Made by a program: the position numbers and the translations under genes. This document shows, piece by piece, positions 1 to 64,000 of a stretch of 64,000 nt of DNA (the first letter of the stretch is position 1; every line of letters begins with the position of its first letter). Source of the stretch: Cordylochernes scorpioides (lineage: Eukaryota; Arthropoda; Arachnida; Pseudoscorpiones; Chernetidae); NCBI GenBank assembly GCA_030710605.1, contig CP092863.1, positions 115,448,680 to 115,512,679 of the forward strand. The letters are read 5' to 3'. The notes beneath the pieces are model-generated. The model worked only from the letters and a program-made list of their open reading frames with translations. It had not been told where the DNA came from and did not search any database.

Positions 1-163
1 CCTCTCCCAACACACCACTCTGATTTTATTATACTGAAGTGAGTATTTAATTTTTTAATTGGGGGTTAATTATAATTAATTGAATAATCGACTTGAATTT
101 TTCAAAATTAGGTTTCACAAATATAAAAATGAATTTTAGATATATACAAGGCTATTTACAAAG

Positions 164-2953
164 CTAACACTTGTGTTTAAAAGCACAGACTGGATGCAAG
201 CCTCTCTTGCACTTTGAACATATGGTTCTAGACCTCCGCTTCAGGCCTTCTTTTGTACACTCCACACATCTACTCTCTCTCTTTTTGGAAGTTTTTCGAG
301 TACTTCCTGGCTTGTTGAAGGCAAAACTGGAGGTTTCAAGTGATTTTTAACTAATTCATTTATTACTGAATAGTTAAAAGCCCTTCTAGAAAGCTTGGGG
401 TTGTCTTTGGTATGCTGTTCATATAGGATGAAGGAGTTTAGGAGAGCCCTGTGGAAGATGTTGAGAATCACCTTTCTATAAAATTTTCTTCCTTTTCTTT
501 CATCCATATACAGTATAACCTCGTTAATTCGACACACCCCAATTCGACACTCGGCGATAATTCGACCATGTTCCGATGTCCCGACCTCCGGCCTATCAAA
601 TAACAAACCGTAATTCGACAGTATCGATAATACGACAGTTCCGATAGTTCGACCATTTTAAAATTCGAATTTCGACAGTTGAATGTTATTTTACATGCAA
701 CTTTACCGCTAAACGGTATTACGGCGGCGACGATCGGCATCGGCGGGCGGCGACGATCGGCAACAGCGGGCGTCGATACGATCGCGCCTGCGCACTTTTG
801 GTTTCTGGTTAGTTTAAGTTTCACTTTGCAGTGCCGTTGCGCAATTTCGCGGATGTTATTGTTGTTTTTTTTACGCAGGAATTTCGGCATCATGCCGCTA
901 ACTAATAATAATTTTTATTTTTTTATTTTTAACATTGAAATATTTTAGCTATTTTTAAATTTATAAACAATTTCTTTTTAAATAAATAAATCTTTGTAAA
1001 ATGATCCAACAATGATTATGATAACATTTTATTTCAATATTCCATTTCTGTGTTATTATAAAAGATTTAAACACAAAATCAATAACACCTGCAGCAGCAG
1101 TGGATGCCTTTAATACATTAAAATTTATTTATTAAAAGACATTTCAGAGGAAGAAAGGCATGCATGTTTTTTCAAAATGCCATCTGGAATACATCCTGAA
1201 TAGGATTTCAGTGCAAAAACAGATATCTATAAAGGAATTTTTTAAAAGATCTTCATGATTATTTTAAAATAATATTTTAAAATTTTCTTTTTATTTACCA
1301 TATTTATTTCCTTTCAACTGCTATATTTTTCAATTAGAATAAAATATTATTTAATATATTATATTTAATATTTTAATGTCTGTAGAGTTAATATTTGATT
1401 ATATTACTGAAAAGAAACACATTGCCAATAAATTTATTTGTTACAATTATTTATGTTTCTAAAATATATATTAATGCCATTTTGTCACTGATACTAAAAG
1501 TTAATCATGAAAATAATATAAAAACACACAATGGTTTCAATTAATATCATTAATTTATATTACAAAGCTATTAAAAAATATATATTTTAGCGAGTTAGAT
1601 GATTACCTAATCATATAACCATATAACCTTAATTCAACACTTCCTTTAATTCAACCGAAAGCTCTGATCCCTTGGGGTGTTGAATTAAAGAGGTTCGACT
1701 GTATGTATACAACATTTGATCATTGAGATCTACCCCTCCCATGTAGCTATCATAGCAGATTTTCATCTGTGGGTAGTCTCTTTGGTCTGACACCTTCTTT
1801 TTTCCAGAAGAAGCATCACAAAATGTTGAGAGAAACTTCACTGGAGGTTTGCTCTTCTTTTCTTTGTAAGCCAGGGCCAGTAGATTATTATTTACCATAT
1901 AAAGGGATTCACCCACACCTAATTTTGCACTTGTTAAGGTTTTAGGAAGTCCCTTCCTATTAGTTCTTATAGTACCAGTCAAATAAGTATGACTGTCCAG
2001 TAAGTCCTTGGCTAGGTTGATGCTGGTGAAAAAGTTATCAGTTATCAAATGATAACCTTTTCCAAGTAGACTGGATTCCTGGAGCAGATTCATTGGAACA
2101 TCACAGGAAAGGGACTTGATAATTGGAGATAATTTCCCTTTATATGGCTTCATTCTCAGACAATAGCCAGTTTTAGATTCACAAAGCATCCACAGTTTGA
2201 CTCCAAATCGACCATGGTGCTTTTGGGGCATATATTGTCTAAGACGAGTTCGGTTTTTAGGCACACCAAGCTCTCATCAACTGTAAGATTTTGAGTAGGC
2301 TTATAATAATATATAAACTTGTTGTTCACATGCTCTATGAGCTTCTCAAATCTTGCAGTTGGGTTGTAATCAGGATGAGAACTTGGAACCAGGTTGAAGT
2401 CATCAATCAGAGAAAAGCAGCTGTAGAGCAACTTAAATCTCCCTCTAGACATAACTTTACCAAACCAGGGCGTCTCTAAAAGTTCATTCTTGCTCCAATA
2501 GTCCCTGATTTGGTTCTTCTTCACATTGCCCATATTGAAGATGACTCCAAAAAAGGCCATCATCTCATCCAAGGTAGTGTCCTTCCAGGCCAGCTTCCTA
2601 GAAAATGGAGGTAATTTGTCCCTATTGCTTGCCAATAAAGTTTGGGCACATTTATTGGTAAAAGCCACAATTTCCTTCATCAAATTCATTGTTATGAATA
2701 ACAAAAAGTATTTAATAGGCCGGATAATAGAGGGGGGAAGGTGCTGTGGGCCACAAACTTCTCCAAAAGTCAATGTTTTGGATGTGGAAAATGGAGTATA
2801 AACTCTTACCCAAGGACTTGGCTGGTTTTCATCCACTTCTTCATCAGAAAATTCATCTTCAAAAGTGTCTTCAACACTTTCTTCAAACTCAGAAGACAAA
2901 GAATAAACTTCAGTGTCCTCAGAAAATGCAGAGCATTCTGAACCGGAAGCCAT
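164..2953 (-). pseudogene. piggyBac transposase, interrupted and frameshifted
   Basis: A DDD transposase that would cut and paste DNA at TTAA sites. Reading from the start at 2953, the product opens MASGSECSAF with an acidic N-terminus, then the piggyBac core. The three catalytic aspartates sit in the motifs TVDES, LITDNFFTS and GGVDLNDQM, so the triad is intact. The C-terminus (about 164-275) is a cysteine-rich zinc finger containing CSKCKRGLHPVC. Defects: a one-base frameshift near 2260-2272 just after TVDES, a 1.2-kb insertion at 511-1701, and a one-base frameshift in the CT/GA run near 271-282 before the zinc finger. Without the insertion one TA remains and the reading frame runs through, so the insertion came later than the coding phase. 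An upstream in-frame methionine at 3085 is less likely as the start, because the sequence between has no family similarity. Confidence 0.85.
511..1701. mobile_element. pogo/Tigger-type non-autonomous transposon inside piggyBac
   Basis: It begins CAGTATAACCTCGTTAATTC and ends with an imperfect inverted copy (…GAGGTTCGACTG) of about 28 bp. It is flanked by TA on both sides (509-510, 1702-1703), the Tc1/mariner-pogo target duplication. No transposase is visible. A GC-rich patch (720-790) holds an approximate 24-bp tandem repeat built on CGGCGACGATCGGC, in strong contrast to the AT-rich remainder. Confidence 0.8.
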
Positions 2954-3185
2954 TTTTAAAAAAATTAAAAATAAAAAAAGGAAATCGCAAGACAAAGGAG
3001 ATAAAAACACAGCTAACGTGTAGAGACAAGCCCAGAAGTGAGAAGGGAGGTGATAAAAATAGCCAGCCACCACCCCCTCCCCCACGAGGGGCCCTACAAG
3101 GAAGTAACGATAGATCGGTACCCCGGCGCTCCTGGTGACGTTATAGGGTAACGATGGATCGTTACCTCGGCGCTTAAAGGGTTAA

Positions 3186-3320
3186 AACATGCTGTGGTAA
3201 AATTTCTCATTCAGTACTTTTGTCTGAAGATGGTAACAACGCTGTTACCAAAACTTCACACACTGTTTATTTATTTGGATTTGGTCTTATTACCTTGAAT
3301 TTTGTTTTTAATTTTCAGCC
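3186..3320 (+). repeat. Hammerhead family A repeat, partial, degenerate core
   Basis: Matches the family A repeat: CTGAAGA at 3224-3230, a stem of GGTAAC/GTTACC, then AAAAC where the ribozyme needs GAAAC. The core is therefore mutated. Ends in the family's GGATTTGGTCTTATTACCTT tail. Confidence 0.6.
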
Positions 3321-3330
3321 TAAAAATATA

Positions 3331-3514
3331 CAGTAGAACTGCCTCCCTGTAAAGGACAACACTTAATTGCAGAGCCAAAGTGTCCTTTAGGGAGAGGTGT
3401 CCTCTTACCGAAGAATTGTTAAATAGTAAAAATGGTAATTTTGACAATGAGAACTGTCCTTTGTAGAGAGGTGTCCTCTAACCGGAATGTCTTCTCATGG
3501 AATATATTCTACTG
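3331..3514. mobile_element. MITE with CAGTAGAAC ends (pogo type), 184 bp
   Basis: Starts CAGTAGAACTGCC, ends ATTCTACTG, flanked by TA. Internal text (TGTCCTTTAGGGAGAGGTGTCC, CTCATGGAATATATTCTACTG in pieces) is the source sequence of the 51-bp minisatellites elsewhere in the window. No coding capacity. Confidence 0.75.
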
Positions 3515-3593
3515 TACTTTTTTTCTTAATTTATCCACCAGATCAAAGTAAAATTTCACTTTTGTGCTATTTTTTTTACACTTTATTGTTTAT

Positions 3594-3939
3594 GATAAGG
3601 CACAATTTGGATTATAGATTATAAACACAAGGTAATAAGACCAAATCCAAATAAATAAATAGTGTGTGATGTTTCGGTAACAGCGTCGTTACCATATTCA
3701 GATAAAAGTGCTGAATGAGAAAAAAATATCACAGCATGTTTTAAATAGTTACTGTTATCAAGTGTGTAAACAAGATAGCAGATAAGAAGAAGATAATTTT
3801 CTGAGAAATCTAAAATTCAGTACTTTTGTCTGAAGATGGTAACAATGCTGTTACCGAAACATTACACACTGTTTATTTATTTGGATTTGGTTTCATTACC
3901 TTGTGTTTATAATCTATAATCAAAATTGTACCTTATCAA
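3594..3939. repeat. Hammerhead family A foldback element
   Basis: Inverted repeat of about 150-bp arms: GATAAGGCACAATTTGG… on the left, …TTGTACCTTATCA on the right. Each arm carries a hammerhead-like core (minus at about 3665-3705, plus at about 3832-3870). Both have drifted: CTGAATA in one, an ATT cleavage triplet in the other. The loop has TAGTTACTGTTATCAAGTGTG, which recurs in other copies. Confidence 0.65.
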
Positions 3940-5850
3940 TACAATGCAATCATAATTAAAAGATACAAAAGATACAACTGTGTGTAAATTTTGGTTACAG
4001 TGAGTTAAGTAGTTCGAAAAATTAATTAGATATTTTGTATGTTTATAAACCTCTTAAATATAACTGACATTTTTATTCTTTTACACTGAACTTTTTTTTC
4101 ATTTTGGAATAACAAACAATAATTTTAAAAAAAGGGTAAAATAATCTATTTAAAATATTTTTATCGTGTACTTCAGCTTTAGTATTAATTAAAAATATGT
4201 GTCATCTTTTTTTTATTAATGTTACATAATGTTTGATACACATTTCGTTTGGTTGTAAGCGGCGGCGAAAAAAGGCGCACTTTAAAAGGAAGTAATATGC
4301 AGAAGACATTTTACACCGTGAATAATTCGAATAATAGCCTAACTAAGCGACAAATAAATTAAATTAATTATTAGTTATATAAACGGAACTGAACATATTA
4401 AACATATAAATATAACTTACCCAATAATATAACCTATAATAGCTAATTGAAAAAGCCTATTAAGAATACCAAAAGTAAGATTGTTTCGGTTTGTGATAGT
4501 TATGTATTTCGGTGAATCATATTCGAAAAACCACATTTCAGAGAGCTATCAATAGGGCGGCTTTAACCCTTTAAATCTATATTGCAAAAGAAATCAAAAT
4601 TACGATAAGAAAATGAAAGATAATTGTTATTATTATTGTTTCGAGTTTGAATGCAATTGTTTCCTTTTTATTGAGTTTATTTTTTTAACCGGCAAAATTT
4701 AAAAATAACAATTTTAAATTAAAATAGAAATATAAATTAATGTTGTAATTTTTAATTATAAATGCCTATACTGTATTTAGATAGATACAAATAAAATTGT
4801 TTTCATTTAAATATAAATGCAACATTTAAAAATATTTTTCTAAATAATAATGTTGCGTGTGTGTGATTTGAAATACTAATTTGAAAAAAAAAATTATATT
4901 TAGTATTTCACAAGGATATCTTCAAAGAATTGAAGAGAAAATTAGACAAATGTTCATAAACTCAATATATATCGAGACCTCAGTTTTAACTTAAATTAAT
5001 TAAGTATGTTGAAGTTTTAAAAAGTTCCTAACACATAATAAGAAACATTTTAATTAAGCTTGTTCATCTAAAAAAAAAAAAACTCTAATATCGTTATCTT
5101 TATTTATTTAAAAGACGTCTTAAAGGACGCTGAAAATGTGTGCAGTATGTGATAATATAATTGAATCTTTTAATTTATTATTGATAGTAATTTAATGCAA
5201 TGAATATATTTTTAAAATGCCTATTTAAAAATAACATTGATTTCTGAGGAATGAATTAATGAATTAAATGAAATAATATTTATTTAGATGTGTGATATTA
5301 CCATTATTATTTTTTAGTTGATATATATTTTCTAAAATTACTTGGAATAAAAACTTAATACTACTTAATAATTTTCTACCTCTTTATCAAAGGTCTGAAT
5401 TAATGACAAATTAACTTTTTTATTTTTTATATTTATTATCACCTATATAAATAATAACACAGTTTCATTTAAAGACATGATATTGGACAATTTGTAGCAT
5501 TTGTACGCGCAAAAGACAAAGAGGGTCGTTCAAATCATTTCGAGTTTTAAGCATTTATTTATTCCCTTTATTGAGGATCAACTTTGGAATCGTTGTTCAG
5601 ATTTTTGTTGTTATCCTGAGGACCCTACTAAATCCGAAAGCTCTGACAGTTTGACATTTCCATGTATGTTTCTCTCTGACTCATTAACTGAGAGCTTTGT
5701 CTACTAATACTACCAGTCCTACAGTTTGGAAGAAAAGCTTAGAATTTAGTAAAACATTTCAAAAAGAAAATGCCTAGAAGACATGCAGTGTTTTTTATGT
5801 CTCTCCACCAAGACTGTATATGTTTGATGGCCATTTTTCTTGTTTATATT
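3940..5850. other. AT-rich DNA, no gene recognised
   Basis: About 1.9 kb rich in A/T homopolymers and stop codons in all frames. I see no splice-bounded exon, no terminal repeats and no match to the repeat families of this window. Confidence 0.6.
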
Positions 5851-5869
5851 TTCTATCCCTCGACTGCAT

Positions 5870-7290
5870 ATCTCTGTTGGGTTGCTGTCCCTTATGGGGA
5901 AGTAGACGCTGCCATCAGGGTCGGATATGTTCGCATCAAAGTCTTTCAAGCTTTCAGCGGAGTGATGCAGGGTTGCTGCCTCAGCACCTCCTTCTTCAGC
6001 ACCGAAGTTGGGCTTTTGCTTAGTCTTCTCAAGAGGATCTTGGGCCGCAGTGCGTGGTCACCTATACTGATGACATGTATTCTTCTCTTCATCAGATCGA
6101 TGCTCAGTTTGAGCTCGTGTCCCTGGTCTTCAAAGAGTTCCATATGGCCTCTGGGGTGGCTGTCAATTTCAGCAAAAGCTGGAATCATTGGACGTCCAGT
6201 CGCTGATACTCCTGGGCTGCACGACCTCTGACCGGAACACCATTGCCCCCCACCTGATGGGGCTACTGGAGCGAGACATCGCTAGGTGGTCTCCCTTCAC
6301 CATCGACCTGTCGCTGGTGTGTCGTGCCCGCGTGGTCAACAGCCTGGTCCTGGATTCCATCCTGCACCACCTCCATAGACCAGCTACAGGCGCAGCTGGC
6401 GTGCTTCGTGTGGAAGACGAGCCGAGTCAAGAGACTTCTAGGAGGTATCCTGGAGCGTCCAGTCTCCGACAGGGTAGTGTCGGCCTGCTTGACATGTGGG
6501 CCAGCTTCGGCTTGCCTGCCTGAAGAAGGTCTAGGACTCGTTGTGCGGTGCCGCTAACGGCTACTCTTGGTTGGTATGTAGACGAGCGTCGCTGACCCCG
6601 CCGGTTTCTGAAGGGGACTTCTGAGCCTCTGGTAGACTGGACTCTGGTTTCAGCACCCTACCAGCCTGAGATCCCTGCGTCTTTTTGGCGAAAACAGGTA
6701 CTAAGCGAATGTCGGAGACTTCTCCGATGGTGCCCCTTCCTGCACGCACAGCACCTGGGATCCTTTTGCCAGTCTCCTGCAGGAAAACGTCAGCTTGTTA
6801 TTATGTGGAGCACGAAGCGATGACCATCTATCTTCGGGGATTGGCAACGCCTATTTCTCACTAGACAGAGAGTGTGCTTGGCTCTGGAATAAGTCTCAGC
6901 TGCATCCAGTTGGAAAGCTATGTCCGGGATGTGTTCCACTCCATCCTATGGGCCAACCTGTGGCGCAATTGCTTCTCGGAGCAAGAAACAGACATTACCA
7001 TACAGCTATCTTTCTGCACCCTACCCATCTTAACCATCCTCTCTCTGGAAATGCCACAAGTGTCGCCCCAGATATCGGAATTGCAGAACCATGAGACCCC
7101 TTCTCTGGGAGGTGTTCGCCTCCTGTCAACTGCCCTTTAAATCTGCAAGCCTTGATCTTCCATGTCTACCTCCTCCATTCCGAAGCAATTAAGTTCACAA
7201 GTGTAGCGAAGGCTGCCATCTCCAAGTATCATCTTGTTCTTGAGTTGGGTAATGCCAGCCATCACATCGACCTGACTACTCTGTGGGAAA
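5870..7290 (+). pseudogene. Tx1/L1-like non-LTR retrotransposon, reverse-transcriptase remnant
   Basis: A decayed LINE body. The stretch FSGVMQGCCLSTSFF (about 5950-5990) corresponds to the conserved G-x-R/M-Q-G-C-P/C-LS block of reverse transcriptase. YTDDM at 6063-6077 is the catalytic F/Y-x-DD block, in a different frame. Farther on, WSPFTIDLSLVCRARVVNS and LPEEGLGLV resemble the post-RT region of Tx1/L1-clade proteins. Frames change several times and stops are frequent, so it cannot encode a protein. The ends are not defined: no poly(A) or target duplication was recognised. Confidence 0.65.
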
Positions 7291-7407
7291 TAACTCTTGT
7301 GGCCCATTAGTATTGTGTGGCAAAGCCTTTCCCTTGGTGGATGTCACTAATAAAGACATTGTATATTTATATTTTCATCAATTATTTATATTTAATTTAT
7401 GCATATA

Positions 7408-7549
7408 CAGTAAAACCTTCATGAGAGGACACCTCGCTAGAAAACACATCTCTACAAATGACCATTTTTACTATTTATCAACTCTCTGGTAAGAGGACAC
7501 CTCTTCCTAAAGGACACTAGGTGTTGTCCTTTACAGAGAGGTTCTACTG
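7408..7549. mobile_element. MITE with CAGTAAAAC/CAGTAGAAC ends, 142 bp
   Basis: Begins CAGTAAAACCTTCATGAGAGG, ends AGAGAGGTTCTACTG, TA on both sides. Same family as the MITE at 3331-3514. Confidence 0.75.
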
Positions 7550-7659
7550 TATATGTTATTATGAAATATTGCATTAACAGTAAAAGCAGTCACCAACTTC
7601 TACCCACCATGATTATTATGTCTTGTACCCATGTACTTGGGATAATAATAATAATAATA

Positions 7660-7990
7660 AAAAAACTCCACCTTTGCAGGGCCAAATGAAAAAAGAGGAG
7701 GGGGAGCAGTAACAAGCTCACTAAAAAACCTGGGCTCAGCTGGCCCGGCTGATAGTACCCTGTAAGGGCTCCTGATCCAGGGATACAGTATGAGCAGCGT
7801 TTGTACTCCATGTTAGGAGCGGCTGCATATGGCGTCTGTTCCTCATGTCAGAGTCGGCCATTTCTTTCGTAGTGCTCCCAGTCTTAATGACAAAGGCAGA
7901 CGCATTCTACTTCACCCAGTCATGATGGTTGTCAAAGCTTGATACCCTAATATGATTGGGTGGAGATAAGAAGGAAGAAGATAATAAAAA
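7660..7990 (+). repeat. SINE family Y (shares 3' tail with the GAA-tailed LINE)
   Basis: Starts with the family head CTCCACCTTTGC…GGGCCAAATG and ends TGGAGATAAGAAGGAAGAAG. Internal landmarks are CCCGGCTGATAGTACCCTGT and AGTAGTGCTCCCAGTCTTAA. Other full or partial copies lie at 12541, 16718, 37594, 43500, 48150, 51362 and 59244 (plus) and at 57396 and 40187 (minus). Confidence 0.7.
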
Positions 7991-8283
7991 AAATTGAAAT
8001 ACAAGATTTTTTTTTATTTAACCATATATAACCTTATATAAAAGATGTAGTTTCAATCTCAATCTCTCAGGTCAATAAAATATTTTGAAATCTCTTATCA
8101 CCTTGTATAAAGATTATACAAATTCCATGAATTCATGCTCCACGAGCACCAATAGGGGTGCAGCAGCTTTCGTTGATCATGTCACCATGGTCCAGACACA
8201 CTTATTTTATTAATGTATTCAAAATGGATTTCTTTATTTTCAACATGATTAACATATGTAATTGGTATTAAGATAATACTCTC

Positions 8284-8998
8284 CCTAATGGCTATAGACC
8301 TCCTCCGTACCATCAAAACCCAATGCCTGCAGGAATGGAAATCTAATGCTGCACATGACTGGTACAGAGCAGGGACAAGCACCGGTTCTGTCCTCCCAAG
8401 AGAACAACAGTCTTTGAATTCCAGACTTAAGTCTGGTCATCTACGGACAATGACAGAATGGTTGCAAGGTTTTCCCACTATGTATTAAGTGCAATTCTCA
8501 ACCTGCAACCCCAAAACACATGTTGTTGTTGTTTCTTATCCCCTTGTTGTAAAGATTACACAAATTCCATGAGTTCATGCTCCTCGAGCTGTTTTATGAT
8601 GAGCAGCGGCCTCTCCCAAAGGTCCTGTTTAGTGCATCTAATGCAAGCCAAAACGTGTTCTGGAGCTGCAGGTGACAAGCTACATTTTGGGTAAGTGGGG
8701 TAGATTTTGTTATTATTTTCTATCTTCAATGGCTTGAGATGGCCTGTTCTAAATCTTGTTAGTGTTGTTTGATGCTATCTACTTCTGATGTTCAGAGCTC
8801 CTCCTGGGTTCACTCCACTGTACCAACTGTGCTTAGGTGGGATCCTCCAGTTCTTGTTTATTTTTGTTTTGGCTACCAAAACACATTATTGACTGTATTG
8901 ACTCATCCATTGATGAGCTCTACTCTTCCCCGGAAGACACCATCAACAAGCTTGATATCCTAAAATGATTGAGTAGAGATAAGAAAGAAGAAGAATAT
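8284..8998 (+). pseudogene. LINE with (GAA)n tail: C-terminal fragment and 3' UTR, split by another insertion
   Basis: Encodes the last about 66 residues of the LINE ORF (…DLLRTIKTQCLQEWKSNAAH…MTEWLQGFPTMY, stop at 8487), the same C-terminus as at 38940-38997. The 3' UTR is split at 8521-8875 by a second element that duplicated CCAAAACACA (8511-8520 and 8876-8885). It ends ATGATTGAGTAGAGATAAG followed by (GAA). Strongly 5'-truncated. Confidence 0.75.
8521..8875 (-). mobile_element. (AAC)n-tailed LINE, 3' end
   Basis: Inserted into the GAA-tailed LINE with a 10-bp target duplication. On the minus strand it ends in a (CAA/AAC) run after GGGGATAAGAAACAACAAC. Upstream it encodes a short C-terminus with the motif KQDLWERPLLIIKQLEEHEL. 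Related pieces are at 12482-12540, 12886-13060 and around 48100-48512. Confidence 0.6.
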
Positions 8999-9168
8999 AG
9001 AAGAAAACACACAAGTTGGGGAGAAAAGCTTCTTGCCATTCATGTCACTTTGTACCAGTAAAAGGACATCTTGCCCAAACACTTTTACAATCGTCATCTT
9101 ATAAAAGATGCTCTTCTCCCTGACTTGTGTTGCTATTCCTATATGCAATTTGTCTTGTAACACATTCC

Positions 9169-9340
9169 TGGGTATAGATGGAAAATTTGCCGGGAGGAAA
9201 TTAATCCATAGAAGCATAGGGCGCCTCTCCCGTCAAAATAAATGTCAAAAACCTGACACCATCTATGGGTAGTTGGAAATTTGTTCTCCAGAAAAACCTG
9301 GGTTATAAATCTATCTCTTGTAACACAAACAATTTGCATA
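9169..9340 (+). repeat. Hammerhead family C repeat, fragment without core
   Basis: Contains GGAAAATTTGCCGGGAGG and CCTCTCCCGTCAAAAT, the arm sequence of the family C foldback at 50022-50280. The ribozyme loop is absent. Confidence 0.55.
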
Positions 9341-9868
9341 ATTATATTAATTTACATATATAATTCTAAATTTAAGAAATATATAACAGCAACAACCATT
9401 TTTGCATAACAATTTTATTTGCACAATGCATATATATATAATAATAAAAACAGCATATATAAAATATTGTAGAAAAAAAGAACAAAATTTGGCATATTAT
9501 AAAATGAGATAAAGGTATAAATGTAAATAGAGAGATTGATACAGGATACAAATATGAAGGGAAGTTATGAACTGAGTATGCAAATTGAATCTCTAAATGT
9601 ATCATATTATTATTGAATCTCCATTTACAAGTTCAATGTAGAGCAATGCTATTGATGCAAATTGTAGATGGGATATGTAAATGGCACAGTTGCATACTTT
9701 GATTTATTTTATAATATATAATATACAGATGACAAACTTCATGAGAGAGAGAATAGATTCAACACATTAACAAAAATAAATTCTATAAACATTTCTGTTA
9801 GTTTTAAAATATTGGGATACAGAGAGAAAAAAAATCTAAAAATGAGAAGTGTATATATAGTGTATATA

Positions 9869-10022
9869 CAGTTAAACCTGTCTATAGCGCCCCCTCTAAA
9901 TAGTGCCTTCCTCTCTATAGTGCCCGATTTTATATTAAAAGTGACCTGTCTATAGCACCCCCTCTCTATAGTACTCTATTTTGGTGAGTCCCAAGAGGGG
10001 GCGCTATAGACAGGTTTAACTG
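9869..10022. mobile_element. MITE with CAGTTAAACCTGTC ends, 154 bp
   Basis: Terminal inverted repeats CAGTTAAACCTGTCTATAGC / GCTATAGACAGGTTTAACTG, TA on both sides. The interior repeats CTATAGCACCC-type motifs. A sister copy lies at 10488-10664. Confidence 0.85.
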
Positions 10023-10487
10023 TATTTTTAAATAATGGAATATTTTGGATCAATATAATTTATTTTAAAATATTTTCGATATTTCGATGAGGCTGTTCGT
10101 CTATCTTCCTCTAGGAATTCAAACTCCTTCTAAGTCCATCATCAAAATATCGGAAATATTTAAAAATAAATTATATCGATCCAAAATATGCCATTATTTT
10201 AATGTTATTAAAATGGATTGCCTAATTTTTAACAATTTATTGTTGTTGCTTATTCCTCAAGTCGTTTAAACGATTTCCATTAGGTTCCATTGTCTCAGCT
10301 TTTCTATTATAGTTCTAAGGTTTTCCCAGAGGTCTTTTTTTGGAGGATTTGATACAATTCAATAGATAGACATCATGGAGAAGGAAAGAGGGGTGCTGTT
10401 GGTCTGAAAGACCTGGAAGTACCATTCAGTGTGACTTTGCTTCTTTTGGTCGACTGATATGGAGTGTAGACGCCCTTTATATATATA

Positions 10488-10664
10488 CAGTTAAACCTGT
10501 CTATAGCGCACCCTCTAAATAGCGCCTTCCTCTCTATAGCACCCGATTTTAAATACGTAGTACGATACGATTTACATTTAAAGTGACTTGTCTATAGCAC
10601 CCCCTCTCTATAGCACCCTATTTTGATGAGTCCCAAGAGGGGGCGCTATAGACAGGTTTAACTG
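10488..10664. mobile_element. MITE with CAGTTAAACCTGTC ends, 177 bp
   Basis: Same family as 9869-10022, with a short extra internal segment (ATACGTAGTACGATACG). TA flanks. Pogo/Tc1-type ends. Confidence 0.85.
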
Positions 10665-10981
10665 TATATGTAAATAAATATTAAATTTGAGAGAGAGTAT
10701 ACTTTGTTCAAAAAATATGAAATGGAAGAATTAAAAAAAAAAAAATTCTATATTAAAAAAAAAATGAGATAAGATATATCTATGTAAAAAATATCAAAAT
10801 AAAAAAAAAGCAAAAAAGATTATTTTTCCACAAAGCAATAAAAATATATATTAAAAAAACTGCTTTAAAGATATATTAAAAAAATTGCGATATACTTTGA
10901 TAAAAAATATCTAAAACCTTATGCAATAATGTGAACAAATAGTACAAATATGATATTGTACTGGGATAAGGTACATAAATT

Positions 10982-11396
10982 ATGAAAAAGGCTTTTCCTT
11001 ATCGTGCAACTGAAAGTTGCTGATGGCTTGCGCCATCTATCGGAATAAATATCAACTATTCACGTTGATTTTTTAATTATTCCAGAATTGGCCAAATACC
11101 CATTCTTGATTAATCAAGAAAAAGCTAACCACGGACGCGTTTCGGGCTGTTGGCCCTCATCAGCGTGGTGCAAGCTGTACCTCAACGACCAAAAAACTGG
11201 TCATTCAAGCATCCTGAAAAATCATGAAATGGGTAGTTAAGGCCAGAATTGCGTGAGTCTGCGACACAATTGAAGGCTGGCCAATTCTGGAATAATTAAA
11301 AATCAACGAGAATATTTGATATTTATTCCGATAGATGGCGCAAGTCATCAGCAACTTTCAGTTGCATGATAAGGAGATGCCTTTTTCATAACTTAT
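10982..11396. repeat. Hammerhead family B foldback element
   Basis: Long inverted arms: AAAGGCTTTTCCTTATCGTG on the left, CATGATAAGGAGATGCCTTT on the right. Both arms contain CTGAAAGTTGCTGATGG or its complement and ATAGATGGCGCAAG. The loop carries the 40-nt ribozyme at 11129-11168. A near-copy is at 50303-50700, a shortened one without the loop at 57055-57246, and a decayed one at 32345-32640. Confidence 0.8.
11129..11168 (-). ncRNA. Hammerhead ribozyme, family B
   Basis: On the minus strand: stem I CCACG, CTGATGA, stem II GGGC-CAACA-GCCC, GAAAC, stem III ACGCGT, cleavage after GTC, stem I CGTGG. Stem I pairs 5/5 and stem II 4/4. All invariant core bases are present. Stem III is a self-complementary ACGCGU with no room for a hairpin loop, so efficient cleavage probably needs a dimer. 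Confidence 0.85.
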
Positions 11397-11649
11397 GCAA
11401 TAAGTTTCTTTGTTACGAAAACACTCGGCCCCCACAATGCTCATTTTCAGTTGTAACTTCAGCCGTTGAAGAGAGAGAGTTCGAAAGCTCGCAGTGTTTC
11501 GTAATGAAAAAAACTTATTTTAGAAAGGTATTATCAAAAATTATAAAAATAACAAGTTTGAGTAGAAAGTAGATGGGGAAGATATATATATGATATATAT
11601 AAAAAAAAGAGATTTTCTACTCGATTTTGAAATTGTTGAGATTATGCTA

Positions 11650-12210
11650 TGGTAATGCAGTCATGGTTAAAATCTTGAAAGAAATCTAATAAAAATGGTT
11701 TTGATCAGAGATTTCTTTAATTGAACTAAAGGAATAAATAAAAAAACGCCTGGCTTAAGGCCTAAGAATCTAAAAAATGAAAAGATTATTTACAAAATGT
11801 ACAAAAGATTTGAGCCGGCCATCGGGAAACAACAACAATGAGTTTTTATAGGGGAAACGTGACCTCTGGCGGTCGATTTAACAGAGTATTTGAATCAATG
11901 AAATATAATTTTAAATATAATATTTTTTAATATAACATATATATGTTATGTAAAAATATTATTTTATTTCAAATTTATTTCATAGATTAAATTACTCTGT
12001 TAAATCGACCACCAGAGGTCACCGTTTTCACTTTATAAACTCTATTGTTGTTGTTTCCTGCTGGCCGGCTCAAAACTTTTGTACATTATGTAAATAAGTC
12101 ATTTTTTTATTCTTATGCCTTAAGCCAGGCAGTACTTTTATCAAATTATGGTTTTTTATATATTCCTTTAGTTTAATTAAAGCTATTTTTGGTAACTTAT
12201 TTTTTTATTA
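11650..12210. repeat. Large palindrome (snap-back repeat)
   Basis: Two arms of about 270 bp mirror each other around an AT core near 11940 (ACATATATATGT). Shared blocks include GCCTGGCTTAAGGC, TTGAGCCGGCC/GGCCGGCTCAA and GACCTCTGGCGGTCGATTTA and its complement. A single arm of the same family occurs at 31960-32280. No coding sequence or target duplication found. Confidence 0.75.
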
Positions 12211-12540
12211 ATATTATTCCAACGACTGCAAAACAGTATCATAATGATCAAACAACCCACTCAATATACCAAAATCTGCAGAAATCATTTTTATGTAATA
12301 TATATATATAGAGAGAGAGATCATTTTAAGTTCAAAATGCCATGTAAAAATAAAACCGGATTCATATATCGTAAAAAAAGAATGAAGAATCAAGATTCAG
12401 AAAGCTTCAGTTTCATCCCAATTCTTCTTATCTTCTACCCGGTGAACGATTTCCTGAAAACACAGGCGGGAGGAAGTTAGTGGAATGTTGTTGTTTCTTA
12501 TCCCCTTGTGTAAAGATTACACAAATTCCATGAGTTCATG

Positions 12541-12877
12541 CCAGTCCCAAGCCCGGATGAAAAAGGAGGAGGAGGAGCAGTAACAAGCTCACTAAAAAAC
12601 CTGGGTTCAGCTGGCCCGGCTGATAGTACCCTGTAAGGGCTCCAGGGATACAGGATGAGCAGCGTTTGTACTCCATGTTAGGAGCGGCTGCACATGGCAT
12701 CTGTTCCTCATGTCAGAGGCAGCTATTTCTTTTGGAGCTAAGTCGGCCTGCTACTGAGTAGTGCTCCCAGTCTTAATGACAAAGGCAGATGCATTCTACA
12801 TCACCCAGTCATAATGGTTGTCAAGCTTTACAAGCTTGATACCGTAATACGATTGAGTGGAGATAAGAAAGAAGAAG
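12541..12877 (+). repeat. SINE family Y copy, 5' truncated
   Basis: Begins at GTCCCAAGCCCGGATG, fused to a fragment of the (AAC)n LINE. Ends TGAGTGGAGATAAGAAAGAAG. Confidence 0.65.
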
Positions 12878-13084
12878 AAGAAGATGAGTTCATGCTCCTC
12901 GAGCTGTTTTATGATAAGCAGTGGCCTCTCCCAAAGATCCTGTTTAATGCATCCAATGCAAGGTAAAATGTGTTCTGGAGCTGCAGGTGCCAAGCTACAT
13001 TTTGGGCAAGTGGGGTAGATTTTGTTGTTATATTCTAAAGATGACTTGTTCTAAATCTTATTTTTATTTTGCTTATCCATAGTA

Positions 13085-13316
13085 CAGGTGGTACAGGCCA
13101 TAATAATCATGATGGGTAGAAGTAGGTGACTGCTTTTACTGTAAGTGGACCACATGTCTACACACGTGAAAAGCAGTTCGACTTTGCACTTACAAATGTG
13201 CCTCGCGTTTTAATTGCTTACACTTACTGGTGGGGTTGGACTTTTGTAAGAATCGGTGGCCATTGGAGAATTTTTTTTTTTCTTAATCAGAAAAAAAGTG
13301 CCAAATTTGGGATATA
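13085..13316 (-). repeat. tRNA-derived SINE, fragment
   Basis: Carries the SINE body (reverse orientation): GGTACAGGCCATAATAATCA, GAAAAGCAGTTCGACTTTG, TGGTGGGGTTGGACTTTTG. The tRNA-like head is missing. Confidence 0.6.
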
Positions 13317-13469
13317 ATACGTACAGTGGGCCAAAATGATGGATCGCGAATAAAATTATTTATCTACCATAAGTGGATCACTCTTAGTCACTCACCCCAT
13401 AGTATAACCCAATAGAAACACCGACTAGTGAGTACTCAAGTAGAGAAGTACTGATGGGTTAATACTCAC

Positions 13470-13574
13470 ACTGCTTGTCTTCTCTTCTATAAGATCCACC
13501 TCATATTTAGCGTAGAGTTTGGCATCAACCCCACATATAGGATTCATGACAAAGACGTAGGTGATCAACTTGGC
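13470..13574 (-). CDS. Unrecognised exon, 35 codons (paralogue of the 44.5-kb exons)
   Basis: An open segment bounded by a good acceptor (TTTTCTCTCCAG) and donor (GTGAGTATT), phase 0 at both sides. It encodes AKLITYVFVMNP…CGVDAKLYAKYEVDLIEEK. The start resembles the peptide at 44514-44588 (AKFRTIIGVINPPC): both read AK-(L/F)-x-T-x3-V-x-NP-x-C. I do not recognise the family. It lies downstream of the last P2X exon found, on the same strand, and is not P2X-like. It may be an exon of a neighbouring or interleaved gene. Confidence 0.5.
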
Positions 13575-13645
13575 CTGGAGAGAAAACACACACAGGCCAT
13601 TTAACTGGAGCTTGGGATGGGTCAAATCACAACATTTTTGAAATA

Positions 13646-16534
13646 CAGTAGAACATAATTCATGATAGGACACTTCTGCTAAAGGACACCTCTCTACAGT
13701 AGAACATACTCCATGAGAAGACACTCCTGCTAGAGGACACCTCTCTACAGTAGAACATACTCCATGAGCGGCATTCCCGCTAGAGGACATCTCTCTACAG
13801 TAGAACATACTCTATGAGAGGACACTCCCACTAGAGGACACCTCTCTACAGTAGAACATACTCCATGAGAGGACACTCCCGCTAGAGAACATCTCTCTAC
13901 AATAGAACATACTCCATGAGAGGACATTCCCGCTAGAGGACATCTCTCTACAGTAGAACATACTCCATGAGAGGTCATTCCCGCTAGAGGACACCTCTCT
14001 ACAGTAGAACATACTCCATGAGAGGACACTCCCGCTAGAGGACATCTCTCTACAGTAGAACATACTCCATGAGAGGACACTCTGGCTAGAGGACACCTCT
14101 CTACAGTAGAACATACTCCATGAGAGAAATTCCCGCTAGAGGACACCTCTCTACAGTAGAACATACTCCATGGTAGGACACTCCCGCTAGAGGACACCTC
14201 TCTACAGTAGAACATACTCTATGAGAGGACACTCCCGCTAGAGGACACCTCTCTACAGTAGAACATACTCTATGAGAGGACACTCCCGCTAGAGGACATC
14301 TCTCTACAGTAGAACATACTCTATGAGAGGACACTCCCGCTAGAGGATACCTCTCTACAGTAGAACATACTCCTTGAGAGAAATTCCCGCTAGAGGACAC
14401 CTCTCTACAGTAGAACATACTCCATGAGAGGACACTCCCGCTAGAGGACACCTCTCTACAGTAGAACATACTCCATGAGAGGACACTCCCGCTAGAGGAC
14501 ACCTCTCTATAGTAGAACATACTCCATGAGAGGACACTCCCGCTAGAGGACACCTCTCTACAGTAGAACATACTCCATGAGAGGACACTCCCGCTAGAGG
14601 ACACCTCTCTACAGTAGAAAATACTCCATGAGAGGACACTCCCGCTAGAGGACACCTCTCTACAGTAGAACATACTCCATGAGAGGACATTCCCGCTAGA
14701 GGAGACCTCTCTACAGTAGAACATACTCCATGAGAGGTCACTCCCGCTAGAGGACATCTCTCTACAGTAGAACATACTCCATGAGAGGTCACACCCACTA
14801 GAGGACATCTCTCTACAGTAGAACATACTCCATGAGAGGTCACTCCCGCTAGAGGGCATCTCTCTACAGTAGAACATACTCCATGAGAGGACACTCCCGC
14901 TAGAGGACATCTCTCTACAGTAGAACATACTCCATGAGAGAAATTCCCGCTAGAGGACACCTCTCTACAGTAGAACATACTCCATGAGAGGACACTCCGC
15001 TAGAGGACACCTCTCTACAGTAGAACATACTCCATGAGAGAAATTCCCGCTAGAGGACACCTCTCTACAGTAGAACATACTCCATGAGAGGACACTCCCG
15101 CTAGAGGACACCTCTCTACAGTAGAACATACTCTATGAGAGGACACTCCCGCTAGAGGACACCTCTCTACAGTAGAACATACTCCATGAGAGGACACTCC
15201 CGCTAGAGGACACCTCTCTACAGTAGAACATACTCCATGAGAGGACATTCCCGCTAGAGGAGACCTCTCTACAGTAGAACATACTCCATGAGAGGCATTC
15301 CCGCTAGAGGACACCTCTTTACAGTAGAACATACTCCATGAGAGGTCACTCCCGCTAGAGGACATCTCTCTACAGTAGAACATACTCCATGAGAGGTCAC
15401 TCCCGCTAGAGGACATCTCTCTACAGTAGAACATACTCCATGAGAGGACACTCCCGCTAGAGGACATCTCTCTACAGTAGAACATACTCCATGAGAGGAC
15501 ACTCCCGCTAGAGGACATCTCTCTACAGTAGAACATACTCCATGAGAGGACACTCCCGCTAGAGGACATCTCTCTACAGTAGAACATACTCCATGAGAGG
15601 ACACTCCCGCTAGAGCACATCTCTCTACAGTAGAACATACTCCATGAGAGGACACTCCCGCTAGAGGACACCTCTCTACAGTAGAACATACTCCATGAGA
15701 GGACACTCCCGCTAGAGGACATCTCTCTACAGTAGAACATACTCCATGAGAGGACACTCCCGCTAGAGGACACCTCTCTACAGTAGAACATACTCCATGA
15801 AAGGACACTCCCGCTAGAGGACACCTCTCTACAGTAGAACATACTCCATGAGAGGCATTCCCGCTAGAGGACACCTCTCTACAGTAGAACATATTCTATG
15901 AGAGGACACTCCCGCTAGAGGACACCTCTCTACAGTAGAACATACTCCATGAGAGGACACTCCCGCTAGAGGACACCTCTCTACAGTAGAACAACCTCCA
16001 TGAGAGGACACCTCTCTACAGTAGAACATACTCCATGAGAGGACACTCCCGCTAGAGGACACCTCTCTACAGTAGAACATACTCCATGAGAGGACACTCC
16101 TGCTAGAGGACATCTCTCTACAGTAGAACATACTCCATGAGAGGACACTCCTGCTAGAGGACATCTCTCTACAGTAGAACATACTCCATGAGAGGCATTC
16201 CCGCTAGAGGACACCTCTCTACAGTAGAACATACTCCATGAGAGGACACTCCTGCTAGAGGACATCTCTCTACAGTAGAACATACTCCATGAGAGGACAC
16301 TCCTGCTAGAGGACATCTCTCTACAGTAGAACATACTCCATGAGAGGACACTCCTGCTAGAGGACATCTCTCTACAGTAGAACATACTCCATGAGAGGAC
16401 ACTCCTGCTAGAGGACATCTCTCTACAGTAGAACATACTCCATGAGAGGACACTCCTGCTAGAGGACATCTCTCTACAGTAGAACATACTCCATGAGAGG
16501 ACACTCCCGCTAGAGGACATCTCTCTACAGTAGA
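13646..16534. repeat. 51-bp minisatellite, about 57 units
   Basis: Unit on the plus strand: TAGAACATACTCCATGAGAG + GACACTCCCGCTAGAGGACA + CCTCTCTACAG (51 bp). Variants change a few positions (CATCTCT for CACCTCT, TGCTAG for CGCTAG) or lack three bases (GAGGCATTCCC). The first unit starts with a MITE-like CAGTAGAACATAATTCATG, so the unit is an expanded MITE end. Because 51 is a multiple of three, long open frames appear in several frames. They are not genes. Confidence 0.95.
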
Positions 16535-16717
16535 GTGTTGTATATTCCTTCTTCACTTGTACCAATCTAAATTTCTGTCAATACTACACTAATTATTGTT
16601 CTTTAAGACAAGGAACTGCTTGTTCTCGATTGCTTGTATATAAGTTTATACCAAGCCCTTTCTTTCTTCTTTCCCCCTTATTTGATACATTGTTGATTAT
16701 TGTTACTATTACTGTAA

Positions 16718-17127
16718 CTCTGCCTTTGCTGGCCCCAAGCCCAGATGAAAAAGGAGGAAGGGGAGCAGTAACAAGCTTGATAAAAACATGGGCCCAGCTG
16801 ATAGTACCCTGTAAGGGCTCCAGGGATACAGGATGTACTCCATGTTAGGAGCAGCTACACATAGCATCTGTTCCTTATGTCAGAGGCGGCCATTATATAT
16901 TGGAGCTATTTCAGTGTCCTGCTACCTAGTAGTGCTCCCAGTTTTAATGACAAAAGCAGACACATTCTACTTTACCCAGTCATGATGGTTGTCAAAAACC
17001 TCATAATTGACTGTATTGTCTAATCCATTGATGAGCTCTACTCATCTCCAGCACAGACACAATCAACAAGCTCTACAGACTTGATACCCTAATATGATTG
17101 AGTGAAGATAAGAAAGAAGAACAAGAC
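16718..17127 (+). repeat. SINE family Y copy
   Basis: Head TAACTCTGCCTTTGCTGGCC, landmarks CAGTAGTGCTCC-type and tail TTGAGTGAAGATAAGAAAGA. Somewhat diverged. Confidence 0.65.
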
Positions 17128-17189
17128 ATGAAGTCTAACAATAGTGTCTACAGTTTTCTGTCTGATTGGTATTGATTGATGATTAAGTA

Positions 17190-17438
17190 ATATGTGGTAC
17201 AGGCCATGTGTGATAATCATGGTGGTAATTTAGTGACGGCTTTTACTGCAAGTGTACCACATGTCTACACATGTGAAAAGCAGTTCGATTTTTGCATTTA
17301 CAAATGTGCCAGAGCTCTGTTTGGTTACTTGCACTCACTGGTGGGGTTGGACTTTTGCCCAATGAGGGATACGATTTGGGGTCGTAGCAGTCAAAAACCA
17401 ATGGTTTAGACCACCCTTCCACTGACGACCCCCATGAA
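17190..17438 (-). repeat. tRNA-derived SINE copy
   Basis: Reverse-oriented SINE: tail side GGTACAGGCCATGTGTGATA, body GAAAAGCAGTTCGATTTTTG, and a decayed tRNA-like head near 17370-17430 (GACCACCCTTCCACTGACGA). Confidence 0.65.
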
Positions 17439-17482
17439 GGTACCCACATTGAAACTACAACAAATCTATGGTGCTAACTCAC

Positions 17483-17627
17483 CAACACAAGTAGTCCTAA
17501 CCCAGATCCCAATTTATGGGATAACTTTAAAAAGCTAAATTTGCCAGCAGTGGCCTGGACTTGGATGATGAAGTAGATTCCATTCACTCTGTACAGACTT
17601 CTCTTGGGTCCATAGTAGTCGGCGTAT
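17483..17627 (-). CDS. P2X exon: last ectodomain strand and first half of TM2
   Basis: Encodes YADYYGPKRSLYRVNGIYF…GKFSF…GSGLGLLVL; donor GTGAGT. Phase 2 on entry completes the Arg of SFR. The acceptor (ATTTGTGTGGCAG) is formed by the last unit of the 34-bp minisatellite that begins directly upstream. Confidence 0.88.
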
Positions 17628-20600
17628 CTGCCACACAAATATGTAAATAGCCGCACAAATATGTAAATAAGACATAGCCACACACAGGGAAAATATGTAA
17701 ATAGCCACACACAGGGCAAATATGTAAATAAGACATAGCCACACACAGGGAAAATATGTAAATAGCCACACACAGGGCAAATATGTAAATAGCCGCACAC
17801 AGGACAAATATGTAAATAGCCGTACACAGGGCATATATGTAAATAGCCGCACACAGGGCAATATGTAAATAAGACATAGCTGCACACAGGGCAAATATGT
17901 AAATAGCCGCACACAGGGCAATATGTAAATAAGACATAGCTGCACACAGGACAAATATGTAAATAAGACATAGCCGCACACAGGACAAATATGTAAATAA
18001 GACATAGCTGCACACAGGGCAAATATGTAAATAAGGCATAGCCACACACAGGGCAAATATGTAAATAGCCGCACACAGGGCAATATGTAAATAAGACATA
18101 GCTGCACACAGGGCAAATATGTAAATAAGACATAGCTGCACACAGGGCAAATATATAAATAGCTGCACACAGGGCAATATGTAAATAAGACATAGCTGCA
18201 CACAGGACAAATATGTAAATAAGACATAGCCGCACACAGGACAAATATGTAAATAAGACATAGCCACACACAGGGCAAATATATAAATAGCCGCACACAG
18301 GGCAATATGTAAATAAGACATAGCTGCACACAGGGCAAATATGTAAATAAGACATAGCTGCACACAGGGCAAATATGTAAATAGCCGCACACAGGGCAAA
18401 TATGTAAATAAGACATAGCTGCACACAGGGCAAATATGTAAATAGCCGCACACAGGGCAATATGTAAATAAGACATAGCTGCACACAGGACAAATATGTA
18501 AATAAGACATAGCCGCACACAGGGCAATATGTAAATAAGACATAGCTGCACACAGGACAAATATGTAAATAAGACATAGCTGCACACAGGGCAAATATGT
18601 AAATAAGACATAGCCACACACAGGGCAAATATGTAAATAAGACATAGCCACACACAGGGCAAATATGTAAATAAGACATAGCGGCACACAGGTCAAATAT
18701 GTAAATAAGACATAGCCACACACAGGGCAAATATGTAAATAAGACATAGCTGCACACAGGGCAAATATGTAAATAAGACATAGCTGCACACAGGACAAAT
18801 ATGTAAATAAGACATAGCTGCACACAGGACAAATATGTAAATAAGACATAGCTGCACAAAGGGCAAATATGTGAATAAATCATAGCTGCACACAAGACAA
18901 ATATGTAAATAAAACATAGCCACACACAAGACAAATATGTAAATAAGACATAGCTGCACACTGGACAAATATGTAAATAAAACATAGCCACACACAAGAC
19001 AAATATGTAAATAAGACAGCTGCACACACAAGGCAATATGTAAATAAGACATAGCTGCACACAGGGTAAATATGTAAATAAGACATAGCTGCACACAGGG
19101 CAAATATGTAAATAAGACATAGCTGCACACAGGGCAAATATGTAAATAAGACATAGCTGCACACAGGGCAAATATGTAAATAAGACATAGCTGCACACAG
19201 GGCAAATATGTAAATAAGACATAGCTGCACACAAGACAAATATGTAAATAAGACATAGCCGCACACAGAGCAAATATGTAAATAAGATATAGCTGCACAC
19301 AGGACAAATATGTAAATAAGACATAGCTGCACACAGGGCAAATATTTAAATAAGACATAGCTGCACACAGGACAAATATGTAAATAAGACATAGCTGCAC
19401 ACAGGGCAATATGTAAATAAGACATAGCTGCACACAGGGCAAATATGTGAATAAATCATAGCTGCACACAAGACAAATATGTAAATAAAATATAGCCACA
19501 CACAAGACAAATATGTAAATAAGACATAGCTGCACACAAGACAAATATGTAAATAAGACATAGCTGCACACAGGGCAATATGTAAATAAGACATAGCTGC
19601 ACACAGGACAAATATGTAAATAAGACATAGCCACACACAAGACAAATATGTAAATAAGACATAGCTGCACACAAGACAAATATGTAAATAAAACATGGCC
19701 ACACACAAGGCAATATGTAAATAAGACATAACTGCACACAAGACAAATATGTAAATAAGACATAGCTGCACACAAGACAAATATGTAAATAAAACATAGC
19801 CACACACAGGGCAATATGTAAATAAGACATAGCCATACACAAGACAAATATGTAAATAAGACATAGATGAACACAAGACAAAATTTAAATAAGACATAGT
19901 GCAAAAAACTTTTTATCCAATATATTTATGAGAAATAGTAAAAAAGAGAAATTGTAATGGGATCAGGTGAATAAATAAAGAAAAAGACATTTCCTGATCG
20001 TGCAAGATACTGAGAAACTTTTATTTGCACGATCAGTTGTTTTCCTTTATATTTATATTCACTTTTGTGCTATTTTTCATATATATACAATAAAACCCCT
20101 TTATAGCAAACTCCTATGGGACTGAACCTATGGTTCACTATAGCCATAGTTCACTGTATTATAAAATATCCCAGTTTTGTTTTACTGTATATATATGTAG
20201 TAATGTAGTTTATGCTGTTGGATGAATGCAGTGTGGCATGTTGGTTAGAAGCAGTCGTGGTGGTTGAGTGATGGGTGGTAAGGACACACAGGATCCAGAG
20301 GCCCCGTGAGGAAATAGATCAGGGAGGAAAGATAGAACAACTGGCGTCGAGACCACCTCGGTGAGAACTGCCCCTTGACCATCCCGTCTAACCACTTTTA
20401 AGCCGCTTTAAGTAAGATAAGTCCCCTAGGGGAGAATGAAGTCGTGATACTTGTTTACCAAGGGGGTTGTTTGTTAACACGGCTATCTTCCCTTGTACTC
20501 CCACACAGGTCATTTTATTTGCATATTTCCACAAATATTATTATATATATATATAATAATTTGCCCTTTTGATTGTTGATTGTTGTTCCTATGTAAGATC

Positions 20601-23600
20601 TGTAATGTATATTAAACTTTTAGTTTGGCAACGCCAACTATTTATCATCATCACTGAATAGCATTCAGAATTTGCATGTAACTTAAGAAATAAACAATAA
20701 GTTTTGTTTACTGCGTCTTATTAAATATTTCCATAGACTATAAAGAATAGTAAAGTGTAAACGAACAACAGAACATGGTGGCAGCGGTAAGTCTATCGTT
20801 TTAAAATATAAAAATATAGGTATAATAACTATTTTAACTTTTTTTATATTTTGCTTTCTCATAAATTATAAAAGATAATTATGAATAATTTACCACCGCC
20901 TTCTGCGTTTACAATAGATCAAAATGATCCTAATAAATGGCCAAAATGGTGTAAAAAATTTGAAAACTACATCATAGCAAGTGATCTTGATTCAAAAACT
21001 ATACAACAACAAAGGGCTATTCTATTACATATTATTGGCGATTCAGCGCTTGAAATATATAATACACTAGACGAATGGCCCGGGCAACGCCCGGGTTTTA
21101 CCCGAGTGCGTATATATTTTAAAAACGTTTTAATTCAAATACTATTCATTACAATTATAAATTGGCGCCATGGATGTCACTCTTGTGAAACGTCGCGTTC
21201 CAAACTGTGTGTTTTTAAAACGTTTTAATTAAAATACTATTCATATAAAATAAAAGGATTTAAAAGCGCGAATGTTTCCCCTATACATAAAACGAACATC
21301 TACTGTCCTTACTGCGATGAAAAAATATATTGGGAGGGCTTGGCTCATCAGTGGTGAACCCTCCCAGCGGTTTCGCCAATTTAATCCACCATACCGCTTC
21401 TCGGAGCTCTAATATTGTATTGGATCATTCTGCTTTTATATGCTACACTGAAGGATGGAATCTTAGAAATGGTTTTCAAGTAAACTATGGACATAAGCTT
21501 ATAGGACAGTAGAATTATATTCAAATATTTGCTTCGAGCAATGCTCTTCAGCAAACTATAAAGACAAGGTCATTAGGAATAAATTAACACAAAGCAATAA
21601 CGCGCCATCTATACATATAAAATAAAAGGATTTAAAAGCGCGAATGTTTCCCCTATACATAAAACGAACATCTACTGTCCTTACTGCGATGAAAAAATAT
21701 ATTGGGAGGGCTTGGCTCATCAGTGGTGAACCCTCCCAGCGGTTTCGCCAATTTAATCCACCATACCGCTTCTCGGAGCTCTAATATTGTATTGGATCAT
21801 TCTGCTTTTATATGCTACACTGAAGGATGGAATCTTAGAAATGGTTTTCAAGTAAACTATGGACATAAGCTTATAGGACAGTAGAATTATATTCAAATAT
21901 TTGCTTCGAGCAATGCTCTTCAGCAAACTATAAAGACAAGGTCATTAGGAATAAATTAACACAAAGCAATAACGCGCCATCTATACATATAAAATAAAAG
22001 GATTTAAAAGCGCGAATGTTTCCCCTATACATAAAACGAACATCTACTGTCCTTACTGCGATGAAAAAATATATTGGGAGGGCTTGGCTCATCAGTGGTG
22101 AACCCTCCCAGCGGTTTCGCCAATTTAATCCACCATACCGCTTCTCGGAGCTCTAATATTGTATTGGATCATTCTGCTTTTATATGCTACACTGAAGGAT
22201 GGAATCTTAGAAATGGTTTTCAAGTAAACTATGGACATAAGCTTATAGGACAGTAGAATTATATTCAAATATTTGCTTCGAGCAATGCTCTTCAGCAAAC
22301 TATAAAGACAAGGTCATTAGGAATAAATTAACACAAAGCAATAACGCGCCATCTATACATATAAAATAAAAGGATTTAAAAGCGCGAATGTTTCCCCTAT
22401 ACATAAAACGAACATCTACTGTCCTTACTGCGATGAAAAAATATATTGGGAGGGCTTGGCTCATCAGTGGTGAACCCTCCCAGCGGTTTCGCCAATTTAA
22501 TCCACCATACCGCTTCTCGGAGCTCTAATATTGTATTGGATCATTCTGCTTTTATATGCTACACTGAAGGATGGAATCTTAGAAATGGTTTTCAAGTAAA
22601 CTATGGACATAAGCTTATAGGACAGTAGAATTATATTCAAATATTTGCTTCGAGCAATGCTCTTCAGCAAACTATAAAGACAAGGTCATTAGGAATAAAT
22701 TAACACAAAGCAATAACGCGCCATCTATACATATAAAATAAAAGGATTTAAAAGCGCGAATGTTTCCCCTATACATAAAACGAACATCTACTGTCCTTAC
22801 TGCGATGAAAAAATATATTGGGAGGGCTTGGCTCATCAGTGGTGAACCCTCCCAGCGGTTTCGCCAATTTAATCCACCATACCGCTTCTCGGAGCTCTAA
22901 TATTGTATTGGATCATTCTGCTTTTATATGCTACACTGAAGGATGGAATCTTAGAAATGGTTTTCAAGTAAACTATGGACATAAGCTTATAGGACAGTAG
23001 AATTATATTCAAATATTTGCTTCGAGCAATGCTCTTCAGCAAACTATAAAGACAAGGTCATTAGGAATAAATTAACACAAAGCAATAACGCGCCATCTAT
23101 ACATATAAAATAAAAGGATTTAAAAGCGCGAATGTTTCCCCTATACATAAAACGAACATCTACTGTCCTTACTGCGATGAAAAAATATATTGGGAGGGCT
23201 TGGCTCATCAGTGGTGAACCCTCCCAGCGGTTTCGCCAATTTAATCCACCATACCGCTTCTCGGAGCTCTAATATTGTATTGGATCATTCTGCTTTTATA
23301 TGCTACACTGAAGGATGGAATCTTAGAAATGGTTTTCAAGTAAACTATGGACATAAGCTTATAGGACAGTAGAATTATATTCAAATATTTGCTTCGAGCA
23401 ATGCTCTTCAGCAAACTATAAAGACAAGGTCATTAGGAATAAATTAACACAAAGCAATAACGCGCCATCTATACATATAAAATAAAAGGATTTAAAAGCG
23501 CGAATGTTTCCCCTATACATAAAACGAACATCTACTGTCCTTACTGCGATGAAAAAATATATTGGGAGGGCTTGGCTCATCAGTGGTGAACCCTCCCAGC

Positions 23601-26600
23601 GGTTTCGCCAATTTAATCCACCATACCGCTTCTCGGAGCTCTAATATTGTATTGGATCATTCTGCTTTTATATGCTACACTGAAGGATGGAATCTTAGAA
23701 ATGGTTTTCAAGTAAACTATGGACATAAGCTTATAGGACAGTAGAATTATATTCAAATATTTGCTTCGAGCAATGCTCTTCAGCAAACTATAAAGACAAG
23801 GTCATTAGGAATAAATTAACACAAAGCAATAACGCGCCATCTATACATATAAAATAAAAGGATTTAAAAGCGCGAATGTTTCCCCTATACATAAAACGAA
23901 CATCTACTGTCCTTACTGCGATGAAAAAATATATTGGGAGGGCTTGGCTCATCAGTGGTGAACCCTCCCAGCGGTTTCGCCAATTTAATCCACCATACCG
24001 CTTCTCGGAGCTCTAATATTGTATTGGATCATTCTGCTTTTATATGCTACACTGAAGGATGGAATCTTAGAAATGGTTTTCAAGTAAACTATGGACATAA
24101 GCTTATAGGACAGTAGAATTATATTCAAATATTTGCTTCGAGCAATGCTCTTCAGCAATCTATAAAGACAAGGTCATTAGGAATAAATTAACACAAAGCA
24201 ATAACGCGCCATCTATACATATAAAATAAAAGGATTTAAAAGCGCGAATGTTTCCCCTATACATAAAACGAACATCTACTGTCCTTACTGCGATGAAAAA
24301 AATATATTGGGAGGGCTTGGCTCATCAGTGGTGAACCCTCCCAGCGGTTTCGCCAATTTAATCCACCATACCGCTTCTCGGAGCTCTAATATTGTATTGG
24401 ATCATTCTGCTTTTATATGCTACACTGAAGGATGGAATCTTAGAAATGGTTTTCAAGTAAACTATGGACATAAGCTTATAGGACAGTAGAATTATATTCA
24501 AATATTTGCTTCGAGCAATGCTCTTCAGCAAACTATAAAGACAAGGTCATTAGGAATAAATTAACACAAAGCAATAACGCGCCATCTATACATATAAAAT
24601 AAAAGGATTTAAAAGCGCGAATGTTTCCCCTATACATAAAACGAACATCTACTGTCCTTACTGCGATGAAAAAATATATTGGGAGGGCTTGGCTCATCAG
24701 TGGTGAACCCTCCCAGCGGTTTCGCCAATTTAATCCACCATACCGCTTCTCGGAGCTCTAATATTGTATTGGATCATTCTGCTTTTATATGCTACACTGA
24801 AGGATGGAATCTTAGAAATGGTTTTCAAGTAAACTATGGACATAAGCTTATAGGACAGTAGAATTATATTCAAATATTTGCTTCGAGCAATGCTCTTCAG
24901 CAAACTATAAAGACAAGGTCATTAGGAATAAATTAACACAAAGCAATAACGCGCCATCTATACATATAAAATAAAAGGATTTAAAAAGCGCGAATGTTTC
25001 CCCTATACATAAAACGAACATCTACTGTCCTTACTGCGATGAAAAAATATATTGGGAGGGCTTGGCTCATCAGTGGTGAACCCTCCCAGCGGTTTCGCCA
25101 ATTTAATCCACCATACCGCTTCTCGGAGCTCTAATATTGTATTGGATCATTCTGCTTTTATATGCTACACTGAAGGATGGAATCTTAGAAATGGTTTTCA
25201 AGTAAACTATGGACATAAGCTTATAGGACAGTAGAATTATATTCAAATATTTGCTTCGAGCAATGCTCTTCAGCAAACTATAAAGACAAGGTCATTAGGA
25301 ATAAATTAACACAAAGCAATAACGCGCCATCTATACATATAAAATAAAAGGATTTAAAAGCGCGAATGTTTCCCCTATACATAAAACGAACATCTACTGT
25401 CCTTACTGCGATGAAAAAATATATTGGGAGGGCTTGGCTCATCAGTGGTGAACCCTCCCAGCGGTTTCGCCAATTTAATCCACCATACCGCTTCTCGGAG
25501 CTCTAATATTGTATTGGATCATTCTGCTTTTATATGCTACACTGAAGGATGGAATCTTAGAAATGGTTTTCAAGTTTTCAAGTAGATGTTCGTTTTATGT
25601 ATAGGGGAAACATTCGCGCTTTTAAATCCTTTTATTTTATATGTATAGATGGCGCGTTATTGCTTTGTGTTAATTTATTCCTAATGACCTTGTCTTTATA
25701 GTTTGCTGAAGAGCAATGCTCGAAGCAAATATTTGAATATAATTCTACTGTCCTATAAGCTTATGTCCATAGTTTACTTGAAAACCATTTCTAAGATTCC
25801 ATCCTTCAGTGTAGCATATAAAAGCAGAATGATCCAATACAATATTAGAGCTCCGAGAAGCGGTATGGTGGATTAAATTGGCGAAACCGCTGGGAGGGTT
25901 CACCACTGATGAGCCAAGCCCTCCCAATATATTTTTTCATCGCAGTAAGGACAGTAGATGTTCGTTTTATGTATAGGGGAAACATTCGCGCTTTTAAATC
26001 CTTTTATTTTATATGTATAGATGGCGCGTTATTGCTTTGTGTTAATTTATTCCTAATGACCTTGTCTTTATAGTTTGCTGAAGAGCATTGCTCGAAGCAA
26101 ATATTTGAATATAATTCTACTGTCCTATAAGCTTATGTCCATAGTTTACTTGAAAACCATTTCTAAGATTCCATCCTTCAGTGTAGCATATAAAAGCAGA
26201 ATGATCCAATACAATATTAGAGCTCCGAGAAGCGGTATGGTGGATTAAATTGGCGAAACCGCTGGGAGGGTTCACCACTGATGAGCCAAGCCCTCCCAAT
26301 ATATTTTTTCATCGCAGTAAGGACAGTAGATGTTCGTTTTATGTATAGGGGAAACATTCGCGCTTTTAAATCCTTTTATTTTATATGTATAGATGGCGCG
26401 TTATTGCTTTGTGTTAAAATACTATTCGTTACAATTATAAATTGGCGCCGTGGATGTCTCTCTTGTGAAACGTCCCGCCCCAAACTGTGTGTGTCTTGAA
26501 AATATAAAAATAAAAATGTGAATTTTCATAAAGATTATATCATGTCGATTTTTTTTTTTTTTGGATTTCATCTACTAAATCGATAGAGATAATTACATTT

Positions 26601-29600
26601 GCAACATGAACTTAGGTATATTGACTAAATAGAAAACTGCATAGTAATAAAGATCATTTTTTAAAGGCACCATATCATTTTTTTTTCAATAAAATCGAAA
26701 CAAAAATTAACGATAAATAACGATAATTGCCTTAAAAAGAAATTGCCTTAAAAAAAAGAAACATTCGCTGTGATTTTGTCTTGCATTCGTTTATACAATT
26801 ATTATATACGAATGACCCGGGCAACGCCCGGGTTTTACCCGATTAAATGCTTTTGTTCAAATACTATTCGTTACAATTATAAATTGGCGCCGTGGATGTC
26901 ATTCTTGTATAATATATAAATGAGTTTTAAAAATTGTAAAAAAAAAAAAAAATGCATCGGCCGGGAATCGAACCCGGGCCGCCCGCGTGGCAGGCGAGCA
27001 TTCTACCACTGAACCACCGATGGTTATGAAAAATCCCATCCGTGAGCTTCAGACAAACAGACAAACAAACAGACAGAATAAGGCAAATATATAAGTAGAT
27101 ACGAATGACCCGGGCAACGCCCGGGTTTTTACCCGATTAAATGCTTTTATTCAAATACTATTCGTTACAATTATAAATTGGCGCCGTGGATGTCATTCTT
27201 GTATAATATATAAATGAGTTTTAAAAAATTGTAAAAAAAAAAAAAATGCATCAGCCGGGAATCGAACCCGGGCCGCCCGCGTGGCAGGCGAGCATTCTAC
27301 CACTGAACCACCGATGGTTATGAAAAATCCCTTCCGTGAGCTTCAGACAAACAGACAAACAGACAGAATAAGGCAAATATATAAGTAGATTTGGTTTTGA
27401 AGAGAATGCGCAAAGCCCTACTATCAAAGATATTCTAGATAAATATGATCAATATTTTAGACCATTTAAAAACACCATATATAAAAGATACATTTTCTTT
27501 ACTTGTGAACAAAAGCTAAATCAAACTTTTGACGATTTTGTCACAGAAATTAAAAGTAAGGCTGAAGACTGTGAATTCGAAAATATTAAAGATTCTCTTA
27601 TTAGAGACAGAATTGTTCTGGGTTGTAGGGATACAACACTTAGAGAAAAATATTTACAGAACCCTGATTTGACACTGTCATTGGCTATTAATCAAGGTCA
27701 GGCGGCTGAGGCATCGCAAAAACAATTAAGAAACATTGAAAAAGATTCAATTGATGCTATAAGGAAAAAATTTAATGAAAAATATAAACCTACCACCTCT
27801 TTGAAGAATAGCTACACAAGTAACCCAGTTAGAGCCAATTTTAATAAATTGATCAGGTGCTCAAAATGTAACATGGCTCATGACTTTGGAAAGTGCCCTG
27901 CATATGGAAAAGAATGTTACAAGTGCAGACGGCCAAACCACTTTTCAAATTGCTGCAAAAATAGAGCAATTAGGTGTATACAAGAAATTGAGGAAGAAAA
28001 AGATAACCTACTGATTATAGACTCAATCATGGTCGGCCAAGTGTTAAGGAAACCGTGGAAGGAACTAATTTACATATACAAGGACATCCTGTTGATATTA
28101 AACTTGATACTGGAGCAGATGTAAATATTCTGCCGGAAAGGCTAATTAAAGAATGGCCTAATATGCCATTGCTGGAAACAGCAGATTGCAAAATATATAC
28201 TTATACAGGGCAACAAATCCCAGTAGTAGGAAAATGCCAGCTAGATTGTAAGACGAAATACGCTTGCAGAAAAGTTACATTTTTAATTGTTAACAACTCA
28301 GCAGTTCCTATGCTAGGTCTGGATGAGTGTGAGAAATTAAATTTAGTAAAAAGAGTGGAAACAATAAGTGATATCAGCGTTACTCTTACAGGACTCTTGG
28401 ATGAATATAAAGATGTTTTCAAAGGAAATGGCCATTTGAGTTATATGTATGACATTAAAATATCGGACAAGGCGGAGCCTAAAATAAGTCCAGCCAGAAG
28501 ACTACCCAGAGCATTGCTTCAACCAGTAAAGGAAGAACTTTAAAATGGAAGAAGACGGGATTATCGAAAAAATAGAAGAACCGACGGTATGGGCGCACCC
28601 AATGGTAGTGGTAAAGAAACCATCGGGCAAATATCGGATATGCATTGACCCAAGGGAACTGAATAAATGGGTCTTGAGGGAGCATTACACCTTACCTGCA
28701 CCTGAAAACATTTTGGCAGAAATACCTAAGGCTAAATTTTATTCTGTATTAGATGCGAAATCTGCATTTTGGCAAGTGCTGCTAAGTGAAAATACATCTA
28801 AATATTTGGTGATGAGTACACCATTTGGGCGTTATCGATTCTTCAGGCTACCTTTTGGAATTTCCAGTGCACCTGAAATTTTTCAAAAAATTATGCACAA
28901 GATTTTTTGTGATATCCCTAATGTGGTCTGCCATATAGATGATCTTCTAATATGGGGTAATTCAATTGTGTGTGAAGATCATAACTCTACTCTAAAAAGG
29001 TTTTGGATTTAGCCAGAGAAAGTAGACTGAAGCTTACATTAAATAAACTCCAAATGGCCACAGGGGTAGTTAAATTTTTAGGTCATACCATCTCACAGGA
29101 AGGAATTTTACCTGATCAAGATAAAGTTAGAGCCATTCAAAATATGCAAATACCTAAAAATAAGCAAGAATTGCAAAGGATACTTGGGACCGTAACTTAT
29201 CTAGCCAAATTCATACCGGACTTATCATCAAATACTTCTAATATGAGAAACCTGCTTAAAAAGGATATAATCTGGAATTGGAATATTGCAGCAGATCAAG
29301 AGCTGAATTTTATCAAAACTCTCCTAACTAGTCCACCAGTATTGAGACACTTTGATCCTAATGAACCACTAGAACCTTTTGCTGATGCAAACAAAGATGG
29401 GTTGGGTGCTATACTAATGCAAAAAGAAAAACCTTTATCTTATGCATCTACATCTCTCACTTCTCCGCAAAAACATTACTCCCAAATTGAAAAAGAATTA
29501 TTGGCTCTATATTTTGGATGTAAAAGGTTCCATTATTTCCTTTATGGTAGAAAATTTACTGCATATACAGATCATAAACCCTTGGTTTCTTTAGTGAAGA

Positions 29601-32600
29601 AAAACTTTGATCAAATGTCACCTAGACTCCAAAGGTTGTCATTGTATTTATTAAATTATCAATTTGAATTGAAGTTCATCCCAGGAAAGAGTATGATACC
29701 TGCTGATACCCTTTCCAGACATTTCTTGCCCCAGGAACAAATGGAAGATAAAGAATTAGACTTATGTACTCAAACGTTTGTTTTAAATGTTGAGATCAGA
29801 GACCAGAGATTAACGAGACTACAGGAGGATACGTTAAATGATAAAGAATGCTGTTTGCTAAAGCAATATATTTTAACAGGTTGGCCCTTACACAAAAAGA
29901 ACTTGCCTTCCAACCTCAAACCTTATTGGGAATTCAAAGAAGAACTTCATGAATGGCAAAACTTGATTTGCAGAGGTAATAAACTTCTAATACCAAAAAC
30001 CCAAAGAAGCGATATTTTAAAGATACTCCATGCTTCACATCAAGGTATAAATAATACAATTGCATTAGCCAAAGGATTCATTTACTGGCCTGGAATGAAT
30101 AAAGAAATTGAAGAATTAATCAATAACTGTTCAATTTATCAACAAACATCAAGAGCAAATCTTAAAGAACCTATGCTTCCACACCAAGCACCTGAATATC
30201 CATGGCAAAAGGTAGGGATCGACATTTTTCAAATAGAAAGCTCAAAATATCTCTTAATAGTGGACTACTTCAGCAAATACCCAGAAATATATCAACTCCA
30301 AGATATGACAACAGACACCATAATAAGGAGATTAAAGAGAACTTTCTCGAATTTTGGAATTCCTGAAACTTTGGTGAGTGATAATGGGCCTCCATTCTTT
30401 TCAAAAGAGTTCCAGAACTTTACTAGAACTTGGAATATAGACCATGTAACATCTAGTCCTTACCATGCACAGAGTAACGGGATGGTAGAACGAACAGTTC
30501 AAACTTTAAAGAAATTGATAAAGAGATGTAGGGAAGAAAGTACAGACCCCTACTTAGCTCTTCTCAACTTATGAAACACCCCACACAATAATTTGCCATC
30601 ACCTGCACAAATTCTGATGTCAAGGAAATTAAGGTCTATAATACCCTCGAAGACATTCCAGTTCGTGCCCTCCATGATTAACAATGAGGCGATCCAGAAA
30701 CAGCTAGTTGATAATCAAGTTAAAATGAAAAACTATTACGATAGACACACTAGACCGGCAGACCCATTATCTATCAAGGATAGAGTTTGGTTTCGAAAAG
30801 ATAAAAGATGGATCCCAGGCCAGCTAAAAAACCAAGCCAATGAACCCCGATCCTTCTACGTGAAAGATCAAGAAGGAAATGAATATAGAAGAAATAGTAT
30901 TCACATCCGCGAGGATAAACGGAATGAAACAACCCACACAGATTGGGAGAAACCACTAGAACTGAACCAGGAACAAGCTGATTTGCAGGACCTGGAGGAA
31001 TCCCCATCACAGCCTACATCTTCTGGACAACTCTCTTCTCCTGGATCCCCGGAGAACGTGACCACCACAGGACCCCCAGAGAGCTGTACCAATGGTTCCC
31101 CAGGGAACCTGATCACCACCAGATCTGGTAGGGTGGTTCGACCCCCACGCAGATTGAACCTTTGATGGTTAAAGAGGGGACATGTAATGTATATTAAACT
31201 TTTAGTTTGGCAACGCCAACTATTTATCATCATCACTGAATAGCATTCAGAATTTGCATGTAACTTAAGAAATAAACAATAAGTTTTGTTTACTGTGTCT
31301 TATTAAATTTCCATAGACTATAAAGAATAGTAAAGTGTAAACGAACAACATAACAAGATCCTGTTGACTTACTGTAGGATTGGTGACTTGTGGTGGTTGA
31401 TGGCGCAGTCGTAGTTGAATGGTAGGGTTTCACAGGGGAAATAACGAGAGGAAAACCAGGATGGGATTGAATCTAAGACTTCGCGAATAAGGGAGATAAA
31501 ATTTTGAGACTAAATGGGGTACTTTCCTATCACATTATCGGAGAAAATGTTACCTTGGTGAGAGAAGGGATTGGGCACGTCTTGCTCCTAGTCGGGTCGC
31601 CTTCCTACTGACTAACTTTGAGTCCGAGATCTTCCTCGTTAACTCTCTATGCCTCTCATTGGTTGAGATCGTCTACGTGGTTACTTTTGGTTGGCTCTTA
31701 GCTATTCATGCTGAACTGTGATTGGATATTGGTACCTCCATTGTCTTTTCATGATTACCACCTCCAGGAAGAAGAAGGTATTTGAACTTAGTTTTATGGT
31801 TCCTGGGTGGACCTATGGGACCTTTAATTCCTGGATGATGCAATCCTGGTAATTGCTGTTCTCTCTTTTTCGCGAGGCCTAACTTTTATTAAAACTTTTT
31901 GGACGATACATTGCATATATTGTGGTGGGATTACATCTTAGTATATACAAATTATGACATTAATATATATATGTTATATAAAAATATTATTATATTTAAA
32001 ATTATATTTCATAGATTCAAATACTCTGCTAAATCTACCGCCAGAGGTCACGCTTCCCCTATATAAATTCTTTGTTATTGTTTCCTGATGGCCGGCTCAA
32101 ATCTTTGTACATTATATAAATAATCTTTTGTTTTCCTTGTTCTACTCGCCTTAAGCCAGGCAGTACTTTAATCAAATTATGTTTTTTTTTTAATATTCCA
32201 TAAGTTTAATTAAAGCAATATCTGAGCAAAACTATTTATATTATTATACTTTCAAGATTTTTAACCACGACTGCATTAACATAGTACAATCCACGAGACA
32301 ATCAAAATACAAGCAGAAAATCTATTTTATTTTTATAATATATTAAAAATGGCATATCCTGACCAGGAGCACATGTGCTTTACAGAAGGAAGAGCGCCAT
32401 CTGGTGGAACAGAAATCAACTAAACATTGATTTAGCCTGTTCCCTGATATTTGGCCAACCCAATTTCTTGATAAATCAAGAAAAGCCATCCACGAACGCG
32501 TTTCGCGCTTTTGGCGCTCATCAGCGTAGAGTAGGCTGTACCACTGTGACCAAAAAATATTTTTTGGTCCCAGAGGCTTCCTGAAAAACCAAGAAATGGG

Positions 32601-35600
32601 TATTTAAGGCCAAACTTGCGTAAATAATTGCGTAAAAAAAAATTTATATATATTTATATCTATATTAATAAAATGGAAATTTCATAAGTGGTGTTCGCTA
32701 AAAACTTTCGTTACAATGCATCAATTTCGACCAAATTTTTAACATTTATGTAAAACGAGATGGAGCAGATTTTGCTTAACATCAAAATATTTTTCCTAAC
32801 TTTAACATGCGTAACTTCGCTGTTATCGATTAAATAAAAAAAAAATCAACAGAGTTAATTTTATTTATATATAAATACAAAATTAAATTTCAACAGAGTT
32901 AATTTTTTTACATACTAGCTAATAATCTCAATCTAAAAAATATTCATATTGTTTTATCATGTTTCTAATTTCGGCTAACAAATATACAAATTTATAGTGA
33001 CCAACATATGCAAATTTTATCTTTGTTTTTATTTAACTTGATATCGTAAACATATACATCCATTGTAAGCATTTTTCTGTTCACCTTCCGTGGTTTCTCT
33101 TTTCTCTGATAGTTTTTAGGTGTAGTATATTTTCTTATTACTAGACTACAAACATTCCCTTGAGAAAAACCTGGGCGAAGCCGGGTACATCCGCTATATT
33201 ATATAAATATATGACGTAACGAATATAATTATCATTATTATCATAATATTCTGTGTGTTCCCGAATATTATTATCAATAATATTCGTTAGGCAAACTTTC
33301 ACTCGGATAAAACCCGGGCGAAGCCGAGTACACATCCGCTAGTTTATAATATACAGTGGTACCTCGACTTACGAGCGCCCCAACATACGAGTTTTTCGAG
33401 ATAAGAGCCGACGAGCAAGTGATTTTTTGCTTTTAGTTACGAGCAAAATTCGAGCAAAATTCGAGATACGAGTTCGAGTTCGGTTTGGTAGTGTTGAAGA
33501 TATTAATCTGTGATTTTAAATGTTTCTTTTTGACCAGTACTTTTGTTTTGTTTTTGCTTTTCCTAAAATGTTTCTTTCTTCTTCTTCATTATTATTTGTT
33601 CTATATGCAAAGCTTTGTTTTTTGAGACTTGAATAAACAAATTCAAGTTTATTATATTTTTGTGTGCTTTTAAAGTTAAAACACAACAGGTAGTAACACG
33701 CATTCGCGCCATCACGATCAGTTAGCAGCGTGCTTCCGCTGTGATAAGTTGTGTTTTGTGTTGCGTTTACATTTACAATTTTAGTTCATTTATTTTTATA
33801 ACCATGGATCGGAAGAAAGTTTGTAAAAAGTCAAGTGCTAAGAAAAAGATGATGAGTATTGAATTAAAACGTGAAATTATAGAAAAACATGAGCAAGGTG
33901 TTCGAGTTGTTGACTTGTCGAGGCAGTATGGTCGTAGTACGAGTACGTCGTGTATGAGTACGACAAGTACGTCCATGATATGTTCTGTGCTTAAACGGAA
34001 GGAGTCGATAAAGAGTGTAACGCCGGCTAAGGGCCTTACGATAATTTCCAAGCTGCGAACCTCCCTTCATGAAAATATGGAGAAACTGCTGATGGTGTGG
34101 GTGACAGAAAAGCAGCTCCAAGGAGATACCTTGACGCAGACCATCATTTGTGAGAAGGCAAGAGCGATCTACGGAGATTTGCTGAAGCAAACCCCGCAGA
34201 CTTCCATCGACGAGGCATCGGAAGAGTCATTTAAAGCCAGCCGGGGCTGGTTTGAGAATTTTAAAAAGAGGAGCGGTATTCACTCCATTGTCAGACATGG
34301 TGAGGCAGCAAGTTCAGATATGAAGGCAGTTGAGGATTACATAAAAACATTTTCCGATCTAATAAAAGCCCAAGGATACATCTCTCAGCAAGTCTTCAAT
34401 TGTGATGAGACAGGGCTGTTCTGGAAAAAGATGCCGAATAGAACATATATAACGGCAGAGGAGAAGATGATGCCAGGCCACAAACCTATGAAGGACAGAT
34501 TGACTCTAGCACTGTGCGCCAATGCGAGTGGCGACTGCAAGATCAAGCCTCTGCTCGTGTACCACCTCAGAGGAGGAGGTTATTTCTACAAGTGAGATAA
34601 AGGAGATCTTAGGAATGTGGGAGAGAGTTTCACAGTTCGTGGAAAAAAAAAAACACCCAGAAAAAGTTGCAACAGGTCGTGCATCTGACCTTTTTAATGA
34701 CACTTGCCTAACTCATTTCCGGAAAATTCTGAGAGGGAGGAAGAAACAAACCTCCTTGGACATGTTTTTTTCTAAACGGCCTACAGGTGAAAGCGAGAAA
34801 AATGTAGCGAAAAAGGCAAAGACCTGTGAGGATATCTAATTTATTTCTTTACATTCTCTTTTTTGTTTTTGTGCACTAAATATTTGATATTTATAAATAC
34901 GTTTTTATTATTTAAAACCATGTAACAAAAATAACTGGGGTGACATTTTGGAGGTTGGAACGGATTAATGGTAGTTCAATTGTTTTGTATGGGAAAATTT
35001 GCTTCGAGATACGAGTAATTCAAGATACGAGCAAGGTTGTGGAACGAATTAAACTCGTATGTCGAGGTACCACTGTATATATAAATAATTTTTTTTTCTT
35101 ACTAATATATTTAGGAGTATATTTTAGTTTGTGGGGTTCTCTTTTATGAAAATTGAAGCTTTATTGTGAAAAACTAGATATTCAAGTCTGTCGCTAGCTA
35201 CTACTTTATCCCATCTTTCTGGCGGATCCCATCGTGGAAAAAGGCCGGCTCTTTGGCCGTTATCTATTCATCCAAATGAAAAAAAAAAAAGGAAATAATA
35301 AACTAGTAGCGTTATCATACAAGAAAATAAGACCTAATCCGAATAATTTATTAGTGTGTGACGTTTCGGCAACAACATTGTTACCATCATCAGACAAAAG
35401 AATAAAATGATTTGATTTTATTCTTTTGTCTGATGATGGTGACAATGTTGTTGCTGAAACATCACACACTAATAAATTATTTGGATTTAGGTCCTATTTT
35501 CTTGTATTATAATCTATAATTCAAATTATGCTTTATCATAGTAGCGTCATATTTATCAAAACCCGCCCACAAACTTATTTATACTTCCAATAGTTTCACA

Positions 35601-38600
35601 ATTAAAGGAAAACCCATAGAAATCCTAGGGTTACCTGAAGCTCCATCCAGGAGCAATAGCGGAATCAGCGGAGTCCAGTCTACGGAAAGAGTACTGCGGG
35701 TAGCAGGAATATGTCCAAGAGTCCAAGGAACAGTCCCAAATAATCTGGATTGAAATGACAGCTCCCTGTATAAACATACAAGTCCGGGTGTTAAGTGACT
35801 AGATGGGACAATTTATCATATCACTCACCTCCTTGGCCATTTCGTAATAGGTATCATGGGGCTTACGACCCTCAAGGTTCTCTATGATGGTCCCTAGTCT
35901 GAAGATGGGACATAGGGGATCATGTTCCGGGTGGTAGCGGCAATAGGTGAAGTTCTCTGAGGTCTGGATGATGTTGCGCCTAACACAACATATTTGCATA
36001 CTGGTTAGACACAATTTAGGGATTATAGAATGGAAACAACCAAGGTAATATGATTCAAATACAAACTACAGTAGAACAACCTCCCTGTAAAGTACAAAAC
36101 CTAATTACAGAGCCAAAGTATAAGGTAATAAGACCAAATCCAAATAAATAAATAGTGTGTGACGTTTCAGTAACAGTGTTGTTACCATCTTCAGACAAAA
36201 GTACTGAATTTTAGATTTGTCAGAAAATTATCTTCTTATCTGTTATCTTGTTTACACACTTGATAACAGTAACTATTTAAAACATTTAGTACTTTTGTCT
36301 GAATATGGTAAACGCTGTTCCCGAAACGTCACACACTATTTATTTATTTGGATTTGGTGTTATTACCTTGTGTTTATAATCTACTAGACGTATGACCCGG
36401 CTTCGCCCGAGAATTCCCCCGATTGCAATTTCCTTCATACTGAAAGTACATCAATAATAAATATTAGAAGTGTCATAGAATAGCAATACAGAAGTAACAC
36501 ATAAACAACAGGAAAAAAGTGTGTGTGATGGCAAAAATTGTATTATATTAGTGTTTAGGTATTTGATTTAATTAATATAGTTGATATAATCTCTATATAT
36601 ATAAAAGTCAATGTTTGTCTGTCTGTTTGTTTCGCGATAAACTAAAAAACTACTGAACCAATTGGTACCAAATTTTGCATGTCGCTTTTTATAAACCTGA
36701 GGAAAATTTTCGGCTGTATTTTGATTAGTATTTTTGGCTATTTCTTTTTTTCATTTGAAGAACTTTTTTACGCGGACTAATCCGGAATGGAATGAATACC
36801 TAAATATGGCCATTTTTTTTTAAGCATCGGTGGTTCAGTGGTAGAATGCTCGCCTGCCACGCGGGCGGCCCGGGTTCGATTCCCGGCCGATGCATTTTTT
36901 TTTTTACAATTTTTAAAACTCATTTATATTATATATAATATAAATATATATTATTATATCAACTATATTAATTAAATCAAATACCTAAACACTAATATAA
37001 TACAATTTTTGCCATCACACACACTTTTTCCTGTAGTGTATGTGTTACTTCTGTATTGCTATTCTATGGCACTTCTAATATTATTATTGAAATACTTTTA
37101 GTATGAAGGAAATTGCACTCAAGGGATTTCTCGGGCCGCCCGCGTGGCAGGCGAGCATTCTACCACTGAACCACCGATGCTTATAAAAAATGGCCATATT
37201 TGGGTATTCATTCCATTCCAGATTACTCCGCGTAAAAAAAAAGTTCTTCAAATGAAAAAAAAAAATAGCCAAAAATACTAATCAAAATGCAGCCGAAAAT
37301 TTTCCTCAGGTTTATAAAAAGTGACATGCAAAATTTGGTACCAATTGGTTTAGTAGTTTTTGAGTTTATCGCGAAACAGACAGACAGACATTGACTTTTA
37401 TATATATAGAGATAATCCAAATTGTGCCTTATCACAGAGCCAAAGTGTTCTTTAGGAAGAGGTGTCCTCTTATCGGAGAGTTACTAAATAGTTAAAAATA
37501 ATAATTTTGCATATGAAAATTGTCCTTTTGTAGAAAGGTATCCTCTTGCGTAAATGTCCTCACATGAAGGTTCTACTGTATAAATAAATAGTGTAACTCC
37601 GCCTTTGCCGGTCCCAAGCCCGGATGAAAAAGGAGGAGGAAGAGCAGTAACAAGCTCACTAAAAAACCTGGGCTCAGCTGGCCTGGCTGATAGTACTGTA
37701 GGCGCCGCCTGGCCTTGACGAGACCTGAATGGCGCTCTCCGATTGGCTCGCAAGGGATGATGCAACCACCACGCGGCAGACTTTGTTTTTCTTGTTGTTC
37801 CAATACACTCGCTTTTGTTTGTTGCTAACTATTGTATTGGAGCGGGTCGCTCCTTAATAAATATATATAATAATTAAATAACTAAATGGAATCCCCTCTT
37901 TCTTTATCCCAGTAAGGACGCCTACAGAAGCCAACATTACCCTGTAAGGGCTCCTAATCCAGGGATACAGAATGAGCAGCATTTGTACTCCATATTAAGA
38001 GCGGCTGCACATGGCGTCTGTTCCTCATGTCAGAGGCGACCATTTCTTTTGGAGCTAAGTCGGCCTGCCACTGAGTAGTGCTCCCAGTCTTAATGACAAA
38101 GGCAGACACATTCTACTTTACCCAATCATGATGGTTGTCAAATCTCTTTTTCATAAGTCTCAAGTTTTACAAGCTTGACACCCTAATATGATTGAGTAGA
38201 GATAAGAAAGAAGAAGTTCCACTGTATTAATGTCGATTTTGTTGGGAAGAGGCGGATATTATTCATGTTGATACAGAAGTAGATTTTGGATAGACTTACT
38301 TCTTGAGATCAAAATTCTCGAATTCAATGAAGTTCTTGATGAGAACAGTGAGATCTTCCGTCCCAGCCAGCAGGGGCTGATGGTTCTTCCTGTAACAACA
38401 CACCGTATGCAATATGCAAATATAGGATTATCTGAAACCAGAGAATCTACCACCCAACTAGAGGAAAGAGATCTCCTCTGTACCATCAAAACCCAATGCC
38501 TGAAGAAATGGAAATCTAACGCTGCATATGACTGGTACATCAACTCGCCAATCAAAATAATAATCTACTCCGACTCAAGAGCAGCCATTTATACCCTTCA

Positions 38601-41600
38601 AAGCTGCTTCTCCAGTCAAGAACCTCTCCTCAAGAACATTGATAAGTTTGTAAACCGACTCCCTGCCAACAGCTCTGTCACAGTGCAATGGCTTCCAGCT
38701 CACGTTGGAATTTCTGGAAATGAGCTGGCAGACTCTCTGGCAAAGGCTGGAGCTCTTGACCTACCTGAAGCCAGGGAATCTACCACCCAACTAAACGAAA
38801 GAGATCTCCTCCGTACCATCAGAACCCAATGCCTTCAAGAATGGAAATCTAATGCTGCACATGACTGGTACAGAGCAGGAGGGACAAGCACCAATTCTAC
38901 CCTCCCAAGAAAACCACAGTCTTTGATTTCCAGACTTAAGTCTGGTCATCTACGGACAATGACAGAATGGTTGCAGGGTTTTCCCACTATGTACTAAGTG
39001 TCAACCTGCAACCTCAAACTACATTATTGACTGTATTGGTTCATCCATTGATGAGCTCTACTCATTCCCAGCAGACACCATCAAAAGTCTCAAGTTTCAC
39101 AAGCTTGATACCTTAATATGATTGAGTGGAGATAAGAAAGAAGAAGAAAAAAAAAGGATTAGGTACAATTAGGATTATATTGATAAAAACACAAAGGGGG
39201 GTCTCAGTGGAAGGATGATCTAAACTGTTGGTTTTTGACCGCTACGACCCGGGTTCGATTCCCGCATTGGAAACTTTTTTCTGATTTAAAAAAAAAAATG
39301 CTCTAATAGCCCCTGATTATTGCAAAAATCCAACCCCCGCAGCGAGTGCAAGTAATCAAACAGGTCTCTGGCACATTTGTAAGTGTAAGTCGAACTGCTT
39401 TTCACATGTGTAGACATGTGGTGCACTCACAGTAAAAGCAGTCGCTAACTATCCACCATGATTATCATGGCCTGTACAATGTGTACTAGAGATGCGCAAA
39501 AAAAAAAAAACAAGTGACGACACCCGGCTAACAAGAAAGGTACCAATAGATAAAAACAAACAAACTTACAGAGGTCCGGCTTTCACTTCCACAGGACACC
39601 AGCCTTCAATTTCACACACTTTGATGCTGGAGTTGACGTCAGAACGAACACATCTCCCTGTAGTTGGACCTGGGGGAACATTCCTCAATGTTAGATAGAT
39701 CACATTCTACCTGAGCTGTACTGACATTCATAGGACATGTTCATGGATCTGCATCTTAATGACAAAGGCAGACACATTCACCCAGTCATGATGGATGTCA
39801 AATTACTAATTTTTTTTTTTTTTTGCTTATCCCTAGTACACGTGGTACAGGCCATGATAATCATGGTGGATAGTTAGCGACTGCTTTTACTGTAAGCGCA
39901 CCACATGTCTACACATGTGAAAAGCAGTTCGACTTTGACTTTGCACTTACAATTGTGCCAGAGCCCCGTTTGGTTACTTGCACTCGCTGGAGGGGTTGGA
40001 CTTTTATAAGAATCGGGGGCCATTGGAGCATTTTTTTTTTTAAACAGAAAAAAGTGTCCAATGCGGGAATCGAACCCGGGTCGTAGTGGTTGAAAACCAA
40101 ACGGTTTAACCAGCCTTCCACTGACCCCTCACCCTAATTTGAATGAGTGGAATTAAGAAAGAAGAAGATGATGGATATGCAAATTAATTCTTCTTCTTCT
40201 TCTTTCTTATCCCCACTCAATCATATTAGGGTATCAAGCGGGGGGTCGGTGGAACGCTGGTTAAACCGTTTGGTTTACGACCACTACGACTTGGGTTCGA
40301 TCCCAGCATTGGACACTTTTTTCTGTTTAAAAAAAAAAAAAATGCTCCAATGGCCCCCCGATTCTTGCAAAAGTCCAACCCCACCAGCGAGTGCAAGTAA
40401 CCAAACGGGGCTCTGGCACATTTGTTAGTGCAAAGTCGAACTGCTTTCACATGTGTAGACATGTGGTGCGCTTACAGTAAAAGCAGTTGCTAACTACCCA
40501 CCATGATTATCATGGCCTGTACCACGTGTACTAGGGATAAGCAAAAAAAAAAAGGGTATCAAGCTTTTAGAACTTGAGACTTGACAACCATCATGATTGG
40601 GTGAAGTAGGACGCGTCTGCCTTTGTCATTAAGACTGGGAGCACTACTCAGTGGCAGGCCATGCAAATTAATAAAGAGCTTTAGCACTCCATCTCAAGGT
40701 AATAAGACCAAATCCAAATAAATAAATAAATAGTGTGTGACGTTTCGGTAACAGCGTTGTTACCATCTTCAGACAAATGTACTGAATGAGAAATTTTATC
40801 ACAGCATGTTAAGGCACAATTTGGATTATAGATTATAAACACAAGGTAATAAGACCAAATCCAAATAAATAAATAGTGTGTGACGTTTCGGTAACAGCAT
40901 TGTTACCGAAACGTCACACATTTAGTACTTTTGTCTGAAAATGGTAACAACACTGTTACCGAAACATCACACACTATTTATTTATTTGGTCTTATTACCT
41001 TGTGTTCACAGCATGTTTTAAATAGTTACTGTTATCAAAGTGTGTAAACAAGATAGCAGATAAGAAGAAGATTGGAATCTAGAAGATTGGATCTATAATT
41101 CAAATTGTGTCTTATGATTCTTTTTAAAAATTAAATAATTTTCTCTACTGATCTAGCTCTAGGTCTAGCTCATCAGTGGTAGATTAAACTGGTGAAACTG
41201 CTGGGAGGGTTCACTTCTGATGAGCCAGGCCTTCCCAATACTATATCATTGCAGTAAGGGCAGTAGAAAATTATTTAATTTTTAAAAAAGAATCGTATGT
41301 GTCCAAATTAGTTTCAATTTCTTAGAGCTTTATTTACACACATATACACTCATGGACAAAACTTAAGGAAATGACAAGTCTTTGATGTCACCAGTCATCA
41401 TCTTTTTTTTTTAAGGAGACAGGCAAACTACAAGGTAATAAGATCAAATAAATAAATATTATGTCACGTTTCGGTAACAATGCTGTTAACAAAATGTCAT
41501 ACACTATTCATTTTTTCGGAATTGGTCTTATTACCTTGTAGTTTTAATCTATAATCCAAATTGTGCCTTATTATTTGAGACAGAGGCTGTTCAAACTTGG

Positions 41601-44600
41601 TTATCTCAGGTGTCTTCAATAAAGGTCACTGTAATATCTTTCAGAGTTATTGTCTCAATCCCGATATACATGGTAAAAGATACAACTTCCTTAAGTTTTG
41701 TCTCCATGAGTGTAGAGGCAATACTTATTTTTCATTATCCCATGTATCTCATGTCATGGAGACTGTATACAGTAAAATCCTACTAAGACAAACCATAGCA
41801 AACCATAGAAAATGTAGTGTGATTTGCATAAATAGAAAATTTTACAAGATTATATATTATTATGGTAGAGCTTCCATGTATAGGACACCTAATTGCAGAG
41901 ACAAAGTGTCCTTTAGAGAGAGATGTCCTCTAACTGGAGAGTTGTTAAATAGTAAAAATGGTAGATTTGTAAATGAAAACTGTCTTTGTAGAGAGGTGTT
42001 CTCTGGTGTGCGTGTCCTCTCATGGAGTATGTTCTACTGTAGAGAGGTGTTCTCTGGTGTGCGTGTCCTCTCATGGAGTATGTTCTACTGTAGAGAGGTG
42101 TTCTCTGGTGTGCGTGTCCTCTCATGGAGTATGTTCTACTGTAGAGAGGTGTTCTCTGGTGTGCGTGTCCTCTCATGGAGTATGTTCTACTGTAGAGAGG
42201 TGTTCTCTGGTGTGCGTGTCCTCTCATGGAGTATGTTCTACTGTAGAGAGGTGTTCTCTGGTGTGCGTGTCCTCTCATGGAGTATGTTCTACTGTAGAGA
42301 GGTGTTCTCTGGTGTGCGTGTCCTCTCATGGAGTATGTTCTACTCTAGAGAGGTGTTCTCTGGTGTGCGTGTCCTCTCATGGAGTATGTTCTACTCTAGA
42401 GAGGTGTTCTCTGGTGTGCGTGTCCTCTCATGGAGTATGTTCTACTCTAGAGAGGTGTTCTCTGGTGTGCGTGTCCTCTCATGGAGTATGTTCTACTGTA
42501 GAGAGGTGTTCTCTGGTGTGCGTGTCCTCTCATGGAGTATGTTCTACTCTAGAGAGGTGTTCTCTGGTGTGCGTGTCCTCTCATGGAGTATGTTCTACTG
42601 TAGAGAGGTGTTCTCTGGTGTGCGTGTCCTCTCATGGAGTATGTTCTACTGTAGGGAGGTGTCCTCTAGAGAGAGTATCCTCTCATGGAGTATGTTCTAC
42701 TGTAGGGAGGTGTCCTCTAGAGAGAGTGTCCTCTCATGGAGTATGTTCTACTGTAGGGAGGTGTCCTCTAGAGAGAGTATCCTCTCATGGAGTATGTTCT
42801 ACTGTAGGGAGGTGTCCTCTAGAGAGAGTGTCCTCTCATGGAGTATGTTCTACTGTAGAGAGGTGTCCTCTAGAGAGAGTGTCCTCTCATGGAGGTTCTA
42901 CTGTATTTTAAATATTGGTGGAGAAATTAAAAAATAAATTAATTAATTTGCATACAGTGAGCAAGTAAATAAAAAGGCCAAAAAGGAACTTGAAAGCGGA
43001 ATGACTGTAGAGAGGAACTTACAAGAGAGTGGCAGATTTAGGAAGAGAGATATAGCAAAGCTGTAGAGGAGAAAGTTTAGCGGAGAGGTTGTCAGCAGGT
43101 AAGACCTGTCATCAGGGAGACTCCCACTGGACAATGGTGGACACATCGCGCTCCGTCAGCCAGGGGATTCTGTCACATCCACACGTCACTTGTATACAGT
43201 CTTCTGTGAGAGACTACAGCTGGTCTCTCCTGGAGGTGGTCTCTTATTGGAGGTTTGGGTTATACAGTATAGACTCTCGTGAGAGACCACAGTATACAGT
43301 ACTGATGTCATCAATAAATACTTTTACATCTTAAAATATTCAAAGACTTGATTTCTACACTACAATATATATACAATAAAACCTCCCTGTAAAGTACAAC
43401 ACCTAATTGAAGAGCTAAACATTTCTACTGTCCCACTAATTCACCGTACAAAACATCCCTATTCACCATTTGTAGAAATAGTTAAAAAAGTAAAAACTTA
43501 ACTCCGCCTTTGCCGGTCCCAAGCCCGGATGAAAAAGGAGGAGCAGTAACAAGCTCTGTAAAAAACCTGGGCGCAGCTGGCCTGGCTGATAGTACCCTGT
43601 AAGGGCTTCTGATCCAGGGATACAGGATGAGCAGTGTTTGTACTCCATGTTAGGAGTGGCTGCACATGGCGTCTGTTCCTCATGTCAGAGGTGGCCATTT
43701 CTTTTGGAGCTAAGTCGGCCTGCCACTCAGTAGTGCTCCCAGTCTTAATGACAAAGGCAGACGCATTCTATTTCACCCAGTCATGATCTCAAGCTTTACA
43801 AGCTTGATACCCTAATATGATTGAGTGGAGATAGAAAGAAAGAATAAAAAAAGAGAAGACCTTGGTAACCATCCAACATTTAGCTTCAAGGTCTTTGTCC
43901 ATTATCCAATTGATATACTTTAATTAGCCTCCCATTAAGTACAGCTACACCATCATGAGAGGACGTCTCTCGACAAAGAACAGCTTTCATCTCATCTGAT
44001 ATTACCATTTTTACTTACAGTAGAACCTCCATGAGAGGACACCTCTCTATAAAGTACAGTTTTCATTGCCAAAATTACCATTTTTACCTACAGTAGAACC
44101 TCCATGTGAGGACACTCACGCTAGAGGACACCTCTCTATAAAGTACAGTTTTCATTGGCAAAATTACCATTTTTACTATTTATTAACTCTGGTAAGAAGA
44201 CACCTCTCTGTAAAGGACACTTAAATATATATTAAGGTAAAACCATCAGGTTTCCAGGGAAAAGAATATAAACTTATCTATGGAAGGTACATATATAAAT
44301 TCACCTTAGTAAGAATATCACTTTCATTCAGTAGTGTAGGAGTGATGCCAGGTAGAAGGAAGTTGTGAAATCTAGCCTTGATCTGTGGAAATGGAATTTA
44401 TCGCCTTTCACATCCTGCCTGTTTATATATCTCAACTTTCTCTTCTCAAATGTTAGCTAGAAGTGAAACTAGCCCCCTTATAAACAACATAGGAATTACA
44501 TGGGCTCACTCACATCAACAAGTACCTGAATGTTAGGTGACTTGTCATTAAGGCATGGAGGGTTGATGACGCCTATTATTGTACGGAACTTGGCATTAAA

Positions 44601-47600
44601 AGAGAAAGAGGAAAAATATCTACTAAATAGAGTTACAGTAGAACAACCTCCATGAGAGGACACTACAACTAGAGGACACCTCTCTACAGTAGAACATACT
44701 CCATGAGAGGACACTACAACTAGAGGACACCTCTCTACAGTAGAACATACTCCATGAGAGGACACTACAACTAGAGGACACCTCTCTACAGTAGAACATA
44801 CTCCATGAGAGGACACTACAACTAGAGGACACCTCTCTACAGTAGAACATACTCCATGAGAGGACACTCCCGCTAGAGGATAACTCTCTACAGTAGAACA
44901 TACTCCATGAGAGGACACTACAACTAGAGGACACCTCTCTACAGTAGAACATACTCCATGAGAGGACACTACAACTAGAGGACACCTCTCTACAGTAGAA
45001 CAACCTCCATGAGAGGACACTACAACTAGAGGACACTTCTCTACAGTAGAACAACCTCCATGAGAGGACACTACAACTAGAGGACACCTCTCTACAGTAG
45101 AACATACTCCATGAGAGGACACTACAACTAGAGGACACCTCTCTACAGTAGAACATACTCCATGAGAGGACACTACAACTAGAGGACACCTCTCTACAGT
45201 AGAACATACTCCATGAGAGGACACTCCCGCTAGAGGATAACTCTCTACAGTAGAACATACTCCATGAGAGGACACTCCAGATAGAGGATACCTCTCTATA
45301 GTAGAACATACTCCATGAGAGGACACTACAACTAGAGGATACCTCTCTACAGTAGAAATACTCCATGAGAGGACACTACAACTAGAGGACACCTCTCTAC
45401 AGTAGAACATACTCCATGAGAGGACACTACAACTAGAGGACACCTCTCTACAGTAGAACATACTCCATGAGAGGACACTACAACTAGAGGACACCTCTCT
45501 ACAGTAGAACATACTCCATGAGAGGACACTACAACTAGAGGACACCTCTCTACAGTAGAACATACTCCATGAGTGGACACTACAACTAGAGGACACCTCT
45601 CTACAGTAGAAATACTCCATGAGAGGACACTACAACTAGAGGACACCTCTCTACAGTAGAACATACTCCATGAGAGGACACTACAACTAGAGGATACCTC
45701 TCTACAGTAGAACATACTCCATGAGAGGACACTACAACTAGAGGACACCTCTCTACAGTAGAACATACTCCATGAGAGGACACTACAACTAGAGGACACC
45801 TCTCTACAGTAGAAATACTCCATGAGAGGACACTACAACTAGAGGACACCTCTCTACAGTAGAACATACTCCATGAGAGGACACTACAACTAGAGGACAC
45901 CTCTCTACAGTAGAACATACTCCATGAGAGGACACTACAACTAGAGGACACCTCTCTACAGTAGAACATACTCCATGAGAGGACACTACAACTAGAGGAC
46001 ACCTCTCTACAGTAGAACATACTCCATGAGAGGACACTACAACTAGAGGACACCTCTCTACAGTAGAAATACTCCATGAGAGGACACTACAACTAGAGGA
46101 CACCTCTCTACAGTAGAAATACTCCATGAGGGGACACTACAACTAGAGGACACCTCTCTACAGTAGAAATACTCCATGAGAGGACACTACAACTAGAGGA
46201 CACCTCTCTACAGTAGAACATACTCCATGAGAGGACACTACAACTAGAGGACACCTCTCTACAGTAGAACATACTCCATGAGAGGACACTACAACTAGAG
46301 GACACCTCTCTACAGTAGAAATACTCCATGAGAGGACACTACAACTAGAGGACACCTCTCTACAGTAGAACAACCTCCATGAGAGGACACTACAACTAGA
46401 GGACACCTCTCTACAGTAGAAATACTCCATGAGAGGACACTACAACTAGAGGACACCTCTCTACAGTAGAAATACTCCATGAGAGGACACTACAACTAGA
46501 GGACACCTCTCTACAGTAGAAATACTCCATGAGAGGACACTACAACTAGAGGACACCTCTCTACAGTAGAAATACTCCATGAGAGGACACTACAACTAGA
46601 GGACACCTCTCTACAGTAGAAATACTCCATGAGAGGACACTACAACTAGAGGACACCTCTCTACAGTAGAACATACTCCATGAGAGGACACTACAACTAG
46701 AGGACACCTCTCTACAGTAGAAATACTCCATGAGAGGACACTACAACTAGAGGACACCTCTCTACAGTAGAAATACTCCATGAGAGGACACTACAACTAG
46801 AGGACACCTCTCTACAGTAGAACATACTCCATGAGAGGACACTACAACTAGAGGATACCTCTCTACAGTAGAAATACTCCATGAGGGGATACTACAACTA
46901 GAGGACACCTCTCTACAGTAGAAATACTCCATGAGAGGACACTACAACTAGAGGACACCTCTCTACAGTAGAAATACTCCATGAGGGGACACTACAACTA
47001 GAGGACACCTCTCTACAGTAGAAATACTCCATGAGAGGACACTACAACTAGAGGACACCTCTCTACAGTAGAAATACTCCATGAGGGGATACTACAACTA
47101 GAGGACACCTCTCTACAGTAGAAATACTCCATGAGAGGACACTACAACTAGAGGACACCTCTCTACAGTAGAAATACTCCATGAGAGGACACTACAACTA
47201 GAGGACACCTCTCTACAGTAGAAATACTCCATGAGGGGACACTACAACTAGAGGACACCTCTCTACAGTAGAAATACTCCATGAGGGGACACTACAACTA
47301 GAGGACACCTCTCTACAGTAGAAATACTCCATGAGGGGACACTACAACTAGAGGACACCTCTCTACAGTAGAACATACTCCATGAGGGGACACTACAATA
47401 GAGGACACCTCTCTACAGTAGAACATACTCCATGAGGGGACACTACAACTAGAGGACACCTCTCTACAGTAGAAATACTCCATGAGAGGACACTACAACT
47501 AGAGGACACCTATCTACAGTAGAACAACCTCCATGAGAGGACACTACAACTAGAGGACACCTCTCTACAGTAGAACAACCTCCATGAGAGGACACTACAA

Positions 47601-50600
47601 CTAGAGGACACCTCTCTACAGTAGAAATACTCCATGAGAGGACACTACAACTAGAGGACACCTCTCTACAGTAGAAATACTCCATGAGAGGACACTACAA
47701 CTAGAGGACACCTCTCTACAGTAGAAATACTCCATGAGAGGACACTCCCGCTAGAGGACACCTCTCTACAAAGGACAGTTCTCAATGTCAAAATTACAAT
47801 TTTTACTAATTAGCAACTCTCTTATAAGAGGACACCTCCCTCTAAAAGACACTTTAGATCTGCAAACTAGGTGCTGTCCCAGAGAGGTACTGTAAAAAAG
47901 TAGAGAAATTCTCTCTAAAGACCACCACCTAGTTTCAGAACCACAATCCCTCTTCAGGGATATGGGGGAGCTACGTCTGTATTCATGTTAGAGTCGGCAG
48001 TAAAGGCCATTATTTTAGGAACGGCCTCCAGTCAGACTTTCACCAAAGTGTGCCTTGATCATGGTGCCATCATCAACGAAAACAGAACTCTTACACCCTA
48101 TTCCATGAGATCATAGCTAGAGGAGCATGGACTCATGTCATCTTTGCACTCTTGCAACTCCGCCCTTGCCGGTCCCAAACCCGGATAAAAAGGAGGAGGG
48201 GGAGCAGTAACAAGCTCACTAAAAACCTGGGCTCAGCTGGCCCGGCTGATAGTACCCTGTAAGGTCTCCTAATCCAGGGGTACAGGATGAGCAGTGTTTG
48301 TACTCCATGTTAGGAACGGCTGCACATGGCGTCTGTTCCTCATGTCAGAGGCGGCCATTTATTTTGGAGCTAATTCGGCCTGCCACTGAGTAGTGCTCCC
48401 AGTCTTAATGACAAAGGCAGACGCATTCTACTTCACCCAGTGTGGAGATAAGAAAGAAGAAGAAGAGAAGTGTAATCTTTGCACAAGGGGATAGGAAACA
48501 ACAATAACACATGCATGCTGTGTATAGACTAGAGGATGTTGGCTATTGGGAAATGAAACATGGGCTAATTACTAAACCAATATCTTACCTCTGGACATTT
48601 TCCTTGCTCTTGGTTAGGGGTGATGATCACATTGGTGGCGATGAAGAAAGCTCCGTTCTCCTGTTCATTACAATAACACACATCATGAGATTACAATGTG
48701 GAGTATTACAATAACACACATGATTAGAGTGCACACAATATGGAGTTTTACACCAACGTTTAGTTGATTTTTGTTCCACTAGATGGCGCTCTGTCATCTA
48801 AAATGCATGTGAGTGATCAGGATATTCCAATTTTTTTTAAATATCAACACCTGATCATTTTTCTACTATTTTTTCATATATATACAGTGTACTCCGCTTA
48901 TAACAAAGTCGGTTATAGCGAAATTCCGCATATAGCGAATGAAATTGTCTGCACGAAAGAAAAGAAGGGCTTAAACCATTAAAAGAACTCTGGATATTGC
49001 GAAGTCGGATATAAAGAATTTTCGCTTATAACGAAGTGATTTGCATGTATACATTTTTATTTTATCCGTTTATAACGAAGTTTTCTCATTTACCATTATA
49101 ATTGACTAATATATTATGCATAATATATATCAAATTACAACGTGTGAATGACACAAATTTAATGATACACAACAAATAAGTTAATAATATACAATTTTAA
49201 AATATGCAAACCATGCGACCAAGGCATTATTCACAATTTTAAGATGATTTATCGAACGCGTTTAATGAGGAAATATTTGACGGCATACGATGCTGGAACA
49301 GCATTAACAATCAATCTTAAGCAAGCTGTGGATATTATATCTGTAGCATGGAATGATGTGCTTCCAGCAACAATTTCCAACTGTTGGCATCATAGTGGAA
49401 TTATTAAGTCCGATGTCAGTTCTCCATTGGATACACCACAGCCTGCAACACAAATGTGGGAGCAACAAAGCCTCTTTGATCGCATGAAAGAAGTTTTAAA
49501 AATACCATTAGAGATGGATTTCGATTCTTATGCTGACGCTGACAATGACGTCGTTACAAATGCCATGTTATCCGATGTAGAAATTGTCGAGAGCATTCTT
49601 CAAGCAAAAGAAGAAGAAACGGACCAAGTTGATGAAGAAGTAGACCCAATTGTCCACATTCCGCATCCAAAAGAGGTCTTGGAGAGCATTCAAACTCTGC
49701 GATTGTTTCTTCAATGTCAGGATGAGTCCAAGTCTCTTCATAGGCATCTGTCAGACTTGGACAACATCGAAAAGAGTGTTCAGCACTTGTTACTGACTTC
49801 TAAATGTCAAAAGAAAATCACAAACTACTTCTCCAAAAACACCTGATGAGGTTGTTATTGATCTTTGTGTTGCTCTTTTGAGTTGAATAGTAAATGATAT
49901 TATTGGTACAAAACATTTTTTTTTTCCAACTGCGGATATAACAAACTTCGGATATAACAAAGTGATTGTCGTGGATAATGCGACTTCGTTATAAGCGGAG
50001 TACACTGTATATATATATATAGATGGAAAATTTGCCGGGAGGAAATTAATCCATGGAAGCAATGGTCACCTCTCCCGTCAAAATTAACGTCAGAATCTGA
50101 CGCCTAGAGACCATGGTTTCGGGCTAAAGGCCCTCGTCAGTCTAGGTGGATGCTTATCAGTTTGCCAAAGTTGGTGTTGCGGCTTTGTCACCGACCCGAT
50201 GCCGCTAGTTGCGGCGACGGTCAATAGATGGCGTCAGATTCTGACGTTAATTTTGACGGGAGAGGCGACCATTGCTTCCATATATATATATATATATTAA
50301 GAAAAAGGCATCTCCTTATCGTGCAACTGAAAGTTGCTAATGGCTTGCGCCATCTATCAGAATAAATATCAACTATATTCTCGTTGATTTTTAATTATTC
50401 CAGAATTGGCCAAATACCCATTCTTGATTAATCAAGAAAAGCTAACCACGGACGCGTTTCGGGCTGTTGGCCCTCATCAGCGTGGTGCAAGCTGTACCTC
50501 AACGACCAAAAAAATTGGTCATTAAGGCATCCTGAAAAATCATGAAACGGGTAGTTTCATGATTAATCAAGAATGGGTATTTGGCCAATTCTGGAATAAT

Positions 50601-51326
50601 TAAAAAGCAACAAGAATAGTTGATATTTATTCCGATAGATGGCGCAAGCCATTAGCAACTTTCAGTTGCACGATAAGGAGATGCCTTTTTTCATAATTTA
50701 TGCACCTTATCCCAGTACAATATTACATTTGTACTATTTTTTCATATATATATGTATGCATATGAAGTCTGAACATTTAAGGCAAGTAAATGAAGTTACA
50801 TGGGAAGGTAAAAAAAAAGGTAATAAGACCAAATCCAAATAAATAATTAGTGTGTGACGTTTTGGTATCAGCGTTGTACCCATTTTCAGACAAAAATCCT
50901 GAATGAATATTGATGGAAATTTTGCCGGGAGGATATTGATCTAAAGAGACAAAAGGTCGCCTCTCCCGTCAAAATAGACGTCAAAACCAGACGCCATCTG
51001 AATGATGGTAAAAAGCCTGAAGATGGTAAAAACACTGTTACCGAAGCATCACACACAATTTATTTATTTGGATTTGGTGTGTTATTACCTTGTTATTATA
51101 ATCTATAATCCAAATTGTGCCTTATTACATGGGAAAGTGTCTCACCATGGGAGGTTCAATGAGGTCAGCCACATCCCATGTCCCCTGGTAGATTCTGGGG
51201 TTGGGAACCAGAGGATCAAATTTATCGGCTGAGAAGTTGGTGTAGATGAAACCTTTCACCTTGGCTGTGACGGCACTGACTCCCACTTCTGTTTTCTGGT
51301 AACCCCGGTTGTACCATAGAGAAACC
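17483..51326 (-). CDS. P2X purinoceptor (ATP-gated cation channel), eight exons found
   Basis: A trimeric plasma-membrane channel opened by extracellular ATP; each subunit has two membrane helices around a cysteine-rich ectodomain. Exons, in transcript order: 51326-51146, 48660-48589, 43169-43106, 39669-39570, 38389-38300, 35979-35829, 35765-35635, 17627-17483. All junctions keep frame and have GT/AG borders. Ectodomain hallmarks: AKVKG, WDVADLIEPP, KCPE, NPLADG…SLMTG, GRCV, VCEIEGWCPVE, LTVLIKNFIEF, CPIFRLGTIIEN, IIWDCSLD, SFRRLD, GKFSF, and the start of TM2 (GSGLGLLVL). All ten conserved cysteines are present. At the ATP site the lysine pair (AKVKG), the Thr of LTVLI and Arg of SFR are kept, but the Asn of the usual NFR is Ser and the upper-site Lys is Arg (LYRVNG). 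Exon 1 (TM1) and the exon(s) after TM2's start were not found. Introns are crowded with repeats. Confidence 0.88.
17629..19890. repeat. 34-bp minisatellite abutting a P2X exon, roughly 65-70 units
   Basis: Unit (plus): ACAAATATGTAAATAAGACA + TAGCTGCACACAGG (34 bp). Variants: 33-bp units with CAATATG, and short units lacking AAGACAT. On the transcribed (minus) strand every unit carries TATTTGCCCTGTGTGCAG, a pyrimidine-rich stretch ending in CAG, so it looks like a 3' splice site. The long open frames across it come from repetition, not coding. Confidence 0.95.
20088..20187. mobile_element. MITE, 100 bp, CAATAAAAC/GTTTTACTG ends
   Basis: Starts CAATAAAACCCCTTTATAGC, ends TTTTGTTTTACTG, TA flanks. 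The interior has TGGTTCACTATAGCCATAGT, a small inverted repeat. Pogo/Tigger-like ends. Confidence 0.65.
20188..20595. other. No gene; sequence flanking the Gypsy insertion
   Basis: Contains GTGGTGGTTGAGTGATGGG and other moderately GC-rich text. A similar GTGGTGGTTGATGG occurs after the Gypsy element at 31390, so both sides may belong to an older element that Gypsy entered. I could not define it. Confidence 0.3.
20601..20775 (+). repeat. Gypsy 5' LTR
   Basis: TGTAATGTATATTAAAC … AACAACAGAACA. Contains an AATAAA-like AAATAAACAATAAG near the 3' half. Differs from the 3' LTR by only a few bases, including an ATA indel near 20728, so insertion is recent. Confidence 0.93.
20776..20787 (+). promoter_or_regulatory. 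Putative primer-binding site
   Basis: TGGTGGCAGCGG directly after the 5' LTR, the position where a tRNA 3' end primes minus-strand synthesis. The tRNA was not identified. Confidence 0.5.
21238..25577 (+). repeat. 372-bp satellite, forward array (11 full units and a truncated one)
   Basis: Units repeat every 372 bp (373 where one A was added, near 24301 and 24986) and are almost identical; I noticed only one base change (near 24160). Each unit contains GGGAGGGCTTGGCTCATCAG and AAGCGCGAATGTTTCCCC. The same 60-codon open frame recurs in each unit but has no start context or family similarity, so I treat it as incidental. Diverged single copies lie near 41160-41270, 52255-52430 and 59795-59850. 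Confidence 0.95.
25578..26416 (-). repeat. 372-bp satellite, inverted array (two full units and a partial)
   Basis: The same monomer in opposite orientation, joined to the forward array at 25575-25590, where TTTTCAAGT is duplicated. With the forward array it can fold as a very long hairpin. Confidence 0.93.
26953..27023 (-). tRNA. tRNA-Gly(GCC), Helitron-borne, first acceptor base changed
   Basis: 71 nt, anticodon loop CTGCCAC (GCC), A box TGGTTCAGTGG, B box GGGTTCGATTCCC. The first base is C instead of G, so the acceptor stem lacks one pair. A T/A-rich run follows the 3' end as terminator. Confidence 0.8.
27247..27317 (-). tRNA. tRNA-Gly(GCC), Helitron-borne, diverged
   Basis: As the preceding copy, with the same 5' change and another in the 3' acceptor strand (CTGATGCA for CCGATGCA). 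Likely a tRNA pseudogene. Confidence 0.7.
28022..31165 (+). pseudogene. Gypsy pol (protease, reverse transcriptase, RNase H, integrase), broken
   Basis: The enzyme polyprotein for copying and integrating the element. Protease active site LDTGADVNILP at 28103-28135. Reverse transcriptase 28545-29100, with YRICIDPRELN, LPFGISSAPE and the catalytic HIDD (28932-28943; usually Y/F-x-DD). RNase H about 29370-29700 (FADANKDGLGA, YTDHKPL). Integrase about 30010-30570: zinc-binding HX…H then CSIYQQ, where the second cysteine of the usual CxxC is tyrosine; D, D, E at about 30221, 30380 and 30488. The tail reads SGRVVRPPRRLNL. Breaks: frameshift at 28538-28545, a one-base loss in an A run near 28995, and a stop (TGA) at 30572-30574 where relatives have Arg. 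Not translatable as one protein. Confidence 0.88.
31171..31182 (+). promoter_or_regulatory. Polypurine tract of the Gypsy element
   Basis: AAAGAGGGGACA immediately before the 3' LTR; primes plus-strand DNA synthesis in LTR elements. Confidence 0.7.
31183..31355 (+). repeat. Gypsy 3' LTR
   Basis: Near-identical to the 5' LTR, ends ACAACATAACA, followed by target copy AGATC. Confidence 0.93.
31361..31955. other. No gene recognised
   Basis: Mixed-composition DNA with no terminal repeats I could define. GTGGTGGTTGATGG near 31390 echoes 20256-20272 before the Gypsy element. Confidence 0.4.
32345..32640. repeat. Hammerhead family B element, decayed
   Basis: Contains GAGCGCCATCTGGTGGAACA, GATAAATCAAGAAAAGCCA and a ribozyme core at 32490-32529. 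Arms are shorter and diverged from the copies at 10982 and 50303. Confidence 0.65.
32490..32529 (-). ncRNA. Hammerhead ribozyme motif, family B, GUU variant
   Basis: Minus strand: CTACG, CTGATGA, GCGC-CAAAA-GCGC, GAAAC, GCGTT, CGTGG. Stem I pairs with one U-G wobble and stem II is perfect, although changed in sequence from the other copies on both sides (compensatory). The cleavage triplet is GUU instead of GUC, so activity is doubtful. Confidence 0.7.
32659..33342 (+). mobile_element. Helitron-like element, 684 bp
   Basis: Starts TCTATATTAATAAAATGG and ends with a hairpin (ACCCGGGCGAAGCCGAGT) and CATCCGCTAG before a T. A second hairpin-end (…GGGCGAAGCCGGGTACATCC) sits at 33170-33193, so it may be composite. 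Closely related to the full copy at 60368-60745. Confidence 0.7.
33354..35075 (+). mobile_element. Tigger/pogo DNA transposon, internally deleted
   Basis: Inverted ends CAGTGGTACCTCGACTTACG / CGTATGTCGAGGTACCACTG between TA duplications. About 1.7 kb; the missing middle removed part of the transposase. Confidence 0.9.
33804..34839 (+). pseudogene. Tigger transposase, deleted in the catalytic domain
   Basis: A pogo-family DDE transposase. It starts MDRKKVCKKSSAKKK, followed by an N-terminal helix-turn-helix (IELKREIIEKHEQGVRVVDL) and a CENP-B-like DNA-binding region (FKASRGWFENFKKRSGIHS). The first catalytic Asp is in FNCDETGLFWKKMP, then DRLTLALCANASGD and LLVYH. At about 34565 the frame leaves the family: the segment with the second and third catalytic residues is missing. 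A C-terminal part (34590-34839, ending KKAKTCEDI) continues in another frame. It cannot cut DNA, but the binding domain is complete. Confidence 0.85.
35353..35400 (-). ncRNA. Hammerhead ribozyme, family A
   Basis: Minus strand: TTTTGT, CTGATGA, TGGTAACAATGTTGTTGCC (stem II GGTAACAA/TTGTTGCC with a G-U pair), GAAAC, GTC, ACACAC. Stem III is only ACGU, self-complementary. Stem I is weak (TGT/ACA). Confidence 0.7.
35425..35470 (+). ncRNA. Hammerhead-like motif, family A, second arm
   Basis: CTGATGA, stem II GGTGACAA/TTGTTGCT, GAAAC, ATC. Mirror copy of 35353-35400 with an AUC cleavage triplet. Confidence 0.6.
35635..35765 (-). CDS. P2X exon: WDCSLD…SFRRLD segment
   Basis: Phase 0 entry, phase 2 exit, donor GTAACC. 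Encodes GAVISIQIIWDCSLD, YSCYPQYSFRRLD and GWSFR. Holds cysteines nine and ten and the ATP-site Arg. Confidence 0.92.
35829..35979 (-). CDS. P2X exon: RNII…CPIFRLG segment
   Basis: Donor GTGAGT; encodes RNIIQTSENFTYCRYH and DPLCPIFRLGTIIEN with cysteines seven and eight. NFT is a possible N-glycosylation site. Confidence 0.95.
36824..36894 (+). tRNA. tRNA-Gly(GCC), intact, inside a Helitron
   Basis: 71 nt starting GCATCGGTGGTTCAGTGG. All stems pair, anticodon GCC, A box TGGTTCAGTGG, B box GGTTCGATTCC, and a T run right after the gene as Pol III terminator. It differs from typical animal tRNA-Gly(GCC) by few bases. Confidence 0.88.
37131..37180 (-). pseudogene. Truncated tRNA-Gly
   Basis: The first 50 bases of the same tRNA-Gly, cut in the T arm and fused to the Helitron 3' region (GAGAAATCCCTTGAGTGC). 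Confidence 0.85.
37594..38217 (+). repeat. SINE family Y copy, split by a solo LTR
   Basis: Head AACTCCGCCTTTGCCGGTCC; interrupted after GGCTGATAGTAC; resumes CCCTGTAAGGGCTCC at about 37939; tail GAGTAGAGATAAGAAAGAAG. Confidence 0.75.
37697..37926. mobile_element. Probable solo LTR, 230 bp
   Basis: Inverted tips TGTAGGCG … CGCCTACA, with an AATAAA-type signal near 37855. Sits inside a SINE with about 12 extra bases (GAAGCCAACATT) on the right. Target duplication AGTAC/ATTAC is imperfect. Confidence 0.55.
38300..38389 (-). CDS. P2X exon: LTVLIKNFIEF segment
   Basis: Enters phase 2, leaves phase 2, donor GTAAGT. Encodes LKNHQPLLAGTEDLTVLI and KNFIEFENFDLKK. Includes the ATP-contact Thr (Phe before it in vertebrates is Leu here). 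A LINE insertion begins only about 12-20 bp beyond the acceptor. Confidence 0.93.
38405..39152 (+). pseudogene. GAA-tailed LINE: RNase H domain and 3' UTR, rearranged
   Basis: One open frame (38380-38997) encodes IIIYSDSRAAIYTLQ and WLPAHVGISGNELADSLAKA, an RNase H domain as in I-clade and related LINEs, then a tail ending EWLQGFPTMY. The stretch 38430-38537 repeats 38766-38874 (ESTTQL-ERDL…SNAA-DWY), so the 5' end is a duplicated C-terminal piece joined in frame to RNase H. The 3' UTR ends TGAGTGGAGATAAGAAAGAAG + (GAA). 5'-truncated. Confidence 0.8.
39195..39511 (+). repeat. tRNA-derived SINE copy
   Basis: tRNA-like head with B box GGTTCGATTCCCGC at about 39250, body GAACTGCTTTTCACATGTG, poly(A) tail after CTAGAGATGCGC. 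Confidence 0.8.
39570..39669 (-). CDS. P2X exon: GRCV…EGWCPVE segment
   Basis: Enters phase 1, leaves phase 2, donor GTAAGT. Encodes PTTGRCVRSDVNSS and KVCEIEGWCPVEVKAGPL, with cysteines four to six and a possible glycosylation site NSS. Confidence 0.94.
39811..40131 (-). repeat. tRNA-derived SINE copy
   Basis: Reverse orientation. Poly(T) at the left, B box complement GGGAATCGAACCCGGG at about 40064-40080. Confidence 0.8.
40240..40553 (+). repeat. tRNA-derived SINE copy with target duplication
   Basis: Flanked by GGGTATCAAG (40230-40239, 40554-40563). Inserted in a reverse SINE family Y tail (40187-40670). Head GGGGGTCGGTGGAACGC, B box GGGTTCGATCCC. Confidence 0.85.
40698..41120. repeat. 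Cluster of hammerhead family A repeats
   Basis: At least two overlapping or nested copies: minus cores near 40735-40780 and 40885-40910, plus core near 40925-40975 (GTCTGAAAATGG, drifted). Tail blocks GGTAATAAGACC and AAATTGTG recur. Confidence 0.6.
41433..41573. repeat. Hammerhead family A repeat without core
   Basis: CAAGGTAATAAGATC … CCAAATTGTGCCTTATTA with the ribozyme largely deleted. Just before it, 41160-41270 is a diverged 372-bp satellite fragment. Confidence 0.55.
41863..42903. repeat. MITE whose right end is expanded into a 51-bp minisatellite, about 18 units
   Basis: The left part is ordinary MITE sequence (CAGAGACAAAGTGTCCTTTA at about 41896). From about 41989 to 42902 the terminal 51 bp (TAGAGAGGTGTTCTCTGGTG + TGCGTGTCCTCTCATGGAGT + ATGTTCTACTG) repeats. 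The last five units read CTAGAGAGAGT in the middle. Ends GGTTCTACTG/TA, the MITE tip. Confidence 0.93.
43106..43169 (-). CDS. P2X exon: NPLADG…SLMTG segment
   Basis: Phase 0 entry (after KCPE), phase 1 exit. Encodes NPLADGARCVHHCPVGV and SLMTG with cysteines two and three. The donor is a weak GTCTTA; a better GT is not in frame. Confidence 0.88.
43500..43855 (+). repeat. SINE family Y copy
   Basis: AACTCCGCCTTTGCCGG head (from 43500) and TTGAGTGGAGATAGAAAGAA tail. Confidence 0.75.
44305..44382 (-). CDS. Unrecognised exon, 26 codons
   Basis: Acceptor TTTCCACAG, donor GTGAAT, phase 0 both sides. Encodes IKARFHNFLLPGITP and TLLNESDILTK. Follows the 44.5-kb exon in the same frame phase, so both probably belong to one transcript. 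Family not recognised. Confidence 0.5.
44514..44588 (-). CDS. Unrecognised exon, about 25 codons, doubtful acceptor
   Basis: Encodes FRTIIGVINPPCLNDK and SPNIQVLVD before donor GTGAGT. The homologous acceptor of the 13.5-kb paralogue (CAG before GCCAAG) is AAT here. An AG six bases inside (GCCAAG) could serve. It may be a decayed exon. Confidence 0.42.
44636..47892. repeat. 50/51-bp minisatellite, about 62 units, ending in a MITE body
   Basis: Unit: TAGAACATACTCCATGAGAG + GACACTACAACTAGAGGACA + CCTCTCTACAG, with 50-bp versions (AGAAATACTCC) and units with AACAACCTCC. At about 47768 the last unit runs into MITE interior (ACAAAGGACAGTTCTCAATG … GAGGTACTG), showing where the unit came from. Two short MITE ends at 44022 and 44090 precede it. 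Confidence 0.93.
48150..48474 (+). repeat. SINE family Y copy inside an (AAC)n LINE
   Basis: Target duplication ATCTTTGCAC (48140-48149, 48475-48484). Tail GTGGAGATAAGAAAGAAGAA. The interrupted LINE ends GGGGATAGGAAACAACAATA at about 48510. Confidence 0.8.
48589..48660 (-). CDS. P2X exon: FFIATNVIITPNQEQGKCPE
   Basis: 24 codons, phase 0 both sides, donor GTAAGA. Equivalent to the FFVMTN…CPE block of P2X receptors; first conserved cysteine. Confidence 0.94.
48885..50007 (+). mobile_element. Second Tigger/pogo transposon, internally deleted
   Basis: Inverted ends CAGTGTACTCCGCTTATAAC / GTTATAAGCGGAGTACACTG between TA sites. The N-terminal two thirds of the transposase are missing. Confidence 0.88.
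49244..49846 (+). pseudogene. Tigger/pogo transposase, C-terminal part
   Basis: 200 codons. RKYLTAYDAG, INLKQAVDIISVAWNDV and TISNCWHHSGI are the region just after the DDE catalytic core of pogo-family transposases; an acidic tail ends QKKITNYFSKNT. The DNA-binding and catalytic parts are deleted, so the first ATG (49244) is incidental. Confidence 0.8.
50022..50280. repeat. Hammerhead family C foldback element
   Basis: Arms GAAGCAATGGTCACCTCTCC … GGCGACCATTGCTTCC with the ribozyme in the loop. Sits directly next to the second Tigger. Related pieces: 9169-9340 and 50912-50998. Confidence 0.78.
50103..50146 (-). ncRNA. Hammerhead ribozyme, family C
   Basis: Minus strand, 44 nt: stem I CCTAGA, CTGACGA, stem II GGGC-CTTTA-GCCC, GAAAC, stem III ACCATGGT, cleavage after GTC, TCTAGG. 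Stem I pairs 6/6, stem II 4/4. Stem III is self-complementary. Confidence 0.85.
50303..50700. repeat. Hammerhead family B foldback element, second copy
   Basis: AAAAAGGCATCTCCTTATCG on the left, CGATAAGGAGATGCCTTTTT on the right. The loop ribozyme at 50446-50485 is identical to that at 11129-11168. Confidence 0.82.
50446..50485 (-). ncRNA. Hammerhead ribozyme, family B, identical copy
   Basis: The same 40 bases as 11129-11168: CCACG / CTGATGA / GGGC…GCCC / GAAAC / GCGTC / CGTGG. Confidence 0.85.
50818..51127. repeat. Hammerhead family A foldback, interrupted by family C fragment
   Basis: GGTAATAAGACC at the left, CCAAATTGTGCCTTATTA at the right. Family C text (TTTGCCGGGAGGATATTG … CCTCTCCCGTCAAAAT) occupies about 50912-50998. 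Cores are drifted. Confidence 0.6.
51146..51326 (-). CDS. P2X exon: post-TM1 to WDVADLIEPP
   Basis: Acceptor GTGGTCCACAG, donor GTGAGA. Encodes VSLWYNRGYQKTEVGVS, AVTAKVKGFIYTN and GTWDVADLIEPPM. AKVKG holds the two ATP-binding lysines. A stretch of about ten extra residues (DPLVPNPRIY) precedes WDVAD compared with vertebrate P2X4. Enters in phase 1, so an upstream TM1 exon must exist. Confidence 0.93.
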
Positions 51327-51361
51327 CTGTGGACCACACAATAATAAACTGTTAGAATAAA

Positions 51362-51726
51362 TGACTCCGCCTTACCCGGTCCCAAGCCCAGATGAAAAAG
51401 GAGGAGGGGGAGCAGTAACAAGCTCACTAACAAACCTGGGCTCAGCTGGCCCAGCTGATAGTACCCTGTAAGGTCTCCAGGGATACAGGATGAGCAGCGT
51501 TTATACTCCATGTTAGGAGCGGCTGCACATGGCGTCTGTTCCTCATGTCAGAGGCGGCCATTTCTTTTGGAGCTAAGTCGGCCTGCCACTGAGTAGTGCT
51601 CCCAGTCTTAATGACAAAGGCAGGCACATTCTACTTCACCCAGTCATGATGGTTGTCAAACAGACACCATCAAGGGTCACAACTTGATACCCTAATATGA
51701 TTGAGTGTAGATAAGAAAGAAGAAGA
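51362..51726 (+). repeat. SINE family Y copy
   Basis: Starts about 35 bp upstream of a P2X acceptor. Head ACTCCGCCTTACCCGGTCCC, tail TTGAGTGTAGATAAGAAAGA. Confidence 0.75.
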
Positions 51727-51770
51727 ATAAATGACAATAATTTTCCATTTCTCAGATTCTACCCATCAGT

Positions 51771-52251
51771 GTTTTTTTGCTCTTAACCCTATTACACATG
51801 GGTACAGGCCATGATAAACATGGTGGGTAGTTAACAACTGCTTTTACTGTAAGTACACCACATATTTACACATGTGAAAAGCAATTCAAATTGTGCACTT
51901 ACAAATGTACCAGAGCCCTGTTTGGTTACTTTCACTCGCTGGTGGGGTTGGAGTTTTGCAAGAATTGGGGGCTATTGGAGCTTTTTTTTTTTTTTAATTA
52001 GAAAAAAAGATAAGGAACAATTTGGATTATAGATTATAAACACAAGGTAATAAGACCAAATCTAAATAAATAAATAAAGTGTGTGGCGTTTTGGTAACAA
52101 CATTTTTACCAAAACGTCACATACTATTTATTTATTTGGATTTGGTCTTATTACCTTGTGTTTAATTAGAAAAAAGTTCTCATAATGGGATTCAATCCTG
52201 GGTTGTAGAGGTTGAAAACCAACGGTTTAGACCACCCTTCCACCGACCCCC
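51771..52251 (-). repeat. tRNA-derived SINE split by a hammerhead A repeat
   Basis: Reverse SINE. It is split at about 52008-52160 by a family A repeat with a 15-bp duplication TTTAATTAGAAAAAA (51993-52007, 52161-52175). Confidence 0.75.
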
Positions 52252-52487
52252 CACCCTTCAGTATAACATATATAAGCAGAATGATCCAATACAGTATTAG
52301 AGCTCTAAGAGAAGCAGTCTGGTAGATTAAATTGGAGAAACCACTGGGGGATTCACCACTGATGAGACAAACCCTCCCAATATATTTTTTATTGCAGTAA
52401 GGACAGTAGAAGTTTGTTTTATGTATAAAAGAAACAATAATACTTTAATATGATTTTATCCCTATATATGACATATATATATATATA

Positions 52488-53054
52488 CTAGGCGAATGAC
52501 CCGGCTTCGCCTGAGAAATCCCTTGGGTGCAATTTCCTTCATACTAAAAGTATATCAATAATAAATATTAGAAGTGCCATAGAATAGCAATACAGAAGTA
52601 ACACATAAACTACAGGAAAAAAGTGTGTGTGATGGCAAAAATTGTATTATATTAGTGTTTAGGTATTTGATTTAATTAATATAGTTGATATAATAATATA
52701 TATTTATATTATATATAATATAAATGAGTTTTAAAAATTGTAAAAAAAAAAAATGCATCGGCCGGGAATCGAACCTGGGCCGCCCGCGTGGCAGGCGAGC
52801 ATTCTACCACTGAACCACCGATGCTTAAAAAAAAGGCCATATTTAGGTATTCATTCCATTCCGGATTAGTCCGCATAAAAAAAAGTTCTTTAAATGAAAA
52901 AAAGAAATAGCCAAAAATACTAATCAAAATGCAGCCGAAAATTTTCCTCAGGTTTATAAAAAGCGACATGCAAAATTTGGTACCAATTGGTTCAGTAGTT
53001 TTTGAGTTTATCGCGAAACAGACAGACAGACATTGACTTTTATATATATAGAGA
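52488..53054 (-). mobile_element. Helitron-like element with tRNA-Gly, 567 bp
   Basis: Minus strand starts TCTCTATATATATAAAAG, ends with hairpin (CAGGCGAAGCCGGG) and CTAG, between host A and T. Contains one tRNA-Gly. Confidence 0.8.
52754..52824 (-). tRNA. tRNA-Gly(GCC), Helitron-borne, one T-arm change
   Basis: 71 nt, acceptor stem intact, anticodon GCC. One base of the T stem is changed (CCCAGGTTCG instead of CCCGGGTTCG). Confidence 0.83.
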
Positions 53055-53056
53055 TA

Positions 53057-55398
53057 TGTCATAATATATACTCTTCCAGGAATAATAAAGCAAACCTAGA
53101 GCCAGCCCAGAGAGATACGGGATTTAAAGTCCGGTCACTTGAGACAGCAGCGACATTCCAAGGGGCGACAACTGGGGCTCGTCCGGTAACACCTCGGACT
53201 TTTAAGGCAGTTGGTGATTGTGTGCGACACGAACGGCCGCTCAGCGGTGGTAGGCCCGTCTCTCTCCCTCTCTGGTTGTCTGGGTTCCTCTTCCAACTTG
53301 TGGTGTCCTTATTTCTCTCCCCACCTTATATTGCCACACTTAAAAGTCGACAGGATAAGACCTGGTCGAGAAGCAAATTCCCATATCTACTAGAATATGA
53401 AGAAAAAAGAAGCAAAGCCATGGTGATCGGACAAACCCACAGCCAAGTTCCATAAGAATTTACAACCAACTCAACTGTAGCCACTTCTCTTCGAGCTATT
53501 AACCCCTTCCTCGCCAACTTTTGAACCATGATCTGGAAGAAGTGATCACCTACGACGGAGATGAAGCTGCCGCACACTTCTCCCAGCACTAGACCTGCCC
53601 AAGAGTGAACACCGTGCCAGAGCAGGACATCTTCCACCACCATGGACTCCGCCATACCCCTGCCACTACTGTGGTGGACAACACTGGCACGTACAGTATC
53701 TGCAGACAGAACCCTCCCTCAATGAATCTACTTTCTCTCTAAACCAACATAACCTGTAAGTGCAATTGTTTTACCCCTCTCATTTTTACAACTTTGTTAA
53801 CCTTCTACCAGCCCATGACCCTCTATAGAATTATTGATTATTCAATTATTGAACTACTATCGCCACTAATCTCCACTCTTCGTTTACGATAATATATTTT
53901 GTAGATTTTCTCTCTAGAGCATATCCACCGACCCACACCGTCTAACCACTGGTGTGTTCGTCACAGGATGCAGATTGACTAACTGCTAGATTTTTATCAA
54001 CTCCTTTTTGTTTGCACTTGAACAATCTGCATCAAGCGACACAGTTCGCTCCTTCTCCTCGCGCCACACGGGCCCTGTCTTCAAATCTATGTTTGTCCCT
54101 TGTCCATACCAGCACAATATAACCTACGTCCGATATTTCCCACGGAAGTACGTTAAACATCGTCGCTGATCTTGTCCGGTCCGTCATCATTTTGCGCAGA
54201 CATGGGTTTTACGTTCAACCCATCATGAAATCATCTTCTCGCACAAGCTCCCATGACGGTTCAAACACCTCGTGTACGAGAAGCTTGTCACCTGTAAAGG
54301 ACAACACCGTCCTCGTCCCAATTTTTGGCACTGTGCGCGCATACTTTCCTCCAATTAGTTAAAACTACTAGAGTCTCTTAGTATCGAAATAATTAAGGTG
54401 GAAAGGCCCAAAGCAAGTTTCCCCTCGCTCTGTTCACCTATATTCTACCTTTGTATCTCGAACTATTTTATCTTCTCAAATTAACTATAAGTCCATGCGA
54501 ATTTCTCACCTACACACCGGACTTTTCTCCTCGGACTCGCTACACGAGTAACTGCATAGATAAGGTAGAATGGCCCAAAGCAAGTTTCCCCTCGCTCTGT
54601 TCGCCAAAATTCTAACATTGTATGTAGTTCTATATTTACCTCAGTCCTGAGCTCACGCAATTTCCAACCTCATTTCTCGTACTCTACACCTATAGCATAG
54701 AAAGCCCATGCCAAGTCTTCCCCTTGCCATGTCCGCCTGAAAAATATCTTAAAGTGTAGAGTTACCCAATCTTAATGGCCTTCAGAATTTCATCATGTAT
54801 TTGTGACTCCCCTTCTTGTTGTTCACACGCCTCAATATCATTTCCCTTATAATACATTAGATGTTATTGTATATAGCCTTTAATGACTTTTATATTTTTT
54901 CAACAATCCTTTAAATTTTAAACTCTTCTTAGATTTTAAAATGCTTGTAAATAACATTTACTTGTGTACAATACAATATTTTATTTACATAAAACTATGT
55001 CACCATAACCTTAATTAATTTCAACTATAAAATTATTTTCTCTATTCCTGGCTTCTCCAGCTTTAAGTATACTCAAACCATGTTCAGCCTTCTTCAACGG
55101 GGGCCATATGTCATAATATATACTCTTCCAGGAATAATAAAGCAAACCTAGAGCCAGCCCAGAGAGAGACGGGATGTAAAGTCCGGTCACTTGAGACAGC
55201 AGCGACATTCCAAGGGGCGGCAAATCGGGCCCGTCCGTTAACACCTTGGGACTTTTAAGACAGTTGGGGATTGTGTGCGACACGAACGGCTGCTCAGCTT
55301 TGTCGGGCCCGTCTCTCTCCCTCCCTCTCTGGTTGCCTGGGTTCCTCTTCCAACTTATGGTGTTCTTATTTCTCTTCCCACCTCATCATATTACCACA
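53057..55398 (+). mobile_element. LTR element without coding capacity
   Basis: Direct repeats at 53057-53338 and 55109-55398 (TGTCATAATATATACTC … TTGCCACA/TTACCACA), about 282-290 bp, TG…CA. The 1.77-kb interior has no long open frame; a short repeat GCCCAAAGCAAGTTTCCCCT occurs at about 54407 and 54571. A purine-rich GGGGGCCA precedes the right repeat. No matching target duplication, and no primer site assigned. Alternative: two solo copies. Confidence 0.55.
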
Positions 55399-55490
55399 TA
55401 TATATATAAGTCAGTGTATGTATGTATGTTTGTCGGCTATACACGTTCATAATACGTAACTAATCTGGCTGAAATTTTAACATTATAAAG

Positions 55491-55871
55491 ACAAGGTAAT
55501 AAGACCAAATCCAAATAAATAAATAGTGTGTGACGTTTCGGTAACAGCGTTGTTACCATCTTCAGACAAAAAAGTAATAATGAGAAATTTTACCACAGCA
55601 TGGTTTAAATAGTTACTGTTATCAAGTGTGTAAACAAGATAGCAGATAAGAAGATATTTATCTGAGAAACACACTTCTTCTTATCTGTTATCTTGTTTAC
55701 ACACTTGATAACAGTAACTATTTAAAAACATGCTGTGGTGAAATTTCTCATTATTACTTTTGTCTGAAGATGGTAACAACGCTGTTACCAAAACGTCACA
55801 CTCTATTTATTTATTTGGATTTGGTCTTATTACCTTTTGTTTATAATCTATAATCCAAATTGTGCCTTATC
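55491..55871. repeat. Hammerhead family A foldback, clean target duplication
   Basis: 381 bp between AACATTATAAAG (55479-55490) and AACATTATAAAG (55872-55883). Minus core near 55527-55571 is intact (CTGAAGA, GGTAACAACGCTGTTACC, GAAAC, GTC). The plus core near 55757-55800 reads AAAAC, so it is mutated. Confidence 0.85.
55527..55571 (-). ncRNA. Hammerhead ribozyme, family A
   Basis: TTTGT, CTGAAGA, stem II GGTAAC…GTTACC, GAAAC, GTC, ACACAC. Stem III ACGU is self-complementary. Stem I only three to four pairs. Confidence 0.7.
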
Positions 55872-56585
55872 AACATTATAAAGAGTTGAATCTGGAAAAA
55901 CTTATAGGCAAATTTTCAGGCTTCTATCTCGAATATCCTTAAAGTTATTAACTCGCAACCAAGCGTCTCAATGCGGAAACTTAGCGAAGTAAATTTGAGG
56001 AAGGATGGACGGTGCAAGGGAATTGGTGGAACGGGACGTTTAACAAGAGTGACCTTGAGTGACGTAATGATGGTGTTTCGGATGCGATCACTGCCTCAAT
56101 TACTAAGCTCGGAAAGGTTGCCGCATCCTGGATATGTCTGGCCTTATCTAAATAGTTGTGTTGACTGTATCTTCTTGCCAGACTTCTTCTGGTCTCCAAC
56201 CGAAGCTTATTTGCTTTCTTAAAAGTGCCCACAACCCACTGATGACACTAATAATTCACCAACACCCGATTGTTACTGACACACTTTTATTAAACTTACA
56301 CATCCTTATATACACAATTATATTTACAAGTATGTAAATCTTCTGAATAAGCAAAAAGATAGAAATTTACATAACCGGCATCTCCAGATGGCGTAGGAAC
56401 AAGAAATCCCTTGCTATCATTTTATGTATATCTATCAAATTAAAAATATATTCATATAAAAAATCAAAATAATACAATTTTCAAATATTGTTGTGAAAAT
56501 TTTTATATTTTGAAAACACACAAAGTTTGGAGCGGGACACAAGAGTGACATCCACGGCGCCAATTTATAATTGTAACGAATAGTA

Positions 56586-56807
56586 CAAGTTAATAAGACC
56601 AAATTCAAATAAATAAATAGTGTGTGACGTTTCGGTAACAGCGTTGTTACCATCTTCAGACAAAAGTACTGAATTCAGTACATAAATAGATTCAGTACTT
56701 TTGTCTGACGATGGTAACAACGCTGTTACCGAAACATCACACACTATTTATTTATTTGGTCTTATTACCTTGTTTTATAATCTATAATCCAAATTGTGCC
56801 TTATCAA
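56586..56807. repeat. Hammerhead family A foldback inside a Helitron end
   Basis: Imperfect 14-bp duplication TGTAACGAATAGTA/TGTAACAAATAGTA. Minus core near 56625-56668 intact; plus core near 56700-56740 CTGACGA … GAAAC ATC. The Helitron 3' end (hairpin, CTAG at 56869-56872) follows. Confidence 0.78.
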
Positions 56808-57054
56808 TGTAACAAATAGTATTTGAATAAAAACATTTAATCGGGTAAAACCCGGGCGTTGCCCTCGGCTAGTTTCCCATATATAGATGACATGTTATTA
56901 CTTTATATTAAGTAATATGTGATCAAATATTCATTATAACCCTTTTTTTTTCTTTATTTCCGATATTTTTTTAGTGCCCTACTGACACCCTTTTTAAAGG
57001 TAAACTAATCCTATAATGCCAATGTGATATTGTATTGGGATAAGGTGCATAATT

Positions 57055-57246
57055 ATGAAAAAAGGCATCTCCTTATCGTGCAATTGAAAGTTGCTGATGG
57101 CTTGCACCATCTATCGGAATAAATATCAACTATTCTTGTTGCTTTTTTTTTTTTTTTCAACAAGAATAGTTGATATTTATTCCGATAGATGGCGCAAGTC
57201 ATCAGCAACTTTCAGTTGCACGATAAGGAGATGCCTTTTTTCATAA
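57055..57246. repeat. Hammerhead family B foldback lacking the ribozyme loop
   Basis: Two perfect arms (AAAAGGCATCTCCTTATCG / CGATAAGGAGATGCCTTTT) joined by a T run at 57140; internal deletion of the loop. Confidence 0.8.
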
Positions 57247-57395
57247 TCCTATAATGGTTATTAATTATTATAGTAAATAATAGACCTTCCCACAATGCAC
57301 CATCCACATGACCAAAGAGATCTCACCAGACCACCTCTTGGAATGTATGGAAGCCTCAAGACAGGACCTGTATTCCAACTCTACCAAGATTGTCT

Positions 57396-57770
57396 TCTTC
57401 TTCTTTCTTATCTCCACTCAATCATATTAGGGTGTCAAGCTTGTAAAGCTTGTTGATGGTGTCTGTTGACAGCCATCATCATGATTGAGTAAAGTAAAAT
57501 GTGTCTGCCTTTGTCATTAAGACTGGGAGCACTACTCAGTGGCAGGCCTACTTAGCTCCAAAAGAAATGGCCGCCTCTGACATGAGGAATAGATGCCATG
57601 TGCAGCTGCTCCTAACATGGAATACAAAGGCTTCTCATCCTGTATCCCTGGAGCCCTTACAGGGTACTATCAGCCGGGCCAGCTAAGCCCAGGTTTTTTA
57701 GTGAGCTTGTTACTGCTCCTCCTCCTCCTTTTTCATCCGGGCTTGGGACTGGCAAAGGCGGAGTTGAAAT
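57396..57770 (-). repeat. SINE family Y copy
   Basis: Reverse copy: tail CTTCTTTCTTATCTCCACTC at left, head complement GGCAAAGGCGGAGTT at right. Confidence 0.75.
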
Positions 57771-57941
57771 TGTGAATTTGATCTATGAATATAGTCTCCA
57801 TGACCTTGTATAATTATACAATGGGATAATAATTTTTAAAAAGTGAATAATTAATTATATAAGAATATGGTAGAACATTCATTAAAGGAAACTCTCGATA
57901 GAGAACACCTCTCTAGAAAAAAAACTGTTTTTCTTTGCTAA

Positions 57942-58070
57942 CACAAGGTAATAAGACCAAATCCAAATAAATAAATAGTGTGTGACGTTTCGGTAACAGC
58001 GTTGTTACCATCTTCAGACAAAAGTACTAAATCGTGTTTATAATCTATAATCCAAATTGTGCCTTATCAA
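57942..58070 (-). repeat. Hammerhead family A, half-length copy with target duplication
   Basis: Flanked by GTTTTTCTTTGCTAA (57927-57941, 58071-58085). A single arm with an intact minus core (about 57980-58026). Inserted in a CAGTAGAAC-type MITE. Confidence 0.83.
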
Positions 58071-58532
58071 GTTTTTCTTTGCTAAAAGATCATTTTTACT
58101 ATTTAACAGCTTTCTCTTCTTCTTTCTTATCTCCACTCAATCATATTAAGGTGTCAAGCTTGTAAAGCTTGATGGTGGGGCAGCTTTCTGATAAGAGGAG
58201 ATCTCTCCTTAAAGGACACTTTGGCTTTGTACTTAGGTGTTGTCCTTTACAGAGAGGTAGTTCTACTGTTGAGGTAAATTTGGAATTTCTTTATTAACTG
58301 TCTTCCAGCGGTTGTTGAGTGCATACTTGCGAATAGCCTATCTAAGGTGTAGTTCATACTGTCACAAGACATATAGACACGTTCAAACAAGCAAGAAAAT
58401 GAGCCGGTAACAAGACAGAAGAACAGAGATCCTTGAATCTCTTTGTGCTGGAAAATTGGCAAAGAAGATAATTGAATGGTTTGGTAAAAATAGAGGCTGT
58501 CTGGCCGGCATTCATATTTCTTGATGTATTAC

Positions 58533-58571
58533 CTCGATGTTTCGACAAAAATCTTTTGTCCTCATCAGGAG
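58533..58571 (-). ncRNA. Possible hammerhead ribozyme, family D
   Basis: Minus strand: CTC, CTGATGA, GGACAAAAGATTTTTGTC (stem II GACAAAA/TTTTTGTC approx.), GAAAC, ATC, GAG. Core residues are present, but stem I is three pairs and stem III lacks a proper pair, so it may be decayed. Confidence 0.5.
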
Positions 58572-58574
58572 TAA

Positions 58575-59240
58575 ACAGAAATTAAAACATTTAAGAAATA
58601 TATAAGAACAAGAAATATGAATGGTTTATGAAATTTTAAAAAGCAGATGAACTGATTAAAAGTATCATCTAAGCAGGTAAGCCACAGCAAAACGATCATC
58701 AAACATGTTCCGAACATGAACTCCCTAAATGGCAGGGATCTGTCTAGATTCAAGGCGGCTTTAAGCTCCTGATCCGGACGTGCCCTCGGAGAGGGCTACG
58801 TCGATTGTATATATCTCTCTTCATTCCTACCATTATATCATTACCTTATAACTCCCTTTGAGTGTAAAGATTGACGAGATGTCAATAAAGTTGTTTAATT
58901 GTCAAAAATTGTCACAGCAAAACGATCGAACATCAGATTTTGTTGACAAGTTGAAAGTGAAGATGATGTTGATCCTGGACGCACCATGGCTAAGTTGGCG
59001 AAAGACATGGAGGTAGCATGGTCAACTATCAGTTTGACGTTGCATGAAGATCTTTGTTACAAATCCTTTATTTCACAGAACCAGAAATTGTTAATGGGAA
59101 GAAACAAAGCTGATTGAAATGTCAGACATTGTTGAATGTTATCAAACACAAACAGTAACAACATCGTATATTTTACATTATAAGAGACAAATGGTATGTA
59201 CATAGATCAAATAATGTTAACAGTTTCATAGGTTTTTGTG
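58575..59240. other. No gene recognised
   Basis: Mixed AT-rich DNA. Text near 58960-59100 (GGCGAAAGACATGGAGG) may be a remnant of a mariner-like transposase helix region, but no frame holds. Confidence 0.3.
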
Positions 59241-59243
59241 TAA

Positions 59244-59602
59244 ACTCCGCCATTGCCGGTCCCAAGCCCGGATGAAAAAGGAGGAGGGGGAGCAGTAACA
59301 AGCTCACTAAAAAAACCTGGGCTCAGCTAGCCCGGCTGATAGTACCCTGTAAGGGCTCCTAATCCAGGGATACAGGATGAGCAGCGTTTGTACTCCATGT
59401 TAGGAGTGGCTGCACATGGTGTCTGTTCCTTATGTAAGAGGCGGCCATTTATTTTGGAGCTAAGTCGGCCTGCCACTGAGTAGTGCTCCCAGTCTTAATG
59501 ACAAAGGCAGACACATTCTACTTCACCAAGTCATGATGGTTGTCAACTTTACAAGCTTGATACACTAATATGATTAAGTGAAGATAAGAAAGAAGAAGAA
59601 GA
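59244..59602 (+). repeat. SINE family Y copy
   Basis: Head AACTCCGCCATTGCCGG, tail TTAAGTGAAGATAAGAAAGA. Confidence 0.78.
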
Positions 59603-59996
59603 TAGGATTTTGTGTTCGTCGTTCAAACTAAAAAGATGTGCACATAGAATACATATAAACAACACAATCACATCTCAATAGGAAATATAAACAATTTCAT
59701 CTATTATTATCAATTATATGTTCAATCTATGCCTAACTAACCATATTGATTGTGGAAGATCATCATTGCTCCATGTGAACATTCACAAGGACTCCCACTG
59801 ATGAGCCAAGCCCTTCCCAAATTATTTTAATCACAGTAAGGGCTGTAGAATAAAAATTTAGAATTTGAAAAAAAAAAAAACAACAGTAAGATGAAAAGAA
59901 TTTTATCCAGGACCATTTTTGCCATCACACACACTTTTTGTCTGTGGTTACTTTTGTATTACTATTCTATGGCACTTCTACTATTTATTATTGATG

Positions 59997-60310
59997 TGGG
60001 GGGTCGGTGGAAGGATGGTCTAAACCATTGGTTTTCGACTGCTACGATCCGGGTTTGATTCCCGCATTGAGCACTTTTTCTGATATATAAAAAAAATGCT
60101 CCAATGACCCCCCGATTCTTGAAAAAGTCCAACCCCACCAGTGAGTGCAAGTAACCAAACAAGTTCTGGAACATTTGTAAGTGCAAAGTAAAACTGTTTT
60201 TCAATTGTGTAGACATGTGATACACTTACAGTAAAAGCAGCCGCCTACTTCTACCCACCATGATTACCATGGCCTGTACCACGTATACTAGGGATATGCA
60301 AAAAAAAAAA
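59997..60310 (+). repeat. tRNA-derived SINE, full copy with target duplication
   Basis: 314 bp between TTATTGATG (59988-59996) and TTATTGATG (60311-60319). tRNA-like head with B box GGTTTGATTCC, body, and poly(A). It interrupts a Helitron-like end (…CTCGGGCAAAGCCCGG … CTAG near 60360). Confidence 0.87.
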
Positions 60311-60367
60311 TTATTGATGAACATTCAGGGGAATTCTCGGGCAAAGCCCGGTCCTTCCTCTAGTATA

Positions 60368-60745
60368 TCTATATTAATAAAATGGAAATTTCATAAGTGG
60401 TGTTCGCTAAAAACTTTCGTTACAATGCATCAATTTCGACCAAATTTTCAACATTCATGTAAAACGAGATGGAGCAGGTTTTGCTTAACATCAAAATATT
60501 TTTCCTAACATTAACATGCGTAACTTCGCTGTTATCGATTAAATACAAAAAAAAATCAACAGAGTTAATTTTATTTATATAAAATACAAAATTAAATTTC
60601 AACAGAGTTCATTTTTTTACATACTAGCTAATAATCTCAATCTAAAAAAATATTCAAAACAAGCAATTTTAAGATAACACCATATGTAAAACAGTCGGCC
60701 AAGAAAACAACTTCCCTCGCGGGCGGAGCCGGGTACACCTGCTAG
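60368..60745 (+). mobile_element. Helitron-like element, complete non-autonomous copy (378 bp)
   Basis: TCTATATTAATAAAATGG at the 5' end; hairpin-like CGGGCGGAGCCGGG, then TACACCTGCTAG at the 3' end; host A and T at the borders. Confidence 0.8.
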
Positions 60746-62250
60746 TATATATATAAATTCAACCTGCCAAAATTTGTTCTTTTCTATCATTTATACTTGG
60801 CATTTTTATTATATTGTTGTAATAACTCTAGTCTATAAAGTATGTTGAGGTTTATAGAATAGTGTTAAGAAATATAAATGATATGAGAAGATGAATATCA
60901 TAATAATTAGAAGATATTTTACTTTTGAATATTAATATTTGTGTACTAAATTTAAAGTGTTTGCTATAATAAATACAATTAAATAATAAATAAAAAGTTA
61001 TGGTTTATAATTAAAATAAACAACACATGATTAAATAGACGCGGAGATAAAAAAAATTATCCCCCTGCCAAATTAATTATAATAAAAAGTTGAATGTTAA
61101 AATTATATTTAAAATACGTATTAAGCGAGAGAGATTAAGAGAGTTTTCACTTACACTCCAATATAAAGAAGAATTCCCACTTGAACTAATCTCCAGATAA
61201 TTCCGTATAAAAATCTTCTTTTATTTTTTATGGCAAAGAATTTTTCAGTCCGATATGTGAAAAAAAGAGGTATATTAACTATCTTGTTCATAATGGATAA
61301 TTTAAATCAAATTTCTATGGAATATTTTAAAAGAGTAATTATTGTTTGAAAAGTTAGGAAAAAATATATAAAACTATTATATTATTATATTAAGCAGAGA
61401 GGAAGAGAGATTTAACGTGATTATTAAAAAGACTAACAGTTTCTCTTTAAGTTTCGTTTTGCTTTCAAATAACGACATTATTTTTATTGAGTAGGAATTT
61501 TATAGAAATTATTTATTTATTTATTTTTATTTTTATATATATATATAAATTTCTTAATTGTATTTTCACGCATTACAAAGGATTAAGCATGGCTAAAATT
61601 TTATGAAATTATATATTTTAAGTAGAATTTTTCTATATAATATGTTTTAATTAAATTTATTTTATATGTGATGGCGCTCATTTTTCAAAAGTTGTTGTAT
61701 TACAGTTTTTCAAGCTAAAAAGTGAATCGAATTATGTATAATTTCTTAATACTGGAATTCATAAACTATGTTTCACTTCTTTCTGTTGATATATTCAGAT
61801 CTCATTGCAAAGAAAGAGAAAAATAATGACTTCCCTTCAGTCATGTACTAATTTTTATTCTTCTTTATATTATTAAAAGCCAGAATAAGTTTAAAACCTG
61901 GTGGTGTGTTGATTAATCATCATTTGATAGATCTAACGAAAAAATAATTAAAGCGGTATCCAGTTTAATGAATTGGTTCTAAGGTTTATAAAATAATAAG
62001 ATCAATGAGAAATGTAGGTAATTTAAATACATATATATATATATATATATATATGTCTGTATATATGTATTAAATTTTAAATTTAAAATAATAACACTGT
62101 TATTATAGTTTACATATCTATTCTTTAAGTTAGAGTCAATAGTTTAAGATCATACCCTCCTAATAAAATGTACGCTGTTCCTATTTGCTACCACCCCCCA
62201 TATTTTGTATGATATGCTATATCTTTATTAATATAATCTGTTTCATCTTT
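60746..62250. other. AT-rich DNA, no gene recognised
   Basis: Runs of A/T, an (AT) microsatellite at 62030-62055, no exon signals. Confidence 0.55.
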
Positions 62251-62251
62251 T

Positions 62252-62640
62252 TTGTATTCAAACTCAAATGATGAGGTAAAAATAAAAACAGCAAAACAGG
62301 GGGGTCTGGAGACAGCTACGAGGCAAAGATTCAAAGGACATAGCCGATGCCCAGGAAGGGGCCCCTTCCGAGGTTTTACAGGCGACCGCGCCCGAGGTCA
62401 ACACAGCAGTGTCCGCTCAGAGAGTGATAGCGTGTGTTCATCAACGCAGGCTGTTTCTGGCTCTCTCTCCTTGTCTCGGTGTTAGGCATCCAGGTTTGTG
62501 TCATGGCCTCCACCTCTGTCCCGTGGGCTGTCTCCAACCCTCTCGGTGCTAACATCTAGCCCTGCCTCTGCTTCTTGCTGTCCACGTGTGGGAAGAACCT
62601 TTCCATTTTCGCGACTGCTAGTTTATTCACATTTACTCTG
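62252..62640. other. GC-rich segment with coding-like composition, unassigned
   Basis: About 390 bp much richer in GC than its surroundings. A plus frame reads KGHSRCPGRGPFRG and later SVRSESDSVCSS. No start context, splice sites or family similarity. Could be a retroelement leader or gag remnant. Confidence 0.3.
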
Positions 62641-62928
62641 GGTTACAACATATATGTTGTGTATATACTTTAAAGCTCCAGGAATCTGATTTTTTCTATT
62701 TAGTTATCTAAAAATCTGTCTTTTTCTGATCATTTAATAGTTTTAAAAGAGAGATTCTTATTGGAGAGCGAAAGTTTACTGTTTACTGATGGCAGAGCGC
62801 CATCTAGTGGAACAAAAATAAACTAAATATTGTTTATAAATGATTAGTTGATGATATTAATTCCAATAGATTGTGCAAACCATCAGCAACTTTCAGTTGT
62901 AGAATCAGGAGATATCTTTTTTTTTAAA

Positions 62929-63284
62929 TGATAAGGCAAAATTCGGATTATAGATTAAAAACAAAAGGTAATAAGACCAAATAAATATTTAAAAAAAAAA
63001 TAGTATGTGACATTTTTGTAACAACAGTGTTACCGAAACGTCACTATTTATTTATTTGGATTTGGTCTTATTACCTTGTGTTTCTTAGTCTATAATGTTC
63101 TTTTTCTTAAATTTTAATAACACAATGTAATAAGACCAAATCCAAATAAATAATTAGTATTTCAGTACTTTTGTCTGAAGATGGTAACAACGTTGTTACT
63201 GAAACGTCACACACTAATTATATATTTTATTTTGGTCTTATTACCTTGTGTTCATAATCTATAATCTAAATTGTGCTTTATCAT
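62929..63284. repeat. Two hammerhead family A repeats in tandem
   Basis: 62929-63109 (ribozyme mostly deleted) and 63121-63284 (plus core near 63165-63215: CTGAAGA, GGTAACAACGTTGTTACT, GAAAC, GTC, ACACAC). Confidence 0.65.
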
Positions 63285-63308
63285 TTTACTTTATTGAGGA
63301 ATATTACC

Positions 63309-63398
63309 AAAATACTCAGCATAGTGGGGAGGTGACCAGGACAGTATGTCTGGAGTCTTGTACCCCTTGGTACCATAGACATGAAGGATGCTGTCCTA
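63309..63398 (-). CDS. Unrecognised exon (copy 1 of a duplicated pair)
   Basis: Acceptor GGGCTTAGTAG, donor GGTAATATT. Encodes DSILHVYGTKGYKTPDIL and SWSPPHYAEYF. A second copy lies about 125 bp upstream in transcript sense. Family not recognised. Boundaries approximate. Confidence 0.4.
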
Positions 63399-63429
63399 CT
63401 AAGCCCAGCTAAATGTAGAGCACTCCCCA

Positions 63430-63525
63430 AGTCCTGTTAACTGCCTCAACATGGCGGGGAGGTGACCAGGACAGTATGTCTAGAGTCTTGTACCCCTTGG
63501 TACCATAGACATGAAGGATGCTATC
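63430..63525 (-). CDS. Unrecognised exon-like segment (copy 2)
   Basis: Nearly the same peptide (DSILHVYGTKGYKTLDIL, SWSPPRHVEAV) with the same upstream TTAGTAG. The downstream donor is not clear (…GGCAGTTAAC), so this may be a partial duplicate. Approximate ends. Confidence 0.33.
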
Positions 63526-63607
63526 CTACTAAGCCCAGATAAATGTTAATAGTTGTATTCCTACCTTTGTGTGATGTTCCCATCAAACAGGAAATGTACC
63601 CAATTAC

Positions 63608-63706
63608 TCTGTATGATAAGAAGCACTACTACCAAAATATTGATCCCTGTTATCTTTGAATACGTTTGCTGGACATGTGATATGCAGATCAGCAGGAGAG
63701 ACATTG
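63608..63706 (-). CDS. Possible exon of the same edge gene
   Basis: Acceptor CCAACACTTTCAG, weak donor GTAATTG. Encodes NVSPADLHITCPANVFK, DNRDQYFGSSASYH. ITCPANV is reminiscent of HYR/sushi-type extracellular modules, but the segment is too short to assign. A competing plus-strand reading (EMYPITLYDKKHYYQ) starts after an AG at 63580. Confidence 0.3.
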
Positions 63707-63831
63707 CTGAAAGTGTTGGAGGGAAAGCTCAGGGGGAAGTGATCGAGGGGAAGGAGATGACAGGGATACACTGATTATCTAAAACAATGGACTGGATGAC
63801 ACATATACGAGGAGATGGCGGAGGAAGTATG

Positions 63832-64000
63832 GAGAGACCATGTGGCCCACCCTCAGTAGAGGAAGGAACTGAAGAAGGTAGATATGGAGAGACCATGTGG
63901 CCCACCCTCAGTAGAGGAAGGCACTGAAGGAGGGAGATATGGAGAGACCATGTGGCCTACCCTCAGTAGAGGAAGGCACTGAAGGAGGGAGATATGGAGA
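63832..64000. repeat. 54-bp tandem repeat, three units, continues past the edge
   Basis: Unit begins TATGGAGAGACCATGTGGCC and includes CCTCAGTAGAGGAAGG. 54 is a multiple of three; no frame has a recognisable product. Confidence 0.85.

Follow-up and report, generated by a model that had tools for sequence, protein, structure and literature searches.

Three kinds of non-autonomous elements, here called B, C, and D, carry predicted type I hammerhead ribozymes in the analyzed 64-kb stretch of DNA (the window). On sequence grounds, B is classified as an animal non-LTR retrozyme. The preferred reading, with a probability of roughly 0.7, is that B, C, and D are non-autonomous hammerhead elements and that the retrozyme B would be inserted head to head, in the manner of Penelope-like elements, from a circular RNA. 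Read from the sequence were the folds and compensatory changes of B, its tandem monomers, a concatemer at locus L009 within one target-site duplication (TSD), two fixed 3′ ends, and an insertion pattern that this genome's autonomous elements share; cleavage in the cell, RNA circles, and the identity of the acting enzyme are the parts that we infer.

CTGANGA...GAAAC cores were present at the positions claimed in the initial annotation, and the nine named cores were all on the minus strand. The pattern occurred 17 times in the window, as compared to 1.15 times on average across 100 dinucleotide-shuffled sequences, and 10 of these occurrences came from copies of a single repeat, A. With stems I, II, and III all required, a strict type I descriptor gave four matches (B1, 11163; B2, 32524; B3, 50480; C, 50140) and none in 100 shuffles. 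When helix III was allowed to be absent, D (58568) was found in addition to these four, against 0.057 matches per window in 300 shuffles (maximum of two in one shuffle). Since the rare matches in shuffles scored like real ones, the evidence lies in the count and not in the score. The initial annotation had named an Rfam covariance-model scan as a check, and the lack of hits above threshold as refutation; as worded, this was the outcome, with no hammerhead in the window reaching the Rfam gathering score. At E up to 10, the B copies matched Hammerhead_HH9 (RF02275), their best Rfam match, over the full model at 31.2, 26.5, and 26.0 bits (cut-off, 52), while A, C, and D matched no Rfam hammerhead family. 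A genome search with this model yielded 18 matches, of which none exceeded the cut-off (best, 41.8 bits); it scored 58 of 178,716 candidates, so that the resulting loci are no random sample. Minimum-energy folds of B, C, and D were unremarkable (z −0.7 to −1.5). Of the four hammerhead families initially proposed, the motifs are real, but they do not represent four equal ribozyme families. A failed the descriptors and C occurred as a single copy in the window, and the initial inference that several retroelement lineages depend on self-cleaving RNA goes further than the sequence evidence. Stems I and II, described as perfect in B and C, were so in B1 and B3; B2 contained one G-U pair, and stem I of C arises from a palindromic junction.

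The following B features were identified in the window:

10918..11403, minus strand: B1 element between two copies of TSD TTATTGCATAAG (10918-10929, 11392-11403); inverted arm from 11278 to 11391, hammerhead in the direct arm, extended 3′ end of about 44 nt (10930-10973)
11120..11180, minus strand: B1 hammerhead (type I), cleavage predicted after base 11134 (GUC)
32340..32626, minus strand: B2 element, partial 351-nt retrozyme monomer with its 3′ end at site 1 (see below)
32481..32541, minus strand: B2 hammerhead (type I, compensatory changes), cleavage predicted after base 32495 (GUU)
50279..50753, minus strand: B3 element; flanking repeat CATATATATAT, a simple repeat and weak as TSD
50437..50497, minus strand: B3 hammerhead (type I), cleavage predicted after base 50451, 61 nt identical to B1
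57006..57256, no strand assigned: hammerhead-less head-to-head relative of B1 and B3 with 13-bp TSD CATTATAGGATTA

In B3, the longer end was the one next to the inverted arm. No TSD was found at the ends of B2, which was 95.8% identical to the L009 monomer. Both the descriptors and sequence comparison indicated that stems I, II, and III of the type I hammerhead are present in B. The B1 and B2 hammerheads differed by 10 substitutions in 61 nt, with retention of the core and of 15 out of 15 pairs; two pairs were altered on both sides (compensatory changes), and this outcome was equalled in 50 of 200,000 neutral simulations. The minimum-energy fold of B2 differed from the hammerhead. Elsewhere in the 2.62-Gb genome, B occurred as tandem monomers (351/350 nt, within the range of about 170-400 nt for animal non-LTR retrozymes), including an array of 2,088 nt (5.9 copies) at L056; none was tandem in the window. 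The monomer has a GC content of 39% and a predicted circular fold of −112.6 kcal/mol, as compared to −76.1 (sd 5.9) for shuffles (z −6.2; 0 of 100 shuffles as stable). A scan of viral contigs for the B core gave no matches. A DNA search of the genome with the B monomer returned no candidates either, which is put down to sequence words too frequent for that search and carries no information about copy number.

Insertion structure was analyzed in 41 B segments, taken from the window and from the 16 places that hold the 18 HH9 matches. The 3′ ends of 21 segments coincided at one position (site 1) and those of 13 others at a second position about 50 nt apart (site 2), with seven elsewhere; 5′ ends were scattered, and some stretches exceeded one monomer. 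Ten of 12 head-to-head pairs had one arm per site. In the exceptional pair at L056, an arm ended at 139, and in that at L010 (9647/9771), site 1 was read in both arms, the second of which reached the edge of the locus. At L005, one arm began at the predicted hammerhead cut. The L009 concatemer, of about 12 monomers in all, set 4.9 monomers head to head with 6.8 others (99% alike), the whole enclosed by a single 12-bp TSD. TSD-like repeats (score 9 or more) flanked 9 of 11 B pairs and three of seven single copies, as compared to controls of 1.3% (random) and 4.7% (AT-rich ends); most of those at pairs were AT-rich and, by reading, only L003, L009, and L054 of the nine were not simple repeats.

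In the proposed life cycle, B transcripts would self-cleave at the hammerhead, yielding a 351-nt RNA that a host ligase would circularize. A Penelope-like RT/GIY-YIG protein would cut an AT-rich target in staggered fashion, and reverse transcription would be primed by each DNA end at one of the two start sites within the template, which lie about 50 nt from each other. Reverse transcription may circle the template more than once, and the two cDNAs would be joined head to head. In this reading, D is a solo repeat from autonomous Penelope-like elements, and C and A are further small elements with the same insertion pattern. That animal retrozymes thereby parasitize Penelope-like elements, with a circle copied from both ends of the staggered cut at two dedicated sites and the products joined as concatemers, is a proposal whose chances we consider evenly balanced. 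If true, such a rule of two sites and two DNA ends would specifically mark the machinery by which retrozymes move. The shared insertion pattern suggests that the ribozyme may serve to produce unit-length or circular templates.

Penelope-type insertion might also start from a multimeric linear transcript made from a tandem array, for which neither ribozyme nor circle would be needed. Ten L009 monomers varied at 8 columns, with one variant (column 170) present in both halves; this is consistent with such a template, and hammerhead mutants of an Anolis Penelope-like element are described as inserting in vitro as well as the wild type (PMC11167929). The order of the L009 variants does not discriminate between circle and linear template. 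However, a circle readily accounts for 5′ ends that scatter while 3′ ends are fixed and for stretches of over one monomer, and the junctions of C and of the L005 arm at the predicted cut suggest use of cleaved RNA. A linear template is regarded as unlikely.

Insertion in the Penelope manner is consistent with a pattern common to A, B, C, and D, in which two copies face each other head to head, one arm exceeds the other by about 25-55 nt, and target duplications are short. Among 14 palindromic elements in the window, nine had TSD-like repeats (control, 6.7%), and all nine were flush on one side and 24-44 nt longer on the other. For C and B3 this TSD evidence is weak, as their flanks are simple repeats. 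A reading of the inverted repeats as MITEs or DNA transposons was set aside on TSD length and scattered 5′ ends. The common head-to-head pattern was absent from the initial annotation. C and D comprised the following features:

50008..50294, minus strand: C element, flanked by a (TA)n repeat that makes a weak TSD
50103..50146, minus strand: C hammerhead (type I), cleavage predicted after base 50109 (GUC)
58473..58627, minus strand: D element; TSD AAACCATTCA, short inverted arm, hammerhead, and tail
58529..58574, minus strand: D minimal hammerhead without helix III (GAAAC-AUC)

Helix III of C contains the self-complementary ACCATGGU. The inverted arm of C started with the base directly after the predicted cut, and its perfect stem I was formed by this head-to-head junction. 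D, which lacked a coding frame in the window and combined a head-to-head copy, a tail, and a short TSD, is classified as the degraded solo terminal repeat, with an internal deletion, of a Penelope-like element. In its hammerhead, AUC follows GAAAC, versus GUC or GUU in genome relatives. RT and GIY-YIG domains were found in four of six scanned proteins (L032, L034, L035, L036), and at all four loci D-type hammerheads adjoined the frame. Of six autonomous Penelope-like pairs tested, four showed the common insertion pattern, with 12-14 bp TSDs and 22-33 nt tails. The core was invariant in a 19-row D alignment, which is not independent evidence, since the regular expression used to pick the rows requires that core; seven of 26 rows had been excluded (one false match, L015:2089 with a shortened stem, and five duplicates over the stretch). 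A and D had at first been considered chance matches in view of the missing helix III; for D this was dropped, since the minimal form is described for Penelope-like elements and genome relatives carry the D-type hammerhead. The initial suggestion of hammerhead-bearing retroelements of Penelope-like and retrozyme kinds was apt, given the tandem B monomers and the autonomous relatives of D. Among 35 GIY-YIG loci (L011-L045), no coding relative sharing A, B, or C sequence was recognized, and other copies there looked nested.

Mobilization of the retrozymes by a LINE protein, for example of the RTE type, with inversions resulting from twin priming, is improbable. LINE relics and an RTE-like repeat do occur in the window, and LINEs are listed with Penelope-like elements as candidates (PMC7229834). 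However, Penelope-like elements are described as having a tail on one side and two fixed 3′ ends, each belonging to one arm (PMC3846280, PMC11167929), such ends and tails were found in the autonomous Penelope-like elements of this genome, and the RTE-like repeat in the window was patterned differently, with 5′ ends at one point.

Repeat A formed four palindromes with flanking repeats and hammerhead-like cores in or next to them, none with an assigned strand:

56572..56821: A palindrome; TSD-like TGTAACRAATAGTA (14 bp, one mismatch); right arm 34 nt longer; cores 56629-56659 (minus) and 56705-56735 (plus)
35304..35547: A palindrome; 9-bp repeat TAGTAGCGT; right arm 26 nt longer; cores 35363-35393 (minus) and 35430-35460 (plus)
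55479..55884: A palindrome; 13-bp repeat AACATTATAAAGA; right arm 24 nt longer; core 55535-55565 (minus)
40799..41017: A-type palindrome; 12-bp repeat TCACAGCATGTT; left arm 27 nt longer; adjoins another A copy with core 40742-40772 (minus)

None of the 10 A copies passed the strict or the relaxed descriptor, their stems I and II falling short of what these require. A was rejected as a ribozyme family because both descriptors failed and its core is half of a palindrome; judging from its poor stems, ribozyme activity is doubtful. A repeat adjoining the frames of L031, L039, and L043 was an old A insertion, flanked on both sides in L031 by the 14-bp GGTATGGTATTGGT (by eye). Rfam matches to microRNA families over A and the hammerhead-less B relative reflect palindromes and are not evidence of microRNAs. 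A second ribozyme-like motif, missing from the initial annotation, was a type P1 twister-like motif at the 5′ end of another repeat in the window, with eight Rfam matches below the Rfam cut-off. A 372-bp array (21237-26417; CTGATGAG and GAAAC) was dropped by eye as a type II hammerhead, as no stem I fitted.

That array, which includes an inverted part, and other long arrays in the window would be in keeping with the arrays and palindromes being ordinary satellite DNA, formed by DNA recombination and inversion without RNA; enclosure of the whole L009 concatemer by a 12-bp TSD, recurrence of two fixed 3′ ends at places on different contigs, and compensatory changes in the B ribozyme make this very improbable. 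Equally improbable is that the hammerhead motifs in general are chance matches in repeats, which is likely the situation for A: Rfam scores below gathering and the 10 of 17 occurrences in one repeat would fit, but descriptor counts exceeded shuffles, B showed compensatory changes, and D-type cores lay beside RT/GIY-YIG frames.

Insertion of a retrozyme by Penelope machinery can be compared with several known systems. Plant LTR retrozymes (PMC4918200) are likewise non-autonomous hammerhead elements for which circular RNA is proposed as an intermediate, but have type III hammerheads, LTRs, and 4-bp TSDs (according to PMC7229834). Penelope-like elements (PMC7761336, PMC11167929, PMC3846280) resemble D and its relatives in RT and GIY-YIG domains, a hammerhead without helix III, head-to-head copies, tail, and TSD, although the D-type motif has one additional purine between CTGANGA and stem II. 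A, B, and C, which are without coding frame, resemble them in insertion pattern only, and B and C differ from the minimal hammerheads of these elements by a short helix III. B shares with the metazoan non-LTR retrozymes described in PMC7229834 a type I hammerhead, tandem repeats of 150-450 bp, a GC content below 45-50%, TSDs of over 4 bp, and a highly self-paired monomer; its helix III, of one pair and a palindromic tetraloop, resembles that of the axolotl retrozyme motif. It differs from them in forming concatemers joined head to head, with 3′ ends fixed at two positions; the words "inverted" and "head-to-head" are absent from the main text of PMC7229834. According to a review, animal retrozymes have no conserved motif that would reveal their autonomous partner (PMC7761336), for which Penelope-like elements are considered a strong candidate (PMC7229834). 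Two fixed 3′ ends with Penelope-like joining are evidence of the kind missing for such a partner, and the shared insertion pattern in these sequences supports the already published proposal that Penelope machinery moves animal retrozymes.

At L009, a locus elsewhere in the Cordylochernes scorpioides genome, 351-nt monomers of B, one of the four hammerhead-motif contexts (A–D) of the window, stood head to head, with 4.9 copies in one orientation and 6.8 in the opposite one, and were 99% alike. A single 12-bp duplication (ATAGGTTTATAT) enclosed the entire 4.1-kb array, of which one outer end halted at ...GCCATTTTTTAT and the other extended approximately 50 nt beyond. This arrangement of monomers within one 12-bp duplication identifies B as a retrozyme, and a single insertion is the best reading of the array. 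Ten complete monomers showed 8 variable columns; since one variant occurred in both halves, monomer variation is compatible with a circular template as well as with a linear multimeric one. Folded as a circle, the B monomer was much more stable than its shuffles, at -112.6 kcal/mol versus -76.1 (sd 5.9). Across the 2.62-Gb genome (24 contigs), the Rfam model Hammerhead_HH9 (cut-off 52 bits) gave at least 18 matches at 16 places, none above cut-off; because 58 of 178,716 candidates were scored, this count is no copy number. None of 14 control genomes had a match.

Ends of B were numbered, counting from the monomer's hammerhead cut, in 41 segments taken from the 16 HH9 places and the window. Their 3' ends fell mainly into two clusters, 21 at 148–162 (site 1) and 13 at 198–212 (site 2); the 7 found elsewhere comprised three divergent window segments, one segment cut by a locus edge and three others. 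By our own count there were 12 head-to-head pairs, and 10 of these had one arm per site (L003, L005 (two), L009, L010, L046, L048 (two), L051, L054). For the second L010 pair, site 1 was read for both arms, one of which reaches the locus edge, and the arms of the L056 pair ended at 139 and at site 2. The 5' ends were scattered, one L005 arm beginning at position 1, the predicted cut. Among those tested, 9 of 11 pairs and also 3 of 7 single copies had flanking repeats with a score of at least 9 (controls: 1.3% for random ends, 4.7% for AT-rich ends). These repeats were mostly AT-rich and, by reading, not simple in three of nine (L003, L009, L054). At L055, a flanking repeat of at least 15 bp, overlooked by the script, was seen by eye.

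According to one report (PMC11167929), a Penelope-like protein acts on both strands, which it cuts and extends, and initiates reverse transcription at two adjacent internal sites; according to another (PMC3846280), a Penelope example has inverted pLTRs, a 31 bp tail and a 9-bp target duplication (TSD). The B data fit a form of this mechanism in which each DNA end would prime at one of two sites on a circular or multimeric template. Circles of B, cleavage in the cell and the acting enzyme are what we infer. Hammerhead mutants of an Anolis element insert equally to wild type according to PMC11167929, so that cleavage may be unnecessary for the Penelope-like enzyme's own RNA. Other sources propose Penelope-like elements as movers of animal retrozymes (PMC7229834), allow Penelope-like mobilization alongside LINEs (PMC11722881) and regard the retrozyme partner as not deducible from repeats (PMC7761336). 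Within a partial coverage of the retrozyme and Penelope literature, no report of the B insertion pattern was found.

A genome scan for PF01541 (150 of 17,015 candidates scored), which is also common in bacteria and matched in 12 of 14 control genomes, gave at least 146 matches, with frames of up to 828 aa. Four of six scanned proteins (L032, L034, L035, L036) combined RT with a C-terminal GIY-YIG domain; the L031 protein had an N-terminal GIY-YIG domain and no RT match in the domain scan, which found no domain in the L033 protein. Head-to-head arms in the seven loci searched were 98.9–100% identical over their longest match. Of six autonomous pairs tested for ends, four (L032, L036, L045, L038) had TSDs of 12–14 bp and tails of 22–33 nt, that at L034 a 7 bp TSD only, and that at L037 a 35-bp repeat unreadable as a TSD. 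D-type hammerheads adjoined the frames at all four RT + GIY-YIG loci, and window D, a solo repeat, was the repeat of these loci minus an internal stretch, with the tail kept. An extra purine (G or A) stood between CTGANGA and stem II in 19 of 19 aligned D-type rows (column 22; window 58561), which were picked by a regex that includes the core. At L031 (G000:C1:8984500-8994400), a head-to-head pair with arms of >4.3 kb was 99.5% identical and held an A copy within each arm; its N-terminal GIY-YIG frame matches the order found in domain-permuted Penelope-like elements.

The CTGANGA...GAAAC cores of the initial annotation were found at the positions it reported, all nine named cores lying on the minus strand. 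The window held 17 such matches (1.15 in shuffles), 10 of which belonged to a single repeat, A, a palindromic element. A strict type I descriptor retained C and the three window copies of B (B1, B2, B3), with 0 matches in 100 shuffles, and a relaxed descriptor permitting the helix-III-less form added D (0.057 per window in shuffles); A failed both. The covariance scan that the annotation had proposed returned no hammerhead in the window at Rfam gathering thresholds. Below threshold, the three B copies matched Hammerhead_HH9, and A, C and D were without a match to any hammerhead model. Minimum-energy folding set none of the motifs apart (B, C and D stretches, z -0.7 to -1.5; two stretches of A, z -2.1 to -2.4), and the fold of B2 was a different structure.

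Palindromic elements of A, B, C and D and a hammerhead-less head-to-head relative of B1 and B3 (57006-57256) made up 14 rows in the window, some A rows being alternative arms of one place. A direct repeat with a score of at least 9, attained by 6.7% of random placements, occurred in 9 of the 14 rows; those of B3 and C were simple and weak. In 9 of 9, one side was flush and the opposite side 24–44 nt longer. The five rows without a direct repeat were all A.

The perfect stem I ascribed to C is present, but as a product of the head-to-head junction: the inverted arm of window C begins at the first base past the predicted cut, and the junction therefore makes the stem. The C junction and the L005 arm beginning at its cut suggest that cleaved RNA acted as template. 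Two other C copies, L003 (CCTAAG opposite TCTAGG) and L055 (core broken), turned up incidentally in B loci.

Other repeats and genes in the window were as follows.

1629-3181: piggyBac-like transposase (DDE_Tnp_1_7)
21237-26417: 372-bp repeat, 11.7 near-identical copies, then 2.2 inverted
13644-16534, 41987-42905, 44634-47770: related 51-bp repeat, three arrays, two orientations
26953-27023, 27247-27317, 36824-36894, 52754-52824: tRNA matches (four, near-identical) with an anticodon that reads GCC by eye
27372-31165: Ty3-like retrotransposon pieces (RT, RNase H, integrase)
33726-34595: Tc5/pogo-like transposase
48151, 59238, 37590, 43495, 57770 (minus strand), 16711, 51358, 12518; also 7655: twister-like repeat

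The twister-like repeat (~360 bp, type P1 motif) gave eight Rfam matches of 23.0–44.7 bits, below the cut-off of 67.2. Six of eight other copies aligned starting at 59242-59244 of the reference copy, which we take to be the base after the twister cut; ribozyme cleavage may thus generate the 5' end of this repeat. RTE elements with a truncated twister at their 5' end are noted in PMC7761336. Two of the four tRNA matches sat inside a 294-bp tandem duplication, and the domain scan found none in the first Ty3-like frame (27372-28124). Arms of 837 nt in the 372-bp array were 100% complementary, and the start of its repeat resembles insect Helitrons.

B1 and B3 were identical over 61 nt. B2 differed from them at 10 positions, with the core untouched and 0 of 15 pairs broken; both sides were altered in two pairs, and the cut triplet was GUU versus GUC. 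This conservation pattern was equalled in 50 of 200,000 neutral simulations. Helix III of B is A[CGCG]U, and C holds ACCATGGU, self-complementary too. In helix III, B resembles the axolotl motif, which, as described in PMC7229834, has one pair with a palindromic tetraloop cap and cleaves better as a dimer.
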